From: Tomocerus qinae | Taxonomy: Eukaryota; Arthropoda; Collembola; Entomobryomorpha; Tomoceridae | Length of the DNA: 64,000 nt | Direction of reading: 5' to 3' | NCBI GenBank assembly: GCA_020055645.1 | Contig: CM034549.1 | Location: 33,627,930 to 33,691,929, forward strand | Translations under genes and position numbers: made by a program | The notes under the pieces: generated by a model | The model's input: the letters and a program-made list of their open reading frames with translations, nothing else | Databases searched by the model: none | Told to the model about the DNA's origin: nothing | Shown here: positions 1 through 64,000 of the stretch, piece after piece | How the letters are laid out: each line of letters begins with the position of its first letter | Position numbering within the stretch: the first letter of the stretch is position 1

Positions 1-28
1 AAGCTGCCTTATTCAGGCGAGCTAAAAA
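1..28 (+). mobile_element. 3' end fragment of the GGCGAGCT repeat family
   Basis: The first 28 bases match the terminal sequence (CTGCCTTATTCAGGCGAGCT then A5) that ends the elements at 43218, 47388 and 47824. Only the 3' tip lies inside the window; the body would lie to the left. Confidence 0.7.
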
Positions 29-31
29 CGG

Positions 32-367
32 TTAGGGATATATGGCCAGCCAACTGATAGTGTTTCTAATATAAACGATCAGTATAGTTGGATTCACATG
101 ATATCCAGAGGAGGACTATTAGTTCCTAATTCTATTATGGTAGATAATGTCAAAAAATGTGAATCAATGTTTAATATGCATTACGAAAAGTATAAAAATG
201 TTGAGCAAATTACAGCTAAACTCCAAGAAAGATTTTTGAGACAAGATCCTTCCTTAAAAGTTAACATCGAAAAAGAGTTTCTGAACATACGCTTAAAGAT
301 TGAAGTCAAAACACTAAATCAAAAAGAGAAAGCTGTACAAAACGACGAAAAAGCACCCAGGTTTTAA
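32..367 (+). pseudogene. C-terminal fragment of a DNA-transposon transposase
   Basis: The frame is open from about position 32 to a TAA at 365-367. It contains WIHMISRGGLLVP, a Cys-containing helix and a basic C-terminus. The 'SRGGL-x-x-P' context followed by a short helical tail resembles the C-terminal end of P-element/THAP9-like and related transposases; this is recollection of the family, not a search result. No N-terminal or catalytic part is present, and the fragment abuts the end of another repeat, so it is probably a truncated relic. It could also be the last exon of a gene entering from the left. Confidence 0.4.
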
Positions 368-633
368 AGAGTCGGAAGGAAAATGTGTAAATGTTCTAGT
401 CGGTAGTCTGTATATAGGTATTTTATGAATGGTTTGTATTAAGTTTGTTTCGTTACATAAACCTTTATTATATATCACACTTGGGAGCGCATGCGTTTAA
501 TGCTCTAACCTCTCAGATTAGCGGTCACAGACCAAGTGCTCATATAATCAAAATTATTGGCATGGAATTCTGTGCGCGGCTATCGCCTGCCATCCCGCGC
601 GCAGGATATGCTGAAAGGTATGTAATGTAATAT
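368..633. other. unassigned sequence
   Basis: No convincing gene or repeat structure was seen in this stretch. Confidence 0.4.
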
Positions 634-834
634 ATACTAATATCAAACTACTGTAATGCAGAAGTCAAATGTTGCAATAAATATTCCCCCTGAGAATGTT
701 TATGAAAATCATATAAAATTTTGAAATGAAAATACTGTGTTCAGATTTATTATTTATTATAATAACCATGGATATTTTGGCCGTCTCTCCTCATTTCCGC
801 ATCGGCCATCAACAATTTGTAATGAATATCATTT
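634..834. repeat. direct repeat A, copy 1
   Basis: About 200 bp that recur nearly unchanged at 1176-1385. The second half recurs inverted at 39650-39745, and the part around 'AAATCATATAAAATTTTG' recurs at 50395-50480. It is an interspersed repeat, probably the terminal part of a non-autonomous element. Confidence 0.7.
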
Positions 835-1175
835 CAAGTCTGTGCCTGTCGTTGCCTGGGCTGTTGGAAATTGTTTGGAACTTTCCAAATGTTCCAAACA
901 GCCCAGCCAATGGGAGATCAGCTGCCAGGGGAGAGGGCGGAGGAAGCTGATATAAATAGAGCCAGTTTCGGCCGCTTTCTCCTCAGAAGTTCTAGGACTT
1001 CCCCTGACAGCTCTTGTCTTGTAACACTCTCTCTCTCTGAGATCTTCTCCTAGGAGTTCTATCTTAAGAGATCTAGTTGCATATATTGCATACTGCATTT
1101 CATTGCACAGCATATATTGCATAAAACTAGCAAGTATTTCGTTGCCGTAGCAAGGAACGCCGGAGAACCGTGTCA
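835..1175 (+). mobile_element. LTR/promoter-like segment between two direct repeats
   Basis: Lies exactly between the two copies of repeat A. It holds a small inverted repeat (GGGCTGTT...AACAGCCC at 857-904), a CCAAT box near 905, and GATATAAATAG near 949 as a TATA box, followed by a pyrimidine-rich leader. This is the layout of a Pol II promoter or an LTR U3-R region. No reverse transcriptase or target duplication was found, so a solo LTR or a compact TRIM-like element is only a suggestion. Confidence 0.35.
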
Positions 1176-1385
1176 ATACTAATATCAAACTACTGTAATG
1201 CAGAAGTCAAATGTTGCAATAAATATTCCCCCTGAGAATGTTTATGAAAATCATATAAAATTTTGAAATGAAAATACTGCGTCAGATTTATTATTTATTA
1301 TAATAACCATGGATATTTTGGCCCTCTCTCCTCATTTCCGCATCGGCCATCAACAATTTCAACAATTTGTAATGAATAGCATTAC
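1176..1385. repeat. direct repeat A, copy 2
   Basis: Same as 634-834 with few substitutions, plus a local duplication of CAACAATTT. Same orientation as copy 1. Confidence 0.7.
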
Positions 1386-1519
1386 AAACCTGATGCACTT
1401 TTTTAGAGGGAACCCCTCTATAGACCCATTTGCCAGCAAATGGGTATAGATTCTAGACAATCCGGTCACAGTAACTAGAAACGTTTTTATGAACAGAATA
1501 TAGGAACACCGTATTTATA

Positions 1520-1974
1520 TGTGGTAGTCCGCACCAGTCTGGCCAACTGAATAGCCCTTCTCACTTTGTCGACTTGGTGCGGTCCAACTGAGTGGTGTAC
1601 GTGTGTACTATTCTACGTTATAATCGTAATTATTACTACGATTATAGAGATCAAATAGAGATATATGGAATATATACAATAAATTACCACCTGTCTATAA
1701 TGAGTTCAGATTTAAAATATTTTCAATCTGAGATCATTAGACTCTGGTTGCAATCTTGCAATTATATGAATTCATAGACAAAAGATACGAAAATTCAAAT
1801 TTTTTGGTGCTTGTGACAGCTTAAAGGATGGTTGTAATTGATTGTATAAACTCCACCTCTTTATTCGTAACGATTTAGTCATTATAACATTAAAACTACA
1901 AATTTCTACAAAAACTACAGCGTCAAGTGAGCAAGGCTATTCAGTTGGCGAGAATGTTCAGGTGGACTACAACA
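1520..1974. mobile_element. non-autonomous TIR element, TGTGGTAGTCC family
   Basis: Left end TGTGGTAGTCCGCACC and right end GGTGGACTACAACA are inverted, and the inner parts GCCAACTGAATAGCC / GGCTATTCAGTTGGC also pair. Flanks are TATA (left) and TAAA (right), close to a 4-bp target duplication. The terminal 11 bases are the same as those of the integrase-bearing element at 2857-3961, so this looks like a deletion derivative or relative. No coding capacity. Confidence 0.65.
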
Positions 1975-1978
1975 TAAA

Positions 1979-2852
1979 TACGTATTATAATATTATATTA
2001 TAGTGCGTGCACCCTAAAGTTGCTCTTCATTTCCTCTCGGGCGGAGGCTTCCTTCCTCCGTTCCCCTCTGACCCTCTCTCTCTCATTTTCACATCACGCA
2101 CACATTGCATTGAATGCATAATAGAGAAACAGAATACAGATTAGGTATTAACAAACTAGATCTTCATGTTTGGTTTTTGGCATGTCCGTCTCTATTCTAT
2201 CAAACCCAAACTTGCAACTCTGTAAATAAACTATAGAAAAGTATAAATATGCATAAAAGTATGCAAAATATGCTCTGCCCAATAACACACACGATGACAA
2301 TAATGGAATTGCTATCACATGATGACGACGGTTGGGTATGGAATGTGATTCCAATGTAATGGACACTCTGCTTATGCTTATAGGAATTCTCTGGGCTTTC
2401 AGGTCACAGCGGACTGTCCCTCGATATTCACAGTTACCAACTAGTCGTATTATAATTAAACAATTACACAATACAGCTCAATCTCAACACATTTGAAATG
2501 ATAAATGTCATGTATTTGTATTGCATATAGGTTAGGTAGTAACGCTTTGTAAATTTTGTCGACAACTTCCATGAGTACAACTTACGAATAAATATTTTTA
2601 CTATATAAAAGATTATATATGCAAATATGAGACAGTGGGTACCAATTTAGCCGGCTATGGAGGGTGAACAGCCATCCGGAACATTCCTATCAGACCTTCC
2701 TGGCTGTTCGCCTCAATATTTACTCCAATTTTTAATAGCAGGCAGTGACATAGCAATCAATACAACAGCAGAAGACCTATAGTGTGCAAATACGACATAC
2801 TATACATCACATCTCATCTGCAAATTACTCTCCTGTTGTTGCTCCTATAATA
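1979..2852. other. unassigned sequence
   Basis: Contains a pyrimidine-rich block (2040-2095), but no gene or repeat was recognised. Confidence 0.4.
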
Positions 2853-2856
2853 TATA

Positions 2857-3961
2857 TGTGGTAGTCCAGAAGAGCAGGGGCGCCAGTAGCGCTATTGGCT
2901 AGTCCACAGGAGCACTGCTCTTGGGGCTTAGCCATAGGCGCTATCGACTTTAGTCCATAAGAGCAGTCCTGATTTCTGTACAATAGCAGTAAGCTGTACA
3001 GCAACATGACTTTACTTTTATGTACATGGGCTATTCACTGCGCACAACTTAAGTGAACCGCAACTGTGGTAATATGGCTATGTATGATATGAACTGAAGG
3101 AAGATGAAATAATTTTTATTTCTATATTACGATGGAATTTCCACAGTACTTAAAGTACAGCAAAGATTTTTTGGACACAGCTCGGTATGCAAATAAATTT
3201 CCCAGTGATACTAATTACGAACAAATACTAGCAATTGTTAAATCAGGGAAAGGAGAAACACTTGGGGGTGTAAGCAGTTTAAAAACACTAGAATTCAAAA
3301 GTCTTTTAAAGTGGCAACTATTAATGGAATTATCTCGTATACAGACGAAGTGAAAAAAAAATTCTTAAACATAGTATGTTTTTGGAAGCAATTAAGGTTA
3401 GTCACAACGAAACAGGTCATCCAGGACGAGATGTGACATACAATAAACTGTGCAGTGAGTACTGATGTGTCCCACGAACTGAAACAGACACAACTAAATG
3501 GCCACTAACTTCTATCAAATACATAAGTGCATTAAGGTCCTTCTCTTCCTACAATGGCCAATCTATTTGTAAATGTAAGTGTAAGACTAGTTGTGGAACT
3601 AGAATATGCGCTTGCAGAAAAAATAAAGTACCTTGTAGAGTACCAAGTGTCATGTAGGCAACAATAATTGTATTAATGTTCACTGCGATTAATCTTCTTT
3701 ACTCTGATTCACTTGTCAATTTAATGATGTTACTTATTAATTTTGCTGTATCCAAAGTATTTTCATACAATATTAACCTACTGACTAATTATATAATGAC
3801 TGATAATAATATTTTTAATAAATACCCACTGTTAATGCAAAGAAATCAGGACTGCTCCTATGGACTAAAGTCGATAGCGCCTATGGCTAAGCCCCAAGAG
3901 CAGTGCTCCTGTGGACTAGCCATTAGCGCTACTGGCGCCCCTGCTCTTCTGGACTACCACA
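2857..3961 (+). mobile_element. Ginger-like integrase DNA transposon, decayed
   Basis: Long terminal inverted repeats of about 125 bp (2857-2984 and 3836-3961) start with TGTGGTAGTCCAGAAGAGC and are almost identical in the two arms. The element is flanked on both sides by TATA (2853-2856 and 3962-3965), a clean 4-bp target duplication. Ends beginning with TGT and 4-bp duplications are known for Ginger elements. The interior carries broken integrase-like coding sequence. The high arm identity suggests a recent insertion despite the broken gene, which would make it a non-autonomous copy. Confidence 0.75.
3132..3657 (+). pseudogene. integrase (KRBA2/Ginger-type) remnant
   Basis: Two blocks can be read. 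The first (3132-3353) is a lysine-rich N-terminal segment starting MEFPQYLKYSKDF. The second, after a frame change near 3355, reads SHNETGHPGRDVTYNKL, like the zinc-binding H-x-GHxGRD segment upstream of the integrase core in KRBA2/Ginger proteins. A Cys-rich end follows (CKCKTSCGTRICACRKNK), also typical of that family's C-terminus. The DDE core between the blocks is deleted and there are stops, so the gene is dead. Confidence 0.5.
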
Positions 3962-3965
3962 TATA

Positions 3966-5394
3966 GACTATCCACCACTACTCAGTATTTCGTGCAATCT
4001 ATCCACCTAGGTGGACCTAACCTCATCTATGTATTGTAGAAATCCTTTCATACTAAAGAGTCACACGGGCACCTATATTTCTAAATTTTTCACGGGCCAT
4101 AAAAAATCCTTACTGGCAGGGCTAGTTATTCTATGGTCAGATCATATTTCCAAACTACCTGTAATTTAGTCATCTCGATATTATAACCACAATCGATGAT
4201 AATGCAATTTTAACTATATCTATCTTATCTATGTCTCGTATAAGGAGACCCTAAAAGCAAAATGCGGATGCCCACTTCATCTAACCCATCTAATATATAA
4301 CCACAGTCTGAGGTAAAGCAACTTTACCAATCTATGCATGTCTAGTAGGAGAGCCTGGGAGACATGCATTTATTGTGTAACGCAAAACCCTTTCCCCCAT
4401 CTGTAACGTAAATGCTGACTGTGACACTTTTAGGTACCTCCTCCTCCCATCAACCGCACACGTAATATTTTGCGATTTTAGACAAACGTTTCTTTACTTT
4501 TCTCGATTTCGGGGGGGGGGCGGCTCCGGTGCGGCTTCGTGCCCCGGTGCCTCCCCCCTCGTTGCGGCGTTGGCAAAATAACAAAATGCGCATGCCCACT
4601 TCCTCTTCCACCGAAATGAGTTACCTAATAAGCCACCCAAAGGCCATCCTAATTGTTAGCAATCTCATCTGCGTGAAAAGTTTTCTGTTATGCGACAAGT
4701 GGAGGTATTTTTGTAATTATTTATAAATTCTGCTAATGGTTCCTGGACGCCTACATCTCTAAATTTGCCAAATTTTACTGGGAGACTAGTTTCAGATATG
4801 AATGCATACGACAATGAACTGCACTACTCTGGGTTAGTATTAGCATATTTCGAACTAAACTAAAATTTTGAAATAATCCGTATTATTATGAAATTCAATA
4901 ACAGTGTGCTATGCCATATAAGCATAGTAAGCTACTAAGTCAAATGGCAATGATTTTTTCGGGATTGTTTTTATTACGGGGATGGGTTGCCTATTGAATT
5001 TCTCTTGAGTGCTAGGTTCGTCCCTTTGCTGGGTTCACTAGTTATTAATAACTATAATATAGTCGTGAAGTATGGGACATGCGCAGTGAATAATTCAGTA
5101 TGTTTGTATGTGCCCATGATCAGGCACGTAAATTTCTAGCGAATGCGCACAAGGCCGCAGCTAAGGGGGGGAGCATAAAATTTTCGCGCGAAGCGCCAAT
5201 TTTTTCTCGGTGCCACTCCCGAAATTTTTTTCTGGCTGCGGCCCTGATTGCGCATATGAACTTCAACTGACCGTTGACTATTTATTAGTAGACTAATTTT
5301 TGATGTCTAAGTGTGTTGAAATGTATAGCAAAATTAGTACTGCTATTTCAGTCATTATAAAACGGTATACGTACATATGTACATACATAATACA
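3966..5394. other. unassigned, with a GC-rich patch and a weak foldback
   Basis: A G10 run followed by a GC-rich stretch lies at 4510-4570. The motif 'AAATGCGNATGCCCACTTC' occurs twice (about 4259 and 4584). At 5135-5262 a weak inverted repeat pairs ATGCGCACAAGGCCGCAGC with its complement around 5232-5258. No gene seen. Confidence 0.4.
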
Positions 5395-5790
5395 AAGCTG
5401 AATTACAAAACGATACGGACATACATACAACGTTGAATTACAAAACGATACGGACATACATACAACGTTGAATTACAAAACGATACGGACATACATACAA
5501 CGTTGAATTATTACAAAACGATACGGACATGCATACAACGTTGAATTACAAAACGATACGGACATACATACAACGTTGAATTACAGAACGATACGGACAT
5601 ACATACAACGTTGAATTACAAAACGATACGGACATACATACAACGTTGAATTACAAAACGATACGGACATACATACAACGTTGAATAACAAAACGATACG
5701 GACATACATACAACGTTGAATTACAAAACGATACGGAGATACATACAACGTTCAATTAAAAAACGATACCGAGATAATACAACGTTGAAC
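5395..5790. repeat. 35-bp minisatellite
   Basis: About 11 head-to-tail copies of a 35-bp unit (core ACAAAACGATACGGACATAC then ATACAACGTTGAATT). Middle copies are almost identical, with point changes at both edges; one copy near 5508 has an extra TTA. Confidence 0.95.
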
Positions 5791-6361
5791 AGAATTCCAT
5801 GCGTATGCCCCACTTAACGTTTATGTAAAATGTAAAATAGGTGAGATAGGTAAAAGCCGTCATTGAAATTGCGGATCAGACTCATATGCTACTTATTTCA
5901 AAACATCTGTTACATATTTCAACATTTTTCTAGCATATTGTACGTGCTAGGTTTCAGCCATACAAAGTCTAGTAATACGCTGGTACGTCCCGTCCCAGCT
6001 TTCTTTATCCAGTATATCTTTTTTATCACTAAAAATTTTTTTTTTCACTATTTATTTAAACGTGTAGTTCGGTGGGATTGGACTAGAACAGTAGAGCTGC
6101 CCAATAAGACGCTGTATTATTGGTTGTATAATAATAGATGTTAGGAGGCACGCAGGTTTTTCATCGAGCCTCTTACATTGCGTATACTCTTGTGGTCATT
6201 GTGGTATCTAGTAAATGTATTAAATATTTTACACATTGATATTCTTTGGCTATGGGTTTCAGCTTTCAGCTAGTTGTTTATAATTGCTATTGTTGCGTTT
6301 GTAATGTGAGACTTGGAAATCTCAAGGATTGTTATGATTGTGTAAGAAGGTAACAAGCTAT
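5791..6361. other. unassigned sequence
   Basis: AT-rich. Contains an open frame at 5863-6144 without recognisable features. Confidence 0.3.
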
Positions 6362-6434
6362 CGGGTTTAGCTCAGTGGAAGAGCATCGGTCGCAATAACC
6401 TGAAGGGCAGGGATTCGAGTCCCTCAGCCGGGCT
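6362..6434 (+). tRNA. tRNA-like sequence, probably a pseudo-tRNA or SINE head
   Basis: A good A box with D-arm (TTTAGCTCAGTGGAAGAGC, 4-bp GCTC/GAGC stem) and a B-box/T-arm (AGGGATTCGAGTCCCT) are correctly spaced. The acceptor ends (TCGGGTT and AGCCGGG) do not pair, and the anticodon arm has mismatches and no T33. It is therefore probably not a working tRNA. A tRNA-derived SINE head or a pseudogene is more likely. Confidence 0.4.
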
Positions 6435-7097
6435 TTACTCTTTACACAACAACTCGACACTATACAGTAATGTCAGATATCAATTACCGTCACCCGCGGA
6501 CAAATTTCTCAATTTCGTTACGGGCACGGGCACATAAACAGTAAAACGTCTGCCCATGCAACTCTCTATTTCGTACGTACCTCGAATACCTACACATCCA
6601 TGAACTATTAACTTAACACTATCTGCAACAATATCCGTGCCTGATTTCAATATATTATTTGCAATCCCTCTCCACAATCCTATTTATACGGGTATAATAA
6701 ATAATATAAGCTATTGTCATAAATAGTAAACCATGAAATGTTATGCACTCATCTATTTATACACAAAAAATGTGATGAGAATGATACATGTGAATGAGAA
6801 TGGGTAGAGTCTAAAATAATTTTGATGGGAATTGGAGACGAGTCCTGATGTATATAATATAGCCAGGCAGACTATTTTATATATTTACATAGTATTATAG
6901 GGAAATATGTTAGGCTTTCAGTTATTGCTAGTGCCTGCACCACAAATTATGGAGTAAAGGGGTCTGCAACAGATGATGTTATATCAGGTTGCATGTTGAT
7001 CATACACAGCTTCATCCCAGAGCTACACGTCACTCATCATTCACTCCAGCGATGTCCATCCGCATAATTCCTTAGAATTAGTTCCCCAGATTGAAAA
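6435..7097. other. unassigned sequence upstream of a candidate exon
   Basis: AT-rich with no recognised repeat. If the exon at 7098 is real, the promoter and 5' UTR of gene 1 would lie here. Confidence 0.3.
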
Positions 7098-7322
7098 ATG
7101 TCTCTGCATCGGACATTCCAGAATCCCCCTCTTCTTAGAGACCCATTCTCCAGTGTCGAGTCACTTCTGGTCCTGGAGAGATCCCTGGACACATCCGGAC
7201 AACGCTGGATAGAGAATCTAAATGTCATTGAGCAATATCTAATATCCATAGTCGAAACCATTGGTTCCAGACATCCAGACTTCCAGTCCAGCTTCATCCT
7301 TCGAAGGCTACCCACTTTTACA
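7098..7322 (+). CDS. candidate first coding exon of gene 1
   Basis: Opens with ATG and stays open for 75 codons up to ACA|GTAATT at 7322/7323, a usable donor in phase 0. The next open exon (9824) starts in phase 0 after TATAG, so the two are compatible. The peptide has a helical segment (IENLNVIEQYLISIVETIGS then RHPDFQSSF). That resembles the helix before the nucleotidyltransferase core in Mab-21-like proteins, where a '-x-RF-x-S-' turn is common. The base composition is richer in GC than the flanks, as in the other exons of this gene. The link to 9824 is inferred and would span a 2.5-kb intron holding a Mutator-like element. The reverse strand is also open here (7037-7315). Confidence 0.4.
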
Positions 7323-7486
7323 GTAATTCATCTTACTTTTAATATTAATTAATTACAGCTACTATATAGAGCAAGGTTGGTCGATATGGTAACACACTCT
7401 GCCACTAGTACTAGGTTAAGTTATAGTTATTTGAAATACACCACTCAAAACCACTTATGGAGGAAACGAACAGGCATCTCCATGCC

Positions 7487-8674
7487 GGTATCCGGAGATT
7501 TCGTCAATAAAATTTCGACAATTGACAATGGTGATTCCGACAATAGGTAAAAGGTGATTCCGATAATGTTAAAGGAGATATCGATAATGTCAATGGGGAA
7601 TTCGACAATGAATAGAAGTATACTAATGTTGTACTCTGTAATTCTGTGATGTTGTCTGTAGTGTATTATTTGTTACTTCATAAGACGTAAATTAGAACTC
7701 CTCATTTGGTTTCTTCGCTCGTAATCTCCCTTAGTCCAAGATAATAAAATCAAGACAGAAGCCACGTAAGTAAAATTATTTGAAGTTATTGTTTCTTCAA
7801 ACATAGGAGAAGTGTGGCAGCCTAGAGAAGTTATAATTGATTTTGAAATGGGAGTTAAAAACGCTTTGAATTTTGTTTTACCAAACACTCAGGTATATGG
7901 TTGTCTTTTTCATTTAGGTCAGTGTTTTTATCGTAAAATACAAGACTGCAAAAACAATATACTAACCCAAACACAAGTATTAGCTTGAATTTCAGGTCCA
8001 TGATAGCATTAGCATTTGTACCACAGAATGAAATAAGGATTCGTTTTTAGAACTCAGAACTACTTTCCCATCAATTCTTACTCCATTCACTCAATATGTT
8101 GAAAAGAATTAGATAGGCACTTGGACAAGTCAACCAACTTTCCCTCCAGACATGTGGAATTGCTACCAGCGTAGTTTATCAGGGATTCCGCGTACTACTA
8201 ACAGCCAGGAGGGTTTTCATAACTCGATTAATCTAAGGTTTAGAACGTATCATCCTAGATTTTGGTGTTTCATTGAAAAATTACAGTTAGAGGAGAGCAA
8301 GTGGCATTTAGCTGTACAACGAATCGATGCAGGTTTATGGAAAACACCTGGCAATAAATATGTCCTCTGACACAGAAGGTGATGAGAATGCTGCAATATA
8401 AGTTATGGCAATTATGATTATCATAAATAGAATTTTAAAGATATAATAAACAGACTACAGAATATTAACATTGACAACGGAATTTTAAAAGTAAGTACAA
8501 CGCTAATACTGCTAATTGGCATATTATTATGTTTACATTATTATGTATTTTTGATTTGTCGATATCTCCATTGTCATTGTCGAATAATCCTTTACCATTG
8601 TCATTATTAAACTTTTTCTTGTCGAAATCTCCTTTGTCAATTGTCGAAATTGTATTGACGAATTCTCCTACAAC
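7487..8674 (+). mobile_element. Mutator-like element (MULE) with 9-bp target duplication
   Basis: CTCCATGCC is found directly on both sides (7478-7486 and 8675-8683); a 9-bp duplication is the hallmark of Mutator-like transposons. Terminal inverted repeats of about 110-170 bp carry reiterated 'TTCGACAATGACAATGG' motifs (left 7487-7612, right about 8540-8674), so the arms are themselves subrepeated. A broken MULE transposase lies between. At 1.19 kb it is an internally deleted copy. Confidence 0.85.
7818..8370 (+). pseudogene. MULE transposase remnant
   Basis: The first block reads IIDFEMGVKNALNFVLP then QVYGCLFHLGQCFYRKIQD. These match the D-F-E...NA...F and C-x-x-H-x-x-Q...RKI segments around the third catalytic region of MULE transposases. 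The second block (8152-8370) reads IPRTTNSQEGFHNSINLRF then HPRFWCFIEKLQLEE, the conserved 'RTNN-x-EG-x-H...HP-x-x-W-x-F' motif. A stop near 7986 and frame changes separate the blocks, and the N-terminal half is missing. It is not functional. Confidence 0.8.
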
Positions 8675-8723
8675 CTCCATGCCATAGACTTAATATCCAA
8701 CCTGCGGCATTCCAGGCTTCATT

Positions 8724-8878
8724 CGATTTGTGACGTCACACGGCGACATTTCCTATACATTTCCATGGGGCAGAAAAATATTTTTGACAATTTTTTTTAA
8801 ATTTTTTGACATGCACTTTCACCATGGTGATGCCCCATGCAAATGTATAGGAAAGTCGCCGTGTGACGTCATAAATCG
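8724..8878. mobile_element. foldback MITE with CRE-like ends
   Basis: Inverted arms of about 50 bp: CGATTTGTGACGTCACACGG pairs with the complement ending CGTCATAAATCG, and both arms continue through CCTATACATTT...CCATGGGG. Each arm holds the full palindrome TGACGTCA, a CREB/ATF-type site. No coding capacity. Confidence 0.85.
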
Positions 8879-9077
8879 GTTAAATACACAAAAATTCAGA
8901 AGTGCCTGGGAATTCCAAATCTATTTTACTTCTACTAGCCTTGCTTAAAATCTGTTAAAATCTATGGCTGCCCCTCCTTTGATCGGTTTTGGGTGATATT
9001 TCAAACAAGTATGACTCCAAGTACTAGTGGCTGGCTGTGTTATTATGGTTTCACGCAAAGATTGATCCTATCTAATA

Positions 9078-9352
9078 ACACATTACATAGAAAGGATACA
9101 GCAGAAAATTTGCACAGCAGGTATCTGTAACCAATACATTCCTATGGTAATTGCCATTTTTCGACTTTTAACATGTGAAGGGTCTGTCCGCCCGAACTGG
9201 CTCCGTGGCTCCGTGTGATTTACACGGAGCCAGTTCGGGCGGACAGACCCTTCACATGTTAAAAGTCGAAAAATGGCAATTACCATAGGAATGTATTGGT
9301 TACAGATACCTGCTGTGCAAATTTTCTGCTGTATCCTTTCTATGTAATGTGT
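9078..9352. repeat. near-perfect 275-bp palindrome
   Basis: The sequence from ACACATTACATAG to CTATGTAATGTGT is its own reverse complement, with arms of about 130 bp in which I see no mismatch and a short centre near 9206-9222 (GCTCCGTGTGATTTA). Such identity means it arose or was converted very recently. No target duplication could be assigned. Confidence 0.9.
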
Positions 9353-9823
9353 CTTTTAGATGAGGATCACCTTTAGATAAAAGGACAATACCATATCAAC
9401 CAACCTTGATATAGAGTACAGGGTATGTCCTTGTACAACGGTATAAAGGAATGCATAGACTAAAACATGTCTTTGTACAATAAGATGCTAAGCATTCTTA
9501 GAGTAAGCGAAGCGACAACCCACCAAAAATTACATCTTCTTTGAAAGGAATGTAGATGAGGGGACCTGTAGCCCTCCACCCCTAAATCCAAGAAAAAGAT
9601 TTATTTTTGTCAAAAATTGGACATTTTGTATTTTTGGCGACTCAATTCCTTCACATGTTCCCACAAATTGGGAAAATAGCGTTGACCCCTAATAATTTAA
9701 CTTCTAGTTGGTAGAATGAAAACAAACCTTTTATTTCCGTTTCCATTTTTGATCATGATAATATTTATTACCTATGCATAATCAAGTGCAATTATTTAGG
9801 AATATCTTGGATATGTTGTATAG
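9353..9823. other. probable intron of gene 1
   Basis: No gene seen. Ends in TTGTATAG, the splice acceptor for the exon at 9824. Confidence 0.4.
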
Positions 9824-10078
9824 GCACCGTTTGTGAATACGAACGAATACACCGTCGTTCTGGACAAGTTTAATTTCACCCTGAGCTCACCTCTGGACCC
9901 CAGACGGAGATCAACAACCGACCGAGTAGGTACTCCAAATTTCGGACAAACCGAGGTTTTCCATCCGAACAAAGAGATCATCGACGCTTACCACAGTCAA
10001 GACTCTAGGAACCCGGACGACGACATCAAACGACATGTTGGCACGGAATGCAAGGACGAAAGTGTCGTTGGACAGCTC
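9824..10078 (+). CDS. gene 1, exon 2
   Basis: Opens directly after a TATAG acceptor (a TAG lies in frame just upstream, so no earlier start exists in this exon). Reads APFVNTNEYTVVLDKFNFTL and on to about 10078. The frame stays open to 10279, but from about 10087 a second frame that fits the following exon is also open, so an intron or frame change lies in 10079-10190. GTCAATGAG (10079) to TCAAG (10188) would give a 110-bp intron of the right phase, like the other short introns here; this junction is inferred. The D-x-F-N-F-T pattern is where Mab-21-like proteins keep their acidic catalytic pair, but a clear catalytic motif is not visible. Confidence 0.6.
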
Positions 10079-10188
10079 GTCAATGAGAAATATGCTTATC
10101 GAAGGCAAGACTTAAATTTTCACGGAGAGATGAATCTCAAGTCAGAAATGCAAATAGCTTATTTATTTATAGCCATGAAGTCTTCAAG

Positions 10189-10557
10189 AGATTCGCAAAT
10201 TCCTTCCTCGAAGCTTCCAACGTGGACTGTCCAGAGGTTACAACAAGGCCCAGCTCGGCATCAGACGGAGTTCAGATAATTGGTCCGCATCTTCTCAATG
10301 ACGTCAGCTCCGGGGCTGAAGTCAAAAATATCTTGAAATTGGTCCAATCGGACTTGCATTACAAATCTAACTTGCACTGCGCTGTCACGGTGAACCATCT
10401 CAAGTCTTTCATCTCAATCTCCTACGAGGACACCGAAGTGACAATCAAGCCGTGCCTCTTCCTAGATAAGGGATACGCTCGAGTCCATGTCAACCTGACT
10501 GAGAGGATCCCGTTCTACCACTCCTGCATAGTCAACATAGGACAATCACTCACCAAG
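10189..10557 (+). CDS. gene 1, exon 3
   Basis: Continues in the frame read as RFANSFLEASNVDCPEV and further to GQSLTK, ending at ACCAAG|GTCATT (10557/10558) in phase 0. The beta-rich segment CAVTVNHLKSFISISYED then VTIKPCLFLDKGYARVHVNL is compatible with the second sheet of a nucleotidyltransferase-type fold (inference). The left edge of this exon is uncertain; the open frame reaches back to 10087. Confidence 0.6.
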
Positions 10558-10703
10558 GTCATTTAAAACCATTTTCAAGAATCAACGAATCAGCTGCAAC
10601 CTTTTGCTCTTCATTCATCGAGTTAATTAGAGAGACTAGGAAATTGGAATTAATCTTGAACAGCTAAACTGCTAATAATAATATTAGTTTTATGAATTTT
10701 CAG

Positions 10704-12899
10704 GGTTGCCTAATCTTCCCCACGAGTTTCGAGACTCTTTGGACTCTTCAATTTTGGCCACAAGAATCTCACATCATGTGCATGTACCATCCCAGCAGCA
10801 TCGTCACCCGGCTACTCAAGCTCCACTTGGGATTTTGTCTGAATCCCGTACACTTTTGGGAAACTCTAAATAACAGCTTTCTAATCGGAGTGGAAGATGC
10901 GTGCAGCGAGGGCGGATATCTGAATATGGACTATGCAATCAGCAGTTTTCTCTACGAGCTGGAAAACTTCTGCGGGATTGAGGATTGGGCGCCAAGGAAT
11001 TTTGCCACGCGTCTAGTTCATTTACTACGGACAGCAGTGGATTGCTACGAAAAAGGATTTCATTCCCACTATTTCACCAAAATAAACGTGCTCCGAGGAA
11101 TTTGGAAGACCAATTTTACTCAAGAAAAGTCAATTTTGAAAGAACTGGACGACATTGAAGAAAGTCCGGAAGACACCGCGGATTACTGTGACCGGAGCAT
11201 TGAGGATTTTGATGACGAATTCGGATTTTTCGACCCACTAGACACTAAAGACGAGAATCAAGTCATGCTGACCTCGGATATGGTGTACAAATCTGTCAAT
11301 CCCTTTCAATCCCTGGAGAATATCACATCTAAAGGTGTGACTGAAGGCCTTAAGAGTGAAGAGGAACATAGAAAACCAGCCACTCTGTCCAAAATGTTCG
11401 GGTCGTCCCTCCTGAGAAAATTTGGGAGCAAACTGAGTCGTAGCAAAAGCGATGCTGGTCTCCTCGAGCCGATGAATGAATTGAAAAAACCGAAAAGTAT
11501 GATGGACATTGCTTCGGGGTTTGAGGAGTCTGTCGCCCAGATGAGACGGGACAAGAATTTTATTTCGGAAGAATCTCTTTTTGAAGAAACAAAGTTAACC
11601 ACGCCGATTGCCCCGCAGAGGAAATTGCGGAGTTGCTCCGTGCCTCAGGCTGGACCTTCCACCGCCGCCGATCTCCAGTTTGGATATGAAAACGAAGGAT
11701 TGCAGCTTCCAGCAGACTCGATTTACTCCAACATCTTGCAAGTCATTTCTAACCTGCCCCCATCTGACCACTTGTCAGACTTGGAGCTGTTGGCCTATCT
11801 GGACGCTGGGAAAAGGAAGCTGGAGTCTCAAGAAGAACTGATCATAGCGTGGTGTCGAATCATGGAAGAGCTGCCCAAACCGAAAGTTGTGTGTCCGCAT
11901 CAATTCTCCCCTCGTCAAATCCAGTACCTCTCGCTAGTGATTCGAATTGTCTCGCAAAGCTCTCCAGGAATAAACAAATCCTTGAAAGGGGCCAAGTTGC
12001 CATCGTGGGAAATCAGCGGAGATATTCTGAAGACCATTTTGCACCAAATGCGTTCCGAGATCACAGAAAAGGACTCGGACAAAGAGAAAAGGAAGCCAAT
12101 CAAGAAATTCAGTTTCAAAATCAAACGAAGTGCCACTGAAAACCCCAAAACGCTACCCAGGAGTTCGAAATTCAGCTTCCGAAAAGTAAACACAGATATT
12201 TGTAGGAATCACTCGAGCGCAGGTGACTCGTCGGCAGACAACAGTATGGAGTACGACACTGAGTTGGCAATGGAAGACCCAGAGACGGCCGCGACGAAAA
12301 GAATGCTGAGCTGGTTGTGGCAACTCCGGAATTCGGAAATTGGGAGACTTAGCAGCAAAGCGAATAAATACATTGAGGAATTGTACTCTGTCAGCCTGAC
12401 CAATTCGCACTTCCTAGACCAAATCTCTGAGCACAAAATCATTCAGAATTTGGCCATCCGATCCGCCGTCGCAGTTTCTCGAATCATCGCTGATGAAAAG
12501 TTCCCCGCCCACGTCCCTTTGATGTCTGCGTCGAAAAAGGGATGGGCCTGGGCAGAAATGATTTTGTCTCTTGCTGCATGGAATCGCGAGAAAGGGTTGA
12601 CCCTCCAGGCAGAAGTGGCGGCTGATGGAGGAAAGATGCGACGGGAAATCGATTACCTCAACTACTCGACCACCCTCGTTAAAAAAGACGCCGTTTCTGG
12701 AGACCCGGATTCCGATGCTGTCACTTTGGCATTTCATTCCGAGTTTGCCACTTGCTATGGATGGAATGACTTTGAAGACCCTCGGAGACCTGGCCCTTAT
12801 ACTGTGCCAATACTAATTTACTCGTCCCAGTACTTCAACCTGTGGGAAGTCGTCCCTGGAAATGTGGTCCATATACTGCTTAGACTCAAGAAATTCAAT
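10704..12899 (+). CDS. gene 1, main exon: large protein with Mab-21-like helical region
   Basis: A 732-codon exon between TTTTCAG|GG and AAT|GTAAGG, joining both neighbours in phase 0. Residues about 1-130 (FETLWTLQFWPQES..., HPSSIVTRLLKLHLGFCLNP..., RLVHLLRTAVDCYEKGFHSHYFTKINVL) resemble the C-terminal helical half of Mab-21/cGAS-like proteins, which ends in a '-x-x-HYF-x-x-x-N-L' helix. This is pattern memory, not a search. An acidic linker follows (EDFDDEFGFF), then a Ser/Lys-rich stretch (SLLRKFGSKLSRSKSD), a helical domain (LELLAYLDAGKRKLESQEEL), a strongly basic patch (KEKRKPIKKFSFKIKR), and a conserved-looking C-terminal domain (KKGWAWAEMILSLAAWNREK). No signal peptide or membrane segment. 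GC-rich codon use and one uninterrupted frame support a real gene. Function unknown. Confidence 0.8.
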
Positions 12900-12973
12900 G
12901 TAAGGTGACTGCAAATAACTACTATAATGCATATCACCTGCTATATAGTAATTGATTTTGTAAACCTTTCCAG

Positions 12974-13110
12974 AGTCTCCAACATGTTGGGTCGATGTTG
13001 TTATCACCACATAGGAAAACAGCTCTCAATGAAGTGAGGAAACTCAACAAGTCCCTGTCTTTCCGCAGTTATCATTACGATGATAATGTCATGTCGAAAA
13101 CATTTAAACG
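12974..13110 (+). CDS. gene 1, exon 5
   Basis: Lies between CTTTCCAG and CG|GTAAAT. Phase 0 in, phase 2 out. Reads SLQHVGSMLLSPHRKTALNE and on to MSKTFKR; basic and serine-rich. The upstream intron is 74 bp. Confidence 0.75.
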
Positions 13111-13207
13111 GTAAATATTTTTAACCTAACCTAACCATACCATTATTAGTTTAACTAAGTGTGGCAATGTGAATGACTATAAAACGGTAAATTTCATATT
13201 TCTCAAG

Positions 13208-13391
13208 GCTTGCGAGTTTGAGGGCCACAAGGCAGCTCTTTTCTGTGAAAAACAAGCAAGATGTATTCGGGAACAAAAGAAAATTCACTTGCCACGAAAT
13301 CGGATGTTCATCGTCTGTTAGAAATGAACCTGCAACAGAAACGATCACGACCATCTTCCACGGTCGAGAATTTGAATGCACAAGGATATAA
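13208..13391 (+). CDS. gene 1, last exon
   Basis: Starts after ATTTCTCAAG; the first G completes the split Arg codon. Reads LASLRATRQLFSVKNKQDVF and ends REFECTRI-stop (TAA 13389-13391). Two other frames are partly open here, so the phase argument from the exon at 12974 decides this reading. An AATAAA lies 150 bp downstream. Confidence 0.65.
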
Positions 13392-13540
13392 ATATATCCG
13401 CCTCCACCAGAAAACTAATTATTATTACAGTATTCTACTATTCCTGTCTTTCATCTCCTATAGTCTAGTGCCTTCTTACAAAACGGGACAAATTCCAAAG
13501 CTATAATATATTATGTCTATTATATTGTTGACAATGAACT

Positions 13541-13546
13541 AATAAA
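13541..13546 (+). terminator. AATAAA poly(A) signal of gene 1
   Basis: AATAAA 150 bp after the predicted stop of gene 1, at the expected distance for a short 3' UTR. Confidence 0.5.
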
Positions 13547-13738
13547 TGCTGAAACCATCTTGTACATGCTGATTCTCCATTAAGTTCACCCACCCCACCC
13601 TCCGCCTATGACACCCAAATAGCCTTATAAAATCTCTTATCTCACATATGACTCAGTTTTGGAAATTTCAATTGACTATCAAAATACATGTTAGGAATTT
13701 TTGCTATTTTGTCCATAGTTCTATCTAGATTTGCTTGA

Positions 13739-13952
13739 ATACAGATTTGGAATGGCAAATGCGTTGGCTTGAATTTAGATCGGGTGTATTTTTGATATTA
13801 ATAGGTTATCTAACATTATCAATGCAATGGTTGAACATTTTGCCCGATGTCAAGCTTTCAAAATTGAAATTAAAATGTATGCAAACGGGGAACAACATCA
13901 AAAATGCACCCGATCCAAATTCAAGACAATACATTTGCCATTCCAAATCTGT
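13739..13952. mobile_element. foldback MITE
   Basis: Inverted ends ATACAGATTTGGAATGGCAA / TTGCCATTCCAAATCTGTA, with a second pairing inside (GATCGGGTGTATTTTTGAT with ATCAAAAATGCACCCGATC). A part of the right flank (AGTACTAGACAAGTACTACAC) recurs at 22972-22994. Confidence 0.75.
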
Positions 13953-14114
13953 ACTACACTTGTCTAGTACTAAACCCTTAAGAGTCCAGTTCCTTTAAAT
14001 TTGGAAATCTCTGATGACTATCAAAATACATGTAAAAATTGTTTTACAACTCTTGGAATTCTGTCTAAAGTTCTTACCCGATTTTCTTGTGTGGCACATT
14101 TTTGAAATCCTGGA

Positions 14115-14259
14115 TATATTGTAGACCCCCTCATTGTACAAAATATACGATATGTTTACTCATTAATATATCTTATTGCGATTATAATTTTGTAAACGAC
14201 AAAATCTGCTAGAAAATTTAAATATCGTATATTTTGTACAATGGGGTGATTACAATATA
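14115..14259. mobile_element. foldback MITE
   Basis: TATATTGTAGACCCCCTCAT plus TGTACAAAATATACGATAT pair with the complement at 14221-14259. About 45-bp arms; no coding. Confidence 0.75.
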
Positions 14260-14934
14260 ATAAAAAGTAAAATGTGATTTAGTTTACAAAATACTTCATT
14301 GTCTGCTCAATGCAACAATAAATTGTGAAATGCATCACTTTCCAAAAAAAGTTGTCACCTATAGAATTTTCGCTATGGAAATAACCAATAAAATGTCGAA
14401 TTTTGAAAAATTTTAACCAATCCCGTGGCCGGATGAGAACAAAAGAAGTCTGTTTTATGCGTCTGAAAAGATTATTTGGACAGTACCTTGGGACTGGCAT
14501 TACTAACTACCATGGTGATTACAGGCAGGGAAATATAGAGGTGAAAAAAGTGAATTTGTAAATACCAAACTCCCGACTAACCTCTACCATATAGAGGAAT
14601 CTTGTCAAGAAAATGTCAACAGTTTTATCAGAAGGGTTCAACTAGGCCCTTTGCGCGAATACTTATAAGGGACAAATCGTACCAGTTGTAACTGCCAACA
14701 ATCGGTTAATGGGCAAAAAACATCCCCTATAGATATTCACTCGGGTGTCTAGCTCAACTCTCCTGATAAAGCAGAAAAGAAGCCAAGGGATACCACGCCC
14801 ATCAAAGATTCTTGATTCTATTGATCTTATCTTATCACTTTAATCTGTCGGGTGTTCTACGACCTATGCATCCGGTCAATTATGTGTCATTTCCAACTTT
14901 CCATTTTTGCGTAAACTTGCTTTGCATTTCGATC
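14260..14934. other. unassigned, with one arm of a dispersed foldback
   Basis: At 14630-14700, GAAGGGTTCAACTAGGC followed by 'CGCGAATACTTATAAGGGACAAAT' (read here in two parts) matches one arm of the foldback at 60574-60709. Otherwise nothing recognised. Confidence 0.4.
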
Positions 14935-15232
14935 AATATCTACCAAAGTTCTACTCCGATTTTATAATGCAGTACACGGTTGAAATTAGAAACGTATTCC
15001 CTTTAAGTTATAAATAAAATTAGCATTATACGAGCTAATTATGTATTTTGTTAATATTAAGTTGTGAAATCATGGCAAAATTCGACAAAAAAGTTTAACC
15101 ATTTTTAACGGATAGTAAGCTAAGAATATTTGTTTCTTTTTTTATATAACTTGAAGGGAATACGTTTCTGATTTTAACCATGTACTGTATTTTAAAATCG
15201 GAGTAGAACTTTGGTAGATATTGATCGAAATG
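14935..15232. mobile_element. foldback MITE, about 300 bp
   Basis: CATTTCGATCAATATCTACC and the following CAAAGTTCTACTCCGATTTT pair with the complement ending at 15232. A second pair inside (AGAAACGTATTCCCTT / AAGGGAATACGTTTCT) extends the arms to about 85 bp. Confidence 0.8.
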
Positions 15233-15679
15233 TAAAAAATGATTTACATGTATTTTGATAGTCTTTTGAATTTTTCAAATCGTATATACCGGCATAGACT
15301 AAGTATTCATAGCAGAAAAAAGCTGTTTCGGGCTTAATCTTAGTATATGATATACCGGGCGCTTAAAAGTATACTTAGTAAACACCCGAAACTCTATTGG
15401 TAGATGTCCGACAATCAAGATACTGGTTAGTTTTTTACCCATCCGTATCCCTTTGATACCGGTTAAAGACGACTGGTCCATTAGGCTATTAGGCACTCCT
15501 TTTTCAGCGAGTTTTATTCTTTAAAGTGATTTACAGTGCCAGTGCCACCCTATTTGCTTAGCTATAGTTAGGTTAGGTTAGGTTAGCACATTAACATTAA
15601 CGCCACATTTGGCGTTCAATTTTATCCGACCAAAACCGTAAAATATACTCATATCAAACGACTGTAATGTACCATCCCA
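15233..15679. other. unassigned, with a short TTAGG tract
   Basis: TTAGGTTAGGTTAGGTTAG at 15568-15586 is a short (TTAGG)n tract. Otherwise AT-rich and unassigned; the 5' part of the R2-like element expected here is missing. Confidence 0.5.
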
Positions 15680-16069
15680 ATGGAAATTTTACATCAATCA
15701 TTTGCAGAAAGGTGGAGTCATATTAATTCAAATATCAGATCTTCGTACAATTCCGTGCCTCCTCATATCCAATCTGAAATTGATGATGAGTTTTCTACTA
15801 ATATTACCGAAGAGGAAATACGTTGGTCAATCTCGAAAATAAGAAGTGACTCATCTGCTGGACCTGATAACATATATCCTAGATGCTTGAAATTAACGAA
15901 ATGTTCAAAAGTTTTAGCCAAACTGGCTTCATTGATGTTTCGATATAATTTTGTACCTTCCATGATGAAAGAAGCCAAGACAATCTTAACCTATAAGAAG
16001 AAAGGGGATCGTAACATTCCAGATAATTGGCGACCTATTTCTATTTGCTCTGTGATACGGAGAGTAATT
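15680..16069 (+). pseudogene. R2-like non-LTR reverse transcriptase, N-terminal fragment
   Basis: Reads from MEILHQSFAERWSHIN through EEEIRWSISKIRSDSSAGPD to NWRPISICSVIRRVI. The 'SAGPD-x-I' and 'NWRPISI-x-S-x-x-R' motifs are those of reverse transcriptases of R2/NeSL-type non-LTR elements (RT blocks 0-2). The frame is cut at 16069 by the DUF7869 transposon and resumes at 18685. The N-terminal zinc-finger/Myb part of such proteins is absent, so the copy is 5'-truncated, as is common for target-primed retrotransposition. Confidence 0.85.
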
Positions 16070-16309
16070 GAAGGCCCTAATTCGAAAAGTAACGGTTTCA
16101 AATTATGATCGCAGATTGCTGTAATTGTCATAGAAATTATGGTTTTCTTGTAAATATGAGGGAAACTACAAATATTTTGTCATCATTCCTTAAGTTGTCA
16201 TTCTGGGTTCATAATTTTTCATTAGTTGTGCTGCATTTAAAACAGGTAATTACTAATCAAAAAAGTTTAAGATAATCAAAATCAAAATAAAATTATCATA
16301 TCCAATGTT

Positions 16310-16403
16310 ATGGATCCACCTCAACAAGCGGTCAGACCGAAAAAACGCTCACGGAATCCGGAAGTATGGAGACACAATATTATAAAAGTATTGAAAACCA
16401 GAG
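16310..16403 (+). CDS. DUF7869-family transposase-like protein, exon 1
   Basis: Starts at ATG 16310 and gives MDPPQQAVRPKKRSRNPEVW and on to KTRG, ending AGAG|GTAAGG in phase 1. The basic 'R-K-R-x-R-NP-x-x-W-x-x-N' start is the usual N-terminus of arthropod and cnidarian proteins of this family. An overlapping ATG five bases upstream is out of frame. Confidence 0.8.
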
Positions 16404-16527
16404 GTAAGGAAAATAATAATTTAAATGAAATGAAATTGATAGCATTAAAATTACGATAGTCACTATAGACTGATTCGCATAAATGAAATGTGACAATTAC
16501 GCAATTAAATTTTCGGATGTTTCGAAG

Positions 16528-16826
16528 GACTTGAACATCGTACTCACTGGGGAAATGAACTAAAACCGGCCAGAGAAGTAGTCAATGAACCTTGCCGTCA
16601 CGGCTGCCACCTGAAATTGGACATGGCAGAAAAGCAACTGATTTTGACAAAATTTAACAGTTATCCATCGCACGAATCTCAGAATATTTATTTACAAAGT
16701 TGCACAGTACCACTCCAAAATCATAGATACGACTATATTCTTCAACTACCTGAGCGAATAGAAGTGGTTTTCCAAAAAACCTTTCTCAACGTCCACGGAA
16801 TAAAGCGATCACGTTTGCAAAGAAAG
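16528..16826 (+). CDS. DUF7869-family transposase-like protein, exon 2
   Basis: Phase 1 in (GA completes Gly), phase 0 out at AAAG|GTATTA. Reads LEHRTHWGNELKPAREVVNE then CRHGCHLKL, probably part of a zinc ligand set, and ends FQKTFLNVHGIKRSRLQRK. The last segment matches the 'V-C-KKTFL-x-x-(F/H)GI' motif of the family, also present in the decayed relative at 31.8 kb. Confidence 0.8.
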
Positions 16827-16902
16827 GTATTAAGTTACCAAAGTTAATTACAATGTAAATTAAAAGTGGTTTTAATAAATAAAAATGTATTAGGTTTTGC
16901 AG

Positions 16903-18321
16903 AGACAAGTACCCATCTCTGACGGCAGGGGCAAGCATGAACGTCACTATACAGTAGATGCTGGAATGCTTCAAATCGTACGTACTTTTATTGAAAATTT
17001 GGAGTCCAGAAGCAGTCATTATTCGATTAATGACAACCGAAATAAGATATTTCTGGAATCGCACACAACGATGAGATCTCTGTACCACCAATTACTCTTG
17101 GAGCATCCAAGATTAAATCCAAATGAATACGTCGATGGTATCAAAGAATCTAAATTTGTGAATATTTTCAACTACGAGTATAATATAGGGTTCGGTTTTC
17201 CCCGAAGTGATATATGTGATAAATGTGAAATTCTCAAGGCCAAAATAACAGCAGCAGCAGTAGATCGTGAAGAAGATAACGAATTTAGCCTACGTTTGGA
17301 ACAACAAGAACACTGGTCAGAAGCTGGTATATTTTATAGCAAGATGTCAAGAGCAACAATGGCTGAAACGGACGAAACACACTTATATCTCTGTTTTGAC
17401 TATCAGAAAAACTTACCGTTTCCGGTTACAAACGTTGGAAAAGAATTCTTCCTGCGACAGTTGTGGCTTTATAATTTTGGAATTCGCAATTTAAGGACTG
17501 GTGAGACTCACATGTTTACATACTGTGAGCACTATGGTATGAAAGGATCGTCTGAAGTCTTAAGCTTTGTAAAGTTTTATATTGAAAACTTCATTCATGA
17601 AAATATTCGCCACCTGCACCTATTCTGTGACAACTCGTTTGGACAAAACAAGAACAGATTTCTAATGGCTTACCTATATTCTATCTGTCCAGGGAGATTT
17701 GAAACTATTCTTTTCGACTTCCCATTTCCTGGTCACAGTAGAATGTTGATCGACTCTGATTTTGCTCAAATAGAAAAGAAGAAACGAAAGGAAGATAAAA
17801 TACTTTACCCCTCTCAATGGGTTGATTTGATCAGAAGTGCCAAGCCCTCTGCACCATTCACAGTCATTTACGCAAATTATCCTGTAACCAATGATATGTT
17901 AAATGATGGAAGTCTAATTTGTAATATTCACGCTTACAAAACCAGCCTGGCACCGTTAGTTCGGCCTTTAAAAGGTCAAATATCAGGAATAAGGGGACTT
18001 TCCTATTCCAATCATGGCATCTTCTCGAGAAATACTTTATCTGGCGAAACTAATTCTCCTTTACATCTCCTGAAACCAACTATCACCATCGCTCATTTAC
18101 AGGAAGTTATTCAAACCACTCCAATAGCTTATAATGACTTTTTACCTATTGCGCCCGCTAAATTAGCTAATGTTGACGTGCTTCTGGAGACATTCTACAA
18201 ACCTTCCGAAAACGTGTTTTACGACACTATTTTCAATGCGCCATTTGATGAAGATGATACCCGATTGGATATTATAAATGAGGTTGAAGATGAAAACTTT
18301 GACTTTTCGTTCTTAAATTGA
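16903..18321 (+). CDS. DUF7869-family transposase-like protein, main exon
   Basis: Starts after TTTTGCAG in phase 0 and runs 472 codons to a TGA; the whole spliced product is about 603 residues. Order of features: RQVPISDGRGKHERHY, the SHYS segment, a CDKCEILK zinc motif, a beta-strand block (HLYLCFDYQKNLPFPV), HMFTYCEHYGMKGSSEVLSF, and LFCDNSFGQNKNR. The last is the position where most relatives read DNCGGQNKN; it is taken to hold an acidic residue of an RNase-H-like fold. HSRMLIDSDFAQIEKKKR follows. These are family features of DUF7869 proteins. The role as a transposase is inferred from the TIRs and target duplication around it. GQNKN is kept but CGG is changed to SFG, so activity is uncertain. 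Confidence 0.85.
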   Translation, partial: RQVPISDGRGKHERHYTVDAGMLQIVRTFIENLESRSSHYSINDNRNKIFLESHTTMRSLYHQLLLEHPRLNPNEYVDGIKESKFVNIFNYEYNIGFGFPRSDICDKCEILKAKITAAAVDREEDNEFSLRLEQQEHWSEAGIFYSKMSRATMAETDETHLYLCFDYQKNLPFPVTNVGKEFFLRQLWLYNFGIRNLRTGETHMFTYCEHYGMKGSSEVLSFVKFYIENFIHENIRHLHLFCDNSFGQNKNRFLMAYLYSICPGRFETILFDFPFPGHSRMLIDSDFAQIEKKKRKEDKILYPSQWVDLIRSAKPSAPFTVIYANYPVTNDMLNDGSLICNIHAYKTSLAPLVRPLKGQISGIRGLSYSNHGIFSRNTLSGETNSPLHLLKPTITIAHLQEVIQTTPIAYNDFLPIAPAKLANVDVLLETFYKPSENVFYDTIFNAPFDEDDTRLDIINEVEDENFDFSFLN

Positions 18322-18475
18322 GCTGTCTTAATACATATGAAATTTAGCACTTTAATATGGTTGAGTAGATTGTTTCTCTAGCTGTTTCTTATGCCTTAAG
18401 TTTTCATAGAATTCGTATCGGTTCGTGAATATGTTAAAGTGATTCGCTGTACGCATGTTTATATTATAGATCTTC

Positions 18476-18481
18476 AATAAA
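18476..18481 (+). terminator. AATAAA poly(A) signal of the DUF7869 gene
   Basis: AATAAA 155 bp after the stop codon, inside the transposon and before its right TIR, so the transcription unit is self-contained. Confidence 0.6.
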
Positions 18482-18684
18482 GTGTTGGTATTCATTCACT
18501 GTTAACGCAACGAGTCTACATTTTTACAAACAATACACGATTGACGATTACACTACTATATATTTCACTATTCCATTCAACGTAATATATGCGATATCCC
18601 TATAGTTATTATTTATTTACCAGCAAACATAGGACAAATAGGGTCGTTTCGAAACCGTTACTTTTCGAATTAGGGCCTTCAATT

Positions 18685-19234
18685 GAAAAAACATTAGTAA
18701 GCAAAATTCAGAAATGGATTTCCTTCAATCCGCGACAAAAGGGATTTGTTCGTCAACCGGGTTGTCAAATCAATACAACAGTTCTTGAAGCGTGTATGAG
18801 TAAAGCATTGAAAGATAAATCATCTTTAGTTGTTTTACTTTTGGATATACGTCAAGCATATGATAATGTTGGACATTTACATGCAATTTCCTGTTTAAAT
18901 GAAATATTGATGCCAACTTCCCTCAGAAATCTTGCTCTATCGTTGCAAACTAATAATTTTACCAGACTGAATGTCAATAATGAAGTTTCAACGCCTATTT
19001 ATTTCAAACGTGGACTCCGTTATCGCCTATTTTATTCAATGCTGCTATTGATTATGTAATTAATGAGATGTCTGAACCAGAAATTTCACAACTATATGGA
19101 TTTAAATTGGAGAATTCATTGCCGAATTTGTCAGTTCTCAGTTTTGTATAGATGACACTGCTCCAATTGCTAATTCTAGATCTGCCGCAGTTGAATTATA
19201 TAATATAGCACAATACGCGTTTCTAAAAACTGGT
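18685..19234 (+). pseudogene. R2-like reverse transcriptase, central fragment
   Basis: Continues the frame cut at 16069: KTLVSKIQKWISFNPRQKGF then VRQPGC and SSLVVLLLDIRQAYDNVGH. 'NPRQ-x-GF' and 'D-I-x-x-A-(Y/F)D' are RT blocks 2a and A. The frame breaks near 19050, and the catalytic (F/Y)ADD region around 19140-19165 survives only as CIDDTA with flanking frameshifts and a stop. The enzyme is dead for two independent reasons: the transposon insertion and this decay. Confidence 0.85.
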
Positions 19235-20404
19235 ATGTCTATAAGCAGTAGTAAATCTACTGCAATAATTATTGAAAACGGAAAACTATCAACCAATGAT
19301 CTTAAGATTTCCAATGAAGTAAGTATTCATGCTTTAAAAGAGGATGAAGCTATTAAATATCTTGGTGTGACATATAAACAACAGCAAGTATTTGAAGAAT
19401 CTGTGGTTCTTGGAAAACTGAGGTCGTCGTTATTGAAACTAATATCTTCACAGATGTTATTTCCTGACCAGAAATTGAATATCATTAATCAGTATCTTTG
19501 GCCAGTTATGGTTTACCCATTACAAACTTGTCCTATTTCAAAGTTACGATTATCATTCCTCCGTGATATTGATTTAATGATTAGAAGTACAATCAAGAAT
19601 ATTATTGGAGTCCCAGATGACATCCCATCTTCTATGCTGTATTCTCCTAAGAAGTGGAAAGGGCTTCAACTGCCTAATGCTGAATGGGAAGCTTTCATTC
19701 AAAAATACAACATCTGCGAAACATTAATGCGACAAAATGATCCATATGTTGCGGTAAGTAGAAGATTTGATCGTGATATGGAACTTTGTCTAGAAAAACT
19801 CAAAATTAGCAGTGAAGATATCCGATCAGTCAGAAATTTGCCAAGTAATAAGAAAATCAGTCAAAATAAAACTTCTGACATTTTACGTTTAATACTTCGT
19901 GAGCGTGAATTTTTGAAATGGTCAGAACTGAAAACTAAAGGAAAAGGTGTTTCGTTATTTAAGCAGACACCATATGCTAATGATTGGGTAACAACTCGAA
20001 AAGGATTAACTGCTTCGGAATGGACATCTGCCATTAAAATGATAGGTTGTGTAGCTGCTGTAAATTCAGTTCCCGGAAGAAATTTTAACACTAACCGTTG
20101 CCGATACCCGTCGTGCAATGAGATTGAAACCATTGGCCATGTGTTAGGATTTTGTCCAAAATCTGAATTAATGCGAACAAATCGTCATCATGTCATTAGA
20201 ACCATGATAGCGGATTCCTTACGTGAAAAAAATTTTCGAGTATACGAGGAGGTTCATTGCAATTCTAATAATGGATCTAATAGAAGAGTGGACATTCTAG
20301 CTATTCAAGGAAACAAAGTTTACATAATTGATCCAACTATTAGAATTGAAGGTCATGAAAATCAGCCTGAGGAAGTACATATGAGCACCTGGGCGGAAAA
20401 ATGA
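19235..20404 (+). pseudogene. R2-like element: RT thumb, zinc knuckle and restriction-like endonuclease
   Basis: 389 open codons. The N-terminus (KYLGVTYKQQQVFEESVV) is the RT 'K-x-LG' block. The middle is the thumb/linker. CRYPSCNEIETIGHVLGFC is a C-x4-C-x7-H-x4-C knuckle as in R2-type proteins, followed by the R-x-x-x-H helix. NRRVDILAIQ then VYIIDPTIR is the PD-(D/E)xK-like restriction endonuclease core that site-specific R2/NeSL-clade elements use to nick their target. This module looks intact, although the protein as a whole is broken. The position is not in rDNA, so the element is either another RLE clade or a displaced copy. Confidence 0.85.
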
Positions 20405-20620
20405 CTTATCTCAGTTGCTAAAAATAATTAATAATGTAACTAAGGACCTTTTTTATAAAATCTAAACAATTTTTAACCCTTACACTCGGATGTTACGGTT
20501 AACTGTGCGCTTTGGGATTTGCGTACAATACACACTGACTTACACAAAGAATCAGCGCCGGTGTTGACCTTCGATCCGATATACTTTGGTACATAATTGA
20601 AAAGTTTTTATCACTTTCGA
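20396..20620 (+). repeat. 3' end of the R2-like element (arm of an inverted pair)
   Basis: The stretch from GGCGGAAAAATGACTTATCT (still coding) through the 3' UTR to about 20620 matches the reverse complement of 22285-22572 at roughly 80% by eye. It marks the 3' part of the retroelement. Confidence 0.75.
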
Positions 20621-20876
20621 ATAATTTCGAAAGTCTGGAAAGATTGGAAAAGGGGTATGTTGGGTAGTAAGCAAAAGGGGCAAAAGTACTGAAATTTTTG
20701 ACCTTTTGAATATTTTTTGAATAATTTTGAAATGAGTACCAGTAATTTCGAATATTTTAGAATTCATTTGAAAATTACAAATGTTTTAGAATTTATTTGA
20801 AAATTGAGAATATTTAAGAATTCCTTTGAACATTACGAATGTTTTAGAATTCCTTCGAAAATTATGAATGTTTAAG

Positions 20877-21086
20877 GGCAGTGTGCATAATGACGGGTTA
20901 GAGTAACGTAACCCTATACCCCGAGTCCAAAATGTTACCCCGGTGGACGACCATGGTAAGTTGCCAATAGTTACAGTGCTATTTTAATACAGAAAAGTTG
21001 ATCCTAGGTTGTATTAAGGCAAGTTTTAGACTATTTTGTGACTCCGGGTTAGGAGTACCCTCTGACTCGCCATTATGCATACTGCC
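20877..21086. mobile_element. foldback MITE inside the minisatellite
   Basis: Ends GGCAGTGTGCATAATG and CATTATGCATACTGCC are inverted; the pairing continues imperfectly for about 50 bp through the CCGAGTC motif. One arm of the same family recurs at 23607-23700. Confidence 0.8.
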
Positions 21087-21223
21087 ATTAGAATTCATTT
21101 GAAAATTGCGAATATTTTAGAATTCATTTAAAAAATTGCGAATATTTTAGAATTCATTTGAAAATTTCGAATGGTTTAGAATGCTTTTGAAAATTGCGAA
21201 TATTTTAGAATTCCTTTGAAAAT

Positions 21224-21528
21224 GGCTGAATTTATAGGCAGCGGTACTTTGTTGCCACTGTTGCCGTTGGGGAGTATCGGGGGTTAGCGGCAAAAGCATA
21301 ACAGCGGAGACAGTGGCAACCGTGGCGACACGCTAAAACCACTGGCGGCAACAGCGGCGACACGCTACAATCACTAGCGGCAACAGATTAAATCAGATTA
21401 ATGTGTCTCTGTTGCTGCTGGTCAGTGTTGCCGATAGTGGTTTTAGCCGCTGTTATGCTGTTACCGCTAACCCCCGATACCCCCCAACGGCAACAGAGGC
21501 AACAAAGTACCACTGCAAAAATTCAGCC
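21224..21528. mobile_element. foldback MITE inside the minisatellite, GC-rich
   Basis: GGCTGAATTT...GGTACTTTGTTGCC pairs with its complement ending AAATTCAGCC. Arms of about 90 bp include CCGTTGGGGAGTATCGGGGG. The interior repeats GGCAACAGCGGCGACACGC units. Distinctly GC-rich compared with the AT-rich array around it. Confidence 0.85.
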
Positions 21529-21700
21529 TTGAAAATTACGAATGTTTTAAAATTCTTCTGAAAATTGAGAGAATTTTAGAATTCCTTTGAAAATTACGAA
21601 TGTTTTAAAATTCATTTGAAAATTGCGAATATTTTCGAATTCATATAAAAATTGTGAATATTTTAGAACTCATTTTAAATTTTCGAAAAGTTTTGAATTA

Positions 21701-22284
21701 TAGCGTTGACGGGAAATCATGCTTTCCCGCTAAAGCTATAATTGAAAACGTATTTTTTAAATATTTCGAAGTCACAAGTTCCAAACATTGACCTTCCCCT
21801 ACTTTTTGGAAATTTTAAATACTTACTTATTTTAAATACGGGCTACACTGTAATCGTAATTAATACACACAAAGTGAATGCTCAAGACCCCACGATCAAT
21901 CTCATCGTCGGTTTTATAGAGTACTTCCGAATTCTTGGAGTAGCTTAGAGTATTTTTAAATTGCTTCGACATTTGCCCTTTCAAAGCCCTTTTAATGGTT
22001 TTAATTTTTTAAATCTTTCTTACCTCGAACATTTTCTATTATGTTTCCGGAGTTTTCAATTTTGTTTGGGGTAAGTAACAATTTTTATGTGTTTGAGTTA
22101 ATTTCAAATGTGGACATTTGTGAAAATATTTTCATCGTTTTCGATTGTTATTTAACCTTTTTGACAAAATTATAGGTGAGAATTTTGGGTATTCGAAAAC
22201 ACAGTTTTAAAATACTCGACAGTATGAATTTGCACAAGTATTTGAAACTGTCTGGAATTTTTTTAATCAGAATGCAATGGACGT
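21701..22284. other. unassigned sequence
   Basis: AT-rich, apart from a short inverted motif at 21700-21745 (TATAGC...GCTATA around ATCATGCTTTC). No gene. Confidence 0.4.
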
Positions 22285-22572
22285 TAGCTATATTCCTGGG
22301 AATTTGCCTGCCGAAGACATTCCAAGACTTATAGAACTTTTCGCAAGTGTTAGGAACTGTTCAATTATGTACATCAATGGATCGAATTTCAACGACGGCG
22401 TTGATATTTTGTGTAAATCAAAGTGTGCATTGTGCACAAATCCCAGTGCTAAGCCAGCTAAGCCTAACATCCGAGCGTGAGGGTTAAAAATTGTTTGAAT
22501 TTTTAATAAAAGCCCTTAGTTACATTGTAAATTATTTTTGGCAACCGAGATAAGTCATTTTTCCGCTCAGCA
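22285..22572 (-). repeat. inverted second copy of the R2-like 3' end
   Basis: Reverse complement of 20396-20620 with substitutions. Contains the same GACTTATCTC, CAATTTTTAACCCT and GATGTACATAATTGAA landmarks in the same order. It is a 3'-only fragment, so a second severely truncated insertion in the opposite orientation, or an inversion product. Confidence 0.75.
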
Positions 22573-23423
22573 ACTCATATAGAGAAAACTGACATCTATG
22601 AACCCTGTAGTAGTTATTTTATGGATAATTACAACATAGAAAGTGTTGAAGTCATAGGATTGTTTATTGGTTCCCGGGGTACTATTTCAAATTTTTTTGA
22701 AATGTTCCGAAAACAATTTGGCTTGTCCAAAGATCTGGTCCGTAATATAGTAATATCTGTATTACGTAGTTCCGTAAATATACTACATCATCACTTGTTT
22801 TCTATAAACCATTAATTTGTTAATGTGTATAATTATGTAATAGTGTATATTTGTTTTCCGTTTATATCCAACTTATTACTGTGTCAGTTATGGCAAACCT
22901 TAGTTGTAAGGTCAGTGGCAATAAAGGCATTTCTTCTTCAAATGGCATTTGCAAGGCAAATATAGGGTTTAGTACTAGACAAGTACTACACAAGAAAATC
23001 TGGTTAGAACTTTGGACAAAATAGCAAAAATGGCAAAGAGAGTTTCATGAAAAAGTGTAAAATGTAAGCTAGCTGATGCTTGACCAGATGTGGAAGTCAC
23101 AAAATATCGGACAGATTGAAGCGATATAAGCATTGGAATGGACCGACACGACATGAGCTGGATCATTGAGCTTTTCTCTATGCCAACACTGTCGTAGTTG
23201 TAGCCATTTGCCTTACGAATTTCCATTGCGTCATTTCGTGTACAGTATTCGTTCCCATGGTTACTGTCCCAATGTCCCAAAGAGTAGCAGTGCAAAACTC
23301 GAAATAACAATAAATCTGTAAATATTTGCAAATGTACAGCAGTACATCCAAATCCATGGGAAATTGAATGAAGACTCTACAGATTGCTGTTGCTATTGGC
23401 TCCCTGTATGCTAAACTACATCT
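22573..23423. other. unassigned, with small repeat matches
   Basis: GTTTAGTACTAGACAAGTAC near 22968 matches the flank of the MITE at 13739. Nothing else recognised. Confidence 0.4.
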
Positions 23424-25412
23424 CTTTCAACTTCTTCCTATTCCTATCCCCAAGTTGCATAGCGATGCACATAGAGGTTCTTTGGCATACAGTCAGTTAA
23501 ATAATAATTGAAGTTGCTAGATGAAGAAGTCTAGATTTCAATTTTATTTTCGTTGCTAACGGAAATATAAAATTTTGAAATACAAAATACCCGAAATTCC
23601 GGCGTAAGTATGCATAATGGCGGATCATTGTAACAATCCTATACACCCAGAGTCAAAAATGTGACCCTGGTGGATGATCGGGGTAAGTTGCTAATATTGG
23701 CTTCATTCTATTCGAAACTTGACCGTTTTTTGACGTCCGCAATCCGCAATTGATATTTTATTGCTTGGTATAGACCATATAGAAATACCTTGAATGAATA
23801 TTTTTAAAATACCCACTAGCCAAAGTAAAATGTAGCCGACAATTGAAGGATATCACACAAAGTTTTATATTCTTCAGTAATCATAACCAGACATGAAACT
23901 TGAAATATTTCTCGGAAATAAATAGGCGAAATTTTAGAAACATTTCGCGAACCCTCTTCCTTGAAAAATGAAATATTTGAAATAAATAGGGTACATTTAC
24001 GTAATTTCAATAAATTTCATTTGAAATAAATGAATTTTATGAATGAATGAACACATGCGTATTGTATTTATTTCAAATATTTCATTTTTCAAGAAAAATT
24101 CTTTGAAATAAGAAATAATGTCATGTCTGTCATAACACCATTAACATTCGGGCAATCAAGGCTGCCATCTGTTTAATATTTGACTTCGACAAAATATTTG
24201 TAAAATTTAAACCTCTTAAACTATTCTGAGACCCGTTCTTTTAAAGTTATTCAAAATGTCCAAAATACGTTGTCCTGACTCTTATGAAAATAAATAAATA
24301 ATGGCCCCATGCAAATATTTTTTTTGAATATAGATTACAAAAAACTAATATTTCAGTGTTTGTAACTTTGAAATCGCGATATTTTCAATACAAAATGTGA
24401 AATTTTCGACGGGACTTCTATTAAAGAAGTTTATGGGAATTTTTTGGGTATTTACACTTCTTCGTAGGTCCAGTAAGTTCAGATCCTTAGAGACTTTGCT
24501 AAAAATGTCATACTTTTCACTTGTATCTTTTTTTCAAGATGAACATGGTAATCAAGGGGCTTAGTGATGAGTGTCCATAGAGATTTTCTAATTTGCGAAT
24601 CTAAACACTTTTGGATTGCTTTGGTTCAGTTTGCATAGTTGTGGACCTTAAAAGGTTAAAATATCAGGACTCCAGTTGAAAGATGAAAATATTTTTAGTA
24701 CTACATCAACCCGAAACTTTAATTTACCGAAAAATGATGTATGTAAATAAACTAAACATAATCATTTTCAGACTTAGATAAAGATTTTTTGATTGTTGTA
24801 ACTACTTTTTAAAATATCTTTTATACATTTTTTGGTTTCGAATAGAAAAGATTCCTTATGGTTGAAATGACTACGTTTAGTTGTCCGGTATAGGAGCGGG
24901 ACATATAAAGGGTCCAGATAATAAAGTATTTTTGGTCCATTCGAATTATTTAAATCTGCTGACCTGTTTTGCTATCGTAATCTCTTTATAGTGCAATTTC
25001 GAAGATTTTTCGTACTCTTTGTTAGTTGTCGGCTACCTTTCAACTCGGAATTCCACTACTTTGTATTTCAAAATTATATATTTCGGTTGTCAACGAAAAT
25101 AAAATTGAAATCTAGACTTCTTCATCTAACAACTTCAATTGTATTGTGTATATAAATAGCTCGATTCACCATTCCCAGAAATGTGTACATTGAAAGGGAA
25201 ACTAGTAGGTAAATAGATCATTCAGATGATTCATAATATGACTTGGTTGAGTTTTGCAACAATTTCATAAATTTTGGAAATGTGTCCCCATTTAGGTAAC
25301 CTATAGAATTTTTGTCATAGAAATAACCAATCAGATTGCAGGATTTCAAAAATTATCAACCAATCAGAATGCGTATCGCTATGCAACTTGGGGATAGGAA
25401 GGAAAAAGTTGA
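23424..25412. repeat. outer inverted repeat around the 23.5-kb element
   Basis: CTTTCAACTTCTTCCTATTC then CTATCCCCAAGTTGCATAGCG (23424-23465) pairs with the complement at 25375-25412. A foldback element probably existed first and received the AATT element into its interior. Confidence 0.65.
23510..25136. mobile_element. AATT-target TIR element 2
   Basis: Terminal inverted repeats of about 78 bp (ends GAAGTTGCTAGATGAAGAAG / CTTCTTCATCTAACAACTTC). AATT directly flanks both ends (23506-23509, 25137-25140). 1627 bp, with no recognisable coding. Contains half of the 20.9-kb MITE family near 23607 and a segment (about 24510-24655) that recurs upstream of the ABCA gene. Confidence 0.85.
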
Positions 25413-25739
25413 AAGCGGCTAACTAGTACCTCATTCAAAATGGGAACTTTGGTGTAAAACTTTTGTTATTTGGAGTATTGCACTATCAACTGTCGGTTGG
25501 CAAATACTGTGATTTGCATGTCTACAGTTAGTTTGTCTGTTAGCAGAGCTATGGGTTTCGGCTACCATTAGAAGCATATTTTTATTCAAAGTTAGAAATA
25601 TTTCAAAATTTCGAATTTCGAAATAATAGAGGAACAGCACCCTTAACTTCAGCCTAGGCTGAGGTTTCAGGTTTCCCGCCTGGATAGGGCGTTTTTGAGT
25701 GTGGTCTGAATTTGAAAATCCCCATGGATTAAATATTGT
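25413..25739. other. unassigned sequence
   Basis: No gene or repeat recognised. Confidence 0.3.
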
Positions 25740-25974
25740 GACAGTACAATAGTTTTTTCACTTGTATCGTTGCGTCTTTGGCATCGTTGTACCTTGTTGT
25801 CCAAGATGAACATGGTAATCAAGGAAGGCTTTAGTATCCATAGAGATTTTCTAATTAGATTTTTAATTTGCAAATCTAAACACTTTTTGATTGCTTTGGT
25901 TCAGTTTGTATAGTTTTGCTCTTTGACACTCCTTGGATTGAATAATATTGCTTTGTCCGTTGAGCAGTAAAAAG
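25740..25974 (+). promoter_or_regulatory. ABCA 5' flank, derived from a repeat
   Basis: Directly upstream of the ABCA start codon. The block CAAGATGAACATGGTAATCA ... CCATAGAGATTTTCTAATT ... GATTGCTTTGGTTCAGTTTG repeats, in the same order and orientation, at 24530-24640 inside the AATT element. So the promoter-proximal region or 5' UTR of the gene has transposon-related sequence. No TATA box is obvious. Confidence 0.5.
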
Positions 25975-26632
25975 ATGCCTAACTGGAAAAACAATAAGGT
26001 GCATTCATCAAATACTCGGGAAGACGATAATGTGTTGGTCACACCGTTGGAACCGAGTCTGTCTACCTTCCGCGTTCCTCCGTCTCAAAGGAATATCAAC
26101 CAAATGCCCCGAGGTGGGATGCAAAGGAAGTTTCTGCTGCAACATAACAAGTCGGAATCTGAAATTTCAGGGGTTGGGAGTGAAGGGGAGACCGAGGGGA
26201 AGATAATCGACGCCCATAGATATCGACTCAACAGTACGTGGACTGCGCCCAAGAAAAATACCGACACTGGATCCGACAGCCAGGACTCGGAGGACGAGGA
26301 CAATGATGAGATTGAGACTCTGATGCGGGAGCGCAAGTACGGCCGAGGGACGCAGAGACTGATGACCGTCATATGGATCAACTTTGCCGCCAAAGTCCGC
26401 AATCCCCTTAGGACCTTAATGGAGGTATTCTTTCCAGCCGTCGTCTGCTTCGTTTTCATGACCAGTCTCTGGTGGGGCAACTCCGACTCCACAAATTACT
26501 TCTTCCCAACCGATGAGCACGAAAACGGGATTTTGTCAATGCGCAAAGTGGCCTTCAGCACTAAGGAGCATCACGTGTCTGATACCAAAAACGGTGACAG
26601 GAGAAATCTCCATAAAGATGAATATGTCAGAG
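25975..26632 (+). CDS. ABCA-type transporter, exon 1
   Basis: ATG at 25975 gives MPNWKNNKVHSSNTREDDNV; the frame is open a little further up but has no earlier ATG. 219 codons, ending GTCAGAG|GTATCG in phase 1. The N-terminus is unusually long for the family (about 135 residues before the first membrane segment). It is charged, with an acidic run (DSQDSEDEDNDEIETL). Then comes the conserved pre-TM1 helix (RLMTVIWINFAAKVRNPLRT) and TM1 (LMEVFFPAVVCFVFMTSLWW). The phase fits the exon at 50873, where G+GT makes Gly. The linked intron is 24.2 kb. Confidence 0.8.
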
Positions 26633-26999
26633 GTATCGATAAAATTATTATATTTCACAATTTACAGCTGTCTTGGGGCTTTGTGCACCATTTCGTCCGT
26701 GTCGAATTTAGAAAACAATTTATAGGTTTCACCAAAGTGATTTGAATGTTGAAGTGTATAGAGTGTACAGACTTACACGAAGAGACTTTGGTGAGGGGTA
26801 CTGAACCATTATGTGGTACAGCCCTACACAGCACACGGAACTGTGCACAGTTCCGTTCTCTACCTTTGTGAGCTTAGGTGGCAAGGTTAGGTGAACTGAC
26901 CACATTAGGTGTGACAGTCATCGCATCCTCCTGCATCCCTTCGCATGTGCTCCTCAGTCCAGTATATCACTAGGTAAACTCGTAGTGTACACACGGGCC
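26633..26999. other. intronic, with one end of a hAT MITE
   Basis: CACCAAAGTGATTTGAATG at 26725-26743 matches the terminal repeat of the hAT MITE at 40808. Nothing else was recognised before the GC-rich duplication. Confidence 0.5.
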
Positions 27000-27098
27000 G
27001 GGCAGCTGCCCGCACGGGCATTGGGTGCCCGTACAACTCTCGTATAGAGTTGCACGGGCAGCTGCCCGTACGGGCATTGGGTGTCCGTGCAACTCTCA
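27000..27098. repeat. GC-rich direct duplication
   Basis: The 42-bp unit GGGCAGCTGCCCGCACGGGC plus ATTGGGTGCCCGTACAACTCTC occurs twice (27000-27042, 27056-27098). Each starts with the palindrome GGGCAGCTGCCC. The shorter motif GTTGCACGGGCA recurs at 41590. Confidence 0.8.
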
Positions 27099-27245
27099 GT
27101 GTACTGTTTGTTCCATGTTAGTTTGGTATTACCCATTGCGGAGTGGCACTTGGATACGCATTCTGATTGGCTGAAATTTTTTGAAATCCAGCCTTCTGAT
27201 TGGCTATTGGTATCTATACTATATTATAATTTCCGGGAGTATGTA

Positions 27246-27248
<3 letters not shown>

Positions 27249-27284
<36 letters not shown>
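27249..27284. repeat. (GT)n microsatellite
   Basis: About 18 GT units, directly before the 31-bp minisatellite. Confidence 0.95.
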
Positions 27285-27286
<2 letters not shown>

Positions 27287-27302
27287 ACCCCTCATTTTAC
27301 CC

Positions 27303-30300
27303 ATGTTGACACTTCTAGAAGCAGTAAAACCCTATGTTGACACTTTTGGAAGCAGTAAAACCCTATGTTGACACTTCTAGAAGCAGTAAAACCCTATGTT
27401 GACACTTTTAGAAGCAGTAAAACCCTATGTTGACACTTTTGGAAGCAGTAAAACCCTATGTTGACACTTCTAGAAGCAGTAAAACCCTATGTTGACACTT
27501 CTAGAAGCAGTAAAACCCTATGTTGACACTTCTAGAAGCAGTAAAACCCTATGTTGACACTTCTAGAAGCAGTAAAACCCTATGTTGACACTTCTAGAAG
27601 CAATAAAACCCTATGTTGACACTTCTAGAAGCAGTAAAACCCTATGTTGACACTTCTAGAAGCAGTAAAACCCTATGTTGACACTTCTAGAAGCAATAAA
27701 ACCCTATGTTGACATTTCTAGAAGCAGTAAAACCCTATGTTGACACTTCTAGAAGCAATAAAACCATATGTTGACACTTCTAGAAGCAGTAAAACCCTAT
27801 GTTGACACTTCTAGAAGCAGTAAAACCCTATGTTGACACTTCAAGAAGCAGTAAAACCCTATGTTGACACTTCTAGAAGCAGTAAAACTCTATGTTGACA
27901 CTTCTAGAAGCAGTAAAACCCTATGTTGACACTTCTAGAAGCAGTAAAACCCTATGTTGACACTTCTAGAAGCAATAAAACCCTATGTTGACACTTCTAG
28001 AAGCAGTAAAACCCTATGTTGACACTTTTAGAAGCAGTAAAACCCTATGTTGACACTTCTAGAAGCAGTAAAACCCTATGTTGACACTTCTAGAAGCAGT
28101 AAAACCCTATGTTGACAATTCTAGAAGCAGTAAAACCCTATGTTGACACTTCTAGACTCAGTAAAACCCTATGTTGACACTTCTAGAAAAATAAAACCCC
28201 ATTTCGACACTTCTAGAAGCAGTAAAACTGACATTTATAATAGCAATAAATACCTATGTTGACACTTCTAATAGCAATAAATACCTATGTTGACACTTCT
28301 AATAGCAATAAATACCTATGTTGACACTTCTAGAAGCAGAAAACCGTGATGTTGACACTTCTAGAAGCAGTAAAACCCTATATTGACACTTCTAATTGCA
28401 ATAAATACCTATGTTGACACTTCTAATAGCAATAAATACCTATGTTGTCACTTCTAGAAGCAAAAAAACTATATGTTGACACTTCTAGAAGCAATAAAAC
28501 TATATGTTGACACTTCTAGAAGCAATAAAACTATATGTTGACACTTCTAGAAGCAATAAAACTATATGTTGACACTTCTAGAAGCAATAAAACTATATGT
28601 TGACACTTCTAGAAGCAATAAAACTATATGTTGACACTTCTAGAAGCAATAAAACATGTTGTCACTTCTAGAAGCAATAAAACTATATGTTGACACTTCT
28701 AGAAGCAATAAAACTATATGTTGACACTTCTAGAAGCAATAAAACTATATGTTGACACTTCTAGAAGCAATAAAACCCTATGTTGACACTTCTAGAAGCA
28801 ATAAAACCCTATGTTGACACTTCAAGAAGCAGTAAAACCCTATGTTGACACTTCTAGAAGCAGTAAAACTCTATGTTGACACTTCTAGAAGCAGTAAAAC
28901 CCTATGTTGACACTTCAAGAAGCAGTAAAACCCTATGTTGACACTTCTAGAAGCAGTAAAACTCTATGTTGACACTTCTAGAAGCAGTAAAACCCTATGT
29001 TGACACTTCTAGAAGCAGTAAAAGCCTATGTTGACACTTCTAGAAGCAGTAAAACCCTATGTTGACACTTTTAGAAGCAGTAAAACCCTATGTTGACACT
29101 TCTAGAAGCAGTAAAACCCTATGTTGACACTTCTAGAAGCAGTAAAACTGACATTTATAATAGCAATAAATACCTATGTTGACACTTCTAATAGCAATAA
29201 ATACCTATGTTGACACTTCTAATAGCAATAAATACCTATGTTGACACTTCTAGAAGCAATAAAACTATATGTTGACACTTCTAGAAGCAGTAAAACCCTA
29301 TGTTGACACTTCTAGAAGCAGTAAAACCCTATGTTGACACTTCTAGAAGCAGTAAAACCCTATGTTGACACTTCTAGAAGCTGTAAAACCCTATATTGAC
29401 ACTTCTAGAAGCAGTAAAACCCTATGTTGACACTTCTAGAAGCAGTAAAACCCTATGTTGACACTTCTAGAAGCAGTAAAACCCTATGTTGACATTTCTA
29501 GAAGCAGTAAAACCCTATGTTGACACTTCTAGAAGCTGTAAAACCCTATATTGACACTTCTAGAAGCAGTAAAACCCTATGTTGACACTTCTAGAAGCAG
29601 TAAAACTCTATGTTGACACTTCTAGAAGCAGTAAAACCCTATGTTGACATTTCTAGAAGCAGTAAAACCCTATGTTGACACTTCTAGAAGCAATAAAACC
29701 CTATGTTGACACTTCTAGAAGCAGTAAAACCCTATGTTGACACTTCTAGAAGCAGTAAAACCCTATGTTGACACTTCAAGAAGCAGTAAAACCCTATGTT
29801 GACACTTCTAGAAGCAGTAAAACTCTATGTTGACACTTCTAGAAGCAGTAAAACCCTATGTTGACACTTCTAGAAGCAGTAAAACCCTATGTTGACACTT
29901 CTAGAAGCAGTAAAACCCTATGTTGACATTTCTAGAAGCAGTAAAACCCTATGTTGACACTTCTAGAAGCTGTAAAACCCTATATTGACACTTCTAGAAG
30001 CAGTAAAACCCTATGTTGACACTTCTAGAAGCAGTAAAACCCTATGCTGACACTTTTAGAAGCAGTAAAACCCTATGTTGACACTTCTAGAAGCAGTAAA
30101 ACCCTATGTTGACACTTCTAGAAGCAGTAAAACTGACATTTATAATAGCAATAAATACCTATGTTGACACTTCTAATAGCAATAAATACCTATGTTGACA
30201 CTTCTAATAGCAATAAATACCTATGTTGACACTTCTAATAGCAATAAATACCTATGTTGACACTTCTAATAGCAATAAATACCTATGTTGACACTTCTAG

Positions 30301-30791
30301 AAGCAGAAAACCGTGATGTTGACACTTCTAGAAGCAGTAAAACCCTATATTGACACTTCTAATTTCAATAAATACCTATGTTGACACTTCTAATAGCAAT
30401 AAATACCTATGTTGTCACTTCTAGAAGCAATAAAACTATATGTTGACACTTCTAGAAGCAATAAAACTATATGTTGACACTTCTAGAAGCAATAAAACTA
30501 TATGTTGACACTTCTAGAAGCAATAAAACTATATGTTGACACTTCTAGAAGCAATAAAACTATATGTTGACACTTCTAGAAGCAATAAAACTATATGTTG
30601 ACACTTCTAGAAGCAATAAAACTATATGTTGACACTTCTAGAAGCAATAAAACTATATGTTGACACTTCTAGAAGCAATAAAACTATATGTTGACACTTC
30701 TAGAAGCAATAAAACATGTTGTCACTTCTAGAAGCAATAAAACTATATGTTGACACTTCTAGAAGCAATAAAACTATATGTTGACACTTCT
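27303..30791. repeat. 31-bp minisatellite, about 3.5 kb
   Basis: More than 110 head-to-tail copies of TTGACACTTCTAGAAGCAGT plus AAAACCCTATG. Variant units cluster: 'AGCAATAAAACTATATG' runs at 28440-28760 and 30420-30791, and 'AATAGCAATAAATACC' units at 28227-28440, 29147-29250 and 30131-30420. The 'AACTGACATTTATAATAGC' junction occurs three times (about 28225, 29146, 30130), so blocks of about 0.9-1 kb have been duplicated as higher-order repeats. Confidence 0.97.
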
Positions 30792-31059
30792 AATGAAATG
30801 TCGGTGAAAAAGTTGATGTTTGGGTAGTGGCGGGGAGATAGAGACTACATATCCTTGAAACAATTGTTATTTGGGTAGGGGCGGGTGGAGGAGGCTGTAT
30901 GTCGATGAAAAAGTTGTTGTTTGGGAAGGGCCTGTGAGGTAGAAACTTCATTTCGGTGAAACAAATGTTATTTGGGATGGGGCAAAGAGTTCGAGGTTAC
31001 GTGTCGGTGGAAAAGTTGTTATTTGAGAGGGGGAGATGGAGGTTACACGTCGGTGAAAC
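30792..31059. repeat. G-rich minisatellite, left part
   Basis: Units of about 55-60 bp built on GTCGGTGAAACAATTGTTAT and TTGGGAAGGGGCGGGGAGG. Cut at 31060 by a transposon; continues at 32716. Confidence 0.85.
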
Positions 31060-31282
31060 AATTGACTCATTCCCTAGTAAAAGGGGCTTATATGATTTTG
31101 CAAATGAAATACCGTAGTAACCCAGTAGTAACCATAATTTTAAAGTCACTAAAGCCCGCCCAACTCAGTTTTTTTAAATTTACTCTCAAGTTTCATTCAT
31201 TTCTTTCAAATTGAGCTCGAAGTTTTACTCTAGGGTGAACTGAATTTGCGGTGCTTGTGTTTTCTGAGTTGCATTTTCCAAA

Positions 31283-32470
31283 ATGAGTAAAAAGGTGGCA
31301 AAGGTTTCTCGTAAGCTGCTGGAAAACTTTAATTCTGGAAAGAGGAGAAAATTGAATATTCTAAGCTGAAAGATCAGGTTGCACAGTCCAGCAGAAATGA
31401 AGGAGAGCCATATCAAGGAAGAAATGTGATGCTAAACCCTTCAAGAATACCTCCCCAACAAGACGTATTTTTTGAATAATCACCATGAAATTGACATTCT
31501 TTGTATTATTTAACATATTAAAAGTAACTAAAGGAAACGTTTCTTGGCCCAGATCTGCTCTCAAGGGTGTCAAAAGGAAGGTTGTAATTCTATCAATGTA
31601 GAGAGAAAAGTAGAACTATTCCAACAATTTTGGAGTACATGAAATTATGATATGCTGACAAGTATCCTATCTCGGTACATTCGATAATGTCCAAAGCAGA
31701 TGAAAATAATGTTTACGTCAATTTTACTGTTATTTCCTCTCGGATACTTTTGGATTTCAGATGCCGGTATGCAAAAAAACGTTTTTGGGAGTTTTCGGAA
31801 TAGGCAAAAAGCGAGTAGAAGTTTTACAGAAAAAGATTTCGTTTGGAATCCTAAATTTCACAGATAAAAGGGGCAAGGAACAAAAAAGCAATGCATTTTT
31901 TACTTAAAAGGTAAAAAGGTACCTATTTTACCTTTTTTGCTTTTTTACCAATGCATAAAGACGTAGTCAGTCTAAAACTACTACGCAAACCGATCAAATA
32001 TAAAACATTTGTAGTGTGAAATAGTGTTTTAAATCAATAGAACACTAATCTAGAAATATCGGACAACAAAATAACACATTTTATTTATTTTTATTTCAAC
32101 TTTTAAGAACGTAAAAAAGCAAAAAGGTAGCCTTTTTTTCAATTTTGCACTTACCTTTTTTACAAAAAAGCAAAAAAAGGAAAAAGCAAAAAAAGTTTCT
32201 TTTTGTTCCTTGAAAAGAGGCAGCCATGAAAACTACAGACGGTTTCCGGAAAATGGTTGGAATCTAATACATGCACATATTCAAAGTTATATGAGACTTC
32301 CTGTAGCCACTATTCCAGAAGCAGTGGTGACTGGTGACCCTACTCGACAATACCTAGCGAGGGACTTCTCCATTACACGAATGTTCCGCGACTTTGTCGA
32401 ATTGTATGATAAAGCTGCAGACTGGGAGTGGGCCTACCGAACATGCTTCAAGGAATTAGGGCTCAAGTAG
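31283..32470 (+). pseudogene. DUF7869-family gene remnant
   Basis: Readable blocks: a basic start (31283: MSKKVAKVSRKLLENFNSGK), then NVERKVELFQQFWS (about 31585), then PVCKKTFLGVFGIGKKRVEV up to TDKRGK (31760-31873). After the MITE, KRGSHENYRRFPENGWNLIH then AHIQSYMRLP and SITRMFRDF lead to a TAG at 32470. The order and motifs parallel the intact protein at 16.3-18.3 kb (FQKTFLNVHGI..., SDGRGKHERHY...). Stops and frameshifts occur throughout and the DNSFGQNKN part is absent. Confidence 0.75.
31874..32212. mobile_element. hAT MITE inside the DUF7869 remnant
   Basis: Ends CAAGGAACAAAAA / TTTTTGTTCCTTG are inverted. 8-bp flanks AAAAGGGG (31866-31873) and AAAAGAGG (32213-32220) match with one difference, as expected for a hAT duplication. 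Extremely rich in 'AAAAAGCAAAAAA' runs. Confidence 0.75.
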
Positions 32471-32715
32471 CTTATTAAGGCTCATTTTTGGGAAACTTAT
32501 AATCAACAGGCTTAAAATATCCTATTTAAATAAAACCTTCGTCTTCAGTTCCCATGTTAATATTGCATTGTATGGTATTATCTAAGGTTCATTCGTCATT
32601 ATTGTTTTGTTTAACAGATTGATTCGTTTCCATAAGCTTACCCCGTCTGGTCACTATAAAATAAATTATTTGTTTACAAATATCTAAGCCCCTTTTACTA
32701 GGGAATGAGTCAATT

Positions 32716-33010
32716 GTTATTTGGGAAGGGGCGGGGAGGGATGGTTGAGGTTACACGTCGGTGAAACAATTGTTATTTGGGAAAGGGGCGGGCAGGTGGA
32801 GGTTACATGTCGGTGAAAAAGTTGCTAATTGGGTGGGGGAGGTGGAGGTTACATGTCGGTGAAACAATTGTTATTTGGGAAGGGGAGGTGGAGGTTACAT
32901 GTCGGTGAAAAAGTTGTTATTTGGGAGGGGGCGGGGTGCTGAAGACTTCATGTCGATGGAACAATTATGGTTTTTGGGAAGGGACGGGGAGGGGAGACTA
33001 CTGAGTGGGT
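32716..33010. repeat. G-rich minisatellite, right part
   Basis: Same units as 30792-31059 (GGTGGAGGTTACATGTCGGTG, read as overlapping parts, and GTTATTTGGGAAGGGG). Confidence 0.85.
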
Positions 33011-33828
33011 ACGGATTGGCCGATGTTGTATAGGAAACTGTGGTATGAAATATCGGGGCACTTGAGCTTGGGATTATAATCATATTTGAATTTTTAATTT
33101 TGCTTTATGTGAAACAGAGCCCTGTCGTAGGACGGGCTAACCAGCTAGTAACGAATATTTTATAGATTCCCCAGATGAGGGAATTTTAGCAACACTTTAC
33201 AATTTACTACAAATTACAATGCACTACGTGAATATTATACATTTTTAAATATTATTTAAAAATGCTAGTTTATGAAAATTTAAATTTTAAAATTGACCCA
33301 TAAATCTACAAAATGAATAAGTTTGCCGCAATGTGCTATGCTAAGGAAACAGCCTAGAGATCATATCCAAAATGACTTTCGTACAGGGCAGAAGGGTGTG
33401 ACATAGCTTTCACACGTTAAAATCAATTTTAATACACACCGGACGGGCGACAAATCTAACCCTATGTTAAGATTGTTACTATAGAAGGGATACGTTTCCT
33501 ATCTTTTCTGTACAAACGATGTTAGTTTGGGGGACAATAATAAGTTCATTTTTATTAAATGACCTATTTTATGAAAAAAAGGAAGTGACAATGTTGCTAA
33601 AAACTGGAACCTCAGCCTTGCTCATCCCAGTCATCTCCTAGGTAATTATCTTGGTTGCAACCGCTCTAATATAAAGGAGTATAACCTTTTGCGCAACCTT
33701 TGGTGCAGTCCAACGTCCAACCGGCCAGACTTAAAGGCCCCATCTAGCCCCACCCTAGTCTGGGGTCGGAGTCGGAATTTAACACCTCACTCCAGCACCT
33801 CACTCCATTATACCCTCAACAACCTTTT
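33011..33828. other. unassigned, with one partial arm of the large foldback
   Basis: 33354-33475 is an inverted partial copy of the foldback arm (ATATCCAAAATGACTTTCGT ... GGCGACAAATCTAACCCTATG). It most resembles the 62.3-kb copy, because both read CGGACGGGCGACAAATC or its complement. Confidence 0.6.
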
Positions 33829-35139
33829 ATTGTTACCGTACGCAAACATGTCCGTACAGAAAGGATAGGAGATTTATACTTGCTATCCTTCTAATGCTAA
33901 CTTAGTTTCCATAGGGTTAGATTTGTCGCCAAGTCAGTCTGTGTTAAAATGGGTTTTCACCTGTGAAAGCTATGTCACAACGTCCTGCCCCGTACGAAAG
34001 TCATTTTGGATATGATCGCTAGGCTGTTTCCAGTTTCGGGGCAGGAATGTGAAAAACATATAAAATTGGGTAATGGTTATTTTCAGTCTGCACTCTGTAC
34101 ATGTTCAAAAAAATTGCATTTTTATTAACCTTAGTTGTAATTATCAATTATTGAAACGTAACTCCTTACAAATTAATGATAACAACATGAAGGTATGGAT
34201 AATGGATAGTTGTTGTTAGAAGAAATCAATGAAACATTTACATTTTACGTATTTAAATGAAAATAAAGGATACTCTGAAATAGTTGTGGAGGTCATTGTT
34301 GCGCCTCATTGGATGTTGTAGCCGGTAAGTCCAGGAAATAAACAACAAAGACAGGGGACGAAAGCGGTGAGTGGTGAGAAGGTCAAGTTAAATTGCAATA
34401 ACAAAGGCACGAATTTAGGACCACCTTTTCCCTGTCATCAAAAGTCAACATTTGCCGGACTCTCCTATATTTCATCATAATAAGTTCGAATCAAAAATAT
34501 AAAATTCAAATCATTCATCTGATATGCGATATATAGTGGTAACTCTCATTTAGTTTATTCCACATATGTGAATGGGCAGGTTCAAGAAACAATAAAAATA
34601 TCATTATATATTCCGTCCTATATAATGCTGAAGATAGTACAGTGTCATATTCTCATTTAAATAATAATAATAAGGGCAATGATAATAAGTAGACCAAAAA
34701 CTTAAAATAAACATTTTTGACTTAAATTAATTCTGGATTTTACCCCTAGAATGCTTTAATAAATAAAATTTTAGGCATTAGATTGAATTTTTGATTCGAA
34801 CTTATTATGATGAAATATAGGAGAGTCCGGCAAATGTTGACTTTTGATGACAGGGAAAAGGTGGTCCTAAATTCGTGCCTTTGTTATTGCAATTTAACTT
34901 GACCTTCTCACCACTCACCGCTTTCGTCCCCTGTCTTTGTTGTTTATTTCCTGGACTTACCGGCTACAACATCCAATGAGGCGCAACAATGACCTCCACA
35001 ACTATTTCAGAGTATCCTTTATTCTCATTTAAATACGTAAAATGTAAATGTTTCATTGATTTCTTCTAACAACAACTATCCATTATCCATACCTTCATGT
35101 TGTTATCATTAATTTGTAAGGAGTTACGTTTCAATAATT

Positions 35140-36760
35140 GAATGGATTATACGAACAACCAGCAAACTCATAGATCTTAGATAAATTTATGAAAAATCTC
35201 TCTTGACAACAAAACTTGTTTTGAAAGAGCAGAGACCCGAAAGCCAATACGCATTCTATCGCAAACCCCAATTTATGCAGTTGACCTTAGAAGTCGATTT
35301 CGGAGACGGCAAGGATGTCATACATTCATAATATGTATAAATGGCCTAAAAATCACATCGATTTTATTTTGGTATTTGGGGAAATTTGGCATTTGCCCCC
35401 TATGCCCCCCAACTTTGTTTTTAGTCCTATTGTTCGTTCAGAAAAATTGGAAAGTTCAAAATCTGAAAGGTTTTTTAGATATTGAAATGTTACCATGGTT
35501 ATTTAGATTTTTGTCTTCAGTGAAATAAAATTTACCATTAAACTAAGATTTCAAAATGATCAACATGTAAAAAGCCACACAGGACTAGCTAATTTTCCTG
35601 AACGAACAGTAGTATGGTGCTCTAAATTTCGAATCTGAATAAGAAACGAAACATGTTGGTTGGTTGGTTTCTTGTTTCAATATTATTATATTTGAGCTGA
35701 ATTTAGGTAGCGGGATCTCGTTTCCTCCCATCCCGTTTCCTCCAAATGATCGATTCCAAATAACCAATTATCTGTTTCCTCCAAACTTAATAAAACACCC
35801 TAACATCCGTCACTATTTTTTATCTATTTTCTGGCCTAACAAATTTAAAAAAGAAACATGCTACTTGTTAGGCTTAAATTTTTTAAGTAATGTCAAAAAA
35901 GAAGCAAAAAATTGACGGGAACCAAATAACAGAATGGGGCCTTACCACGGCCTTTTAGTTTTGCTATGGAGACGGTTTACGATAGGAAATAGAATCCCAA
36001 GTTGCAACATTGCCTATCATTCTAACATAATTTTACGTCTCGTCATACTATTTTTGCTTCTTTTCTGACCTAATCTAATTAAACTGTTTGTGTATAAAAC
36101 ATTGATATATAATGGTGTAAGGAGAGTCCACTAGCGAATTTTGCTAAACATAGATTTCTGAAGATTTATAAGGAATTATTTCTGAGAAAAATCCCTTACT
36201 TCTACCTTTTCTATAATGCTTCAACAATGATTGTCCCATTCCAGCATCCTATTAAACGTTCTTCATTTATTCCGTTTCCAACAAAGAGGTTGTAAAATGT
36301 AGAGCCAAAACCGTAATGCCTTTCAATGGTACAAAAATCAATCTCTATTGTCTTCGATTATGCATTAGTAGGTATCGTAAAAATTTCGCGGCGGAAGTAG
36401 TCAGATGCATTAGTGGGTATCGGTAGTAGCTATTCATCAAATGTTACAAAGAAAATACTCTCCACTTTTGCTCTATTCCCTTAATATTATTAGAACCTCT
36501 TTGGTTTCCAACAACATAGCGTTTATGCTTCTTGGAGGAAACAGGGGAGGAAACGAGATACCGCTGCCTAAATTCTGCCTGCAAAAATAAAATTTAATAT
36601 CCAGAGGGGACTGATAATTTTTTGTTCAGGTTTGTTCGGCTGGATAAATTACCAAGTGATTTCGGGTGTTTTATTTGTTTGTTGTCAAGGATTAAATCAT
36701 TAAAAAAATTTCCTAATTTATCTACGATTTGAGTTTGCTGGTCATTCGTATAACCCATTC
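35140..36760. mobile_element. AATT-target TIR element 4
   Basis: Ends GAATGGATTATACGAAC / TTCGTATAACCCATTC are inverted for about 31 bp with 4 mismatches. AATT directly flanks both ends (35136-35139, 36761-36764). The other arm of the host foldback shows the uninterrupted site (TCAATAATTGATAATTAC), which confirms a 4-bp duplication. 1621 bp. No coding was recognised. Confidence 0.9.
35699..36575. mobile_element. inverted-repeat element inside AATT element 4
   Basis: GAATTTAGGTAGCGGGATCT and CGTTTCCTCCC pair with the complement ending CTGCCTAAATTC (36575); GTTTCCTCC occurs several times in each arm. No target duplication was seen. Confidence 0.65.
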
Positions 36761-37279
36761 AATTGATAATTACAACTAAGGTTAATAAAAATGCAATTTT
36801 TTTGAACATGTACAGAGTGCAGACTGAAAATAACCATTACCCAATTTTATATGTTTTTCACATTCCTGCCCCGAAACTGGAAACAGCCTAGCGATCATAT
36901 CCAAAATGACTTTCGTACGGGGCAGGACGTTGTGACATAGCTTTCACAGGTGAAAACCCATTTTAACACAGACTGACTTGGCGACAAATCTAACCCTATG
37001 GAAACTAAGTTAGCATTAGAAGGATAGCAAGTATAAATCTCCTATCCTTTCTGTACGGACATGTTTGCGTACGGTAACAATAGCATAAATTGGCACACCA
37101 AAGTATGTATGACAACACACCGAATTGATACCATTGGTATATACCAACCCGCGGCAAATCCCCATAGTAAAAGGCAAAAAATTAAAAAATATTTTTGTGA
37201 CGTCATCTGCAGTACTTTTCAAAGTCGACTGTCAGACATACAGAGGAAAATTTCTTATTTTCCAAAGATTTATATAAGT

Positions 37280-37603
37280 CAAAAGCAAAATGCCAACTTT
37301 CTGCGCAGTTTATGGCTGAACGATAATAAAAAGAATAAACCAGAACTAACATTTCAAAGATTTCCATCCAAACAAGACCATGTTCGTGTTTGGAGAACAA
37401 AATGCCGGCGTCCAGAGAAAACGTTTATAGCAAATAATGCGTATGACGGCTCCGCAAATCAACAGGCGGATTACCAAAGAGGTTTAAAACGGAAGTTACT
37501 GGAACAGAAAAAATTGCTGCATGATGCAGTTCCTAATGTTTTTATGAATCAGGCAGCTTTAGTTGTACACTCTATAGAGGAACCTCCGACACAGACTACC
37601 TGA
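37280..37603 (+). pseudogene. THAP-domain remnant
   Basis: An ATG near 37289 gives MPTFCAVYG, the usual start of a THAP zinc finger, then the frame is lost by an apparent one-base deletion at the second Cys (GGCTGAACG). The next frame reads DNKKNKPELTFQRFPSKQDH then VRVWRTKCRR, the 'F-x-x-FP-x-x...R-x-x-W' core of THAP domains. A Lys/Gln-rich tail follows to TGA. THAP domains are the DNA-binding part of P-element-like and Kolobok transposases; no catalytic part is seen here. Confidence 0.6.
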
Positions 37604-38846
37604 CCTAGGATACTGCTTTTAGTGCCAGAAAGGCACGTGTTAGGGTTAGAAATCGCAAACGTCGAGGACCTACTAATCGAACTGACAACGAACGTTAGTT
37701 AGCAATTATAGGTTAGCACTAATAATAAAAATTGTCAGTTTTAATTTTAATCTAGCATAGGCTTGCCATTTCACTATCTTTTCATCTATTACATTGTTGT
37801 TAAGTATTATGTGTTAAGCATCGTCAGTTTTAAGCCTTACATTATTTTTGAATGTTCCCTGTTTGTTTCATATGTTTCAATCTTTCAAATATATAAATTT
37901 GTTTGTAAATATGTCTTTCGAAATTGCTGGTTTTTGCCTGCAGCCATTCATATGGTGTTATCAACGGTGGACGAGGAAGAAATGTGCGGAAGAAGATTTG
38001 AATTGTACAGGCTTTATACCACAGAGTAAGACCGATACAGGTGTTAGTTATATTAGGTGTTCTTTAGTGTGCAATGGATATGGAATAAAATTTAGAGAAA
38101 ACTCCCTGCCACGATGAACCTCCATAATGATCACCGACCAACAATTTCCTCAACCCATGAACAATAGAGCGCTAATAAATTCTTCACTGGGAAGTAAAGC
38201 TCAAAGCAAATGAGCCCCAGCATATTTGTCCCATAGTGCACTAGTTGACACCACCAACTTCAAATGGTGTCAATCAACTTCCAAAACTTTCAAACGGTAT
38301 CCTAATATTACCTATATCATCTTTAATAGAAAAAAAATATTCTGGCATTACCACCAGCAAAACCTCTCGATACTTTTTATTTATGTGCAATCAAAAAAGA
38401 GCCACGAGATAGTTAAATTATGAGATAACCGCCAGAGATAGCCACCTTTAAGTGAGACATTGCGAAACTGAAAACAGACACAGCCGACTTTCGGTCCGCC
38501 GCTGTGCACATAAACCATTAGTCGACCGAAAGTCGGGTGTGGGTCTTAACGGGCGCTGCATGAATAGCCAACTGGGTCATTTCCATATCGCTGTACTTGC
38601 CCTCACAAAATCCCCACAGAACTCACTGTTCGAATTCTCTTCGTGTCAGAAAGGCAGAACTACCCAATCCAACCAAAATTCACTGCAGGAAAGCATTTGA
38701 ATTGATTCGTGCATTATGAAATGTTTTAATCGCGAATTCTACTTGTCAGTCAAATGAAGAAGACCGCCTTTTTTACATAGCAGGCTGTTTGGCATGGAGG
38801 TCGAATGAAAAAAATGGGTAATTATGGCAGGCCATCTCAGTATTTC
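37604..38846. other. unassigned, one small hairpin
   Basis: A short inverted motif (CACAGCCGACTTTCGGTC ... GACCGAAAGTCGGGTGTG) lies at 38478-38540. An open segment at about 37930-38115 (CLQPFIWCYQRWTRKKCAEE) has no recognised family. Otherwise nothing. Confidence 0.4.
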
Positions 38847-39003
38847 TTTCAATGGTTGAGTTTGTATTATAAGTCTCTGGTGGATGGGCGACCTCACTAA
38901 GGAATAATTCATCGTTATTGTGCTCGGTAGATGTCCCACCACTGCATTTGACTGTATATGCACGTCCACCAGAGACTTATAATAAGAAACTCAACCATTG
39001 AAA
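38847..39003. mobile_element. foldback MITE
   Basis: TTTCAATGGTTGAGTTT plus ATTATAAGTCTCTGGTGGA pair with the complement ending at 39003. Arms are about 45 bp. Confidence 0.85.
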
Positions 39004-39649
39004 TCGACGGTGACAATTGACGAACTCCAGTTGGATTCGCCTTCTTTCGAGAGGCGATCTTCTTGTTCCTAACGAAGAAATGTTAAATAATCATAAATAT
39101 AGTCATGGAGTTTGTTAAACTACGTCTTGAAATACGTGCAAAGCGTTTAAATCTTAAGAAGCCACGTTTTGCATACACTGCGAAAGCAGTTTGCTCAAAG
39201 TGGGGTATAAAGTTGTGAATTTTGTGAAGTAGCTTATAAATATGTATGTATATTGTGATGGTGTTTTATTAAGAATATTCTGTATGTTAAATTAAACTTT
39301 TTATGGGTGAACATGAATGCAGATTTGTGATTCTATGTCATAATTTACTTTCATTTAAATCTTTCCCTTTCTTTCCCTCCTTTCCCGAAATGTATTGCAG
39401 ATGACGTCACTTTCCCAATAGCAACAAAATATGATTATTTACCTTTCCTTCTGTATTCTAGGTTCTTTGGGTATATACGGGTATATATACATAATATACA
39501 GTGTACAGTTTTATGCTAAGGGGAAGAGTAGGGTTTTAAATTAAAATTAGCTAGTAGCTAAGGTGATTTTCAAAAATTTGACTCCGACTCTTGATTCTCT
39601 TATTATGAAATAATAAGAATAGAATACAGGAAGTCTTGATTATAAAAAA
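39004..39649. other. unassigned sequence
   Basis: No gene or repeat recognised apart from a TATATAC-rich stretch near 39475. Confidence 0.3.
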
Positions 39650-39745
39650 TTCAGCAGTTTTGTAATGATATTCATTACAAATTAGTTGATGGCCGATGCG
39701 GAAATGAGGGGAGGCGGCCAAAATATCCATGCCCAAGCTGCAAAA
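39650..39745 (-). repeat. repeat A, inverted partial copy
   Basis: Reverse complement of the right half of repeat A (GGATATTTTGGCCGCCTCCC ... CATCGGCCATCAACTAATTTG). Confidence 0.7.
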
Positions 39746-40000
39746 CTGTGTTAGGAGAAGCTTGGCCCAAAGTCCGACAAAAATGTCGGCCCAGTGTCAA
39801 CTTTGTCCGCCGGGACTGCGCTGGCCCAGAACTGCAGGCCCGTCCTATGCCCCATGAAGTGCCGATGTAATTTCTATTTGCCCCCCGACAGTATCCCAAC
39901 TCATTGCCGACTCTAATATTCACAAAAGGCTGGGTCCACCTCAACCCGTCGTGATTTGAACAGTTGAATTTGCCAATTGTCTCTAATGTTAAAATAACCC

Positions 40001-40140
40001 TTTTTAGCTCGCCTGAATAAGGCAGCTTATAGAACCACACATTCTGTCCGTACGTAAGTCCGTCCGTCCGTCCGTCCGTCCGTCCGTCCGTCCGTCCGTC
40101 CCCACGATAACTTTCGAAAGCAATGACGGATATTGACCAA
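40001..40140 (-). mobile_element. 3' end of the GGCGAGCT family, with CCGT microsatellite
   Basis: TTTTTAGCTCGCCTGAATAA, then CTTATAGAACC, then (CCGT)n from about 40055 to 40100, then ACGATAACTTTCGAAAGCA. After ATATTGACCAAA the sequence diverges from the family, so this is a fragment. Confidence 0.8.
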
Positions 40141-40799
40141 AGGAGGGTTTCCGGATAAGGGCACTTCACTTGGCTATTTTCACTTAACCATTTTTTATAG
40201 AGCACACTAGTTTAGAAACTTCAAACTTTCAGAACTCATAGATGATATTCTTGGGAAGATCATTTATGATTTTTGAGTTTGAGGTATCTTTAGTTTCTGA
40301 GATATACCCGTCTTTGTGAAAGTCTTTTACCCTATCTATATACAGAGGAAAAGATTTTGAATGCCAAAAAAATTGTGAGCACACAACTCTACAAATCTGA
40401 AACTTTTACCATAAGTTCTTCAAACTGTTTAAAAATTATGATGTGAATTTGGAGTTTGAGGTATTTTTTGTTTTTGAACAAAATTGATTCAAAAATTAAA
40501 AATTACCTCAATCTCTTTGAAAAAAGATTTTTCAGATATGAATGCATCTAAAATTGACGCTATACCGGTTACCATGTGCTTCTACTGTTTGTATTGGGGA
40601 TTGATGATCATTTTTTGTTAGATCAAACTCACTACCCAAGGTCAACCAAACTAGGTATCTCAAAATACATAACCAAAGGGCAACTATACAAGGTATCTCA
40701 AAATACTTAACCAAGGTCAACTCAAGGTATCTCAAAATACTTAACCAAGGTCAACACAAGGTATCCCAGAATCAGGCATCCTGAAGGAAGTATGGTAGT
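40141..40799. other. unassigned, with a short local tandem repeat
   Basis: 'AAGGTATCTCAAAATACTTAACCAAGGTCAAC' style units (about 38 bp; AGGTATC(T/C)CA plus ACCAAGGTCAAC) repeat three to four times at 40645-40770. Confidence 0.5.
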
Positions 40800-40807
40800 G
40801 GTTGCAC

Positions 40808-41013
40808 CAAAGTGATTTGAATGCTTCCAGGGCTCCGCCCTCAGGGACAAAGTGACGACATGCTGCAGAAAACTGGTTTCCCCCAACCAGTTCTCCGAAT
40901 CGAAATCAGGGAGAAAGTGGTTTGAAATAACTGGCTGGGGGAAACCAGTTCTCTGGAGCTTGTCGTCACTTTGTCCCTGAGGGCGGAGCCCTGGAAACAT
41001 TCAAATCACTTTG
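40808..41013. mobile_element. hAT MITE with 8-bp duplication
   Basis: GGTTGCAC on both sides (40800-40807, 41014-41021). Ends CAAAGTGATTTGAATG are inverted. Long inner pairing through CCAGGGCTCCGCCCTCAGGG and AAACTGGTTTCCCCCA. 206 bp, nearly a full hairpin. Confidence 0.92.
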
Positions 41014-41021
41014 GGTTGCAC

Positions 41022-41816
41022 AAATACCTATCAATGTTATTATTTTAATTGGGTCCCTAGAATCCCTAGAAAGCCTAGAATCCCTAGGTCAAGCTTAAAT
41101 CCCTAGAAAGCGGGTCCTGGTATGCCCCGTGTATTTCGTAGCGCGATTTTTAAAATGTGCAACCACTACTGCTTTACTTTAACCACCCCGAATTTTCGGT
41201 AACTGGGAAATCTTGGTGGCTCAAATAATTCCCTCCCACTCTGAGAGTAAAGCGTAAGATTTTAAGCCAATAGATTGTCATGCTACGGAAGGGAGCATGG
41301 CCAAGTCAAAACTTAGAAATTGGGAAATCGTTCCAGTTCAAAAGCTATTTAATTTTGAAAAATACAGGGGCTGTTTGGAAAAATAGGCCACAATAAGCCC
41401 TCAAAAAACGTGGTTTTTCAAAACAAAAACATTTTTTTAATATGACTTTTTTTCCCCACGGGGATGTGTTATCAATGTTCTGCGCATCGACAAAATAGCC
41501 TTAATTCACCCACTTGTGATTAGGGAGTTACACTGGCAGACATTTTAATGCCCTACGAGCACAGTTTTCTTGTGAACTCTCTTAGATAGTTGCACGGGCA
41601 GGCATACGGAAACTTGGGACGGGTAGCTCTCTAATCCTGATCCACATGGCTAACCGGACTACTTTGTTGTCACCTGGTGTTGCTCGTTGTGGTGGTGTTG
41701 TCATTTCTAATCACCTTGGTTGAAATGGTTATTGACTAAATATGAACTGTACACTAACAACTATTGGCAATTTATTTGGTGTATCTTAGGAACAAAATTC
41801 TACGATATATTGAAAA
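41022..41816. other. unassigned sequence
   Basis: 'CCCTAGAA' motifs repeat near 41053-41105. No gene. Confidence 0.35.
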
Positions 41817-43218
41817 CCTACAGCAAGCCGTAACAGAAGCTCGCCTGAGTAAAGGTTACCGTGTACACATTTTGGTAGACGAAAAGTCGCACGTAACACA
41901 AAACCGAACGTACGGATTTTGATCAAGCTTTCAGAATTGAGTCTTTATATATGTAGCTACGACGTATTAAAAATTCAGACATTGATATTATAAGGAAACG
42001 AAACTATATCATTTGAAAAATCAACAGAAAATCAAAATAGATAATTGTTGACTATGAAAATCAACAGAAAATCAAAATAGATAATTGTTGACTATGAAAA
42101 TCAACAGAAAATCAAAATTGATTAATGTTGAATATCAAAATCAACAGAAAATCAAATTTGATTAATCTTTACTATCAAAATCAATAGAAAATCAAAATCG
42201 ATGAAACATAAATTCAAAATAAATTTGGTAGAAGCGGAGTGAAATATTTTATACCATCATTCTAACAATTTATAGGAAACTTTAACGCAATTTAACTTTT
42301 TAATGCCCATTTTTCACTTTGACTATCAAAATGAAGACAAAGTGAGCGCACGGCATCTCAGTAACCAATGGACCGATTTGCCCGAAAATCAATAGAGATC
42401 GTCACCAGTCCATAGGTATGGTTTTTGCCAAGTTTAATTAATATCCGTCATTGCATTCGAAAGTTATCGTGGGTACGGACGGATTTTCCGGATCCGTCCG
42501 TACCCACGATAACTACGTACTGATCAAACTTTCAGAATTGGGTCTCTATACATGTAGCTATGACATATTAAAAATTCAGACATTGATATTATAAGGAAAT
42601 GAAGCTATATTATTTGAAAAATCAATAAAAAATCAAAATTGATTAATGTTGACTATGAAAATAAACACAAATTCAAAATTGATAATTGTTGACTATAAAA
42701 ATCAACATAAATTCAAAATTGAATAATGTTGACTATGAAAATCTAAAGAGAATCAAAATCGGTCAATATTATTATTGAAAATCAATAGAAATTGGAATAA
42801 TGCAAGTTTGACTATAAAATTGAATATAAATGCGAAATAGATTTATTTCCGTCCTCTTATAGTTACTTCTGGTTTTATTTGCTTTTACTATGAGATCTTA
42901 AATTCGGTAGAAGCGGAGTGAAATATTTTATACTATCCCGCTAACAATTTATAGGAAACGCAATTGAACTTTTTAATGCCCATTTTTCACTTTGACTATC
43001 AAAATGAAGACAAAGTGAGCGCGCGGTATCTCGGCAACCAATGGACCGATTAGCCCCAAAATCAATAGGGATCGTCAGTGGTCCATAGGCATTGTTTTTG
43101 CCAAGTTTGGTCAAGATCCGTCATTGCTTTCGAAAGTTATCGTAGGGACGGACGGACGTACGGACGTACGGACAGACTGTGCGATTCTATAAGCTGCCTT
43201 ATTCAGGCGAGCTAAAAA
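41817..43218 (+). mobile_element. GGCGAGCT element, composite copy
   Basis: Begins CCTACAGCAAGCCGTAACAG then AAGCTCGCCTGAGTAAAGG; ends GCCTTATTCAGGCGAGCT plus A5, so the two ends carry an inverted 'AGCTCGCCTGANTAA'. Inside are two rounds of 40-bp repeats (about 42005-42205 and 42605-42790; ATCAACAGAAAATCAAAATT unit). An inverted junction at about 42475-42520 (CGTGGGTACGGACGG ... CCGTCCGTACCCACG) joins two incomplete units. Confidence 0.8.
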
Positions 43219-44062
43219 TGGCCAGCCCAACATTTTTGCCTCAATTTCAGTGGTTTATAGCCAACGTTGCCCATCTTATCAGATACTCTCCTTTGGCAAT
43301 GCCTATGGACCACTGACGATCCCTATTGAATTGGCTGTAAATCGGTCCATTGGTTACTTAGATAACGCGCGCTCACTTTGTCTTCATTTTGACAGTCAAA
43401 GTGAAAATTTGGCATTAAATGGACATTAAAAAGTTCAATGGCGTTTCCTATAAATTGTTAGCGGGATAGTATAAAATATTTCAATCCGCTTCTACCAAAT
43501 TTGAGATTTCATAATAAAGCAAATTAAACCGGAAAATAACTATTAGACGATGGAAAAAATCTATTTTGGATTTTTATTCAATTTTATAGTAGAATTTCCA
43601 TTTTTTGATTTCCTTTAAATTTAAATAATCATTATTAACCGATTTTAATTTTCTGTAGATTTTAATACTCATAATCAATCAAGATTAAATATCTATTGAT
43701 TTTCTTGGTCAACATTAATCAATTTTGATTTTCTGTTGATTTTCATAGTCAACATTAATCAATTTTGATTTTCTGTTGATTTTCATAGTAAACATTAATC
43801 AATTTTGATTTGCTGTAGATTTTCATAGTCAATATTAATCAATTTTGATTTTCTGTTGATTTTCATAGTCAATATTAATCAATTTTGATTTTCTGTTGAT
43901 TTTCATAGTCAACATTATTCAATTTTGATTTTCTGTTGATTTTCATGGTCAACATTAATCAAATTTGATTTTCTGTTGATTTTCATAGTCAATTATTATC
44001 AATTTGATTTTCTGTTGATTTTCATAGTCAATAATTGAGAAGTTCGCCGGAGTAAGGGCCTG
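43219..44062 (-). mobile_element. GGCGAGCT element, reverse-oriented partial copy
   Basis: Reverse complement of the family body: AAATCGGTCCATTGGTTACT, GCGCTCACTTTGTCTTCATT, then 40-bp repeats (GATTTTCTGTTGATTTTCAT units, about 43660-44035). The outer end is degenerate (AGAAGTTCGCCGGAGTAAGG). Confidence 0.8.
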
Positions 44063-44073
44063 TGAGTTTTAAA

Positions 44074-45332
44074 CCTACAGCAAGCCGTAACAGAAGCTCG
44101 CCTGATTAAAGGTTAACGTGTACATATTTTGCTAGACAAAAAGTACTCGCACGTAGCACAAAACCGAGCGTACGGATTTTGATCAAACTTTCAGAATTGG
44201 GTCTTTATATATGTAGCTATGACATATTAAAAATTCAGACACTGATATTATAGGGAAACGAAGCTATATTATTTGAAAATTCAACAAAAAATCAAAATTG
44301 ATTAATGTTGACTATGAAAATCGACAGAAAATCAAAATTGATTAATGTTGACTATGAAAATCGACAGAAAATCAAAATTGATTAATGTTGACTATGAAAA
44401 TTAACAGAAAATCAAAATTGATTAAAGTTGACTATGAAAATCAACAGAAAATCAAAGTTCATTAATGTTGACTATAAAAATCAACAGAAAATCAAAATTG
44501 ATTAATTTTGAATATGAAAATTAACAGAAAATCAAAATTGATTAATTTTGAATATGAAAATTAACAGAAAATCAAAATTGATTAATTTTAAATATGAAAA
44601 TCAACAGAAAATCTAAATTGATTAATTTTAAATATGAAAATCAACAGAAAATCAAAATTGATTAATGTTGACAATGAAAATCAATAGAAAATCAAAATTG
44701 ATAAATGTTGACTATGAAAATCAACAGAAAGTCAAAATTGATTAATATTGACTATCAAAATCAATACAAATCAAAATATATTAATAACGACTATCAAGAT
44801 CAATGCATAAGAAAATATATTAATATTGACTATCAAAGTCAATACATAATGAAAATATATTAATATTGACTATCAAAGTCAATACATAATGAAAATATAT
44901 TAATATTGACTGTTAAAATCAAGACAAACTTGAAACAGATTCGTTATTTTGCTTTTAAAGGTAATTTTCCGGTTTTGTTATTTTACTATTTAATTTCAGT
45001 TTTAGTAGAAGCGGCATGATATAGTTTATACTATCCCGCTAACAATCTATAGGAAACGGTATTACAATTTTCAATGCCCATTTTTCACTTTAACTATCAA
45101 AATGAAGACAAAGTGAGCGCGCGGTATCTCAGCAACCTATGGACCGATTTATCCCAAAATCAATAGGGATCGTCAGTGGTCCATAGGCATTGTTTTTGCC
45201 AAGTTTGGTCTATATCCGTCATTGCTTTCGAAAGTTATCGTGGGTACGGACGGACGGACGGACGGACGGACGGACGGACGGACGGACAGACTGTGCGGTT
45301 CTATAAGCTCGCTTACTCAGGCGAGCTAAAAA
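44074..45332 (+). mobile_element. GGCGAGCT element, full-length copy
   Basis: CCTACAGCAAGCC start, GTTAACGTGTACATATTTT, then about 16 copies of the 40-bp repeat (44270-44930; the last are divergent 'AATATATTAATATTGACTAT' units). Next come the conserved 3' body (AATGAAGACAAAGTGAGCGC), ATTGCTTTCGAAAGTTATCG, (GGAC)11 at 45245-45292 and the GGCGAGCTAAAAA end. No coding frame. Confidence 0.88.
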
Positions 45333-46256
45333 GTTGTAATTTCCTTGACAACTTAGTAACTGAACTTTGGGGTCAAGTCAATGAGACCCGAAATCCACTG
45401 AAGTGGCAGTCGTCAAAATAGGTTTTTAAAGCCACGATGAGGGCTTGTTATTCAGAAAACATTATTGCATGTATTCATACAATGCAAAGCTTCCTCCTTC
45501 AATAACAGAATTCTTTGGCAACACAAAACGTGCAAAATAGCAAAAATTTTATTTAGAGCATATTATTAAATATGTGCCTGTTACTTTTATATTTTGATCG
45601 TTTAAGATATTGCATGATATGAATATTTCTAAAGGCTTTGAATATTTTCTAAAGGATTTGAGTATCTTCTAAAGGCTTTGAATATCTTCTAAAAAATTTG
45701 AATATTTCTGAATGTTTTCGATGTTTTTGAGAATTTTCAAAGGCGCATCAATGTTTTCGAAAAATCTGTATATTTTTGAAGGATTTTTAATGTTTTTTAA
45801 AGTGTTTCGAATATCTTTAAAGGAATTTGAATATTTTCAAAATGGAAAATTCTATAAGTATACTAAAAATTTGTTTATAGCTTTTGATAACACTTTTGCC
45901 AGCGTTTGGAAAATTTTAGAAGGCATTGAAATACTGAAACGATTTATAAATTACTACAAGTTATTTCTTTTAATACAAATACAAAAAATTAGTCAAACCA
46001 TAGCTGATAGGTCAAACTGATTTCCAAGCTAGTATTGCAGCCTCTCAAAACCATTTGAAATTTTGCAAAATTATTCTTTTAAACTCTTTGGCTTTTACGT
46101 TACAACTTTTAAAACCATAATTTAAATTTTTTTAGAAATATTGGCCACATTTTAAATTCCAAAATATATTCAACCCTAACATTTGAAACCCCTGGGAAAT
46201 ATTTGAAACTCAATATTTCAAACATTTTGACAAATTTTATACAACCTAACTCCAAA
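45333..46256. repeat. decayed short tandem repeats, otherwise unassigned
   Basis: From 45610 to 45850, 'CTAAAGGCTTTGAATATTTT' units of about 22 bp repeat with decay. The rest is AT-rich and unassigned. Confidence 0.55.
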
Positions 46257-47388
46257 CCTACAGCAAGCCGTAACAGAAGCTCGCCTGAGTAAAGGCTACC
46301 ATGTACACATTTTGGTAGACGAATAGTAATCCCGTTGTAACACAAAACCGAGCGTACAGATTTTGATTGAACTTTCAGAATTGAGTGTTTATATATGTAG
46401 CTACGACGTATTAAAAATTCAGACATTGATATTATAAGGATATATCAAAACTGACGTCATCTTTAACTAATACAATTATAACGCAACCAAAGCGAAGTTG
46501 TATTATTTGAAAAATCAACCGAAAATAAAAATTAATTAATGTTGACTATGAAAATCAACAAATTCAAACTAAATTTGGTAGAAGCGGAGTGAAAGATTTT
46601 ATAGGAAACGCAATTGAACTTTTTAATGCCCATTTTTCACTTTGACTATCAAAATGAAGACAAAGTGAGCGCACGGCATCCCAGCAACCAATGGACCGTT
46701 TTGCCCCAAAATTAATAGGGATTCAAAATGGAATAATGTTGACAATAAAAATTAACTTAAACTCAAAATTGAATAATCTTGACAATGAAAATCAACATAA
46801 AATCAAAATTGATGAATGATGACTATGAAAAACAACATAAAGTCAAAATTGAATAATTTTGACTATGAAAATCAACATAAAATCAAAATTGAATAATGTT
46901 GACTATGAAAATCTAAAGAGAATAAAAATCGGTCAATATTAATAATGAAAATCAATACAAATTGGAATAATGCAAGTTTGACTATAAAATTGAATATAAA
47001 TGCGAAATAGATTTATTTCCGTCCTCTTATAGTTACTTTCCGGTTCTATTTGCTTTACTATAAAATCTTAAATTTGGTAGAATCGGAGTGAAATATTTTA
47101 TACTATCATGCCAACAATTTATAGGAAACGCAATTGAACTTTTTAATGCCCATTTTTCACTTTGACTATCAAAATGAAGACAAAGTGAGCGCGCGGTATC
47201 TCGGCAACCAATGGACCGATTAGCCCCAAAATCAATAGGGATCGTCAGTGGTCCCAAGACATTCTTTCTACCTAGTTTGGTCAATATCCGTCTTTGCGTT
47301 CGAAAGTTATCGTGGGTACGGACGGACGGACGGACGGACGTACAGACTGTGCGATTCTATAAGCTGCCTTATTCAGGCGAGCTAAAAA
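46257..47388 (+). mobile_element. GGCGAGCT element, rearranged copy
   Basis: Complete start and end. A deleted inner unit near 46560-46720 is followed by a second run of 40-bp repeats (46735-46930) and a second 3' body. (GGAC)n at 47318-47340. Confidence 0.82.
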
Positions 47389-47824
47389 TGGAAATTCTAC
47401 TATAAAATTGAATAAAAATCCAAAATGGATTTTTTCCATCGTCTAATAGTTATTTTCCGGTCTAATTGGCTTTATTATAAAATATCAAATTTGGTAGAAG
47501 CGGATTGAAATATTTTATACTATCCCGCTAACAATTTATAGGAAACGCCATTGAACATTTTAATGTCCATTTAATGCCCATTTTTCACTTTGACTATCAA
47601 AATGAAGACAAAGTGAGCGCGCGTTATCTCAGCAACCAATGGACCGATTTACCCCCAATTCAATAGGGATCGTCAGTGGTCTATAGGCATTGTTTTTGCT
47701 AAGTTTGGTCAATATCCGTCATTGCTTTCGAAAGTTATCGTGGGGACGGACGGACGTACGGACGGACGGACGTATGGACAGACTGTGCGGTTCTATAAGC
47801 TGCCTTATTCAGGCGAGCTAAAAA
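47389..47824 (+). mobile_element. GGCGAGCT element, 3' half
   Basis: Directly abuts the previous copy. Body from GGTAGAAGCGGATTGAAATA to the GGCGAGCTAAAAA end at 47824. Arranged head to tail with 46257-47388. Confidence 0.8.
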
Positions 47825-48589
47825 TTGAAACTTTCAAAATCATCTTATAAATAATTTGAACATTTCAAGTTGTTTTTTCGAAAATATATCCAATTCTTAT
47901 ACATTTCACAAATAATATTTGAAGTTTTCGAAAACATTTCAAAGATTTTGAAAAATTTCAAATCAAATATTTTAGCAAAAATTCCAAATTTAGCAAAGAT
48001 TGAAAAACTGCCTAGAAAGTATTCCAAATGTTCCATTTCAAATGATTTGCTAAATTTACTAAGAAAATCGTCAGTTCAAATTCTTTTTTATTTTAATTTA
48101 TTTTGACTACATTTTAACCTTTTTGGTCGTTAACCACCAATCCAGAAATATATGCCTAATGTTTTATGGACAAAATGGTACGTTCAATATATTTATACAC
48201 ACCTTACTTGATGTCACGCTTGGCAGCGGTACCGTGTTTAGAAGTCTATTTAGGAGGGGGCAATGACGTCATACACTTATATGTATTAGGCTATAATCAG
48301 GATTTTTGAAAATTTTGCCTTATTTCGTCTAAAATGAGTCAAAAATAGCCTTAAAATCACACGAAATTTTTTGGTAAATGAAGAAAACATTGGGGGGACA
48401 TTTGTCCCCAATGACCCCCCTCAATACAGCCTTGCTTGGCAGTCACAAAGCCATGAAATTTTATTTCTACCAGAAATTGCATAATACATAATTGTATTGT
48501 GCCTAAGAAGTGACTTTCGGGTTCCATATAACTTCAAAATTAAAATATTGCTAATTTCATTGTTGTTTATTAGAATTTTGATTTATCAG
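47825..48589. other. unassigned, decayed TTTCGAAAA repeats
   Basis: 47825-48110 holds loosely repeated 'AAATTTCAAAxxATTT' motifs; the rest is unassigned. Confidence 0.4.
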
Positions 48590-49946
48590 AGGCCCTTATT
48601 CCGGTGAGGTTCTGAATTATCAATTTGATTTCCGGTTGATTTTCATAGTCAATTTATCAATTTGATTTCTGGTTGATTTTCATAGTCAATAATTATCATT
48701 TTGATTTCCGGTTGATTTTCATAGTCAACATTAATCAATTTTGATTTTCGGTTTTCATATATCCTTACAATATCAATTTCTGAATTTTAGCTCGCCTGAA
48801 TAAGGCAGCTTATAGAACCGCACAGTCTGTCCGTACGTCCGTCCGTCCGTCCCCACGATAACTTTCGAAAGCAATGACGGATATTGACCAAACTTGGCAA
48901 ATACAATGCCTATGCACGACTGACGATCCCTATTGAATTGGGGTTAAATCGGTCCATTGGTTGCTGAGATACCGCGCGCTCACTTTGTCTTTATTTTGAT
49001 AGTCAAAGTGAAAAATGGGCATTGAAAACTGCAATACCGTTTCCTATAGATTGTTAGCGAGATAGTATAAAATATATCATGCCGCTTCTACTAAAACTGA
49101 AATTATATAGTAAAATAAAAAAACGGAAAATTACGATCAAAAGTAGAATAACGAATCTGCTTCAAGTTTGTCTTGATTTTAACAGTCAATATTAATATAT
49201 TTTCATTATGTATTGACTTTGATAGTCGATATTAATATGTTTTCTTATGCATTGATTTTGATAGTCGATATTAATATATTATGATTTTGTATTGATTTTC
49301 ATAGTCAACATTAATCAATTTTGATTTTCTGTTGATTTTCGTAGTCAACATTAATCAACTTTGGTTTTCTGTTGATTTTTATAGTTAACATTAACAAGTT
49401 TTGATTTTCTGTTGATTGCCATAGTCAATGGTTATCAATTTTGATTTTCTGTTGATTTTCATAGTCAACATTAATCAATTTAGATTTTCTGTTAATTTTC
49501 ATAGTCAACATTAATTAATTTTGATTTTCTGTTAATTTTCATAGTCAACATTAATCAATTTTGATTTTCTGTTAATTTTCATAGTCAACATTAATCAATT
49601 TTGATTTTCTGTTAATTTTTATAGTCAACATTAATCAATTTTGATTTTCTGTTAATTTTTATAGTCAACATTAATCAATTTTGATTTTCTGTTAATTTTT
49701 ATATTCAACAAACATTAATCAATTTTGATTTTCTGTTGATTTTTCAAATAATATAGCTTCGTTTCCTTATAATATCAATGTCTGAATTTTTAATATGTCG
49801 TAGCTACATATATAAATACTCAATTCTGAAAGTTTGATCAAAATCCGTACGCTCGGTTTTGTGGAACGTGCGAGTACTTTTCGTCTACCAAAATGTGTAC
49901 ATGCTAACCTTTAATCAGGCGAGGTTCTGTTACGGCTTGCTGTAGG
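48590..49946 (-). mobile_element. GGCGAGCT element, full-length reverse copy
   Basis: A short fragment (48590-48784; repeat units only) is followed by a complete copy from TTTTAGCTCGCCTGAATAAG (48785) to GGCTTGCTGTAGG (49946). It shows (CCGT)n at 48832-48850 and about 14 copies of the 40-bp repeat (49290-49740). Confidence 0.85.
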
Positions 49947-50214
49947 TTTTAATTTCAAACGGTTGAAAAATGATTGGATAATGAATGATAGCAATGGGGA
50001 CTTTCTGTAGATGTTGCAGTCGTAGAGCTCTCTGTGTGGCACTTAGTTATAAATTATAGATGTACTGTTAGAATCAGCCATCGTCAGACCTCTCGTTGCC
50101 CTGTGGTATGGCGATAAGCCTTCTGATTGGCTATTTCTATGACGAAAATTCTGTAGGTTACCCAAATGGAGACATTTTAGCAAGTTTTGAATTGTTACAA
50201 GGTTGGTTTATTAT
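49947..50214. other. unassigned sequence
   Basis: Nothing recognised. Confidence 0.3.
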
Positions 50215-50430
50215 TATTAACATTATTTATTGAAATACTGAACTTTGCATTACAGACTTGTGATATAAAGAAATGCGAACTAACTTTTTTAGCATGTATG
50301 AATACCATCACCACCAGCTTTTTTTTCAATTTACGATGGTGGTGATGGTACATGCTAAAAAAGTTAGTCCGCATTTCTTTATCACAAGTCACTATTCTGT
50401 AATGCAAAGTTCAGTATTTCAATAAATATT
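50215..50430. mobile_element. foldback MITE (repeat A related)
   Basis: TTATTGAAATACTGAACTTT plus GCATTACAGACTTGTGAT pair with the complement at 50385-50425. The inner pair ACCATCACCACC / GGTGGTGATGGT closes the hairpin. The right flank continues into the repeat A sequence AAAATCATATAAAATTTTG. Confidence 0.85.
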
Positions 50431-50872
50431 TCCCCTGGGAATGCTTTATGAAAATCATATAAAATTTTGAAATGAAATGCTGTACTGCGTGATTGGTCAA
50501 TTTCAAAAATGCATCGACCAATCAGAAGCCAGAGAAATTATCTCCATGGGATGATTTGGACTAGCTAAGGTGATTTTCAAAGACTCCGACTCTTCATTCT
50601 CTTATTATGAAATAATAAGAATAGAATACAGGAAGTCTTAATTAGCCCCACCCTACGAATCTAACCTAATCCATCATAATCTAACCGAAACTAAGAATGG
50701 GGCGCCCCCACCCTTTTAGTCTTGCCGGCAGTGCAACCCAGCAGAACAGATAGCTGACTTCAGATTGACGATTAATAGTTTTCAGGTTACACGTGTTTTC
50801 GAAGAAAATTTATGTTAACAAGAGGAGGAACGGAAAGGACTTTTGAGTAATATCATGGGCATTTTTATTCAG
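50431..50872. other. end of ABCA intron 1
   Basis: Repeat A sequence to about 50480, then unassigned sequence up to the acceptor TTTTTATTCAG. Confidence 0.5.
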
Positions 50873-53112
50873 GTTTGTTTTACGCGGGGGAAACGAAAAG
50901 TAAAGTGTTCGAGTATTTCTGTTTGAAGCAATCGAAGTGTCACGGTGAAATAAGTCAGGATAAATTTTACCACATCATTTACTCTCCGTCTAACAGCTTC
51001 ACAGATTTGTTGATTAAAGAAGTGATTGAAATATTAAAATTACGTCTGCCGGAGAACGATGATCCTGACAGTGATTACAAACTGACTGGAGTCAAAAATG
51101 CCAAAGAAGTCAGCAAATACATGGAGCAGTTCAAAGTGAGAAGCTTTAAAAAATCTACAAATCCATCCATACCCGTTGGGGTTAATTTCATCTTTGATAC
51201 CAAATCATACAGAAATGTCAGTAACAGTCGGGTGGTAATACCTGAAGAATTGGAATACTCGATTCGGAGTTACAGTTCAATTCTGTCAAATACAATTGAC
51301 ATAATTCCAATCTTCAACCGGAAGGCATCCGACATCCGCGTGTCGCCATATATTTACAGCGGATTCGTAGCGTTGCAAATGGCCATTGATCTGTCTTATG
51401 CGAAAATGGTGGTGGAAGACCAGATTTCTCAAGGTTATACACGAGTGGCAGACTTGGATGTCCCCATTCACGATTTCAGACGCAAGTTCATTAGCCATCC
51501 AGAGCTGCAACAATTTGATTTCCCGCTGCAGTTGGAGGTTGTTGAACGATTCAAGATTTGGAGGTACATTATCTACTCCACTATTCTGAGCTACATGTGC
51601 AGCACGTTCTCCATCGTCCAAAATATCATCCAAGAACATGATACCGGGTCTTATGAGATTCTCGGTATTCACGGGATGGAAGAAAAACTGCCTTGGATTG
51701 CTTTTCTGCTCAATTCGTTCATCTACAGGGGAGTCACAGCTGTGTGCCTAATCATGATCCACTACTTCATCATTTACCACGATGAGTTTTCCTACTCCCT
51801 GAGGTACGAATCTAGCCTCTTTGTCTTCGTCCTCTGGCTATTCTTCCTTCTCCACGGGGTGGCGCTCAACGTTTTTAGCTCCTTCGTGGCCACTTTCTTC
51901 AAAAAACCCACTCTCGGGGCCTCCTTTGCTGTTCTACTCAATATCGCCTCCTTTATTGTTCCATCCTGTTTTGCGACTAGAGGAATTTCCCGCGCTTTTA
52001 GTCTCATTTTCATCATGCTCCCCAACTGGACTTTGGCCAACGGCATGTACCACGGATTGTCCTTTCAGCCGCAGGTCAGTGGATTGGATTGGTACACGTT
52101 GGCTATATTAGGCAACCCGGATTGTCTTTTCTACCCCATTTCCGTCTGCTTTCTGTTTTTCTTCGTCCAAATCGTTCTCTACACAACTCTTACGGTTTGT
52201 GGCAACAAAGTAGCTGAGAAATTCCTCATCTCGAAAAACCTAAAAGATATTTTGGCCTTCAGCGATGGACGAGAAAAACTTGACCTGCCGTTTTTTGAGC
52301 AGGAGGACGACGAGGCTGTGCGGGAAGAAATTATTCACGATCATTTCAACGAGACGTGGTGTGACGAACAAAATGCTAAGTCATGGGTGGAGAAAATCAC
52401 CCCGCCCCACTACAACCAGTACTTGGAGCATGAAGAGGAAGAGGATTTTGAAAAACCATCAACATTTGAACCACAACCCTCCGAGTGGAAAGCATGTTTC
52501 AAATGCCGAAATATCACGAAAATATATTCAGAGCATAAAGTTGTGCTGGAGGAGATTAACTTGAATTTTTATAGAGGGGAAATCACGTGTTTGGTAGGCA
52601 GTAATGGAAGTGGCAAGTCGACCCTTCTCCACATTCTGGCGGGTGTCCTCAAACCAACAGCGGGAACAGTCTCCATGTTTATGCCCTCTTGTCTAGACCC
52701 TCAGTCCGATACCGAAGGCTACAGCACTTCAGTAGAGTCAGAGACCGAACCTGTTTTCCAACGCCAAGGCAGTTTTGAGACTCAGAAGTTGCTGCAGGAT
52801 ACCAAAGAGCTTGGTGACATTGGAGGTGACGATGACAAAGAGGGAGAGGACGGAGATGACGAAGAACACGACGAGGACAGCGAAGAAGAGAAAACTGAGG
52901 AGAAGAAAGTGAACGATGATGACCAGCACTATTACAATTACGACAGGCACGATGACTTAAGCAGCGACGCAGAGGAAGATGAAGATTACATCTACGAAGC
53001 AGCTGAAGATCTTGGGAAAACAAACTACGGAGAATGCATTGGCTTCTGTCCGCAAAGAATCATGCTCTTCGAATATTTATCCGTTGAAGAACATATTCGT
53101 CTGATTTGTTTG
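50873..53112 (+). CDS. ABCA-type transporter, exon 2 (TMD1 and first half of NBD1)
   Basis: Phase 1 in, phase 0 out at TTG|GTAGGT. The first part is the large extracellular loop after TM1. Membrane segments follow (WRYIIYSTILSYMCSTFSIV, LPWIAFLLNSFIYRGVTAVC, LFVFVLWLFFLLHGVALNVF, GASFAVLLNIASFIVPSCFA, YPISVCFLFFFVQIVLYTTL), the ABCA TMD1 layout. NBD1 begins near 52495 (FKCRNITKIYSEHKVVLEEI). Walker A is CLVGSNGSGKSTLLHILAG (residues about 793-811). Between Walker A and the Q-loop (IGFCPQRIMLFEYLSVEEHI) lies an acidic insertion of about 110 residues (52680-53030; for example GDDDKEGEDGDDEEHDEDSE) where relatives have about 25 residues. Integral membrane protein, probably a lipid-type substrate by family. 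Confidence 0.9.
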
Positions 53113-53229
53113 GTAGGTAAATTAAATTATAATTATTTTACCAATGTCCGACTAGGTGGTCCGCTAATAATTGTTATTAAATTCTGTGTCATCATTAAAT
53201 AAATATTATTGGTCTTGTCCTTAATACAG

Positions 53230-53457
53230 CTGCATGGACTGCTGCCTATCGAAGTAACAGAAAACTATGAACACCTGTTGAAAATGTTCAATCTTTGGAG
53301 TCTTCGAAGAACCGGGATTGCCTCGCTCTCTAAATGCCAACAGCGTAGATTGTCAATCGCAATGGCTCTAGTCAGCAATCCTATTGCTCTTATTCTTGAT
53401 GAGCCAACAAAGGACATGGACGTGTACTCTGCCAAGGAGTTTTGGAATATCTTGAGG
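53230..53457 (+). CDS. ABCA-type transporter, exon 3 (NBD1 signature and Walker B)
   Basis: Between TTAATACAG and TTGAGG|GTAAAC, both phase 0; upstream intron 117 bp. The signature reads LSKCQQRRLSIAMAL where ABCA proteins have LSGGMQRKLS, so both glycines are gone. Walker B is IALILDEPTKDMD and looks intact. Confidence 0.88.
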
Positions 53458-53563
53458 GTAAACAGAATTTATTTCTTAAATGTTTAGATGCGTGGACGGG
53501 TGCAAGATGGTCAGATGGTGGCATACCTGGCATTGGCCACAAATCTGTGTCCCGCTGATAAAG

Positions 53564-55652
53564 GGTGTGATTTTGTTGAAGGAATTGAAGCAAGACAGGA
53601 CGGTGATTGTCACGTCATCAACAATTGAAGAGGCCGACAAGTACTGCGATAAAATAGGGTACTTGTCCCACAGGAAGCTTTTGTGCTGGGGCTCCTCTTC
53701 GTTTCTAAAGAGATATTACACCCGCCAAACGGGAATCGACCAGTTTTTGACGGTGACGAGAGGGGACTTTCTGGACAAGCAAGAACTGATGACAGCTTTG
53801 GGGGATGTGAGGGGACTTCGTGAACTGACAGTGGTCGCGATGGGGGCTAAGGCAAATGAGCTGGTGTTTGCAATCCCTGAAAGTGTGACAGACCACTCCG
53901 CGTTCCTAGAAAATCTAGAGGAGCAGCAAGAGATGATTGGATTTTCCAGGTTGAAGCTGCTGCCTGTGGGCCTGTTGAAAGTTTTTAATTTCATCCTGCA
54001 GGACCAAGGAATCGTAGACAAAGATTTGACGAAAGACGAATTCTACTTAGGGGACAACCACGTGCAACTGGACCTGCACAAAGTGTTCCACCCGTACATG
54101 TCGGAAGACCCTCAGCACACGCGGTCCTTTTCCATGAGAGTCGGTGCTTTGGTCAACAAGCGAATTTGGTACACGAGACAGAAATACAGTTTTTTCCTGG
54201 TAGATCACGTGGTGCCTCTGATCTTGTTGGTACTCCTCTGTCTGTGCAGTGAGATGCTCCTCCCCGCCGCGCCGTCTAGTCCATTGAGACCTATTAGTGT
54301 CAATATGCACTCGCAACCATCGGTTGTCATCTTTTGCAACGACCCGGACCATGGAGAAGTGATGAAGAAAGCCTTCCGAGCCGTTCTGCCAAATTCGGAT
54401 TTGAACTTTTTGGATTTCGAGGACAAGTTGGAGGGCAAGCTCATTGAACTTGCAGAGCGGAAACTGGATATTGACTTGTTTGTGGTGTTTGACTGCTCGA
54501 AGATTGTGACTTCCTTCTACTCGTCCAACTCGCCAATCTCAGCCGCCATCTCGTTGAACGTCGTGATGAACATGTTGTTATGGATCATTTCTCCAGACAG
54601 GAGTCGCCCTTATGCTATTCGAGCGTCGATACACCCCGTTCCGCTGTTTGTCAATACCGCCACGGGATCCATTGGAGACTTCTCCGTATTCATGTATGGC
54701 TCTATATTCTCCGTCATTTTTGCAATGATCACTGCTTCCAAAATTGCTTTCCCAATCATGGAACGACGGACAGAGATGAAAAAGATGCAGCTCTTCACAG
54801 GAGTCAGTCCAGGACTTCTCTGCAATGTCAACCTGATCTTTGACATCTTGCTGAATATCCTCTTGAGTGGGATAATCATCGGACTCGTCTTCCTTTGCGA
54901 TTTGTACTCCCAAGTCTTTGTCGGGGAAGATGAAAAGTTGGCCTTGTTCTTCATCATTGTCGCACATTTGTGCTGCGCAGTCGTTCCTTACGCCTATTGC
55001 TACAGCACAGTCCTCTCCTGCCAAAACTCAGGCTTCGGAAAAATGCTCTTCCTCCATTTTGTCACAGGAATATTGCCACTCGCTTTTACTTTCCTCATCC
55101 TCCAAACCAAAAGTGAGTCGGAGCTGGATTTCAAACACCTGATTTATGTCTTCCACATTTTCCCTCCCTATACCATCACCTCGGCTCTCGTTCACTACTT
55201 CCGTTTCATCGGCGACAGTCGCTTCTGTCGGACCATCCCGAAAGAGTCCGCTGATTTGTGTACAGAGTACGAGTCCACCCTACATGACTTCAACGAGATG
55301 AGTCAGAAGAACATCAAGTTTAGTTCTGATGTCTATCTTCCATCTTGTTGCCTTGCTTATTGTGAACCTAAAAATACATGCTACCAACCGGACAAGTTCC
55401 TAGAATGGAACCTGAGTCGATACAGTCGGAACATCTGGATTCATCTAGCTGCAATGCTTTGTCAGGGAACATTCTTTTGGATATTAACCATTTTGATGGA
55501 GTACGGTGTGCTAGCCAGCATCACTACCAGTCTGAGGCATCGCATTTGCGGGGATTCTGAACACAAGACTGCTGAGAATGATTTCAGAGACAATCCGGAG
55601 ACAGACGAAGTAAGGATTGAGCGCGAAGCTATTGATTTCATGATTGATGTTG
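53564..55652 (+). CDS. ABCA-type transporter, exon 4 (end of NBD1 and TMD2)
   Basis: The left edge is uncertain. AAAG|GGTGTG at 53564 gives the right phase and a sensible join (NILR-GVILLKELKQDRTVIVT). The stronger acceptor at 53487 (TTATTTCTTAAATGTTTAG) would be out of frame, so an alternative splice or a sequence error is possible. The H-loop reads VIVTSSTIEEAD instead of ST-H-H-x-DEAD: the switch His is lost. Then GSSSFLK, the regulatory linker, TM7 (SFFLVDHVVPLILLVLLCLC), the second extracellular domain, and TM8-12 (FSVFMYGSIFSVIFAMITAS, LIFDILLNILLSGIIIGLVF, ALFFIIVAHLCCAVVPYAYC, FLHFVTGILPLAFTFLILQT, AMLCQGTFFWILTILMEYGV). Ends GTTG|GTAATG in phase 1. Confidence 0.88.
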
Positions 55653-55771
55653 GTAATGCCATTTTGTTGATAACAATAATAATATAATAATTATAAGGTG
55701 TTTCCACTTTCCATTCCACTACAAGTTTGGGTGAATATTTCCAATAATAAACGCGAAATTAATGATTGCAG

Positions 55772-56101
55772 ACGGCAAAACGAGTTCGGACAGTGCGGTT
55801 GTGCTCCATGATGTTTCTAAATTTTTTGCGGACCAGAAAGTAATTGACCACGTTAACTTTATTATTCCACTCAAGTCGATAACGTGTCTGCTGGGACAAG
55901 AGGGAAGTGGCAAGACGTCGATCGTCAAATTAATGACAGGCCAAATGAAAGCGACCACAGGGGACATTTACATCGGCGAGACTAATCTGAGGAAAAGTGC
56001 CACCAGATGCTTGCAGGACATAGCTGTTTGTTATGCAGACAATGGTTTTTTTCGGCATCTCACTGGCTTTCAGATGATGGAACTCATTGGACAACTTAGA
56101 G
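55772..56101 (+). CDS. ABCA-type transporter, exon 5 (start of NBD2)
   Basis: Acceptor ATTGCAG; AC completes Asp (phase 1), and it ends AGAG|GTGTGT in phase 1. Contains VVLHDVSKFFADQKVIDHVN, Walker A CLLGQEGSGKTSIVKLMTG, and the Q-loop region AVCYADNGFFRHLTGFQMME. The Q-loop Gln (usually CPQ-x-x) is missing. Confidence 0.88.
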
Positions 56102-56454
56102 GTGTGTGTGACCATTTTACCAACTTGTCCGCACGGGGAATAAAATCTGCATGATTAAGAAGATTCTATGTACATGATCGGCAGAATATTCCACTATTCT
56201 AAAATGAACCATGTGAAATGCATGTAAAAAGACAGCGGAGATAACCAGGATTTGCGACGTTAAATGACTTTTGTAGTCCATTTTTCTAATGACCTTTAGA
56301 CCCATGTGCATGTGGCTTGACCTTGACCTGAGCTTACAAATAACTTTTCGAACGAGATACCTCATGACGTTCTACAATACCGATAACTAAAGTTACTCCA
56401 ATTTCTTTGTTGTTTTTGAACCAAGAACATTATGCATGTTGTTATTTTTTGCAG

Positions 56455-56511
56455 GTATTCCGCAAGAGTATAATGAGATACAAATACAGATGTGGCTCTC
56501 CCTTTTCGGTT
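56455..56511 (+). CDS. ABCA-type transporter, exon 6 (NBD2 linker), 3' end not resolved
   Basis: After TTTTTTGCAG, GT completes Gly and the frame reads IPQEYNEIQIQMWLSLFGWY then TAG. This matches the 'LRG-(V/I)P-E...L-x-L' segment that precedes the NBD2 signature. Possible donors are TTG|GTACTA or TCG|GTTGGT. No YSGG/Walker B-like sequence follows anywhere up to 64 kb, so the last exons lie beyond the window or are lost. Confidence 0.6.
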
Positions 56512-56734
56512 GGTACTAGTGTTGTTGCAGTATTATATTACTCATACGTTAACAAAGCAGTCATCGCCGCTCAACTTCTCTGTCGTCATTTAAAAGAATA
56601 TTTGAAATCAGAAATGTTATTGGTTAGCTGTGTGTAAGCGAATTCCATCCATAATGACTAATAACAGTTTTCCAATTGATTAAAAATTATACAAATGTTT
56701 GTATGTGCGGATGTTTGTATGTACGCCATATATA
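56512..56734. other. possible ABCA intron, unassigned
   Basis: An open frame continues (YYSYVNKAVIAAQLLCRHLK) but does not fit the ABC fold. No signature motif. Confidence 0.35.
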
Positions 56735-56901
56735 CAGGGTTGCGCAAAAATAACTGGTCCATAGGGATTATACATAGCAGTGTGCAAAAATACATTGGAA
56801 TACAATCCAGAATTGCCATGGTTTCTGGTACCCGAATCTAAGTTGCATTGCTTCTGACAATGCATAAACTCCTATGGCCCAGTTATTTTTGCGCAACCCT
56901 G
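56735..56901. mobile_element. Tc1/mariner MITE, TA duplication
   Basis: TA on both sides (56733-56734, 56902-56903). Inverted ends CAGGGTTGCGCAAAAATAAC followed by TGGTCCATAGG. 167 bp; the ends have the form typical of mariner-derived MITEs. Confidence 0.9.
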
Positions 56902-56903
56902 TA

Positions 56904-57208
56904 TAAAACTATACTATAAATAATCTATATGAAGCATTGTCTATACCGTCAATGTTAAAAAATTTGTCGTGAGTGAGAGGGAGTCATGAGCGGAGACCTA
57001 TTCCGCAATCTTTTAAACTGAACTGTAATATATTTACATACATAGTGACTACAACCGGTGACTAAAACCCCATCTTCAAATGAGCATTTAAATTTATTGC
57101 GGTTTAGGGCTAAACATGTCATATGATTTTTGTTGTTTAATATAGATTATTTATATAGTTTATATATATGTGGTTTTGTGGTTTATTTGCTAAAGATGCT
57201 AAATTCCA
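56904..57208. other. unassigned sequence
   Basis: AT-rich; nothing recognised. Confidence 0.3.
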
Positions 57209-57216
57209 TTCAGATG

Positions 57217-57393
57217 CAAGCACGTATTCAGAGGGGGGGCCAGGGGGGCCCGGGCCCCCCTGAGGTCCCAAAAAAGGACGATTTTTTGTCAATAAAGGTT
57301 TAGAATCCAAAAAAATTTCGCGCGAATATGCAATAAATATACTAATCTATTTGCGTGTACCCCCCCTTGGTCAAATTTCTGGATACGTGCTTG
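57217..57393. mobile_element. hAT MITE with 8-bp duplication
   Basis: TTCAGATG flanks both sides exactly (57209-57216, 57394-57401). Inverted ends CAAGCACGTATTCAG / CTGGATACGTGCTTG. The interior has a G/C homopolymer palindrome (GGGGGGCCCGGGCCCCCC). Confidence 0.92.
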
Positions 57394-57401
57394 TTCAGAT
57401 G

Positions 57402-57699
57402 GAACTTAGTTTTATGCATACCCGCTTGCGCGATGATAAAATCATTAAAGTCACAGTTGTGCTACGTTGAAATTATGATACAAGACGAAGACAATACACT
57501 TGCCAAGTACCTCCTATCCTCCCTGTCCGGAGATACGGACTGTTTTCTAAAACAAAAGTCCCTATACCTATCAATATAAAATCCCTACCTCTGACGCCCA
57601 CCCACCAAATGAGAAACCATGAAAAGTTCAATTAGAAAAAGCTATGCATCATCATTCTATAGTATCATCGTGTTGTTCAAGTTGCGCAGTGAAAAATTC
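57402..57699. other. unassigned sequence
   Basis: Nothing recognised except that ATTATGATACAAGAC...AATACACTTGCCA (57473-57502) recurs at 61228-61258. Confidence 0.4.
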
Positions 57700-60493
57700 C
57701 GTAGGTACTGTTGCCTAACAGTTTTCGTGAACTTTTTCAAATTCTGACCACACTCAAAAACGATTCTGATTGGTGGAAATTTTTTTCGATTAGTCAATGA
57801 AATTGCAGAGATTCATAATCAAATTCTATATGCTCCCTAGTTACTAACCCAAAGGGTAACATTTCATGAAACAATGCTCTCAATACTCAATAAATAGTAT
57901 ATAGCCTGTGCACTTGTGATAAGAAAATGTGAACTAGGAGTTTTTCATTATCGGAAACTCATTTTACGCTGAAAAACATATTCGTAGACAGAGTGACAGA
58001 GAACCCAGTTTCGGAAGAGAATGATTCACAGCAACAAAGTGTTTTATTATTATTACACTCTAAATAGAAAAAAACTGATTATGTTTCTATTGTCTATGTC
58101 TATCTTCATATAACAGGCAAATACATACTAGCTTGATTCTAATTCCTCGCACTTGAGCGGAATATCACTTTCGCACATCTTGCGGTGCGAAAGTGACATT
58201 TGCCTTTTTCTGCACAGAGTGCAATGCGAAAGTGCGCTGAATCTGAGTGGAGTAACTGAAATGAGGGGTATAATACTATAAATCGCTGGTTAGCTATTTA
58301 GTGGAGAAATGTAAACTGAAGAAAATACAGATTGCAATGCAAGCTTGTCATCCCGCTTTTCAAAATGGATACAGAGCTTTTAGTGATACTGCAAGTCAAG
58401 TAGGAGATTCAGTTCACCTAATTCAACCGGGGGATTCAGGTCAGTCTAGTAAACCAGGCAGTCAAGTCCAACAGGACAACCAAAGTCAGCCGAGTGAAGC
58501 CTAATCTATAAACCTAGTGTAGTCTATTTATGATTGTAATTGTTAGTGAAATGTTAATCAACTATATATATAGTAATATATCAGAGAGAGAGTAATACTA
58601 TACAGCAAGCTAAAATGTATGGCATTGTATGTAATGTGATTTATTGTTATACCATTCACGTCAGTAAGTACTTGCCCGCCGGTAATAATATAAGGATTGA
58701 TATTTCTGTGTTCACTGTTTAGAGTATAATACAACACTTTGTTGCTTTAAATCATCATCTTCTGATACTCGGTTCTCTGTCACTCTGTCTACGAATATGA
58801 TTTCAACGTAAAATGAGTTTCCGAGTAAGTAAAACCCTTAGTTTGCATTATCATACCATAAGTGCACAGGTTATTCACCATTGAGAGTATTGTTACATGA
58901 AATGTTACCCCTTGGGAGCATATAGAATTTGATTATGAATCTCTGCAATTTCATTGGCTAATCGAAAAAAATTTCCACCAATCAGAATCGTTTTTGAGTG
59001 TGGTCCAAGGTGGGCTTAATTTCTATAGCAATATATTTATTGTAAATACACAGGTGAGGAAAGGACTCTATATATTACTATTGAAATGATAAGGACAAAC
59101 TCTGGGACGGATCGTCCCAGCTCATGGTACCAATCCAAATTCAGTTAGGAACTTATTTTCATTCGAATGATCATAGAGATTGCCATAAGAATTGATAGTC
59201 ATTTAGTTTCCAATTAATTTGAAGTACTTAATACCAATGTATCGAGATTAACGTAAAATTTTCAACAAATTACACTCCCGATGCAATCTATGCAATGGAA
59301 CACGCAACAATTGCGATCACCGAAATCTGTAATCCCTTTGCAAAATGCATCCACCAATGAAAAGAGACTTTAACCTCGTTTTTTCACAATTTCAAGGCCC
59401 TATATGCTAAAGTACGAATATATAGAGGTGGAAATTCTGAGAGCTTAACTGTAATTTGTTTTCAGAAATAATTAAATAAACAGTGAAATTCTCGTTCCCT
59501 ACTTGTCCTCGTCCATACTCCACTCCACGCTCTCACTCCAACTCGAACCTCACTGGGCAGCGGGGCAAGTGCTAAAGTTTTATAATCCACTGTACAACTT
59601 GGCCCGACTCAGCCTGACTCATTGGCCCCCTAACCCACAGGCGTGAGTTAAACGAAATTCCTGAGGAATTTCATTCTGAAATCAACACTATTAATATACT
59701 CAATCTACATTTCAACCGGCCGGTCATTTTAGTCACTGGTTATCAAGGATTTTCAACCGGAGTCCATACTCCAGCCTCAGCTCCGGGGCAATGGGAAGTT
59801 GCTTAGATCATGATCCTCAATCTCACTCTCAGTTCCTCCAAACTCATTGACCTGACCCCATGTGAACCTCAGAGATTGAGTGCAGCGAACTTCTTGAGGA
59901 AGTTCAATCTGAAATAGGCACTTTTTAAATTATAAATGCGACACCTAAATAAGTAATCAGCGAATCCATTAACTGAAAAGCCTAGGATATATTTGACTGA
60001 GGAAGTTTCACGAAAAAATGTTTTAGCCGGGAGCCACCGCAATCACGGAATAATAAAATAATGTATATAGAAAATACAATTTACAGACGCCAAAATTAGC
60101 GAGGTTCGCTTTAAAAACTCCACAACAAAGCACAAAATCCAACCATGCATTCTTCCTGTACGCTTGGAAAATAAAATACTGTAGCAGAAGGGCTACCTTT
60201 TAAATTTGTGCAACACTTGACAGCACACCGCCTAACCATCGCTAATTCCAACAATGGACAATAGACGCCTGTCAATATGAGAAATACGCATACTAGGAAT
60301 TACTAGAAATAAGATGGGGACGGGACTGCTGGGACAAAAATTCATATTTTTGTCCCAGAGTTTGTCCACCGATATAAAGGTCCTTTCCCCACCTGTCTAT
60401 AAGCAAAACAAGCGTCACTATAGAAATTTAGCCCGCCTTGGTGTGGTCAGAATTTGAAAAGGTTCACGAAAACTCTGAGGCAACAGTATGTTT
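57700..60493. mobile_element. foldback element, about 1.35 kb without its insertion
   Basis: The left arm (57700-58000: CTGTTGCCTAACAGTTTTCG, AATTCTGACCACACTCAAAA, TCTATATGCTCCC, GTCACTCTGTC complement) pairs with 58730-59005 plus 60449-60493. The right arm is split by the hAT element at 59006-60440. The interior holds a hairpin (CACTTTCGCACATC ... GGTGCGAAAGTG, 58167-58195) and an open frame (58301-58504, LKKIQIAMQACHPAFQNGYR) of unknown nature. Confidence 0.8.
59006..60440. mobile_element. non-autonomous hAT element with 8-bp duplication
   Basis: GTGTGGTC on both sides (58998-59005, 60441-60448). Inverted ends CAAGGTGGGCTTAATTTCTA / TAGAAATTTAGCCCGCCTTG, continuing imperfectly for about 110 bp (GGACAAACTCTGGGAC). 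1435 bp, with no transposase. The left arm of the host foldback shows the empty site (TGACCACACTC), which confirms the duplication. Confidence 0.93.
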
Positions 60494-60573
60494 GTTTCAA
60501 GGAAGATAGATATAAGCAAGGAGCTTTAACTGGTTTAGGTATCCCTTGGTTTCTGTTTGGCTGTTTTTTCATA

Positions 60574-60709
60574 AGGAGGGTTCAGTTAGGCACTTTGCGT
60601 GAATATCTATAAGGGACGTTTTTCGTCCCTTATCTGATTGTTGCCAATGACAACTGGTAGGATTTGTCCCTTATAGATATTCACGCAAAGTGCCTAGCGG
60701 AACCCTCCT
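60574..60709. mobile_element. foldback MITE
   Basis: AGGAGGGTTCAGTTAGGCAC plus TTTGCGTGAATATCTATAAG pair with the complement ending AACCCTCCT. One diverged arm recurs at about 14630. Confidence 0.88.
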
Positions 60710-62240
60710 GTTGAAACTGTTGACACTCCTTGGATATAAGTAATAGGTTAATCTGGAAGAATAATAATGTAGATGGGACGAGGACAGTATAGCGGAGCTG
60801 CAGCAGCGACATTTCCAAATACAATTAAAACCTGTCAGTTGACAGGAGAATTAATTGGCGCCTCCTACTACATAATATCTATCTCATTGATTCACATTAC
60901 CAATACCATTAACTGCCGCTCAGATAGTTGGACCAAAAAATCTCCTACTATAACCCTAGATTTTAGATGGCTTAGCCATGGGTTGGTTTGTTAATATCAT
61001 CGTGTGCTAATTTGCCGCTCTGATAACGCAGCTAACCTAACGTAACCTAGCCTAACCTAACCTAACCTTAAACGTTACCTAATAAATGTGGCAAATCCCA
61101 ACAAGTTCGTATGTTTCATTACAAAGCAGTTCATGCGTTCTGTATGCAAATTTCCAGCCTTCGGTTCGCTTAAGTTTCCTATTATTTCATTTGCGGAAAA
61201 ATTTAAAACTTGGCCATTTACATTTTTGAAATTATGATACAAGACAATACACTTGCCATGTACCTCCAGAGTAGGGCTTAGACAGGCAGTATCAATGTAT
61301 AAGGAAAATTCGACCTCTGTCAATTGAAACTGCATGTTGGAACCGATCGCCGTAAGACTATTAACTGTTAACATATAGTCAGCTGTCGGTAGTGTTCACG
61401 TACAATATTGCCCCCGGAATACCCACTAGCTTTATTTATAACAGGGCCTAGGTACTGTGATCGGCTAGTTGTATTATACGTATTTATTATAATACTAGGC
61501 CCCCAGTATACTAATGGAGAATTTCAAAATGATTAGGCATATTAACAATGTTAAATTTTCCAAATAAGCTAATTTTCATTCATATTAGACAACCTTGTTT
61601 TATTAAATAAATATGCATGGTATATAAGCGCATGTGCAATGCAACAAAAAGCATCATTTCCCATGCGTAGATAGTTATACATGCGACGCAAGGATAATAG
61701 AAGTATATAGGGATAAAGGTTCGGACAAAAGAGTATACTTTTACATGTATTTCAAAAATGACGGCAGCTGACGTCACTGTCAACATGTATCTAGTGGGAC
61801 GGTGGGACGGAAATCACGGTCCATTGTCATGGATATTTTGACTTTGTTTTGAGGACACTGAAAATGCCTATCAAAATACATGGTCAACCCCCCGACCCCC
61901 TAAGTGTGACGGCAGCTTACGTCATCAAAATTGACCCAAAATCCCACTTTTCATTTTAGTTGACATTGTCCCCAGGTTGACATGCGACGTAGGAATAAAC
62001 ATTTTTATTTAGATTAAATATTAAAAACTCATGATAAATGCATATCTTTAATAATAATTGTAGACATCGCCAAATTTGGACAACAGACGTGTTCAAAAAT
62101 GTCACCAGGAACACTAAAAAAGTTCTCCTTGGCCATGGTAAGTTATCTACTACTATCTCATTAAACAAATTGCTTAAAATTCTGGTGAAAAAACCGGGTA
62201 AAGGTTTTGGCAAAACCAGATCACTTATTCTGTATAGATA
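60710..62240. other. unassigned, with a short CCTAA tract
   Basis: CCTAACCTAACCTAACC at 61049-61065 is a (TTAGG)n-type tract. GACACTCCTTGGAT at 60722 also occurs just before the ABCA start (25926). No gene supported. Confidence 0.4.
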
Positions 62241-62721
62241 GGTATGGATGCTATCCTTTATGTACTAAATTAGTTTCCATAGGGTTAGATTTGTCGCCCG
62301 TCCGGTGTGTGTTAAAATTGGTTTTAACCTGTGAAAACTATGTCACGCCTTACTGCCCTGTACGAAAGTCATTTTGGATATGATCGCTAGGCTGTTTCCA
62401 GTTTCGGGGCAGGAATGTGAAAAACATTTAAAATTGGGTAATGGTTACTTTCAGTCTGCACTCTGTACATGTTCAAAAAAATTGCTTTTTTATTAACCTT
62501 AATTGTAATTATCAATTATTGAAACGTAACTCCTTACAAATTAATGATAAAAACATGAAGCTATGGATGATGGATAATTGTTGTTAGAAGAAATCAATGA
62601 AACATTTACATTTTAAGTATTTAAATGAGAATACAGAATATAGCACTGCACTTTGAAATAATTGTGGAGGTCATTGTTGCGTCTCTTTGGATGTTGTTGC
62701 CAGTAAGTCCAGGAAATAGAG

Positions 62722-62826
62722 GTTTCCCACAATTGGTGACCGGTCATTAAATTAACATGAATAGGTATTGAAATGACTACAGTACCTGCCTGTGTTATCC
62801 TGGAATTGTGGGAAACGTCTATAAAT
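62722..62826. mobile_element. small MITE in the foldback arm
   Basis: ATAGAGGTTTCCCACAATT pairs with AATTGTGGGAAACGTCTAT. The sequence is absent from the same place in the other arm (63820-63835), which shows the empty site. Confidence 0.8.
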
Positions 62827-63071
62827 ACCAAAGACAGGGAACGAAAGCGGTGAGAAGGCCGAGTTAAATCGCAATAAGATACCACATATTTAGGGTTGAT
62901 CCACATATTACGTAATCAAAAAATGTAGCCGTTTTTAGAACCATCTTTTCCCTCTGTCATCAACTGTCAACATTTGCCGGACTCCCCTATGATATGTCAT
63001 CATAATAAGTTCGAATCAAAAATTCAATTCGAATGCCTAAAATTTTATTTATTAAGGAGGCTCACCACGGA

Positions 63072-63480
63072 AGCCTTCATAGCAACCGGGCCTATCTAAA
63101 TGCATGTTAAAAAAATGTTTTACTTCTGGCTTAATTACCCCCGAAGGATAAGACCGATTTTTTTGGGACTTACATTTTTGGAATCCTGGACTATCGAGGA
63201 ATGGATCAGGGTGGATGGATTTTTGATAACGTTGCTTTAAATGCTTTAAAAAATCAAATTCCAAAAAAAGTGAATAAGTTTCAGTTTTTATACAATGTTG
63301 ATTTTTTTTGCACCTCAACGATATCAAAAATCTATCCGCCCTCGCGTGTTTCTCGATAGTCCCGAATCCCAAAAATGGAAGTCCCATAAAAATCGGCCTT
63401 ATCCTTCGGGAGGAATAAAGCTTGATGTGAAGCATTTTTTAACACGTATTTAGATAGGCCCTTGCGGTTGCTATGCAGGC
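63072..63480. mobile_element. foldback in the spacer of the large foldback
   Basis: CATAGCAACCGGGCCTATCT and GAAGGATAAGACCGATTTTT pair with the complements at 63390-63475. Absent from the spacer of copy 1, so probably a separate insertion. Confidence 0.75.
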
Positions 63481-63977
63481 GTGGTTAGCTTTCTTAAAGC
63501 AAAATTTTATTCATTATTTACCTGCTTCATGTTTATAGTAAGTTGACAAGAAACACCATTTACGGTCATATTCAAAATCCAAAATATCTTACAGATATGC
63601 AGCCAATCTATATCAAGTAAATTAAATCTTATTAAAACCTGAAACATCGTCTAGCCCATTTCCATTACCTAAGGTGTGACTATTGACTATTTGTAATGCA
63701 CTTTTTCATTAATGTATTATTATCTGTAAATATTGTCATTGATTACGTAATATGTGGATCAACCCTAAATATGTGGTATCTTATTGCGATTTAACTCGGC
63801 CTTCTCACCGCTTTCGTTCCCTGTCTTTGGTATTTATTTCCTGGACTTACTGGCTACAACATCCAATGAGACGCAACAATGACCTCCACAATTATTTCAA
63901 AGTGCAGTGCTATATTCTGTATTCTCATTTAAATACTTAAAATGTAAATGTTTCATTGATTTCTTCTAACAACAATT

Positions 63978-64000
63978 GAGAACCCCCGGGGAAGAAGGGC
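63978..64000. mobile_element. start of a fifth AATT-target element, cut by the window end
   Basis: The foldback arm is interrupted exactly after AATT (63974-63977). The new sequence starts GAGAACCCCCGGGGAAG, that is with GA as in the other four AATT elements. Only 23 bases are visible. Confidence 0.5.

Follow-up and report, generated by a model that had tools for sequence, protein, structure and literature searches.

Five insertions of dissimilar sequence lie against the same four bases, AATT, in a 64,000-nucleotide stretch of the Tomocerus qinae genome (the whole stretch analysed, hereafter the window). A sequence-only reading assigned them to a DNA-transposon superfamily with a strict AATT preference and a DUF7869 protein as transposase, with a relation to Sola as the main alternative to novelty. 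We ask whether the insertions are real, which protein moves them, how strict their target choice is, and whether they are new.

Insertions and empty sites in the window

A check of the whole window places AATT on both sides of four complete insertions (elements 1 to 4, Table 1), which begin with GA and end with TC; the coordinates given by the sequence-only reading are exact. Its fifth insertion, which begins after AATT, is 1,699 bp long (1,676 bp lie past the window end), and its right end, read inward, is CAGAACCC, which is not TC-terminated. The interrupted foldback arm resumes directly after element 5 (98.7% identity over 304 bp, beginning AATTATCC). Because the arm resumes with AATT, element 5 has the AATT duplication too.

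Empty sites had been recognised in three cases and are present for four of the five elements. For element 1, the RT frame of a retrotransposon reads on across the joined flanks; for element 3, adjoining minisatellite units provide the empty site, and for elements 4 and 5 the other foldback arm does so (100% identical for element 4). No empty site for element 2 was found within the window. The five are separate families rather than copies at the DNA level, as had been proposed.

An unbiased scan sought inverted ends accompanied by a 4-bp duplication of whatever sequence, and 10 strong rows remained in the real window once those at 41.8-50 kb (minisatellites) had been removed. Four of them are the elements; of the other six, three have AATT but are delimited by an insertion or fall within an inverted repeat, and three have a different 4-mer. 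In thirty dinucleotide shuffles of the window, a target site duplication (TSD) paired with terminal inverted repeats (TIRs) arose once, whatever the 4-mer, and never with AATT. The five insertions are genuine cut-and-paste DNA transposons.

Two other accounts of the flanks were considered and rejected. An artefact of palindromic boundaries is countered by the mostly non-complementary outer flanks that were required and by the empty sites. A 5-bp AATTG duplication was suggested by the G that follows the right AATT in elements 1-4, yet this base is A, C, G or T in copies of elements 2 and 5; the duplication is thus AATT, and the G is part of the element.

Table 1. Positions of the transposons, their parts and the foldbacks that they struck, counted from the first letter of the window
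Feature	Position	Strand	Basis or remark
Element 1, apparently autonomous DUF7869 transposon, 2,611 bp	16070..18680	+	TIRs and AATT TSD
Left AATT target duplication, element 1	16066..16069	.	right copy 18681-18684
Left TIR, element 1, 33 bp, 1 mismatch	16070..16102	+	right TIR 18648-18680
Putative transposase exon 1 (gene model)	16310..16403	+	GT..AG introns, no stops
Putative transposase exon 2, N-terminal part (gene model)	16528..16826	+	profile match of ORF 16509-16844
Putative transposase exon 3, DUF7869 / RNase H-like core (gene model)	16903..18321	+	Pfam, family profile, predicted fold
Element 2, non-autonomous, 1,627 bp, TIR arms ~80-92 bp	23510..25136	+	TIRs and AATT
Element 3, internally deleted, non-autonomous, 1,648 bp, TIR ~45-48 bp	31064..32711	+	TIRs and AATT
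DUF7869-protein remnant (N-terminal region), element 3	31710..31904	+	profile E 7.7e-8
DUF7869-protein remnant, element 3	32075..32467	+	profile E 7.8e-6; no Pfam match at E <= 1
Foldback host: right arm holds element 4, left arm is the empty site	33828..37082	.	arms: 322 bp at 100%, 355 bp at 99.7%
Element 4, non-autonomous, 1,621 bp, TIR ~52-55 bp	35140..36760	+	TIRs and AATT
Foldback targeted by element 5, part in window	62576..63977	.	arms 143 bp, 98.6%
Element 5 start (1,699 bp in full)	63978..64000	+	foldback arm resumes beyond

The two foldbacks of Table 1 (the second continuing past 63977) have a common arm sequence, and each was struck by a different AATT element. An older foldback (20379-22580, arms 79%) is bounded by ATAT and has GAG...CTC ends; it is possibly a decayed ANNT-type element. 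The window also holds a family of 40-bp minisatellites spread over many separate blocks in either orientation (42017-49743), an ABC transporter gene (50851-55687) with neighbouring ORFs for ABC and ABC2 membrane domains, and a short interstitial (CCTAA)n-like array (61032-61082), CCTAA being a unit of arthropod telomeres.

The DUF7869 protein as the probable transposase

DUF7869-type genes had been attributed to two elements. Element 1 has an open gene; element 3 retains N-terminal remnants only. The gene model of element 1 comprises three exons and two GT-AG introns and encodes an open 603-aa DUF7869 protein. Its N-terminal ORF matches the DUF7869 family profile (E 4.7e-14), and the core matches both Pfam PF25273 (DUF7869; E 9.1e-7) and the family profile (558 bits). 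Five full-length copies with 100% (rounded) identity, including that of the window, were identified in the 334-Mb genome (C4:33643999-33646609, C4:1199512, C5:15194730, C1:115304318 and C1:78466343), with AATT as the TSD in all five. Given these near-identical copies, we infer that element 1 moved very recently. A 66% relative has 11 copies listed genome-wide, and 6 of the 7 that were examined are flanked by AATT. Two of its copies lie tail to tail, seemingly abutting, at about C4:20150426-20155677 (inferred coordinates).

The DUF7869 core is predicted to have an RNase H/integrase-like fold. The candidate catalytic residues D169, D246 and D287 (numbered from the start of ORF 16894-18318) are invariant in 37 sequences, three matching aspartates occur in 9 diverse sequences, and their positions fit an RNase H-like model. 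By inference from fold and aspartates, the protein would be a DDD transposase. A Foldseek search with the predicted structure gave no significant match, although a family missing from structure-match lists is not thereby excluded. The catalytic-core fold, as modelled, is shared with Mos1/mariner transposases and retroviral integrases, from which the DUF7869 protein differs in its DDD residues with a GHSxxxxD-type third motif. Those enzymes use other target sites. Relatives of DUF7869 were sought in viral contigs and in bacterial and archaeal genomes, and none was confirmed.

If DUF7869 were a passenger gene, another, unrelated transposase would move the elements, and elements 2, 4 and 5 indeed contain no recognised transposase sequence. 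This is extremely improbable, however: DUF7869 is the sole wholly internal ORF of at least 150 aa in element 1, the gene model is open, the element has recently multiplied, and DDE enzymes have the fold predicted for the protein. As the sequence-only reading had it, these elements very likely have the DUF7869 protein as their transposase, considering the open gene inside TIRs, the recent multi-copy element, the predicted RNase H-like fold, the three invariant aspartates, and the TIRs and TSDs found at 20 of 33 loci (see below).

We predict that the N-terminal part of the protein binds the TIRs, and that the enzyme cuts the element out, cleaves an ANNT target with a 4-nt stagger and joins the element ends to it. 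Gap repair would then duplicate the four target bases. The observations behind this scheme are the gene between TIRs, the multi-copy spread, the predicted fold and aspartate triad, the ANNT duplications and the empty sites.

Target choice across the genome

At least 131 matches to DUF7869 were found in the 334-Mb assembly. The tabulation of their flanking 4-mers, which the earlier reading had called for, covered 33 of 131 loci (19 in windows of 9.9 kb, the other 14 in windows of 3.4 kb). TIRs with an accepted perfect 4-bp duplication were identified at 13 of 19 and 7 of 14 loci, respectively (20 of 33 in all). Loci lacking an accepted duplication were scored neither for nor against; some windows were perhaps too short. 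An automatic 4-bp count gave 15/19, but it takes in the repeat-array artefacts L010 and L011 and the outer element of L016, and misses L024, so that 13/19 was used. For other duplication lengths the same 19 loci gave 16 (2 bp), 6 (3 bp), 1 (5 bp), 4 (6 bp), 1 (7 bp), 1 (8 bp) and 0 (9 bp), the 2-bp figure reflecting mostly the ease of matching 2 bp. DUF7869 elements with tabulated ends are 2.2-2.6 kb long, L033 (1.65 kb) excepted, and the first 20 bases of their two ends agree at 17-20 positions.

Across all families, 79 insertions were examined genome-wide and 61 have a perfect 4-bp duplication. ANNT fits 60 of these 61, mostly as AWWT, against a background of 10.7% of 4-mers in the retrieved DNA. 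TTAA, the target of piggyBac and of Sola3, occurs in none of the 61. Of 45 insertions examined that code for DUF7869, 31 have a perfect duplication, and it is AATT in 17 of them. Dropped from the analysis were L016, whose own ends are flanked by AATT and ATTG, and the weak pairs L034, L037, L038 and L040; L059/L060, L083/L084, L087/L088, L091/L092 and L121/L122 were excluded from the duplications. At L013, L055/L056 and L061/L062 another 4-mer ranked equal to or above AATT, and AATT was chosen by the family end known from other copies or relatives. L016 is also of note for its structure, a DUF7869 element within a larger 3.3-kb element (L016:2272-5547) whose inverted ends agree over 20 bases without mismatch and are flanked by AATT on each side.

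The relaxed rule extends to families of the window. Judged by its alignment with the DUF7869 element at L024 (91-93% identity in three blocks including both ends), element 3 is an internally deleted relative of that locus, and its family also uses ATTT (L024). Among 11 copies each, including those of the window, element 4 has AATT in 6, AAAT in 2, AAGT in 1, AATA in 1 and no duplication in 1, and element 5 has AATT in 8, AACT in 1 and none in 2. Element 2 belongs to a family of many copies with AATT in 10 of 11 examined, the window copy included. The AATT shares among non-window copies with a perfect duplication are 4/4, 9/9, 1/2, 5/9 and 7/8 for elements 1 to 5; their product is about 0.24, and thus it is not surprising that all five window copies sit in AATT.

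A tree of 34 DUF7869 cores separates two clades that differ in target choice. Clade I comprises element 1, L013, L023, L037, L039 and L041, and the 66% relative of element 1 was added to it by DNA similarity only. Its perfect duplications (element 1, the 66% relative, L013, L023 and L041) are AATT in 14 of 14; no accepted duplication was found at L037 or L039, nor at one copy of the 66% relative. Bases 16-86 of element 2 align in register with L041 (79%), and through this resemblance of its ends element 2 joins the AATT clade, with AATT in 10/10 perfect duplications of its family. Clade II has 24 tree rows (L012, L014-L020, L024/L033 with element 3, L025-L027, L035, L036/L042, L044 and L046 are members), and its 17 insertions with a perfect duplication use AATT (3), AAAT (4), ATTT (3), ATAT (4), ATCT (2) and ACAT (1). 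Element 3 belongs to this relaxed clade; elements 4 and 5 were assigned to neither clade. AATT use differs between the clades with a Fisher p of 3.5e-6, which overstates independence because a single enzyme serves all insertions of a family; by family, all 5 in clade I are AATT-only, versus 1 of 8 in clade II (L046, a single copy). We propose that one clade (element 1, its 66% relative, L013, L023 and L041, with element 2 by terminal similarity) has narrowed the target from ANNT to AATT.

No acceptable TIRs were found in a third, deep group (L010, L011, L021 and L022). These loci sit among many inverted repeats, and ORFs of about 650 aa with a Cys/His-rich C-terminus were read in L010 and L021.

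The superfamily first proposed, one that targets AATT strictly, is therefore very unlikely. All five window insertions and 24/24 perfect duplications in the clade of element 1 plus element 2 agree with it, but clade II departs from AATT in 14 of its 17 duplications, and the families of elements 3, 4 and 5 also use the other sites cited above. The genome-wide TSDs rule out that every DUF7869 element is confined to AATT. They follow ANNT, usually in the AWWT form, and only in clade I is AATT exclusive.

Relation to Sola and other known systems

Sola1, 2 and 3 are groups of one superfamily according to excerpts of PMC4455052. The available portions of PMC10741241 describe a DDD transposase, 4-bp duplications, variable ends and lengths of mostly 2-9 kb for Sola, and those of PMC3627910 describe AT-rich 4-bp AWWT duplications (including ATAT, AAAT and ATTT) for amoebal Sola2, with a protein of 888 aa in Dictyostelium. 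No target sequences for the Sola groups are given in the accessible parts of PMC5199201, PMC10294476, PMC7998251 and PMC4455052, and a literature search for AATT duplications was unproductive.

The DUF7869 elements resemble this Sola2 in being bounded by TIRs, in 4-bp duplications (61/79) of the AWWT class, in a three-aspartate core with predicted catalysis, in their variable ends and in their size (only L033 lies below 2 kb). They differ in that one clade is AATT-only. Target preferences reportedly differ among Sola1, 2 and 3 (Bao et al., 2009). Sola3 shares the 4-bp duplication and differs in its TTAA target. PiggyBac, an RNase H-fold cut-and-paste transposon, likewise has a 4-bp palindromic AT target; compared by target site, it uses TTAA, versus ANNT or AATT here.

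Could DUF7869 elements instead stand apart from Sola as a superfamily that follows its own ANNT target rule? DUF7869 was not mentioned in the literature searched, Sola is in none of the named database matches to DUF7869 proteins (most matches are nameless), and a sequence search of solved structures gave one chance-level match. The Sola2 proteins that Repbase lists from Hydra and from aphids presumably resemble the DUF7869 family, which argues against separation. At 2.6 kb, element 1 is close to the lower limit of the Sola range (PMC10741241, in part), and with 603 aa its protein falls short of the 888 aa of Dictyostelium Sola2 (PMC3627910, in part). However, none of the features compared (TSD length, the AWWT class, total length, DDD, TIR size and variable termini) lies outside what these sources report for Sola or Sola2, and we consider a distinct superfamily unlikely. 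The fuller form of this idea, in which one entirely AATT-specific clade makes the group the AATT counterpart of piggyBac and its TTAA, is slightly less likely again.

Since the published AWWT duplications, the 4-bp length, the size and the DDD core match, the likeliest reading, by analogy with the published description, is that these are Sola2-type transposons with an AATT-only branch. The novelty over Sola that had been suggested is not supported, as TSD length and sequence class match those in the excerpts of PMC3627910. Overall, we hold it highly probable that these are cut-and-paste elements with a DUF7869 DDD transposase, an ANNT target and one clade narrowed to AATT, most likely a branch of Sola2. 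An offshoot of an already known transposon group is more probable than an entirely new group.

The uncharacterised Pfam domain DUF7869 gains a likely function, that of a DDD transposase. Element 1, with its open gene and five near-identical full-length copies, is a candidate for activity tests, and the related clades, one AATT-only and one relaxed, are a natural pair for mapping target choice to residues.
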